Source: a virus. From it: a stretch of 23,370 nt of DNA. A program made the position numbers and the translations under genes. Of the stretch, positions 1 through 23,370 are shown in pieces. The stretch spans positions 1-23,370 of the IMG/VR virus record IMGVR_UViG_3300027770_002429, one strand, 5' to 3'. A model generated the notes under the pieces. It was not told the DNA's origin. It worked only from the letters and a program-made list of their open reading frames with translations, and ran no database searches. Position 1 is the stretch's first letter. Every line of letters starts with the position of its first letter.

Positions 1-12
1 GACCTTCTCCCG

Positions 13-42
13 TAGATATTGGGTTTTTTGTCATTATATAAT
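13..42 (+). promoter_or_regulatory. candidate sigma70-type promoter before the packaging genes
   Basis: A perfect TATAAT lies at 37-42. The best -35 partner is TAGATA at 13-18 (4 of 6 consensus bases), giving an 18-base spacer. The predicted start near 49 would leave a leader of about 75 bases before the first gene. The weak -35 means this is only a candidate, and an AT-rich hexamer can occur by chance. Confidence 0.33.
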
Positions 43-87
43 CCAACCCTTGCCAACCGCCGCGCATTTGGCGTACCATTTGCAGCA

Positions 88-97
88 GTTGCGCAAC
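88..97. promoter_or_regulatory. 10-base perfect palindrome in the terminase leader
   Basis: GTTGCGCAAC is its own reverse complement and lies 25 bases before the small terminase start. It could be a protein-binding half-site pair, but nothing else here identifies a partner, and a single 10-base palindrome is weak evidence. Confidence 0.2.
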
Positions 98-122
98 ACT
101 TCGCGCTGGATTCGCTTGCAAT

Positions 123-656
123 ATGCCGCTGTTAAACGTGGTCGAGTACGCAAAACACCGTGGCACGTCGCAACCGGCTGTCAGCCAAGCAATCAAAGCT
201 GGCAAAATCTCGCGCGATTCTAACGGTTTGCTTGACGTTGACGCCTGCGACGCAGCCTGGCCGCTACGCCCTGAGCAGATTGCTGCCCGTGAAACACGCG
301 AAAGGGCGGGACAGTCGCCGCCGCAGCAGGCGCATCCGCAGCGGCAGACAGCCGAAAAGCTAACTTTAGCCTTGAAAATGGAGCAGTTAAGCGGCGCGCG
401 GCTCAAAAACCAGCGCATACGCGGCGACTTGGTATCGCGCAAAGTCGCTGAAATGCTTGTGCAAACGCTGGCGCAGGTGGCTAAGCAGCGGGTGATGGCG
501 GTGGCAACGGCGGCGGCGCATCAGTGCGCCACCGCGAAGACGGCGCCGGAAGTGACGGCGATTCTGACGCGGGCGCTGGAGCGGGCGTTGGCAGATACGC
601 TTGGCGCAATGCCGGATTTCGTCGCAGCCGATGGCGACTTTGCGGGAGGGGAGTAA
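123..656 (+). CDS. terminase small subunit, Nu1-like
   Basis: Probable small terminase subunit, which recognises the phage packaging site and loads the large subunit. Residues 5-30 read as a helix-turn-helix (VVEYAKHRGTSQPAVSQAI), as in the winged-helix DNA-binding end of lambda Nu1. The middle (about residues 50-80) is charged and Gln/Pro-rich, and residues 80-165 look mostly helical, suiting oligomerisation. The length of 177 residues is close to Nu1 (about 180). The ATG at 123 has no good Shine-Dalgarno sequence, only a weak GGA further upstream. It stops one base before the methyltransferase start, and the large terminase follows that gene, which supports the call. The assignment rests on fold-like pattern and position rather than on a diagnostic motif. 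Confidence 0.75.
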   Translation: MPLLNVVEYAKHRGTSQPAVSQAIKAGKISRDSNGLLDVDACDAAWPLRPEQIAARETRERAGQSPPQQAHPQRQTAEKLTLALKMEQLSGARLKNQRIRGDLVSRKVAEMLVQTLAQVAKQRVMAVATAAAHQCATAKTAPEVTAILTRALERALADTLGAMPDFVAADGDFAGGE

Positions 657-657
657 C

Positions 658-1899
658 ATGGCAAAACCAAAAGACATTCAAGAATCAGCAGCCGTCTGGG
701 TGCCCATCGCGGACTTGTCGCCGTGGGCAAAAAATCCGCGTCAAAACGCCAGCGCAATCGCGGAAGTTGCCAAGAGTATCAGGCGATTCGGTTGGGGCGC
801 GCCGATAGTTGCCAACAAGCGCAGCGGCGAAATCATCGCCGGACACACGCGGCACGCCGCTGCAGTCAAGCTTGGGCTTGCGCAGGTGCCGGTGCGCTGG
901 CTTGACCTTGATCCTGTCGACGCCCACGCGCTGGCACTTGCCGACAATAAGTTAGGCGAAATCGCGACTTGGGACGACGCCGCGCTTGCGGACGTACTGC
1001 GCGAGATTCAGGCTGCGGATGAATCGCTGCTTGCGGATACGGGATTCAGCGAGGATGAGCTTGCGGCGTTGCTCGGTGAAGTTGCGCCCGAAGTGGTGCC
1101 CGAAGGCGACGACGACGCGCCCGCTGTAGACGAATCAGCGCCGCCTGTGTCGCAACTTGGCGAGATTTTTGAGCTTGGCCCGCACCGGCTGGTTTGCGGG
1201 GATTCGACGGATGCGGAGACTGTGAAGCGGCTGATGGGTGGCGACAAGTGCGCGTTTGTTTTGTCAGATCCGCCGTATGGGATGAATCTTGACACCGACT
1301 TTTCAGGAATGCTCGGCTCGCTCGGCTCGCAAAGCGGCACACGCGGGCGGAAATATGATCGTGTGCAAGGTGACGGTGACGATTTCACGCCGTCTCTAAT
1401 CGACACGTTCTTTGCAAATTTCGGCTATTGCAAGGAAATGTTTTTGTTTGGTGCGGATTATTTCGCTGAGTTGCTACCGGCGCGCAACACCGGAAGTTGG
1501 CTTGTATGGGATAAGCGCAAGGAATCACAAGGGGATGCGTTCGGCGCTGAGTTTGAGCTGATTTGGTCACGGCAGAAACACAAGCGCCGGATGTTGCGGC
1601 ATGACTGGTTCGGCTTTTTGAGCAGCCAGAACACGAAAGACGCCCGCAATCGCGAGCATCCGACGCAAAAGCCGGTGTCGTTGCTTGCCGATATTCTTGA
1701 GCAATGGGCGGGCAAATCCTGCATTGTCGCGGACTTGTACGTCGGCAGTGGCAGCACGCTAATCGCCTGCGCCCAAACCGGCAGAATCGCGCGGCTGATT
1801 GAGATTGATCCAAGGTATTGCGACGTGATTCGCAGACGTTGGACGCGCTGGGCCAAAGCAAACGGGCGGGAAGCGGGAAGCGGGGCGTTGGATGGCTGA
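658..1899 (+). CDS. ParB-like domain fused to DNA methyltransferase
   Basis: Predicted 413-residue site-specific DNA methyltransferase with an N-terminal ParB/Srx-like domain. The ParB-like part (about 12-110) shows NPR at 26-28 and GEIIAGHTR at 57-65, the usual signature strip of that fold. The methyltransferase part starts near 165. It has catalytic DPPYG at 204-208 (motif IV, typical of N6-adenine and N4-cytosine enzymes) and the AdoMet-binding motif DLYVGSGST at 359-367. Motif IV before motif I is the beta-class order. I chose ATG 658 over the in-frame TTG at 601 because a strong GGAGG lies 8 bases upstream of it and because the longer form would overlap the small terminase. It overlaps the large terminase by 8 bases. 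Its role could be protecting phage DNA from host restriction or marking packaging sites; neither is shown by the sequence. Confidence 0.88.
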   Translation: MAKPKDIQESAAVWVPIADLSPWAKNPRQNASAIAEVAKSIRRFGWGAPIVANKRSGEIIAGHTRHAAAVKLGLAQVPVRWLDLDPVDAHALALADNKLGEIATWDDAALADVLREIQAADESLLADTGFSEDELAALLGEVAPEVVPEGDDDAPAVDESAPPVSQLGEIFELGPHRLVCGDSTDAETVKRLMGGDKCAFVLSDPPYGMNLDTDFSGMLGSLGSQSGTRGRKYDRVQGDGDDFTPSLIDTFFANFGYCKEMFLFGADYFAELLPARNTGSWLVWDKRKESQGDAFGAEFELIWSRQKHKRRMLRHDWFGFLSSQNTKDARNREHPTQKPVSLLADILEQWAGKSCIVADLYVGSGSTLIACAQTGRIARLIEIDPRYCDVIRRRWTRWAKANGREAGSGALDG

Positions 1900-3907
1900 C
1901 GGCTCCCGATCCTTCACATCCGCGCCGTCCGTTGCCGACGCCAAAGCGTGGCAGCGCATCGACCACGCCACGCTATTGGGCGCGCTGACGGCGGGATTGA
2001 CGCCGACGCCGATGATCACCGTCGTGGAGTGGGCCGACAAGAACCGGATTCTCGACAGCAACCATCCGATTCAAGGCCCGTATCAGTCGGTTTTGACGCC
2101 GGATTTTGTCGAAATCATGGAGGCGCTAAGCCCGTTGCACCCGTGCCGTGGCGTTGCCGTCAAGAAGGCGGTGCAGGACGGCATGAGCGACGTTATGTTA
2201 AACACAATCGGTTGTTACATCGACTTGGACCCCTGCCCGATTCTGGTACTGCTGCCGACGATTGCCGACGCGGAAAAGACAAGCCGCAAACGGTTGGGGC
2301 CGATGATTGCCGCGTGCCCAAGTCTGCGCGCCAAAGTCACGCCGCCCAAATCGCGCGACGGCACGAATACGATTTTGGAAAAGTCGTTTGCTGGCGGCGA
2401 CATCAACCTCGTCGGCAGCAACGCCCCCGCCGCGCTGTCACAAGTCAGCAAGCGGCTGTTTTTCTGCGACGAGTTGGACCGCTGCGGAATCACCGACGAA
2501 GGCCCCGCGTTTGACCTGGGTATGGGCCGTCTGGCTGCGTTCGGCAACAGCAAATGGCTTGCCATTTCTACACCTACCGACCAAGACAGCGCGATTGAGG
2601 CGCTTTTTCTTTCCGGTGATCAGCGGCACCGCTACCTGCCCTGCCCGCACTGCGGCCATTTCCAAACGCTCAAATGGACGCAAATCCGTTGGCCCAAGGG
2701 GCAACCGCGCGAGGCCAAGTATCACTGCGAGGCCGAGACGTGCGGCGGTACCTGGCAGCAGTGGGAAAACGATGCGCTACTCAAACTCGGCAAGTGGATT
2801 GCGCATGCGCCGGAGAACAATCCCGACGACGGCGACGACTGCCACCGCAGCTATGAGCGGTCAAATCTGTACAAGCACACGGCGTTGGCGGGCACGACAA
2901 GCTGGACGCAGTTAGCGAAAAAGTGGGAAGCGTGCGGCAAGGACCCGATAAAGTTTCAGGTTTTCAATAACTTGCATCTTGCCAAAGTGTTTACCGCCGC
3001 GCAATTCGCAGACTTGACCGGCGATAAGCTGCGCGACCGTGGCGAGCATTATCCCAGCGATTTGCCTGTTGTTTTCGTGACGATGTTTGTTGACGTGCAG
3101 GGCGACCGGCTTGAATACAGCATTGTCGGTTGGGGCGCGGATGAGGAGTGCTGGCTGCACAGCCACGTCATTCTGCCCGGCGACCCGCGCTCACCGCACG
3201 TCTGGGAGCTGCTGACGGTGGCCTATCGCCGCAGATACTTCAACAAACCCGTAGGCTTTGCAGGCATTGACAGCGGCTTTCTGCCAGATGAAGTGGATAA
3301 GTACCTGCGCAACTTCCGCAATGGGCGATTCGTCCGCACGATAGGCCGCGCCAACAACACCAAGGGAATCAATCGCTTGCCGATTTGGAACGGGCGCGCC
3401 AAAATCACACGCGGCAAGACGACGATGCTCTACACCATCGGCGTTGACACCGGAAAGCATAACATCTACAGCCGTTTGGCGGCGCTGGGCAGCGGTCCGG
3501 GCATGGTGCATTTTCCGCACGGGCTTGCGAGCGACTACTTTGATCAGTTAACATCTGAGCACGTTGTCAAGGTCAAGGGCTTGGCGCGCTGGCAGCTCAA
3601 AAAGGACGGCGCACGCAACGAGGCGCTTGACTGTCTAGTCGGCAACTTGGCGATGGCAAAGGCGTATCAGAGCATGATCAAGAAACTGCCGACACGCGCC
3701 AACCGCGCAACCGACGCCGAGCTGGAATCCGCGATTGAGTCGGCGGGCGATGAATTTGACGCGGACACCGGCGAAGTCGTTGAATCGCCGGAGTCGATTG
3801 CGGCGCGCGAGGCAAAAACCGTTGACGCGCCGCCGCGAATCGCGCAGCCTGTAATTCGCCGTCCCGCCGTGGTGATGGGCAAATCTTCGATGAGGCCTGC
3901 CCGATGA
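1892..3907 (+). CDS. terminase large subunit, GpA family
   Basis: Packaging motor ATPase and nuclease of 671 residues, close to lambda gpA (641). The N-terminal ATPase part has a degenerate Walker A-like strip, VKKAVQDGMSD, at 90-100 and a clear Walker B, LFFCDELD, at 189-196. A possible zinc ribbon follows (CPHC at 251-254, with C279 and C284). The C-terminal RNase H-like nuclease shows the expected acidic residues: D401 in the FVDVQGD strip, D460 in GIDSG and D580 in RNEALD. The tail after about 600 is low-complexity and charged. ATG 1892 overlaps the methyltransferase stop, implying translational coupling, and the stop overlaps the next gene as ATGA. GpA-type terminases usually go with cohesive-end packaging, so a cos site may lie just outside the window; I do not see one inside it. 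Confidence 0.93.
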   Translation: MADGSRSFTSAPSVADAKAWQRIDHATLLGALTAGLTPTPMITVVEWADKNRILDSNHPIQGPYQSVLTPDFVEIMEALSPLHPCRGVAVKKAVQDGMSDVMLNTIGCYIDLDPCPILVLLPTIADAEKTSRKRLGPMIAACPSLRAKVTPPKSRDGTNTILEKSFAGGDINLVGSNAPAALSQVSKRLFFCDELDRCGITDEGPAFDLGMGRLAAFGNSKWLAISTPTDQDSAIEALFLSGDQRHRYLPCPHCGHFQTLKWTQIRWPKGQPREAKYHCEAETCGGTWQQWENDALLKLGKWIAHAPENNPDDGDDCHRSYERSNLYKHTALAGTTSWTQLAKKWEACGKDPIKFQVFNNLHLAKVFTAAQFADLTGDKLRDRGEHYPSDLPVVFVTMFVDVQGDRLEYSIVGWGADEECWLHSHVILPGDPRSPHVWELLTVAYRRRYFNKPVGFAGIDSGFLPDEVDKYLRNFRNGRFVRTIGRANNTKGINRLPIWNGRAKITRGKTTMLYTIGVDTGKHNIYSRLAALGSGPGMVHFPHGLASDYFDQLTSEHVVKVKGLARWQLKKDGARNEALDCLVGNLAMAKAYQSMIKKLPTRANRATDAELESAIESAGDEFDADTGEVVESPESIAAREAKTVDAPPRIAQPVIRRPAVVMGKSSMRPAR

Positions 3908-4101
3908 GCTACACCGACGCGCAAGTGCAAAAGGCGATGGACCTCTACGCCAGCGGCGCGACAAGCGTCACTATCAACGGGCGCACGGTCCAGATTGCAG
4001 GCGACCTGCTCAAACGGATTCAGGCAATGCAATCAGCGCAAGCTGCGGCAACCGCTGGCCCAAGTCGCGGCAATGCAAGGCGAATAACGTTCAGGCGCTA
4101 G
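3904..4101 (+). CDS. gpW-like head-tail joining protein
   Basis: A 65-residue protein in the position of lambda W, between large terminase and portal. Residues 1-16 form a predicted helix, the strip ATSVTINGRTVQIA (about 20-33) reads as the beta hairpin of gpW, and a second helix follows (about 34-50). The basic C-terminus (RRITFRR) matches the need of the gpW tail to enter the connector. gpW joins the portal ring after DNA packaging and prepares the head for tail attachment. The ATG overlaps the terminase stop (ATGA), so it is probably translated by re-initiation. Confidence 0.8.
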   Translation: MSYTDAQVQKAMDLYASGATSVTINGRTVQIAGDLLKRIQAMQSAQAAATAGPSRGNARRITFRR

Positions 4102-4117
4102 GCGCAAAACACTTCCC

Positions 4118-4140
4118 GACGCTGTGAAGCGGTCTGAAGG
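4118..4140 (+). promoter_or_regulatory. GNRA hairpin leader, copy A (before portal)
   Basis: CGCT-GTGA-AGCG at 4120-4131 forms a 4-bp stem with a GUGA (GNRA-type) tetraloop. It is preceded by GA and followed by G-TCTG and then the Shine-Dalgarno AAGG at 4137-4140. Fifteen bases separate the stem from ATG 4147. The same cassette recurs before the tail tube gene (10217) and the 138-residue gene (20270), and a partial copy lies before the capsid gene (5888). No U-run follows, so it is not an intrinsic terminator. Confidence 0.6.
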
Positions 4141-4146
4141 CGTGAA

Positions 4147-5814
4147 ATGTCAGTGAGTTACTTAGAAGCCTCGCGCGAGTTGGCAAAACGTGATCAAGGG
4201 TTTCGGTCCAAAAATCTACTTTCGCGCATTTTTTTGCCGCTTGCCAAATTATTTTCTGCCGCGCCATCTGCCGCCAAAATCTTCCGTCGCCGCTCTGCCG
4301 GTGGCGCGGGCCAACGCAGCTACGATGCCGCTGTCGAATCTCGCGCTACTGACGGATGGTCGACGAACGGCGCAAGCGCCAACGCGGAAATCTGGGGCAA
4401 CGTCAGGCCCGTTCGCGAGCGGGCGCGCGACTTAAAGCGCAATAACCCTTGGATTCAGAAGGGTTGCAAGCTCGCGACAAACATCATGGTCGGCGACGGC
4501 ATTCGCCCCAATTGCACAGCAGGTACGCAGCGGATCAAGGAAAGCGCCGCAGCCTATGCGCAACGTTCAGCTAACTGCGCAGAAGCCAACCGGCTTTGGA
4601 ATTTGCAGGCGTCAAAGGTCGATGCCGTGGGCAACCTGTCGATTTACGCTTTGCAGGCGTTGGCTTGGGATGCGATGTTTTCTGACGGCGACGTGTTGCA
4701 GCGCCGGCGGTGGCGTTCAGCGCGTGACGCAAGCCTGACTTTGCCGTATCAAATCGAGTTGTTAGAAGCGGATTATCTGGTTGAGTGGAAAAACCAGATG
4801 CTGGAGGACGGCGGGCGCATCATCCAAGGCATTGAATTCAATAAGATAGGCCGCCCGCGCAAATACTGGCTTTACTCGCAGCACCCCGGCGACGGCTGGG
4901 GGCCGCTTGACACCGCGTACTCGGTTGATGCGATTGCCGCCGCCGACATTGCGCATGGCTACGTTCGCGAGCGTCCCGGCCAAGTGCGCGGGATGTGCCA
5001 GTTTGCCGCCGCCGTCATACCCGCGCGGAATTACGACGATTGCACGCACAGCGTCCGCCTGACGTACCGCAGCAGCAGCAATGTGATCGGCGTTGTTTCG
5101 ACCACGCAAACCGACGATGAGCTTTTTGGCACGCCCGACAACGACAGCGCCGAATCCAGCTATCCCGGCGCGGTTGTCGCCGCCGACGGCACGCCGCTTG
5201 ACGAAATGCGCCCCGCGACGTTTGCGATTATGCGCAACGGCAGCACATGCACGTTCAACAATCCGCAAGCGCCGCAAGGGGTTCGCGAGTACATGAAGGC
5301 CGAGTTGCACGGCATTGCTGCCGCGTTTGCGCTGTCCTACGCCATGTTGAGCGGCGACATGGATGGCACAACCTACGCGACTTGGCGCGCGCAATACGCT
5401 GAATGTTTGGAGGTATTCGGCAATCTGCGCGAGTTGCACATGATCCCGACCGTTTGCGACCCGCAATGGCGCTGGCATTTGGAAGCCTGCTTTGCGGCGG
5501 GACTGCTGCCCGGTGTCGCCGACGATTATCCGGTGGAGTGGAGCACGCCAAAGCCGTTTGGCTTTGATCGCAACGAGGAGGCCAAGACTTCTAAAGATTT
5601 GGTTCGCATCGGCCAGTCCAGCACGCCGCGCGAGATTCGCAAAATGGGCGACGACCCCGATGTTATCTTTGCCGAAATCGTCGAGTTTCGCGCCAAATGC
5701 AAAGCGGCGGGCATTGTCTTTGACAGCGACCCGAACGAAACAAATTTGGCCGGTGCGCCGCGCATCACCGAAAAAGCGGTCGTGCCCGCACCGACAGGTG
5801 AAGGCGCGGGATGA
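4147..5814 (+). CDS. portal protein, lambda family
   Basis: The portal forms the dodecameric ring at one capsid vertex through which DNA enters and to which the tail joins. The 555-residue length compares with 533 for lambda gpB. Family landmarks are visible: YDAAVESR near 58-65, RARDLKRNNPW at 92-102, NIMVGDGIRPN near 113-123, and near the C-terminus the strip from EEAKTSKDL to IRKMGDDP and the following helix (about 478-525). That strip corresponds to the segment where lambda-type portals end their clip and crown region. The N-terminal 50 residues are basic and poorly conserved. It starts from an ATG with AAGG six bases upstream, directly behind hairpin copy A. The 45-base gap after the gpW-like gene is filled by that leader. 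Confidence 0.92.
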   Translation: MSVSYLEASRELAKRDQGFRSKNLLSRIFLPLAKLFSAAPSAAKIFRRRSAGGAGQRSYDAAVESRATDGWSTNGASANAEIWGNVRPVRERARDLKRNNPWIQKGCKLATNIMVGDGIRPNCTAGTQRIKESAAAYAQRSANCAEANRLWNLQASKVDAVGNLSIYALQALAWDAMFSDGDVLQRRRWRSARDASLTLPYQIELLEADYLVEWKNQMLEDGGRIIQGIEFNKIGRPRKYWLYSQHPGDGWGPLDTAYSVDAIAAADIAHGYVRERPGQVRGMCQFAAAVIPARNYDDCTHSVRLTYRSSSNVIGVVSTTQTDDELFGTPDNDSAESSYPGAVVAADGTPLDEMRPATFAIMRNGSTCTFNNPQAPQGVREYMKAELHGIAAAFALSYAMLSGDMDGTTYATWRAQYAECLEVFGNLRELHMIPTVCDPQWRWHLEACFAAGLLPGVADDYPVEWSTPKPFGFDRNEEAKTSKDLVRIGQSSTPREIRKMGDDPDVIFAEIVEFRAKCKAAGIVFDSDPNETNLAGAPRITEKAVVPAPTGEGAG

Positions 5815-5857
5815 TTGCTTGACTTGCACGCGGAATTTACCGCATACTTTTTTTGAC

Positions 5858-5873
5858 TGCTGATTTTTCAGCA
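5858..5873. other. small hairpin in the portal-capsid gap
   Basis: TGCTGA-TTTT-TCAGCA gives a 6-bp stem with a TTTT loop. A run of seven T lies before the stem, not after it, so it does not look like a + strand terminator. It shares the 96-base gap 5815-5910 with hairpin copy B. Confidence 0.3.
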
Positions 5874-5887
5874 ACCCAAATCCAAAA

Positions 5888-5899
5888 CGCTGTGAAGCG
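5888..5899 (+). promoter_or_regulatory. GNRA hairpin, copy B (before protease-capsid gene)
   Basis: The 12 bases CGCTGTGAAGCG are identical to copies A and D. The downstream part differs: there is no TCTG and no clear Shine-Dalgarno (only GGA at 5902-5904), and the next start is TTG at 5911, 11 bases after the stem. It is therefore a truncated or diverged copy. Confidence 0.5.
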
Positions 5900-5910
5900 C
5901 CGGACGACCA

Positions 5911-8058
5911 TTGAAGACCAAGCCCGCAAAATCGCAAGCGATTGCGCCCGCAACTACGCCACTTGACTCGCAGGGTTTGACCCGTGATCAAGCGACGGCT
6001 GCCCGCCGCGCCGCAATGACGCGGGCCGCTCCGGTGCAAATCGACGCGCCCGCCCGCGCGCTGATGGCGACGTGGGACGCAAAAGCCCGCACCATTGACC
6101 TCGTTCTTGCCACCGATACGCCCGTTGCCCGCCAAGACTGGACCGGCGACATCTGGCAGGAGATTCTGTCCTGTGCGCCCGGTGCAATGCGCGATTTGCG
6201 CTGCAATTCCGGTCGCATGTCGCTCACGATTGACCATGGCGACTACGATTCAAGCAACAGCATCGGCCTGATTGTCGCCAATTCCCTGCGATTTGAGCAG
6301 GTTGACGGCGTGCAATCGGCAGTTGTTACCGCGCGCATCAACGATGTGATTGACGGCGATGTCGAGTACAACCGCCCGATTGTCAACTTTGAGCGCGGCA
6401 ATTTGCCAAATACTTCATGCCGTTACCAAGTCTATGGCTGGACAATCGAGCAACGCGAGGGCGCTGCCGACAAATGCACCGCCGTCGATTGGGAGCCGCT
6501 GTCGTTGTCGCCGGTTGCCACGCCTGCTGACCCCAACGCTTACGCCCGCGCATTTGGCGAACGTGCCGAGAATCCTGCAAAAGTTCCGCAACTTGAATCA
6601 ACGCCGCGAGGCGCTTTGGAGCCAGAAATGTCCACCGTCAAAAATCCGATTGAAGCCGCGCCCGTTGTTGAGGCCGTTAAGCCCGCTTTCGCTGCCGGTT
6701 CCTACGCCGACACCTTGCTGGCGCGTTCGATTGCGCTGGAGCCGCAAGGCGTCACGATGGACGAACTGCGCAAGGCGACTGCGGAAAGCAAAGACGATGG
6801 CGATTTCACCGACAAAGTGATCAGCCATTTGGCAGTTCGCAGCGGTTCCGATGTGGCCCGCCACGGCAAGCAAATCGAAGTCGGCAACACCGCGAAAGAC
6901 AACGCGCTTTTGAATCTGGAAGCCGGTTTGTTCATGCGCGCCGAAATGCAGGCGGGCCAAAACACCGTCGAATTGCTGGGCAAAAAGGCCAAAGCCAAAG
7001 ACCTGCAAAAGCTTTCCGAAATGGAAAGCCGCGCCGAGTCGATGGCCGGTGCCAATACCTTGAATCTGATTCGGCATTTCTTCGCCAGCATGGGCGACTT
7101 GGACATCTACAAGGCTTCGGACGAATCCGTTGCTCGCGCGTTCTTGGGCCTGCCCGGTGGCTACCAGTCCCGCGCCGGTTCAATCGGCACAGGCGATTTG
7201 CCGTCGCTTGCGGCCAACTTGGCGACGAAAACGCTGGTCCCGAATCTTCAGGAGCAGTTTTTCCCGTTCCAGAAGTACTGCCAGCCGAAAACCGTCAAGG
7301 ATTTCAAGCTGCAATACCCTGTCACGTTTGACGGCATCGTCAACTTGCCGGTGATGGCAGAAAACCAGAAGTTCACCTTCGTGAACCTGACGGACTCCAA
7401 AGAGTCTTACCAAGTCAGCGGTTACGGTCAGGGCGTGCGGATTTCCGACCGCATGATCATGGCCGACGATTTGGGCGCTCTGCGGTTGACCCCGATCAAA
7501 CTTCAACAGGCAGCCATGCGGACCCGCGTTGCCAACTTCTTCGCTTTCTTGGCCGCAAACGCCAACTTGAGCGACGGCAACGCGCTGTTCAGCGCCGCGC
7601 ATCTCAACGTGATGGCGTACCAAGCGCCGACGACGATTGCGAGCTTTGATGCACAGCGTCAATTGCTCAAAGCGCAAAAAGGCAAAGCGGGCGAGTTCTT
7701 GGAACTCATGCCGTGGGGCGCAATCGTCGGCGACGATGTGCTGACCGGCGCGCAGCAGGCCACCGGCACGCTGTACAGCCCGGTTACGGTTGCCACGGCG
7801 ATTCCGCAGTGGGCTGGCAAAATCGGCGTCGATGGCGCGATTCAGTTAAGCGGCCTTTCGACGTCGTACCTGTTCGCCGACCCCGGCATTTTCCCCGCCA
7901 TCATCTTCGCCACGCTGGAAAGCGCGACGCAGAACGGCATGGCGCTTGAGTCGCGGATCAACTTTGAGAATCGGGCCTTGGAAATCACGCTGTCGGATGC
8001 GGTGGGCTTCGGTCCCGCCAACTCCAGCGGCAACGGCGTCATCCGCAACAAGACCTAA
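5911..8058 (+). CDS. prohead protease-major capsid protein fusion
   Basis: One 715-residue chain combining the maturation protease and the capsid protein. The protease part (about 45-210) has the HK97/U35-type layout: LTIDHGDY with candidate catalytic H109, then TSCRYQV with candidate catalytic S169, then the conserved WEPLSLSPVATPADP strip. Residues 210-400 are Ala/Lys/Glu-rich and probably act as a scaffold-like delta region. The capsid part (about 400-715) resembles the Mu gpT/HK97-fold heads: RISDRMIMADDLGAL at 510-524 and LSDGNALFSAAHLN around 553-566. TTG 5911 is chosen because an in-frame stop lies just upstream at 5893 and residues from there read well. No good Shine-Dalgarno precedes it, which could keep expression of the full chain low. 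An internal ATG at 6628 may produce the capsid part separately. Confidence 0.88.
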   Translation: MKTKPAKSQAIAPATTPLDSQGLTRDQATAARRAAMTRAAPVQIDAPARALMATWDAKARTIDLVLATDTPVARQDWTGDIWQEILSCAPGAMRDLRCNSGRMSLTIDHGDYDSSNSIGLIVANSLRFEQVDGVQSAVVTARINDVIDGDVEYNRPIVNFERGNLPNTSCRYQVYGWTIEQREGAADKCTAVDWEPLSLSPVATPADPNAYARAFGERAENPAKVPQLESTPRGALEPEMSTVKNPIEAAPVVEAVKPAFAAGSYADTLLARSIALEPQGVTMDELRKATAESKDDGDFTDKVISHLAVRSGSDVARHGKQIEVGNTAKDNALLNLEAGLFMRAEMQAGQNTVELLGKKAKAKDLQKLSEMESRAESMAGANTLNLIRHFFASMGDLDIYKASDESVARAFLGLPGGYQSRAGSIGTGDLPSLAANLATKTLVPNLQEQFFPFQKYCQPKTVKDFKLQYPVTFDGIVNLPVMAENQKFTFVNLTDSKESYQVSGYGQGVRISDRMIMADDLGALRLTPIKLQQAAMRTRVANFFAFLAANANLSDGNALFSAAHLNVMAYQAPTTIASFDAQRQLLKAQKGKAGEFLELMPWGAIVGDDVLTGAQQATGTLYSPVTVATAIPQWAGKIGVDGAIQLSGLSTSYLFADPGIFPAIIFATLESATQNGMALESRINFENRALEITLSDAVGFGPANSSGNGVIRNKT
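6618..6630 (+). promoter_or_regulatory. possible internal ribosome binding site and start
   Basis: GGAG at 6618-6621 lies six bases before an in-frame ATG at 6628 (codon 240 of the fusion gene). Translation from here would give a 476-residue scaffold-plus-capsid protein without protease, starting MSTVKNPIEAAP. Lambda uses the same device in C/Nu3. The signal is stronger than that of the upstream TTG start. Confidence 0.45.
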
Positions 8059-8131
8059 GCCGGTTTTGAGACTTGTTTAGTCAATTCATAGCCTTGTCAA
8101 AATAAGGCAAAAACAGACAGGAGTTTTGATC
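8059..8131 (+). other. 73-base gap between capsid and decoration genes
   Basis: No gene is visible. Two weak hairpins can be drawn: GACT-TGTTT-AGTC at 8070-8082 and GCCTT-(8)-AAGGC at 8091-8108. Neither is followed by a T-run. The end carries the ribosome binding site of the next gene (CAGGAG at 8118-8123). Confidence 0.3.
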
Positions 8132-8728
8132 ATGGCAACTTTTCGCGCGGCTCGTTCCGGCTACTCGATTTATCCCGTCGCGGATGTCACGATCGACGTG
8201 CCGTTTTTGCAGGCGGACGGCACTTGGGCAATCCCCAATGCGACCGTCACGGTTGCAAGCGGCAATCCGGTCACCGTCGAAATCCAGGACATCCATCAAC
8301 TGCCGAAGGTGTCCACCGACGTTTTCACCGTCGGCAGCACGCTTTACTGGGATGCGTCGGTTGGCAAATTGACGATCACACCGACTGGCAACAGCCCGAT
8401 CGGTATCAGCGTTTTGGCCTGCGCCAATCCGTCGTCCGTCGGTCAAGTCAACTTGAACGCTGCGCCGCACAAGTCCGTGGGCTACAGCAAAATCAAGCTG
8501 GTTCCGCTGCTGACGATTCCGGCTGGCACCAAGCCGAGCAATACGCTCGCTGTCGGTACCGAATGGAACGGCGCTGTGTGCATCTGCACCGACATCGGCG
8601 CGACTCCCGGCACGCCCGATGCGACTGTGGCGAACTTGTCGGGCGTCGTCTCGGCGGGCAACCTTGTCGTCAAATCCGCAGTCAATGCCACTGCGGATGC
8701 GAAAATCGCGGTTCTGCTCGTACTGTAA
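8132..8728 (+). CDS. putative capsid decoration protein (DUF2190-like)
   Basis: A 198-residue protein immediately after the capsid gene, the position of lambda D. The middle (about 65-110), with VGSTLYWDASVGKLTITPTG, then PIGISVLACA and VNLN, resembles the DUF2190 capsid cement family, where a YWD strip and a closing RLN-type strand are typical. The C-terminal 85 residues are rich in Thr, Val and Ala and look like an added beta domain that could be exposed on the head surface. ATG 8132 is preferred over the in-frame TTG at 8126 because CAGGAG sits 8 bases before it. Such proteins usually stabilise the expanded capsid. Function is inferred from resemblance and position. Confidence 0.62.
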   Translation: MATFRAARSGYSIYPVADVTIDVPFLQADGTWAIPNATVTVASGNPVTVEIQDIHQLPKVSTDVFTVGSTLYWDASVGKLTITPTGNSPIGISVLACANPSSVGQVNLNAAPHKSVGYSKIKLVPLLTIPAGTKPSNTLAVGTEWNGAVCICTDIGATPGTPDATVANLSGVVSAGNLVVKSAVNATADAKIAVLLVL

Positions 8729-8746
8729 TTCACGCAAGGCGGCGCA

Positions 8747-9100
8747 ATGCCATCGCTATTTGACACGATGGCTGCGCCGATTCTTACCGCTGGGATTGAC
8801 GCGGTTTTTGCCGAAGCGATTGAATACTGGCAGGGCGCGACGCATATCACCGGAATCACCGGCATATTCTTTTCCGATAACATCGATCAGCCGATCGGGC
8901 AGTCAACCGGCATTGCGACACAATCGCCGCAGTTCTTCATTGACCCGGTAGTATTGGCGGCCCATGGCGTGACCGTGCCCAAAGTCGGCGACACCGGCGA
9001 TTTGATCAAGCTCGTTGCCACCGGCGTTTTTTACCGCGTGCAATCGGTTGACGAAATGCAGGGCACTCACAGCAAATTCAGCGTGTTCATCAACAGTTAG
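8747..9100 (+). CDS. head-tail joining protein, FII-like
   Basis: A 117-residue protein whose size (lambda FII is 117) and place between the decoration protein and the tail terminator match gpFII, which binds the connector and receives the tail. A helical N-terminus (about 1-27) is followed by beta-rich sequence ending in strips such as VGDTGDLIKLVATGVFYRVQSVD, which reads like the closing beta barrel of the FII family. The ribosome binding site is AAGG 11 bases before the ATG. No catalytic motif is expected in this family. Confidence 0.68.
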   Translation: MPSLFDTMAAPILTAGIDAVFAEAIEYWQGATHITGITGIFFSDNIDQPIGQSTGIATQSPQFFIDPVVLAAHGVTVPKVGDTGDLIKLVATGVFYRVQSVDEMQGTHSKFSVFINS

Positions 9101-9112
9101 AAGGGCTTTGCA

Positions 9113-9556
9113 GTGGCGTATCTGACCCGCAAAAGCATCCGCGACGACCTGATTGCCCGCGTGCAAGCCCTTGGCATTGTTGCATCAAACAAGGTTTTTG
9201 CGGGCCGGTCGTCGATGGTTCCGGACACCGAACTGCCCGCCATCGAGGTCTACGTCGATGCCAGCGGCGGGCCGAATCTGGTGGACGCCAGCACGCGGCC
9301 AAACTTCGACAACCAATGGACTTTGCAAATCATTTACATGGCGACGGCGCTTGACGACGCCGCGCTTGAGTTGGAGGCCGACAAAGGCGACGCAATCGAA
9401 CGCGGCCTGCTCAATGATCAGGTGTTCATCGGCTTGTGGTCGCAAATCATGCAAAAGAATCAGCAAGTCACGCGCGGGCGCACGAAAGGCAACCGCCCCG
9501 GCATGGCTGTCGCGCTGACGCTTGTCGTCAAATACCCCGTCAACGACTGGAGTTAG
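9113..9556 (+). CDS. tail terminator protein, U-like
   Basis: A 147-residue protein with the gpU pattern: an N-terminal helix (RKSIRDDLIARVQAL), then VFAGRSSM and the strip ELPAIEVYVDA (about 42-52), followed by a beta-helix-beta core and a final strand ALTLVVKYPV. gpU caps the finished tail tube as a hexamer and joins it to the head. The start is GTG 9113, preceded by GAAGGG; no upstream start exists because the previous gene ends at 9100. The following gene begins three bases after this stop, so the two are coupled. Confidence 0.75.
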   Translation: MAYLTRKSIRDDLIARVQALGIVASNKVFAGRSSMVPDTELPAIEVYVDASGGPNLVDASTRPNFDNQWTLQIIYMATALDDAALELEADKGDAIERGLLNDQVFIGLWSQIMQKNQQVTRGRTKGNRPGMAVALTLVVKYPVNDWS

Positions 9557-9559
9557 CGT

Positions 9560-10207
9560 ATGTTCGCGATTCAGGTTGACGGTATTTTGGCCCGCGCACT
9601 TGCGGCACCGCTCGCACTGGGCAGTCTGAACGACAGCGCCAAGCAAATGTACGCGGCGGGCGAGGGAATGCTGCAAAACATCCGCGAACGTATGGCTTTG
9701 GGCGAAACGTCGGACGGCGAGCAGGTTCCGGGCGCGGGTGGATGGCTCAAACTGCCCAAAGATTACGCCGACGCCAGCGGACTGAAAAAGACCTGGTACG
9801 CGAGCCGCGACGAGCTTTATGCTGCGCTCGCGAGGAATCGCAACAGTTTCAAGGTGTCGGGCGGTATGTGGCTTAGTGCCAAGGCCACAACCTCCAAATC
9901 CGGCTTTTCAATGGACTTCGCCGGCGCTTCGCTTGGTATGGGCGACGGCAAACAAATCGGCGCTCAGTTTGTTGAAAACGCTGAAAAAGGCGCGGGGATT
10001 TTGAAGCGCACAGGCATTCAAGTCTTGCAAATGGCCGTCAGCGAGGAGCGGGCACTTGCAACGGCGCTTGCCAACTCTATCGCGGGCCAATCCTTAAAAA
10101 AGGCCTTTGGCGTGGTAGAAACGACGCTTGCGCAAAATGTTGAGCCTGCGTATGATCGTCTGGTTGAGCGGATGCGTGCTTACGGCATAAACCCGCGAGA
10201 TCCATAG
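9560..10207 (+). CDS. putative tail completion protein (gpZ position)
   Basis: I do not firmly recognise this 215-residue protein. It sits among the neck and tail-completion genes, where lambda has Z. It begins with about 45 residues of predicted helix (ARALAAPLALGSLNDSAKQMY, then GEGMLQNIRERM), continues with a Gly/Lys-rich middle containing WLKLPKDYADASGL and repeated SGGMWLSAK/SGFSMDF-type strands, and ends in long helices (130-205). A helix-barrel-helix plan would fit the gpZ or HK97 gp10-like families, but I see no diagnostic motif. Gene order (U-like before this, the reverse of lambda Z-U) adds some doubt. Confidence 0.45.
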   Translation: MFAIQVDGILARALAAPLALGSLNDSAKQMYAAGEGMLQNIRERMALGETSDGEQVPGAGGWLKLPKDYADASGLKKTWYASRDELYAALARNRNSFKVSGGMWLSAKATTSKSGFSMDFAGASLGMGDGKQIGAQFVENAEKGAGILKRTGIQVLQMAVSEERALATALANSIAGQSLKKAFGVVETTLAQNVEPAYDRLVERMRAYGINPRDP

Positions 10208-10216
10208 GGCAATTCT

Positions 10217-10239
10217 GACGCCGTGAGGCGCTCTGAGGG
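10217..10239 (+). promoter_or_regulatory. GNRA hairpin leader, copy C (before tail tube)
   Basis: CGCC-GTGA-GGCG at 10219-10230. Relative to the other copies the T-A pair next to the loop is replaced by C-G, so pairing is kept by a compensatory change. It is preceded by GA and followed by C-TCTG and then AGGG. Fifteen bases separate the stem from ATG 10246, exactly as in copy A. Confidence 0.6.
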
Positions 10240-10245
10240 TGCGAC

Positions 10246-11631
10246 ATGACTGATAAATTTTTCCCGTGGATTCAAAAGCAGGTTGCGTTCTGCGCGCAGT
10301 TCACGGCGGGCGCTCCCGACCCGCTGGCGGAAGCCACTGATTCAACAAAGTTTGTCTCGGTTCCGTGCGAGGTTGCGCCGATTGACAATCCCGTCGGCGT
10401 GTTTCCGAACCTGCAATTTTCGACGCAGCGTTACGGCACCAAGCAAAAACCGGCAGTTGGCGGGCGCGACGGCGCAAAGTTCAAGCTGAAACTGGAAGGC
10501 CGTAGGATTCTCGACAGTTACGTTCCGGCTGTCGATACGCTGTCAGGCGCTGGATCGACGCTGGCGCTGCTGCCGCCCGAATTCCTGCTACTGGCTGCGG
10601 CGCTTGGTAGCGACAACCCAATCGCCACAACGGCGGATTTATTCAATCACGGCGCGCACATCCCGAATCAGCCCTACGCAGCGGCCAAGGTGATCGGTGC
10701 ATCAACCACCGTGATTCCGGTTTTTGCGGCAACCGCCGTCAACTATGGCGCGGGCAAACTGTTTTTGTGCGGCTCTGGCGTATCCGATTCGCTGCTAACG
10801 CGCGGATTTGTGAAATCTCAGGATGTTGCAGCCGATACCGTCACCCTGCGTCGCGCGGCGAAAAACGCCAGCGTCAACCTCGACAACGTGTATCCGACCG
10901 CCACCGCATTCATGAGCCAAAACCCACAGATTCCAATGACGTTTTGGGTCATGGGACCGGACGCCAAGTTCCGCGACAGCTACGTCGGCTGTTTCTGCGA
11001 AAAAATCACGATGACGATTACCGAAGGAAAACCGCCGGTTTATGAATTCGATTACGTCGCGCTGAGTTGGAATCAGTACGCGACAACGACAGCGCCGACT
11101 TTTGCCGCTGATTTCAAACAGATCGATTGCCTGATCGGGCGCAACAAAACTTCCTTGAGCATTTACAAGGACACGGACGGCACGCCTGCATTAGTCGTTG
11201 ACAACATTCGCAATCTCAAGATCGAAGTCGACATGAAGCTGTCGCCGATCGGCGATTACAATGCACTGGAAGGCGTAAGCACGCGCTACCCAGAGGATTG
11301 CAGCGTCAAGCTAACATTCGAGCGCCCCAAGGTCGCGGCGGGCCAAATGGACACGCTCACCGGCGCAGCGGACGCTTGGAATCTCGGCCTGACCGCTGGG
11401 CAGTCGTTCGCGATCGAGCTGTACAGCGGCGATGGCATCGGCAAGCAAGCAGCCTGGTCGCTGCCGTGCATGGCGCTGCAATCACACGCAAAACGGGCGT
11501 TAATCGGCGGCGAACTCGGGCAACAGCTTGAGTTTATGGCGTTCCCCTATGGCGCGGACGTGAACGATGCCACAGTCTCGGCTGCCAACGGCGCGACCGC
11601 GCAAGCAGGGCTTGCCGTCGCGCTCGGCTAA
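10246..11631 (+). CDS. major tail tube protein
   Basis: A 461-residue protein in the lambda V position, between tail completion genes and the chaperone pair. It is large for a tail tube subunit (gpV is 246), but proteins of this size occur in the Phage_tube_2 type. It is beta-rich throughout. Visible strips include FKLKLEGRRILDSYVPAVDTLS (about 82-105), EKITMTITEGKPPVYEFDY and NLKIEVDMKLSPIGDYNALEG near the C-terminal third, the latter typical of a tube-forming beta sandwich. It would polymerise as hexameric rings around the tape measure. It starts at ATG 10246 behind hairpin copy C, with AGGG six bases upstream. I call it from order and beta content rather than from a strict motif. Confidence 0.7.
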   Translation: MTDKFFPWIQKQVAFCAQFTAGAPDPLAEATDSTKFVSVPCEVAPIDNPVGVFPNLQFSTQRYGTKQKPAVGGRDGAKFKLKLEGRRILDSYVPAVDTLSGAGSTLALLPPEFLLLAAALGSDNPIATTADLFNHGAHIPNQPYAAAKVIGASTTVIPVFAATAVNYGAGKLFLCGSGVSDSLLTRGFVKSQDVAADTVTLRRAAKNASVNLDNVYPTATAFMSQNPQIPMTFWVMGPDAKFRDSYVGCFCEKITMTITEGKPPVYEFDYVALSWNQYATTTAPTFAADFKQIDCLIGRNKTSLSIYKDTDGTPALVVDNIRNLKIEVDMKLSPIGDYNALEGVSTRYPEDCSVKLTFERPKVAAGQMDTLTGAADAWNLGLTAGQSFAIELYSGDGIGKQAAWSLPCMALQSHAKRALIGGELGQQLEFMAFPYGADVNDATVSAANGATAQAGLAVALG

Positions 11632-11652
11632 TACTCCGAAAGATAAGGCGGT

Positions 11653-11669
11653 TTTGCAAACATTGCAAA
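11653..11669 (+). promoter_or_regulatory. inverted repeat in the tube-chaperone gap
   Basis: TTTGCAA-ACA-TTGCAAA forms a perfect 7-bp stem with a 3-base loop, extendable by two G-T pairs. It lies in the 62-base gap after the tail tube gene and 24 bases before the chaperone ATG. No T-run follows, so it is a weak terminator at best; an attenuator that lowers chaperone output relative to tube protein is possible. Confidence 0.35.
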
Positions 11670-11693
11670 GTCTATAAAGTTTCACGAGGTTGC

Positions 11694-12068
11694 ATGTTTT
11701 CACTATACGCCGATCAGCCGCGCGATTTTGTCCGGCGCGACGATCCTGCCTTCAACACGGAACTGCCCAGCGCCAAACGCTTTTTTACCGGCGACAACTC
11801 GCGCGATCAGTGGGCTGTAGCTGACGGCCAGTCCGAATCATGCACCCGCTACGGCGTGCGCGAACTGAGTGACGCAGAAAACCGTGCAATTATCGCAGCC
11901 GACGACACCAAGGCGGCGCTTTGGCATGCGGGGCATCTATGCCTGATCACGGTCAACGGCAAGCCGATCGATGCGGACAAGCCGCTTGCTGCCAGAGCGT
12001 TGTTATCGCTTGGTTTTTTGGTATTTGAGCGTGCAAATCGCCCTTTGGAATTCGCCGCGACGGCGTAA
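11694..12068 (+). CDS. tail assembly chaperone, gpG-like
   Basis: A 124-residue protein between tail tube and tape measure, the place of lambda G. Such chaperones bind the tape measure and recruit tube subunits, and they are absent from the finished tail. The chain is mixed alpha/beta, with ELSDAENRAIIAADDTKAALWHAGHL (about 56-81) as the main helical part. The ATG has GAGG 7 bases upstream. The ORF contains a slippery heptamer at 12041-12047, 18 bases before its stop, and a long open reading frame continues in the -1 frame; this is the hallmark of the G/GT arrangement. The identification depends on that context more than on sequence similarity to gpG. Confidence 0.75.
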   Translation: MFSLYADQPRDFVRRDDPAFNTELPSAKRFFTGDNSRDQWAVADGQSESCTRYGVRELSDAENRAIIAADDTKAALWHAGHLCLITVNGKPIDADKPLAARALLSLGFLVFERANRPLEFAATA

Positions 12069-12451
12069 AAGTCACGATCGACGGTTGCGCAAAACACGAC
12101 GCAGAATCATGCACTTGCGACGATCCGAGGCGCGATGCGACAAGCAACGATCTACTCGACTTTGCATGCGACGCCGCAGCCGTCAATAACTCGCCGGAAT
12201 GCAACGGAAATTGCACGAATCTGCCGCAACGGCGCTACGCACGCGCCGGGCGTGACTGGAGCGATTGCCCCCGCTGCTTATCACAGTCGCGCGCGCTTGC
12301 TGAAATTGTCCGGCTGTCAAATATCGCTGAAATCTCACAGCTTTGCGAATGGCCTAGCCGGTACAGCGCATTTGCCGTAGACTGCCTCTTGGTGCTGCGA
12401 TCGGCGCGCGCCAGAATTCAACAGCGCCAACTAACGGAAATGCAAGGCTAA
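11694..12451 (+). CDS. tail assembly chaperone, gpGT-like -1 frameshift product
   Basis: Predicted 252-residue fusion: 118 residues from the G frame, then a -1 slip after 12047 and 134 residues ending at TAA 12449-12451. The -1 frame is open from 12029 to 12451, has no convincing start codon near its beginning, and ends one base before the tape measure gene, so translation by frameshifting explains it best. The T part reads GIRRDGVKV onward and carries ten cysteines, including CTC, CNGNC and CPRC. It ends in a helix, FAVDCLLVLRSARARIQQRQL, typical of the C-terminus of such T domains. In lambda the GT form binds the tape measure through its T part. The cysteine richness is unusual and could mean metal binding. 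Confidence 0.72.
12041..12065 (+). promoter_or_regulatory. programmed -1 frameshift site
   Basis: The heptamer C-CCT-TTG (12041-12047) fits X-XXY-YYZ in the G frame; both tRNAs re-pair as CCC and TTT after the slip. Five bases later CGCCG-CGA-CGGCG (12053-12065) forms a perfect 5-bp GC stem, a proper distance for a stimulatory structure. The 0-frame stop follows directly at 12066. Confidence 0.72.
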
Positions 12452-12452
12452 A

Positions 12453-14750
12453 ATGTCGGATGTCAGTACAAATATCCGCATGGTCGGGCAAGACGACGCA
12501 ACCGAGGCTATCGGTAAGGTTACGGATTCCGTCAAAAAATCAGCGGATTCCATCAAAAACGCCAGCAAGGAAAATGACGGCTGGATCGCAGGCACAGCCA
12601 AGACCATCGCCGCGTGCGTCGCCGCCGCCGTCGCGTTCGACGCAGGCACGATCGCCGCCACGAAATGGTCGATGGAGCTGGAAAAGCTGCGCGCCAGCGC
12701 ACAAGCGGCGCTCGGGCCGGAGGGTCTCGGCAAGGCGCAAGACCTCGCCGAAATGGGCGGCGGCGGGCAGACGGAAAACTACGTCGCGCTGGCCAAGAGC
12801 CTGAACGACGTTGGCGTAAGGTCGCAATTTGTCAGTGAAAACTTCCGCGTGCTCACCACATCGGCGCAAAATATCGGACTGGACGCCAAAGACGGCATCG
12901 ATGCGCTGAACAAGGCCGTCGTTTCCGGCGACGACAAGGCGCTGAAATCACTAGGCGTTTTTGTCGATCTGAAAACTGGGATCGATGACTACGCCAAAGC
13001 ACACTTCATAACTGCGGATTCTGTAGACAAAAACACCCAAGCGCAGATCAGGGCGGACGCGATCCAGAAAGTGCTGGCAGGCACGACCGAGATCACGCGC
13101 TCGGTCGTCGCACGCCAAGGCGACGCAATCGACAAAGTTAGCAACGGCATCAAGGACATGAACCTTTGGATCAGCAATCTGGTAGCCGAGCCGATTGTCG
13201 AAGTGGCTGAGTGGATCGGCCACGCCAAAGATGAAATCTACAAAATGGCTTTGTCGATCAAAGAGATTGGCGTCAATCCATTTGGGCCGATGTGGGATTC
13301 GATCAAGCGAATCATCGAAATCATAGGTCAATTGGTCAAGGCGGCGGCGGGCGAATTGACTGGTGTTTTTACAGCAGTCAAGCAGGCTGCGCACGGCGAC
13401 TTCAAGCAGGCCGCCGACACGATGACCGCGACACTGAAGAAGGTCCGCGATATCTCAACGAGTTACGGCGCTGATATCAAAGATGAATGGACGGATTTTC
13501 TAAAACCCGAGTTGACCGGCTACGTCGATCGCGTTCGCGACACGATGGCGAAAATCCCCGACAAAAAATCCGTGACTTTGGAGCTGCGCGGTGCAGTGTT
13601 TGCCACCGAGACGCTTAACCTGCTGAATACACAACTTGATCAGTACAGCAAAGCCGTTGCCGCAAACGCTGCGGCGGCGGAAAAGGCGCACGCCAAGGCT
13701 GTCGCGGCGGCGGCAGCGGCGCTGGCGCTGGCAAAAAGCCGCAATGAATTCGCGATGTCGGCAGAGGCGAATCTACTGCACGCCAAGGCGGACGCGGCCA
13801 AAGCCGCTGATACCTCAGATCAATACGAGCGCGAGCGCGACGCGGTGAAATTCGACACGCTGCGCAAGCTGACCGCTGCTGATTTGGAGGCGCAACGGCT
13901 TCACGTCGATAGCGCGACAAAAAACAAGGCGTTGCGCGCAATCGAGCAAGAGGAATCAACAAAGCTGTTAGCGATCGGGCAGTTGGAAATCGAGCAGGCG
14001 CAGAAAAAGAAGCAAAAACAGATCGAACTGAATTCGGCAAGCGAACTCGGGCTAAAACACGCGCAAAGCGCCGCAGTGCAAGCGGAAATCGACAACGCCA
14101 AATCGAAATCGACGTTTTCACTCGGCAGCAACACCGGCGAATTGGCGGCAAAAAAAGCGCTAATCGACTTAGAATCTATAGAGTTAGAGCGCGTTCACGC
14201 TGTCGCTGCGGCCAAAATTGACGCGGCGAAATACGGAATCAGCAGCACAAAGGCGGAGTTGGCGATCGATCTGGACGCGGCCAACAAGCGCATGGCGATC
14301 AAAACCAACTTGGCGCGCCTCGAAAAAGAGGCGCAGCGCGAGCAAATTTCGGGTGAATTGGCGGTTGCTGACGCTGTGCGCGGCGCAATCGACAAAATCG
14401 GCATCAGCAAGCGCGCGGGCGCGGCGCTGGACGCAGTGATCGAGGGGGCAAAAGCCTACGCGAGCTATCCCGATGTCGCGGGCATTATTTCGCACGGTGC
14501 CGCCGCGCTGGCATTTGCCGCGATTGCGGGCGGTCTGACAGGTGGCGCGCCGACACCGCCGAGCGGCGGCGCCGGTCCATCCACAGGCCCAGGATCGGCA
14601 TCACAGGGGCTTGGCGGCAGCCAGAATCAGCAACCAACCATAAACAATTACTTTTTGGGCTTCGGCACGATCCAGCAAATGGGCCGGCATATTCAACAGG
14701 CGACAGCGGCGAGCAACAACACCGGCTTCGCGGGCATGAAGGCGGCCTAA
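12453..14750 (+). CDS. tape measure protein
   Basis: A 765-residue, Ala/Lys/Glu-rich, largely helical protein directly after the chaperone pair, as expected for the protein that sets tail length and occupies the tube. Hydrophobic stretches lie at about 48-68 (IAGTAKTIAACVAAAVAF) and 672-692 (AYASYPDVAGIISHGAAAL), flanking the extended part. Residues 390-660 are strongly coiled-coil-like (repeated AAAEKAHAKAVAAAAAAL and KKKQKQIELN types). The C-terminus is a Gly/Pro/Ser linker followed by NNYFLGFGTIQQMGRHIQQA. At roughly 0.15 nm per residue (a general rule for tape measures) the tail would be near 115 nm. AAGG lies 5 bases upstream of the ATG, inside the chaperone reading frame. Confidence 0.9.
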   Translation: MSDVSTNIRMVGQDDATEAIGKVTDSVKKSADSIKNASKENDGWIAGTAKTIAACVAAAVAFDAGTIAATKWSMELEKLRASAQAALGPEGLGKAQDLAEMGGGGQTENYVALAKSLNDVGVRSQFVSENFRVLTTSAQNIGLDAKDGIDALNKAVVSGDDKALKSLGVFVDLKTGIDDYAKAHFITADSVDKNTQAQIRADAIQKVLAGTTEITRSVVARQGDAIDKVSNGIKDMNLWISNLVAEPIVEVAEWIGHAKDEIYKMALSIKEIGVNPFGPMWDSIKRIIEIIGQLVKAAAGELTGVFTAVKQAAHGDFKQAADTMTATLKKVRDISTSYGADIKDEWTDFLKPELTGYVDRVRDTMAKIPDKKSVTLELRGAVFATETLNLLNTQLDQYSKAVAANAAAAEKAHAKAVAAAAAALALAKSRNEFAMSAEANLLHAKADAAKAADTSDQYERERDAVKFDTLRKLTAADLEAQRLHVDSATKNKALRAIEQEESTKLLAIGQLEIEQAQKKKQKQIELNSASELGLKHAQSAAVQAEIDNAKSKSTFSLGSNTGELAAKKALIDLESIELERVHAVAAAKIDAAKYGISSTKAELAIDLDAANKRMAIKTNLARLEKEAQREQISGELAVADAVRGAIDKIGISKRAGAALDAVIEGAKAYASYPDVAGIISHGAAALAFAAIAGGLTGGAPTPPSGGAGPSTGPGSASQGLGGSQNQQPTINNYFLGFGTIQQMGRHIQQATAASNNTGFAGMKAA

Positions 14751-14751
14751 C

Positions 14752-15417
14752 TTGCTGAGTTTTGAGACAAATCACAACTGGACGCTTGGGTTAACGGTCT
14801 CAGTCGCCGCCGCGCCAAGCACGTTTGCCGCCACAAAAAAAAGTGCTTGCGGCGTCATGCTTGAGTTTTTGGCATGGCTCAATGCAGGCGCGCGCCCGTG
14901 GTTTGGCACGCGAACCTTCGACTGGCGTGCCACCCGCAACGGCGATTCCGCCATTGAATTCACGATCACTTGCTCGGGGACGTTTTCGATCAACGCGGTG
15001 TCAGGCACTTGCGCCGCACGCCTTGGTTTTGTCGCGGGCGGTCCCTACACCGCGACCACAGGCACCGGCGCGACAGGCACGACCGCGCCGCTCCAATGGC
15101 GGCTTGACAGCGCCGATCCATCGCCGCAAGGCGGAATCGACACATCCGCGCAAGGATCGGTCTGGCGCGACAGTCCAGCGACGTGCGCGATCGTCCCGCG
15201 CGCTGAGGCGATCGAAACGAAATACGACAACGCGCGGCGTGAAAGCGTGCTAAATGATTGCACAAATCCGCGCGCAGCTTACTTGAGCGATCCAAGTTTC
15301 AACACCGCTTTGCACGTCGCGCCGTCAACACATTGGAGTCGCTACCAAATCGGCAAGATACAGCCCAAGCGTTTGACCGGCATCCGCTGGCAAGTTGCGT
15401 TTGAGGTGGCGCGATGA
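14752..15417 (+). CDS. tail tip protein with an LGF module, function unknown
   Basis: A 221-residue protein between the tape measure and the large tip protein, where distal-tail components are encoded. I do not recognise a named family. A short amphipathic helix (GVMLEFLAWLNAGAR, about 34-48) is followed by beta strips FDWRATRNGDSAIEFTIT and FSINAVSGTCAARLGF, with LGF at 91-93, then a Thr/Gly-rich linker and a C-terminal half with several Asp and Arg. The same helix-to-LGF spacing occurs in the N-terminus of the next protein, so the two may be paralogous building blocks. The start is TTG 14752, two bases after the tape measure stop; its stop overlaps the next ATG (ATGA). Confidence 0.6.
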   Translation: MLSFETNHNWTLGLTVSVAAAPSTFAATKKSACGVMLEFLAWLNAGARPWFGTRTFDWRATRNGDSAIEFTITCSGTFSINAVSGTCAARLGFVAGGPYTATTGTGATGTTAPLQWRLDSADPSPQGGIDTSAQGSVWRDSPATCAIVPRAEAIETKYDNARRESVLNDCTNPRAAYLSDPSFNTALHVAPSTHWSRYQIGKIQPKRLTGIRWQVAFEVAR

Positions 15418-18400
15418 GCCTTTACCGCATAGAATCATACGCTTACAGCGAAGGGCCAAGCAACGGCCTAGAAGCGTGCAAATTCGCGGACGTGCAGACC
15501 TTTGGTGCAACCGATTTCGGAGGCACCTACTATGCGCGCCCGCTCGTGCCGATGGCATTTTTGGATTTGATCGCTTACTGGGCGGCGCGATTCACCGTGA
15601 ATTTAGGCGGTAATTACAGCATAACCTACAGCGACACGACGGGCCGAGTCACGATCGCGACCAACGACGCCACTGTATTTACGCCGCTATTTTCCGGCAA
15701 CACCTTGGCCTTTTTAGGCTTTTCGCCGCAGACTTTCATCGCCGCACAGACGTTCACCGGCGATCTCGCGCCGCTCGGCATTCTCACGCCCGAAGCGCAA
15801 GATATGGACTTGCGCGCGGATAATCCGTTGATTGCGCAAGGAGATTTTCGCCACGGTCGCAAAATCCCGATCGTGTTTGGCAATCACAAAACGATCGACG
15901 CGGTTTTGTACTTGCGCAATCGCGAGTTACCGCTAATGACCAGCGGATATCTGCGCGGACGCGTGCGGATTTCGACGCTGGCGATCGGTCTCGCCACAGC
16001 CTACGATCCGTTGAATCTAGGCGGTTATTTCGACGCGCAGATCGTCAAATGGGGCAAGCCAACGCGGACAAATGCAGGCTTAAAGTCGCGCGTCCCGATC
16101 GTCCTCTCGGTCGCGCGCACCGCACTCACAGCCGCAGAGCATCTAGGCCAGATCGCCAGTCTGCTACGCTACGGCTGGCAAGTCGCGCACCTGCTGACAA
16201 TTGAAGGGATTCCCGTCGTTTTTGGCGAAATGGCGGGCATGGCGATCCCAAGTGGATTTAGCAGTCTAGCGCTCGGCAGCGACGGCAAAGGCACGCTGAT
16301 CATAGACGATTCGGCAGAATATGGCCCCGAAGTCAACCGCGAGACCGGGATCGGCGCAGGCTTGCCGCTCGGCTTCAAATTCGCTGATACTGTTGATTTT
16401 AATCAATATCTCAAGCGACCGTCGAAAGTCGCCGTATTGACAGCCAATTTAGCCTACAACGGCACGCAGATCGACGTAGACAGCACAGCGCAATGGGGCG
16501 CGCCAGCGGCGGGCCTTGATTTCACAATCTGGTGCGAAAACGAACACATCCACGTCACAGAGATCACCGCAACCGCGTTCAAGGGACTAACCCGCGCAAT
16601 CAATGGCGGTTTTGCCAGCACGCACTACGCGGGCCAAGCGGGCGGGCTTGTGACTGACGTTCCGCGATATTGGCGCGGGCGGGAAGCGCGGCTGTTTGCG
16701 CACGCGGTTTCGCCGGGCGGAATCGTCAGCACACTAACCGCTGAAAAAGAGGAATGGTTTCGCGGATCAATCGACAATGGTCCTGAGAGATCGGCTGGCT
16801 ACTGGACGTTTGAGGCGCAAAGCCTTGATCGGCGGCTGTCGGCACCGCTCGCACCGGCGTTGTCGGGCACAGTGTTTTCGCAGGCCATGTTCATCGTCAA
16901 GTCGCAATTTTCGTTCAGCGTTTTCCTTGCCGGTCACGATGTCGCAGGCGCCTACGTCGCGATGCAGGCCGCACCGATCGTGGTGCAGCCGTTTTTGGGC
17001 CATGATGGCGAATTGTGGAGCGAACCCGAGATCATAGCTAAGTTTGCATCCAGCTTTGCGACGGCGTTAGCACTGGACGCCACCGCGCCAACGTACATCA
17101 GCGGTCTGACTGTCGATTTAAGCGATCCGCGTCAAATGGCACTGGTACTCAAAGCCGCAGCCGCAATTTTTAAGGTCTCGATTCAATTCACGATTTACGG
17201 CGGACAGCAGCAGTTGCCGGATGTGCCGTTTCCCGGTGGTGTTGCGGCGGGCGACAAATTCAATTTTTGCAGTTGGGTCGAAGGCACCACACCCGTTGCG
17301 ACAAAAGAGGATTTCAGCTCTAGCGTCACAATATCATTGGATAAAGCGCCGGATGTTGCAATACCGTCAAAAGGCATGGTATCTATTGGCGATGTTGGTA
17401 AGGGCGGCATTTTCTACGAATTTTCAGAATCAAGCATCAACGGGAATCTCCTGCAATTGTCCGGCATTACGGATAGCATGGTTAAGGCGGCGCTGTTTGG
17501 GCCAGAAATCATCGGCCTCAAAGCTGAGATTCAGGCCGCTAGTTACGGCGGCACGCCAGCGCAAGCGATGCAAACGGCCATACAGTCCAGCGGTTACGGC
17601 ACGCGCGGACCGTTCGACACCGTCGCCGACGGCTACGGCATCGACAGCACGATCCTCAATAGCGCCAGCTTCGCGCAACTAACGACAACGCCTAGTCTTT
17701 TGGCACATACGCGCGGCAAGTCGTTCGCCGATCTATTCGGGCCGTTTCTGGCGCTCAATCAAATGGGCGTTTTGGTCAAGAAAATCGACGGTATACAGCA
17801 AATCGCCTGCGTCGATATCAACCCAGGCGGCTCGGATTTTGCGATCACGATCACCGATGAGCACCTGTTGACCGGATCGGGTTGGCCGATCACGCCGCAG
17901 GGCAGGCGTGAAATACCGAATCAAATCATCGTGCATCAAATGATGGGCGAAACCGAAACCGCAACCTACAACGTGATCGACGGCAGCATCGCTTTTGCCC
18001 AAGGCGGAAAAACCTTAGAGTTTTCCATACCTTCAGAAGATACGAAAAACCTTGCGCAAATGGCGCTTTGGACGGGCCGCGACCTGCTGTTGCAAACGCA
18101 ATGCCTTCAAATTGTTGAGGTTCGCCTTGTGCCGTGGGTTGGCGATATCCAACCGGGCGATCTTGTCGGCGTTGTCGTCACCGATCCGACGCTGTGGCAG
18201 TGGTCGACCGGCACGGCGGGCTATTCCGGCGTCGGGCGCTGCACCGGCATTCACCGCGATCCGAATACCGCCGCGCTGATTTGCGTTCTGATTCTGGACG
18301 GTTATCGCACTACCGGCAATCTCTCGCCAGCCGCACCGGTTGCCGCATGGCAGGGCGCAGCCAACGCGCCAACGCGGATCGATATCACCGATCCCGTTGC

Positions 18401-18695
18401 AATCACGGACCTATTGCACAGTTGGGCGGCGTTTTTCAGCAAGGCGTTGCTCAGCAGCAACCCGTTCAAAATCCTGCACTATCGACCGGGCGAGGGCGCG
18501 GAAGCGGCGGGCGCTGGCTATTCAATCACCGCCGTTGCCCTTGTCGCTGGCGTCTGTCGACTCACAGTCGGCGCGGTCATCGGCGCGCCTGTACTGGTAG
18601 CAAATTCATCATACGTTACGTTGCCGTTGACGGCAGACTGTAACACCTACACAGCCGCGCGATCACACGCACTGGACGGCACTTCATGGGCGTAA
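15414..18695 (+). CDS. large tail hub/tip protein
   Basis: A 1093-residue protein in the region where lambda-like phages encode J and other phages encode a gp27-like hub. The N-terminus (1-125) carries an LGF module (LGF at 101-103). Residues about 378-410, containing EITATAFKGLTRAING and the following THYAGQAGG, match a common tail-protein strip in which a beta domain ends with a gltRg-type turn. Residues 800-945 look hub-like: ITITDEHLLTGSGW, then EIPNQIIVHQ, then TLEFSIPSED with helix AQMALWTGRDLLLQ, and IQPGDLVGVVV with D916. It probably closes the distal end of the tail and contacts the cell. Start and stop overlap the neighbours by 4 and 10 bases, so it belongs to a tightly coupled group. 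Confidence 0.75.
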   Translation: MSLYRIESYAYSEGPSNGLEACKFADVQTFGATDFGGTYYARPLVPMAFLDLIAYWAARFTVNLGGNYSITYSDTTGRVTIATNDATVFTPLFSGNTLAFLGFSPQTFIAAQTFTGDLAPLGILTPEAQDMDLRADNPLIAQGDFRHGRKIPIVFGNHKTIDAVLYLRNRELPLMTSGYLRGRVRISTLAIGLATAYDPLNLGGYFDAQIVKWGKPTRTNAGLKSRVPIVLSVARTALTAAEHLGQIASLLRYGWQVAHLLTIEGIPVVFGEMAGMAIPSGFSSLALGSDGKGTLIIDDSAEYGPEVNRETGIGAGLPLGFKFADTVDFNQYLKRPSKVAVLTANLAYNGTQIDVDSTAQWGAPAAGLDFTIWCENEHIHVTEITATAFKGLTRAINGGFASTHYAGQAGGLVTDVPRYWRGREARLFAHAVSPGGIVSTLTAEKEEWFRGSIDNGPERSAGYWTFEAQSLDRRLSAPLAPALSGTVFSQAMFIVKSQFSFSVFLAGHDVAGAYVAMQAAPIVVQPFLGHDGELWSEPEIIAKFASSFATALALDATAPTYISGLTVDLSDPRQMALVLKAAAAIFKVSIQFTIYGGQQQLPDVPFPGGVAAGDKFNFCSWVEGTTPVATKEDFSSSVTISLDKAPDVAIPSKGMVSIGDVGKGGIFYEFSESSINGNLLQLSGITDSMVKAALFGPEIIGLKAEIQAASYGGTPAQAMQTAIQSSGYGTRGPFDTVADGYGIDSTILNSASFAQLTTTPSLLAHTRGKSFADLFGPFLALNQMGVLVKKIDGIQQIACVDINPGGSDFAITITDEHLLTGSGWPITPQGRREIPNQIIVHQMMGETETATYNVIDGSIAFAQGGKTLEFSIPSEDTKNLAQMALWTGRDLLLQTQCLQIVEVRLVPWVGDIQPGDLVGVVVTDPTLWQWSTGTAGYSGVGRCTGIHRDPNTAALICVLILDGYRTTGNLSPAAPVAAWQGAANAPTRIDITDPVAITDLLHSWAAFFSKALLSSNPFKILHYRPGEGAEAAGAGYSITAVALVAGVCRLTVGAVIGAPVLVANSSYVTLPLTADCNTYTAARSHALDGTSWA

Positions 18696-20197
18696 CCGCA
18701 CCCGGCGCGACATACCTCGTGCAAAAAGGAAATCAGTTCAACGGGCAACCGATGGCAATTGAGCCGTTGCGCACGATCCTGATCAATTCCAACTGGTTTT
18801 GGAAGTACCACCGCCCGCCCATTGTTTCCGTTGCGTTTTTGGCGCAAGCGCTCGCAGCGGATCGCGTTTTCATCGTGCCGATCCTGCCCAGCGCGGACGG
18901 CACGCCGGGCAGTACCACCGGCTTAAAATACCGTTTTCAATTCAGCATGTACGCAGGTGCAGCGGGAACATGCGGCGTCACGATCGAATGGGGCACCACA
19001 ATGGCCGGCGCATGGACGCTGATCGACGGGCCAAACAACGCCACGCTTGTAAATGGTCAATCGTTCTACACAGTTGCAACCGATCGCGCCATTGACACCC
19101 GCGCGCGTTTGCTGCGAATCACGTTTAAGTACAACATCATCGCCTACCGTCCCGCGCATTTGCTGGTTTGGCCGCAGCCTCCGGCGATGATCGCGGGCAA
19201 GCAGGCGTCCGGTTTTGTGCCGTTCGACGATACGCTAATCAATACAGCAGGATCGCCGATCAATACCGAAATGCTTGACCGCTGCGCGATCAATGCCCGC
19301 GCGGTCATGTTGGATCGCTGGCAGGTAGCCGCTAATTTTGCTCAGGAAATCACGCGCGGGCTTGCCCTGTACGGCGTGACTGCGGCCAATGCGACGATAG
19401 CGCGCTTTCGCCCGCAGATTCCAACAGACTCAGGCGTGCCCATTTATGCTTTGGAAGTGCGCGCAATCGCAAGCGTTTCAGGCGGCACCACAGCGGATCG
19501 CCTGCAAATCGTCGGGCCAAACGGTGTTTTTCCGCTCGCCGCCGATGGCGCGCTGCAAACCGCAACGATCGGATGCCACGGCAAAATGCCAGATATTTCC
19601 GTGATTTTGACCGCTGACGGCGCGAATACCACCTACCTGCACAGCTTGGCGATTTTCTGGCGACCTTACGGCGATCAGTTAGGCAAAGCCACGATCTGCA
19701 ACGGCATCATCTCGCCAGTTGCCAAAAACTCGCTATTACTAGCTGCCGATCAAGCGATCCGCGCGGCGGCGCTGCGACCCTACGCGATGCCGTCGCATTG
19801 TACCGAGGCCAACGTCGCGGGCGGCGCGGATCGCTGCGTATTTACAGCGGTTATCCCGCCTTGCGGCGTGCTGCACGGCCAATGGCACGTTCTGCGGGCG
19901 GCGCTGCCGTTCACCGGCGCTGCGCAATCAAACAGCTATTTTGACACCACTACGGACGCCAGCCCCGCTAGCATCGCCAAGAGCGCAAAATCAGGCACGG
20001 AATGCTTTGTGCATCAGGGCGCGTCCGCATGGCACAGCGGCGGCGGAAAAAAAGACGACGGCACCGCCGCGAGCGAGCCGAGACTTCTGCAACTAAATCC
20101 GCTACTTGCGCCAGCAACGGAGGTTTGCGAGGTACGCAACGCCGTGGGCTGGACGTTGCAATTGCACGACTTTACAGCGGATTTAGAGACTCTATAA
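18686..20197 (+). CDS. distal tail protein, unrecognised
   Basis: A 503-residue protein that I do not recognise. It overlaps the hub gene by 10 bases and therefore is probably co-translated and co-assembled with it. The chain is beta-rich with many short strands (VSVAFLAQALAADRVFIVPIL near 47-67, RFQFSMYAGAAGTCGVTIEWG near 83-103) and two regions of about 150 residues with similar texture, compatible with tandem beta-sandwich domains. It has no signal peptide or membrane span. Cysteines are spread rather than paired in a motif. Position after the hub suggests a receptor-binding or tip-decorating role, but there is no sequence proof. Confidence 0.55.
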   Translation: MGVTAPGATYLVQKGNQFNGQPMAIEPLRTILINSNWFWKYHRPPIVSVAFLAQALAADRVFIVPILPSADGTPGSTTGLKYRFQFSMYAGAAGTCGVTIEWGTTMAGAWTLIDGPNNATLVNGQSFYTVATDRAIDTRARLLRITFKYNIIAYRPAHLLVWPQPPAMIAGKQASGFVPFDDTLINTAGSPINTEMLDRCAINARAVMLDRWQVAANFAQEITRGLALYGVTAANATIARFRPQIPTDSGVPIYALEVRAIASVSGGTTADRLQIVGPNGVFPLAADGALQTATIGCHGKMPDISVILTADGANTTYLHSLAIFWRPYGDQLGKATICNGIISPVAKNSLLLAADQAIRAAALRPYAMPSHCTEANVAGGADRCVFTAVIPPCGVLHGQWHVLRAALPFTGAAQSNSYFDTTTDASPASIAKSAKSGTECFVHQGASAWHSGGGKKDDGTAASEPRLLQLNPLLAPATEVCEVRNAVGWTLQLHDFTADLETL

Positions 20198-20297
20198 GCA
20201 GGCTTGCGCGCGGCGCAAAAAACCCGCATGATCGCACAGCGCCTGTTGCCATGGCTGGCGCGAAAATTTGACGCTGTGAAGCGGTCTGGAGCAGAAA
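20198..20297 (+). other. 100-base gap before the distal accessory genes
   Basis: No supported gene. It holds GGCGCAAAA about 60 bases upstream of hairpin copy D, a string also seen shortly upstream of copy A (around 4101). The last 28 bases are the copy D leader. Confidence 0.4.
20270..20291 (+). promoter_or_regulatory. GNRA hairpin leader, copy D
   Basis: CGCTGTGAAGCG at 20272-20283, preceded by GA and followed by G-TCTG and the Shine-Dalgarno GGAG (20288-20291), six bases before ATG 20298. Fourteen bases separate stem and start, one fewer than in copies A and C. The stem and TCTG are identical to copy A across 18 bases. Confidence 0.6.
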
Positions 20298-20714
20298 ATG
20301 CGCGAGAATTTCAACGCTTCGGCGATTTCACCCGCAGAGCAGTCTATCGCCAGCGGCGCAACCGCCGCACTTCGGCGCTTGGTCGCGGGCCTGACAATCG
20401 CCAACGGCGCGCCGTCCACCATTGCCGACGGCTACGATTGCTCGCGCTGGTCGGCTGTGCTTCTGCAATTTATCTCCACGGTTGGCACGTCCTTTGACGC
20501 CAAAGTCTGGTTTTGGGATGACGCCCGCGCGGCGTGGTGGTTTTACGGCGACTTCGGCACGGCTGGCGTCAAAACCGTTGCAACCGCTGTCAACGGTGGA
20601 TTGTATCAAGCGAATGTGCCGACTTTTGGTATGTCGCGGATTTACGTCGAGGCGCTCAATTTCCAGGGCGTGGGCGAAGTTGCCACCGCCACCGGCCAAG
20701 CCAGCGCGGTTTAA
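20298..20714 (+). CDS. small tail-associated protein, unrecognised
   Basis: A 138-residue protein between the tail tip genes and the fibre-like gene. I do not recognise a family. After a 35-residue helical and Ala-rich start it is mostly beta (WSAVLLQFISTVGTSFDAKVWFWDD, then WWFYGDFGTAG and MSRIYVEALNFQGVG), which fits a compact beta sandwich. Clustered aromatic residues (WFWDD, AWWFYGD) could form a carbohydrate-contact face, but this is speculation. It has its own strong leader (hairpin copy D and GGAG), so it may be made in larger amounts than its neighbours. Likely a virion accessory protein. Confidence 0.5.
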   Translation: MRENFNASAISPAEQSIASGATAALRRLVAGLTIANGAPSTIADGYDCSRWSAVLLQFISTVGTSFDAKVWFWDDARAAWWFYGDFGTAGVKTVATAVNGGLYQANVPTFGMSRIYVEALNFQGVGEVATATGQASAV

Positions 20715-20729
20715 TTCGTCAAGAGGCTT

Positions 20730-21710
20730 ATGATGGATGATTTTTTCAATGGAATCAGCAAGCCGATTGCCGCCGCAATGGATGCGGTGGTTTTGGCTGC
20801 CGCGCAGACCTACGCCGACGGTGTGTCGCAGGGCATGGACGCCAAAGCATCTTGCAGGCTGGCGACGATTGCCGCGCTTGCGTCCTACACGCGCACAGCC
20901 AACGTCTTGAACGCAAACGCCAATGGCGCAATGCCGACGATTGACGGCGTGGCACCGCAAGTCGGCGATTCGATTTTGCTCAAGGACGGCGCGGCGGGTG
21001 CTGACAACTGGATTTATACCGTCAATTCGCTCGGTTCCAATGGCACAAAATGGCAGATGACGCGGCGGTCAGATTCTGACACGTCAGCCAAAGTCACATC
21101 CGGCGCTTGTGTTGAGATTGCGGAAGGCTCGCAGGCGGGGACGGCGTGGTATATCTCGACAGCCGACCCAATCACGCTCAACACCACGTCACTGACGATT
21201 TCGCAATGGTCGGGCAGGGTTGACACGGACGGCACGCTTGCGGGCAATTCAGATTTTCGCGTGCCGTCGCAAAAGGCCGTCAAGACCTACGCATCGCCCA
21301 AAACGTCGTCAAGTTGGCTCATGGTCAGCTTTGCGGACGGCACAACCTCCGGCGTCGCAACCGGCACGACCTACTACCTCGATCCGGGCTTGACCGCAGC
21401 GGGACCGCCGCAGTCCTTTGCGCCAAAGTCGATCCTTGTGCCAGCCGGACACCTCCGGCAAGTCATGTTCAAAGTTGGCGTAAACACCGTCACGTCAGGC
21501 AGTTACGTTTTTACAGTGTGCAAAACCAACTCGGCGGGCACAACAGCGTACACTTGGACGGTCAACAACAACAGCACTGCTTTAGTCAATCAAACTGGGG
21601 ATGTATCCTTTGCCGATGGCGATGTTGTGTTGGTCACGATGGTTACAAGCGGCACGCTGACGGGATCGATGATTGGCGTGATCATTCAGCTTATGTTTTC
21701 AGCCTCCTAG
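20730..21710 (+). CDS. tail fibre-like protein
   Basis: A 326-residue protein with the module common in tail-fibre N-termini. Residues about 67-90 (PTIDGVAPQVGDSILLKDGA) and 93-145 (WIYTVNSLG onward to AEGSQAGTAWYISTADPITLNTTSLTISQWSG) match the pattern of a short beta unit: a strip of the type IDGV-x-GDxxLxKD, then YxV, then a late TxxPITLxTTxLxFxxF. Next comes DTDGTLAGNSDFRVPSQKAVKTY (about 168-190), a strip widely found just before fibre receptor-binding parts. The C-terminal 130 residues are beta-rich and unfamiliar, so receptor specificity would lie there. ATG 20730 is followed at once by a second in-frame ATG; AAGAGG lies 5 bases upstream of the first. Confidence 0.72.
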   Translation: MMDDFFNGISKPIAAAMDAVVLAAAQTYADGVSQGMDAKASCRLATIAALASYTRTANVLNANANGAMPTIDGVAPQVGDSILLKDGAAGADNWIYTVNSLGSNGTKWQMTRRSDSDTSAKVTSGACVEIAEGSQAGTAWYISTADPITLNTTSLTISQWSGRVDTDGTLAGNSDFRVPSQKAVKTYASPKTSSSWLMVSFADGTTSGVATGTTYYLDPGLTAAGPPQSFAPKSILVPAGHLRQVMFKVGVNTVTSGSYVFTVCKTNSAGTTAYTWTVNNNSTALVNQTGDVSFADGDVVLVTMVTSGTLTGSMIGVIIQLMFSAS

Positions 21711-21734
21711 CCAACCGATTCAAGGGCTTGTGCA

Positions 21735-22091
21735 ATGGCAAACGACACGCAAGACAAATTCGCTCTGAGCGCGCCGAAGGGCGTTCTGATCGCGGTGCTG
21801 TCGATCGCCATCGGCGGATTCGGCGGGGCGAAGATCGTAAGCGCGACGCAATCGCGGCCAGATGAAGCCGTGGCGATGCCGTGGCTGTCGAAAGCTGAGG
21901 TCATCTTGGCTGCGCGTGAAGTCGCGGAAAAGCAAGCGGTCTCCGTGCGCGAGGACTGCCAGCGCAACCTTGCCAGCGCCATTTCCGCACAAACGGAAAC
22001 CATCAATAAAATGTCGGGATTGCTTGCAAAGCTCGGCGAAAACGTGGAGCAATTGCGGATTGACGCGGCGAAACGTGGGGGCGGACGATGA
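21735..22091 (+). CDS. single-span membrane protein, holin or spanin-like candidate
   Basis: A 118-residue protein at the head of the lysis cluster. One hydrophobic span, VLIAVLSIAIGGFGGAKIV, lies at about 17-35, after a short polar N-terminus. The rest is charged and predicted helical (60-110), with heptad-like spacing in the ISAQTETINKMSGLLAKLGENVEQL segment. That plan fits an inner-membrane spanin (span plus periplasmic coiled coil) or an atypical holin with one span; classical holins have more. The ATG of the hydrolase overlaps its stop (ATGA), so the two are translationally coupled. I cannot decide between the two roles from sequence. Confidence 0.5.
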   Translation: MANDTQDKFALSAPKGVLIAVLSIAIGGFGGAKIVSATQSRPDEAVAMPWLSKAEVILAAREVAEKQAVSVREDCQRNLASAISAQTETINKMSGLLAKLGENVEQLRIDAAKRGGGR

Positions 22092-22561
22092 TTAACAGCT
22101 TGGAAGCAATCGCACTTCGCGCCGAATGGGCGCTTGCCAATAAGCCAGCAATTGCCGACGGCTACCAGATGGGCAGCGGTGCGGTTCACGCCAGCGCGGC
22201 AACACCGTGGGGCGCGGACAATAGGCAGGATTGCAGCGCGTTTGCTTGCTGGTCTTCCGGCATCGACAAGCACGGTCCCGCGTCGCCTGCGTGGCAGAAT
22301 ACCGATGCGATTTGGACGGCTGCGCACTTGGACAGTGGGCAATGGCAGATGCTTGACGCGCCCGTTCGCGGCTGCCTGCTGGTCTACGCGGGCCACAGCG
22401 ACGCGCACGGTCGTCACCCAGGGCATGTTGGCGTCTGTGTGAACGCGACCGAGACAATCGACAGCAGTTCAACCGGCAAAGGCATCGGGCGCGGCGTTCA
22501 TTCGGTTTCGTTTTTTTTAGCTCGCGGCGCAATCTGCATCGCACCTAACAGTGTCGCGTGA
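22088..22561 (+). CDS. endolysin, NlpC/P60-like peptidoglycan hydrolase
   Basis: A 157-residue, single-domain cell-wall hydrolase. Candidate catalytic Cys49 lies in QDCSAFACW, the usual DCS-x-F helix start of NlpC/P60 and CHAP enzymes, and candidate His113 lies in PGHVGVCVN. A GCLLVYAG strip (about 97-104) corresponds to the family's GDLVxF strand just before the histidine loop. There is no signal peptide or membrane span, so export would depend on a holin. It probably cleaves peptide links in peptidoglycan at the end of the infection. The start overlaps the previous gene (ATGA) and the stop overlaps the next (GTGA). NlpC/P60 and CHAP cannot be separated with certainty by eye. Confidence 0.75.
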   Translation: MINSLEAIALRAEWALANKPAIADGYQMGSGAVHASAATPWGADNRQDCSAFACWSSGIDKHGPASPAWQNTDAIWTAAHLDSGQWQMLDAPVRGCLLVYAGHSDAHGRHPGHVGVCVNATETIDSSSTGKGIGRGVHSVSFFLARGAICIAPNSVA

Positions 22562-22824
22562 TTTACGCTACGTTCGCGATGGGTTGCGTTGTCGGTGGCG
22601 CTGTTATCTGGTGGATTCACTCGCTAGACCGCGACAGGCCGCCGGCTGCACCGCGCGAGCGCGTCATCGACGCGCACGGCATTCCCGCCACGATTTCACC
22701 GCACCCCAATCCGGCAGCAGAATTTGAGCCACTGCCGCGCACGAAGTCTAAGCCAAGCCAGATTCGCAATGACGGCGCGCAGTTGTCAGCACTTGGTCGG
22801 CACGCCGACGACTGGAAAGAATAA
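22558..22824 (+). CDS. small single-span protein, possible spanin component
   Basis: An 88-residue protein starting at GTG 22558, which overlaps the endolysin stop (GTGA). One hydrophobic segment at about 2-20 (YATFAMGCVVGGAVIWWI) is followed by a Pro- and Arg-rich soluble part without clear coiled coil. Its place after an endolysin and directly before a lipoprotein resembles an Rz/Rz1 pair, but the soluble part is shorter and more proline-rich than a typical Rz. TAA and the next ATG share one base (TAATG), implying coupling to the lipoprotein gene. Other membrane roles remain open. Confidence 0.45.
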   Translation: MIYATFAMGCVVGGAVIWWIHSLDRDRPPAAPRERVIDAHGIPATISPHPNPAAEFEPLPRTKSKPSQIRNDGAQLSALGRHADDWKE

Positions 22825-23370
22825 TGAAACATCTTCTAATTATCGCCCTTGTTTTCGCAGGTTGCGTTAGCCCAAAAGCGCAGCCCGCGCTCAAATCGAC
22901 GGTGGCGCCTGGCACGTCAACGCTGGCAATCACCAACGCTACGGCCAAACCCGTGACAGCCAATTTCGCATTTGGAGCTGATAGCGTTTTTTTGCCCGCG
23001 TCGCTGCCAAACTGCGCGACATCCAGCGCGCTTAATTGCGCGCTAAAACTGCCTGCAAACTCAACGCAAACAATTGATCTGGGCGGCAAATATCTAAACG
23101 CAACGCTGGCGTTTGACCTGCCAGTCGGCTGCGGCGCAACCAAGGCCGAAATAAACTTAAACAATCCCGCGTGGTACGATGTGGCAGACCTGTCGCTGGT
23201 CGATGGCTGGAACCACGATTTGCAAATGCAATTCGGCGATGTGCTGCTAGGCCCCACGCTGGGCAAAAACGGCAACGCTGCTCTTTTTGGCGTGTTCCCG
23301 CTTGGTTGCGACATTTGCACGGCACGGCAAAATCCGTCGTGCGGATTTGCAAAAGGCACAGACGGCTGCA
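22824..23370 (+). CDS. lipoprotein with thaumatin-like motif (3' end outside window)
   Basis: An open frame of 182 codons that runs past the window. It starts MKHLLIIALVFAGC: a short signal peptide with a lipobox (FAGC, lipid-carrying Cys14; Phe at -3 is less usual). Residue 15 is Val, not Asp, so outer-membrane location is plausible in a Gram-negative cell. Residues 34-100 are beta-rich (TLAITNATAKPVTANFAFG, then TIDLGGKYLNATLAFDLP). Residues 108-130, AEINLNNPAWYDVADLSLVDGWN, resemble the thaumatin-family strip AEF-x-L...YDVSLVDGfN, and a cysteine-rich end follows (C162, C165, C173, C182). Start codon overlaps the previous stop. Gene order suggests a lysis or envelope role; thaumatin-like folds are otherwise known mainly in plant and fungal defence proteins. 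The motif match is by eye. Confidence 0.6.
   Translation, partial: MKHLLIIALVFAGCVSPKAQPALKSTVAPGTSTLAITNATAKPVTANFAFGADSVFLPASLPNCATSSALNCALKLPANSTQTIDLGGKYLNATLAFDLPVGCGATKAEINLNNPAWYDVADLSLVDGWNHDLQMQFGDVLLGPTLGKNGNAALFGVFPLGCDICTARQNPSCGFAKGTDGC

Follow-up and report, generated by a model that had tools for sequence, protein, structure and literature searches.

A hairpin-forming repeat lies just 5' of five start codons in a freshwater phage, and on balance it is probably an RNA element that acts in cis where translation of virion genes is initiated. The DNA analysed (IMGVR_UViG_3300027770_002429; 23,370 nt, hereafter the window) is part of the phage genome. Translation initiation is indicated by the position of the repeat before a Shine-Dalgarno sequence (SD) and a start codon, by the presence of one copy within a coding frame and by the lack of promoters upstream of the copies other than B. 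The copies, designated A to E, and the genes that they precede are listed in Table 1.

Table 1. Hairpin copies, target genes and proposed internal product in the window (CM, covariance model trained on copies A to D).
Feature	Position	Strand	Evidence	Location, SD and start codon
Copy A, hairpin GACGCT-GTGA-AGCG(G)TC	4118..4134	+	pattern match; CM 46.9 bits; structure rule	5' of portal gene; SD AAGG 4137-4140, ATG 4147
Copy B, reduced 4-bp hairpin CGCT-GTGA-AGCG	5888..5899	+	pattern match; CM 31.8 bits; alignment	5' of protease-capsid fusion gene; weak SD GGA 5902-5904, TTG 5911
Copy C, hairpin GACGCC-GTGA-GGCG(C)TC	10217..10233	+	pattern match; CM 44.8 bits; MFE fold	5' of putative tail tube gene; SD GAGGG 10235-10239, ATG 10246
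Copy D, hairpin GACGCT-GTGA-AGCG(G)TC	20270..20286	+	pattern match; CM 41.8 bits	5' of 138-aa ORF; SD GGAG 20288-20291, ATG 20298
Copy E (new), hairpin AACGCC-GCGA-GGCG(C)TT	6600..6616	+	CM trained without E, 26.8 bits; structure rule	within protease-capsid ORF; SD GGAG 6618-6621, in-frame ATG 6628 (codon 240)
Portal protein gene (lambda family)	4147..5814	+	PF05136 1.9e-74; phrog_21	
Protease-scaffold-major capsid fusion gene, 715 aa	5911..8058	+	phrog_4523 6e-76; PF25209 residues 420-710	
Putative tail tube gene	10246..11631	+	weak phrog_290; gene order as in Rhodobacter phage RcOceanus	
138-aa ORF, tail/virion region	20298..20714	+	no family match	
Proposed scaffold-capsid product without protease, 476 aa	6628..8058	+	in-frame ATG and SD after copy E	

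Four copies of the 12-base pattern CGCYGTGARGCG had been placed by the original prediction at 4120, 5888, 10219 and 20272, directly upstream of gene starts. These coordinates were confirmed, exclusively on the + strand, with the end of the core 11-15 nt 5' of the start codon in each case. The pattern was expected 0.03 times in the window, and at least four copies were obtained in 0 of 100 shuffles. Eleven GNRA hairpins with at least four Watson-Crick pairs were found on the + strand of the window, and copies A to D are the sole intergenic ones. The flanks said to be shared by three copies were also recovered: A (from 4118), C (from 10217) and D (from 20270) have a 22-nt sequence, GACGCYGTGARGCGSTCTGRRG, in common. 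A and D differ at one of these 22 bases; compared with A, copy C differs at 4 and copy E at 7 of the 22 positions. The consensus over the copies is RACGCYGNGARGCGSTYTGRRG, and the matched region of copy E (6598-6630) reads UCAACGCCGCGAGGCGCUUUGGAGCCAGAAAUG.

Spacing is nearly constant in copies A, C, D and E, where the core lies 14-15 nt from the start codon, the stem finishing 1-2 nt upstream of the SD and 11-12 nt upstream of the start codon. In these four of the five copies the repeat overlaps the SD, which is formed by its conserved RRG; copy B has the weaker GGA. Copy B shares only the 12-nt core with A, C and D, the two outer pairs being absent, and it is of little weight in the alignment because MAFFT misplaces its gap. 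The portal-capsid gap in which it lies contains, in this order, a promoter-like sequence (5819-5848), a U-loop hairpin (GCTGA-TTTT-TCAGC) and copy B. A second candidate repeat, CGCAAAACA, which precedes two starts, was rejected as it also occurs within a gene.

The stem proved longer than first described. In copies A, C and D the stem comprises six Watson-Crick pairs, and a single G or C bulges out on the 3' side; as RNA these copies read 5'-GACGCY-GUGA-RGCG(S)UC-3', S being the bulge. The GA and TC flanks are conserved because a G-C and an A-U pair extend the stem past this single unpaired base. The stem over the longer copies is 5'-RACGCY-GNGA-RGCG(S)UY. The loop is of the GNRA type, as had been proposed: GUGA in four copies and GCGA in copy E, a difference confined to the free N. 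The compensatory change reported for copy C is present, although by itself it is weak evidence for a fold (about 1% by simulation; 108 of 500 shuffles).

A covariance model search for more copies and further paired changes, as suggested with the original prediction, returned both. The model built from A to D recovered these four copies and copy E (E=1.3e-4), the next match being at E=0.41. Copy E retains all six pairs, the GNRA loop and the bulge; its outermost pair is A-U in place of the G-C found elsewhere, and its loop-closing pair is C-G, like that of copy C. Changes on both sides are thus seen at two stem pairs over the five copies, and the inner pairs C-G, G-C and C-G are invariant. Paired cells amounted to 93% in the five copies and to 23-43% when the partner was slid. 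When copy E was simulated from its nearest copy, all pairs and the GNRA loop were kept with a double change in 0.4% of cases. A U-A closing pair occurs with a bulged G in A and D, and a C-G closing pair with a bulged C in C and E; copy B (U-A, C) is the exception.

RNA folding in context returned the bulged stem as the minimum free energy (MFE) structure for copy C and as the centroid for copy A, and folding in a shorter context returned it as the centroid for copy D. The predicted stems are short, with modest folding energies of -3.8 to -6.9 kcal/mol; with longer context the fold was significantly better than in shuffles for none of the copies. A rival fold of copy C (10222-10248, -12 kcal/mol), in which the SD and AUG are paired, competes with the GNRA hairpin; this alternative, peculiar to copy C, might act as a switch. 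The earlier claim that the fold of the RNA matters is nevertheless well supported by the comparison of copies, through the fifth copy, the second compensatory pair and the conserved GNRA loop.

Specificity was examined with a sequence-blind rule: six Watson-Crick pairs, a GNRA loop and one 3' bulge after pair four. In the window this rule found exactly A, C, D and E, each 5' of an SD and start codon, and no hairpin on the - strand. In 1.12 Mb of other phage DNA (both strands) it found 21 hairpins, 0 of them before an SD and start codon. The rule was devised after the copies were known and thus tests specificity, not discovery. Synonymous shuffling of the capsid gene (2000 shuffles) never produced the combination of hairpin, SD and start, and the hairpin arose in 0.03% of trials in which the junction peptide was recoded with the codon usage of that gene. 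The codons present at copy E include rare ones (CGA, 7% of Arg codons; GCT, 11%; CCA, 13%; TCA, 13%). A search of the whole window with Rfam 15 returned nothing at gathering score. No T-run follows the stem in any of the four original copies, as had been noted, and no + strand terminator-like site (a T-run after a stem) was found at any copy.

Copy E lies in the linker of the 715-aa protein, between an N-terminal protease part and the capsid part (residues 420-710). An in-frame ATG with an SD was found near the protease/scaffold junction in 8 of 8 fusion genes, against 0.14 expected per 41 codons. The seven other genes, in which this SD is a good one, come from phages infecting Rhodobacter, Pseudomonas (two), Vibrio/Shewanella, Shewanella, Bordetella and Synechococcus; the junction sites in these relatives were chosen after alignment and Ostro has several candidates, so that the strength of the figure is somewhat overstated. 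This conservation makes it very probable that copy E marks a true internal start, giving a scaffold-capsid protein without protease, and the junction starts in all eight phages suggest that internal initiation is family-wide. A three-in-one protease/scaffold/capsid gene has been described in Pseudomonas phage MD8 (PMC8508860); the terms 'internal' and 'start codon' did not turn up in a text search of that paper.

Scaffold starts internal to protease genes are known in Mu-type phages (PMC4378225), and lambda C/Nu3 has a nested scaffold start (PMC8508860, PMC4378225). In these systems an in-frame start with an SD past the protease domain gives the scaffold product. Here likewise ATG 6628 (codon 240), preceded by GGAG, stands at the end of the protease domain. 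The gene differs from both in being a single protease-scaffold-capsid gene, so that the predicted internal product is scaffold-capsid, and in that its internal start has a hairpin in common with four other starts. Internal initiation is therefore an established principle, here extended to a fused gene. The internal copy also predicts how single-gene phages could obtain much capsid and little protease, through an additional start in frame at the domain junction.

The nameable targets of the element all belong to the virion region. The designation of 10246-11631 as tail tube is supported by synteny with Rhodobacter phages, whereas sequence comparison showed no similarity. Structure predictions were of low confidence for this protein (pLDDT 30) and for the 138-aa protein (pLDDT 42). 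A CCCTTTG slippery heptamer (12041-12047) lies near the end of ORF 11694-12068, with the -1 frame open downstream; it is likely to direct a programmed frameshift like that of tail assembly chaperones. A 491-aa open frame (4762-6237, - strand) is antisense to the portal and capsid genes and is probably a composition effect. At 601-1899, between the terminase small and large subunit genes, a ParB-like nuclease-DNA methyltransferase fusion is encoded. Strong expression fails to explain every target, since the portal is not made in high copy number, and a putative decoration protein gene at 8132 is without the element though high expression would be expected of it.

Among the roles listed in the original prediction, translation initiation is favoured by the start-linked spacing, the SD overlap and the internal start; RNA processing or stability and protein binding are less favoured. 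The mRNA is predicted to fold into a short hairpin in which six pairs, interrupted on the 3' side by a bulged G or C, are capped by a GNRA tetraloop. This stable stem, placed at the 5' border of the 30S footprint, would fix the 5' side locally and leave the adjoining SD unpaired and presented. Chosen virion cistrons would be marked in this way for efficient initiation. At copy E, ribosomes starting from ATG 6628 would produce scaffold-capsid without protease in amounts exceeding the full fusion, and the TTG start of the full fusion, which follows the reduced copy B and a weak SD, would give less product. The scheme supposes that the RNA folds in vivo and raises initiation, a trans-acting factor being unnecessary. 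As the hairpin is defined and carries compensatory changes, a translation role is directly testable. A more elaborate version, in which the bulged GNRA hairpin is read by a phage-encoded or phage-altered factor that sets both ratio and timing of the virion proteins and, by way of the internal copy, the proportion of fusion to scaffold-capsid made from one gene, is a tentative proposal to which we give limited credence.

The strongest alternative is an RNA operator, recognised as a bulged GNRA hairpin by an RNA-binding protein (phage or host) or a small RNA that would jointly repress or time virion translation, as do coat proteins or RegA. Translational operators classically take the form of a bulged hairpin next to the SD. 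The invariance of the three inner pairs in five copies and the restriction of nameable targets to the virion region are in keeping with this reading, and a regulator gene could lie elsewhere, since the window is part of the genome. Variation at the bulge base, at the N of the loop and at both end pairs leaves the structure intact, however, which fits recognition of structure more than of sequence. Moreover, no RNA-binding regulator was identified, and the sites of T4 RegA, being unstructured and A+U-rich (PMC3014915), offer no precedent for the hairpin form. We regard an RNA operator as possible but rather unlikely.

An mRNA processing or stability element, which would fix or protect 5' ends just before the ribosome site, is less probable still. 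Hairpins at 5' ends can protect mRNAs, and four of the copies are intergenic. Such a function does not account for the near-constant distance to the SD and start or for the overlap of the SD with the conserved block, and copy E is within coding sequence. Stems of 4-6 bp are also too short for RNase III.

A DNA operator, that is, an inverted repeat bound by a dimeric protein regulating transcription, appears very unlikely. Short dyad repeats 5' of genes can be operators, and a promoter-like sequence (TTGACT-18-CATACT) lies ahead of copy B, but none was found upstream of the other copies. The site overlaps the SD, so that a transcript starting there would lose it. Neither the fixed start-codon spacing nor the copy within a coding frame is explained, and the 1-nt offset of the outer arms, normal as an RNA bulge, spoils the symmetry of the DNA. 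That the copies arose by recent duplication, or are recombination linkers where gene modules join, with no RNA role, is scarcely credible: A and D are one base apart in 22, but the differences of C and E from A preserve all pairs and the loop, and copy E sits inside a gene.

Relatives of the element were sought in sequence collections. Queries with the portal, capsid, putative tail tube and a 1093-aa protein against viral_contigs returned only contig 3300009161_003222, which is 99.94% identical to the window; its 11 differences fall in none of the elements. The TerL query returned 14 other viral_contigs at 30-36% identity, all without the element, and the capsid query against genome_contigs gave a single weak partial match (32%). 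Matches to element DNA patterns in viral_contigs beyond 3300009161_003222 were set aside as chance, nearly all being inside long ORFs and many unpaired. In BLAST searches, elements C and D matched phages, and element D matched plasmids, at chance level only, and no convincing recurrent start-linked repeat was found in distant relatives. In the collections searched, the element was seen in this virus and the 99.9% identical contig only.

The translation initiation element proposed here can be compared with three groups of phage signals. Like T4 RegA sites, it is one translational signal at the initiation regions of several phage genes; RegA sites are A+U-rich, unstructured and at or just 5' of the AUG, whereas the present element is a G+C-rich hairpin upstream of the SD (PMC3014915). 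Cluster EG Microbacterium phages carry 18-bp inverted repeats, GATCAACCNNGGTTGATC, that recur 8-10 times (PMC7302621). These too occupy short intergenic regions and lie 14-22 bp ahead of start codons. They differ in being a palindrome that has neither GNRA loop nor bulge and for which no compensatory changes are reported, in being situated at the right genome end and in that no internal-start copy has been reported.

The closest parallel is provided by the Start-Associated Sequences (SAS/ESAS) of Cluster K mycobacteriophages and Cluster EF Microbacterium phages (PMC3203893, PMC7302621). They are short conserved repeats, all oriented alike, that include the SD and are located at start codons or immediately 5' of them; an upstream inverted-repeat part is present in about half, and a role in translation initiation was proposed with the mechanism left open (PMC3203893, PMC7302621). 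The statement that no element of this form was known thus requires partial amendment as to kind, such repeats having been reported in actinobacterial phages. The present element likewise has multiple start-linked copies in one orientation (five, all +) with the SD in the repeat. Its consensus, given above, differs from GGGATAGGAGCCC / GGGAAAGGACCCC of the SAS/ESAS, and five copies occur in a fragment, compared with 11-19 per genome. Cluster K copies precede non-structural genes, whereas those described here precede the portal, protease-capsid and putative tail tube genes and the internal capsid start. Furthermore, the repeat described here is itself the hairpin, with a bulge, a GNRA loop and compensatory changes, and an internal start is among the sites that it marks. 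The layout is shared but sequence and gene class differ, so the element is not a member of the SAS; the best reading of the sequences is that it is like the mycobacteriophage SAS in kind and different in sequence and form.
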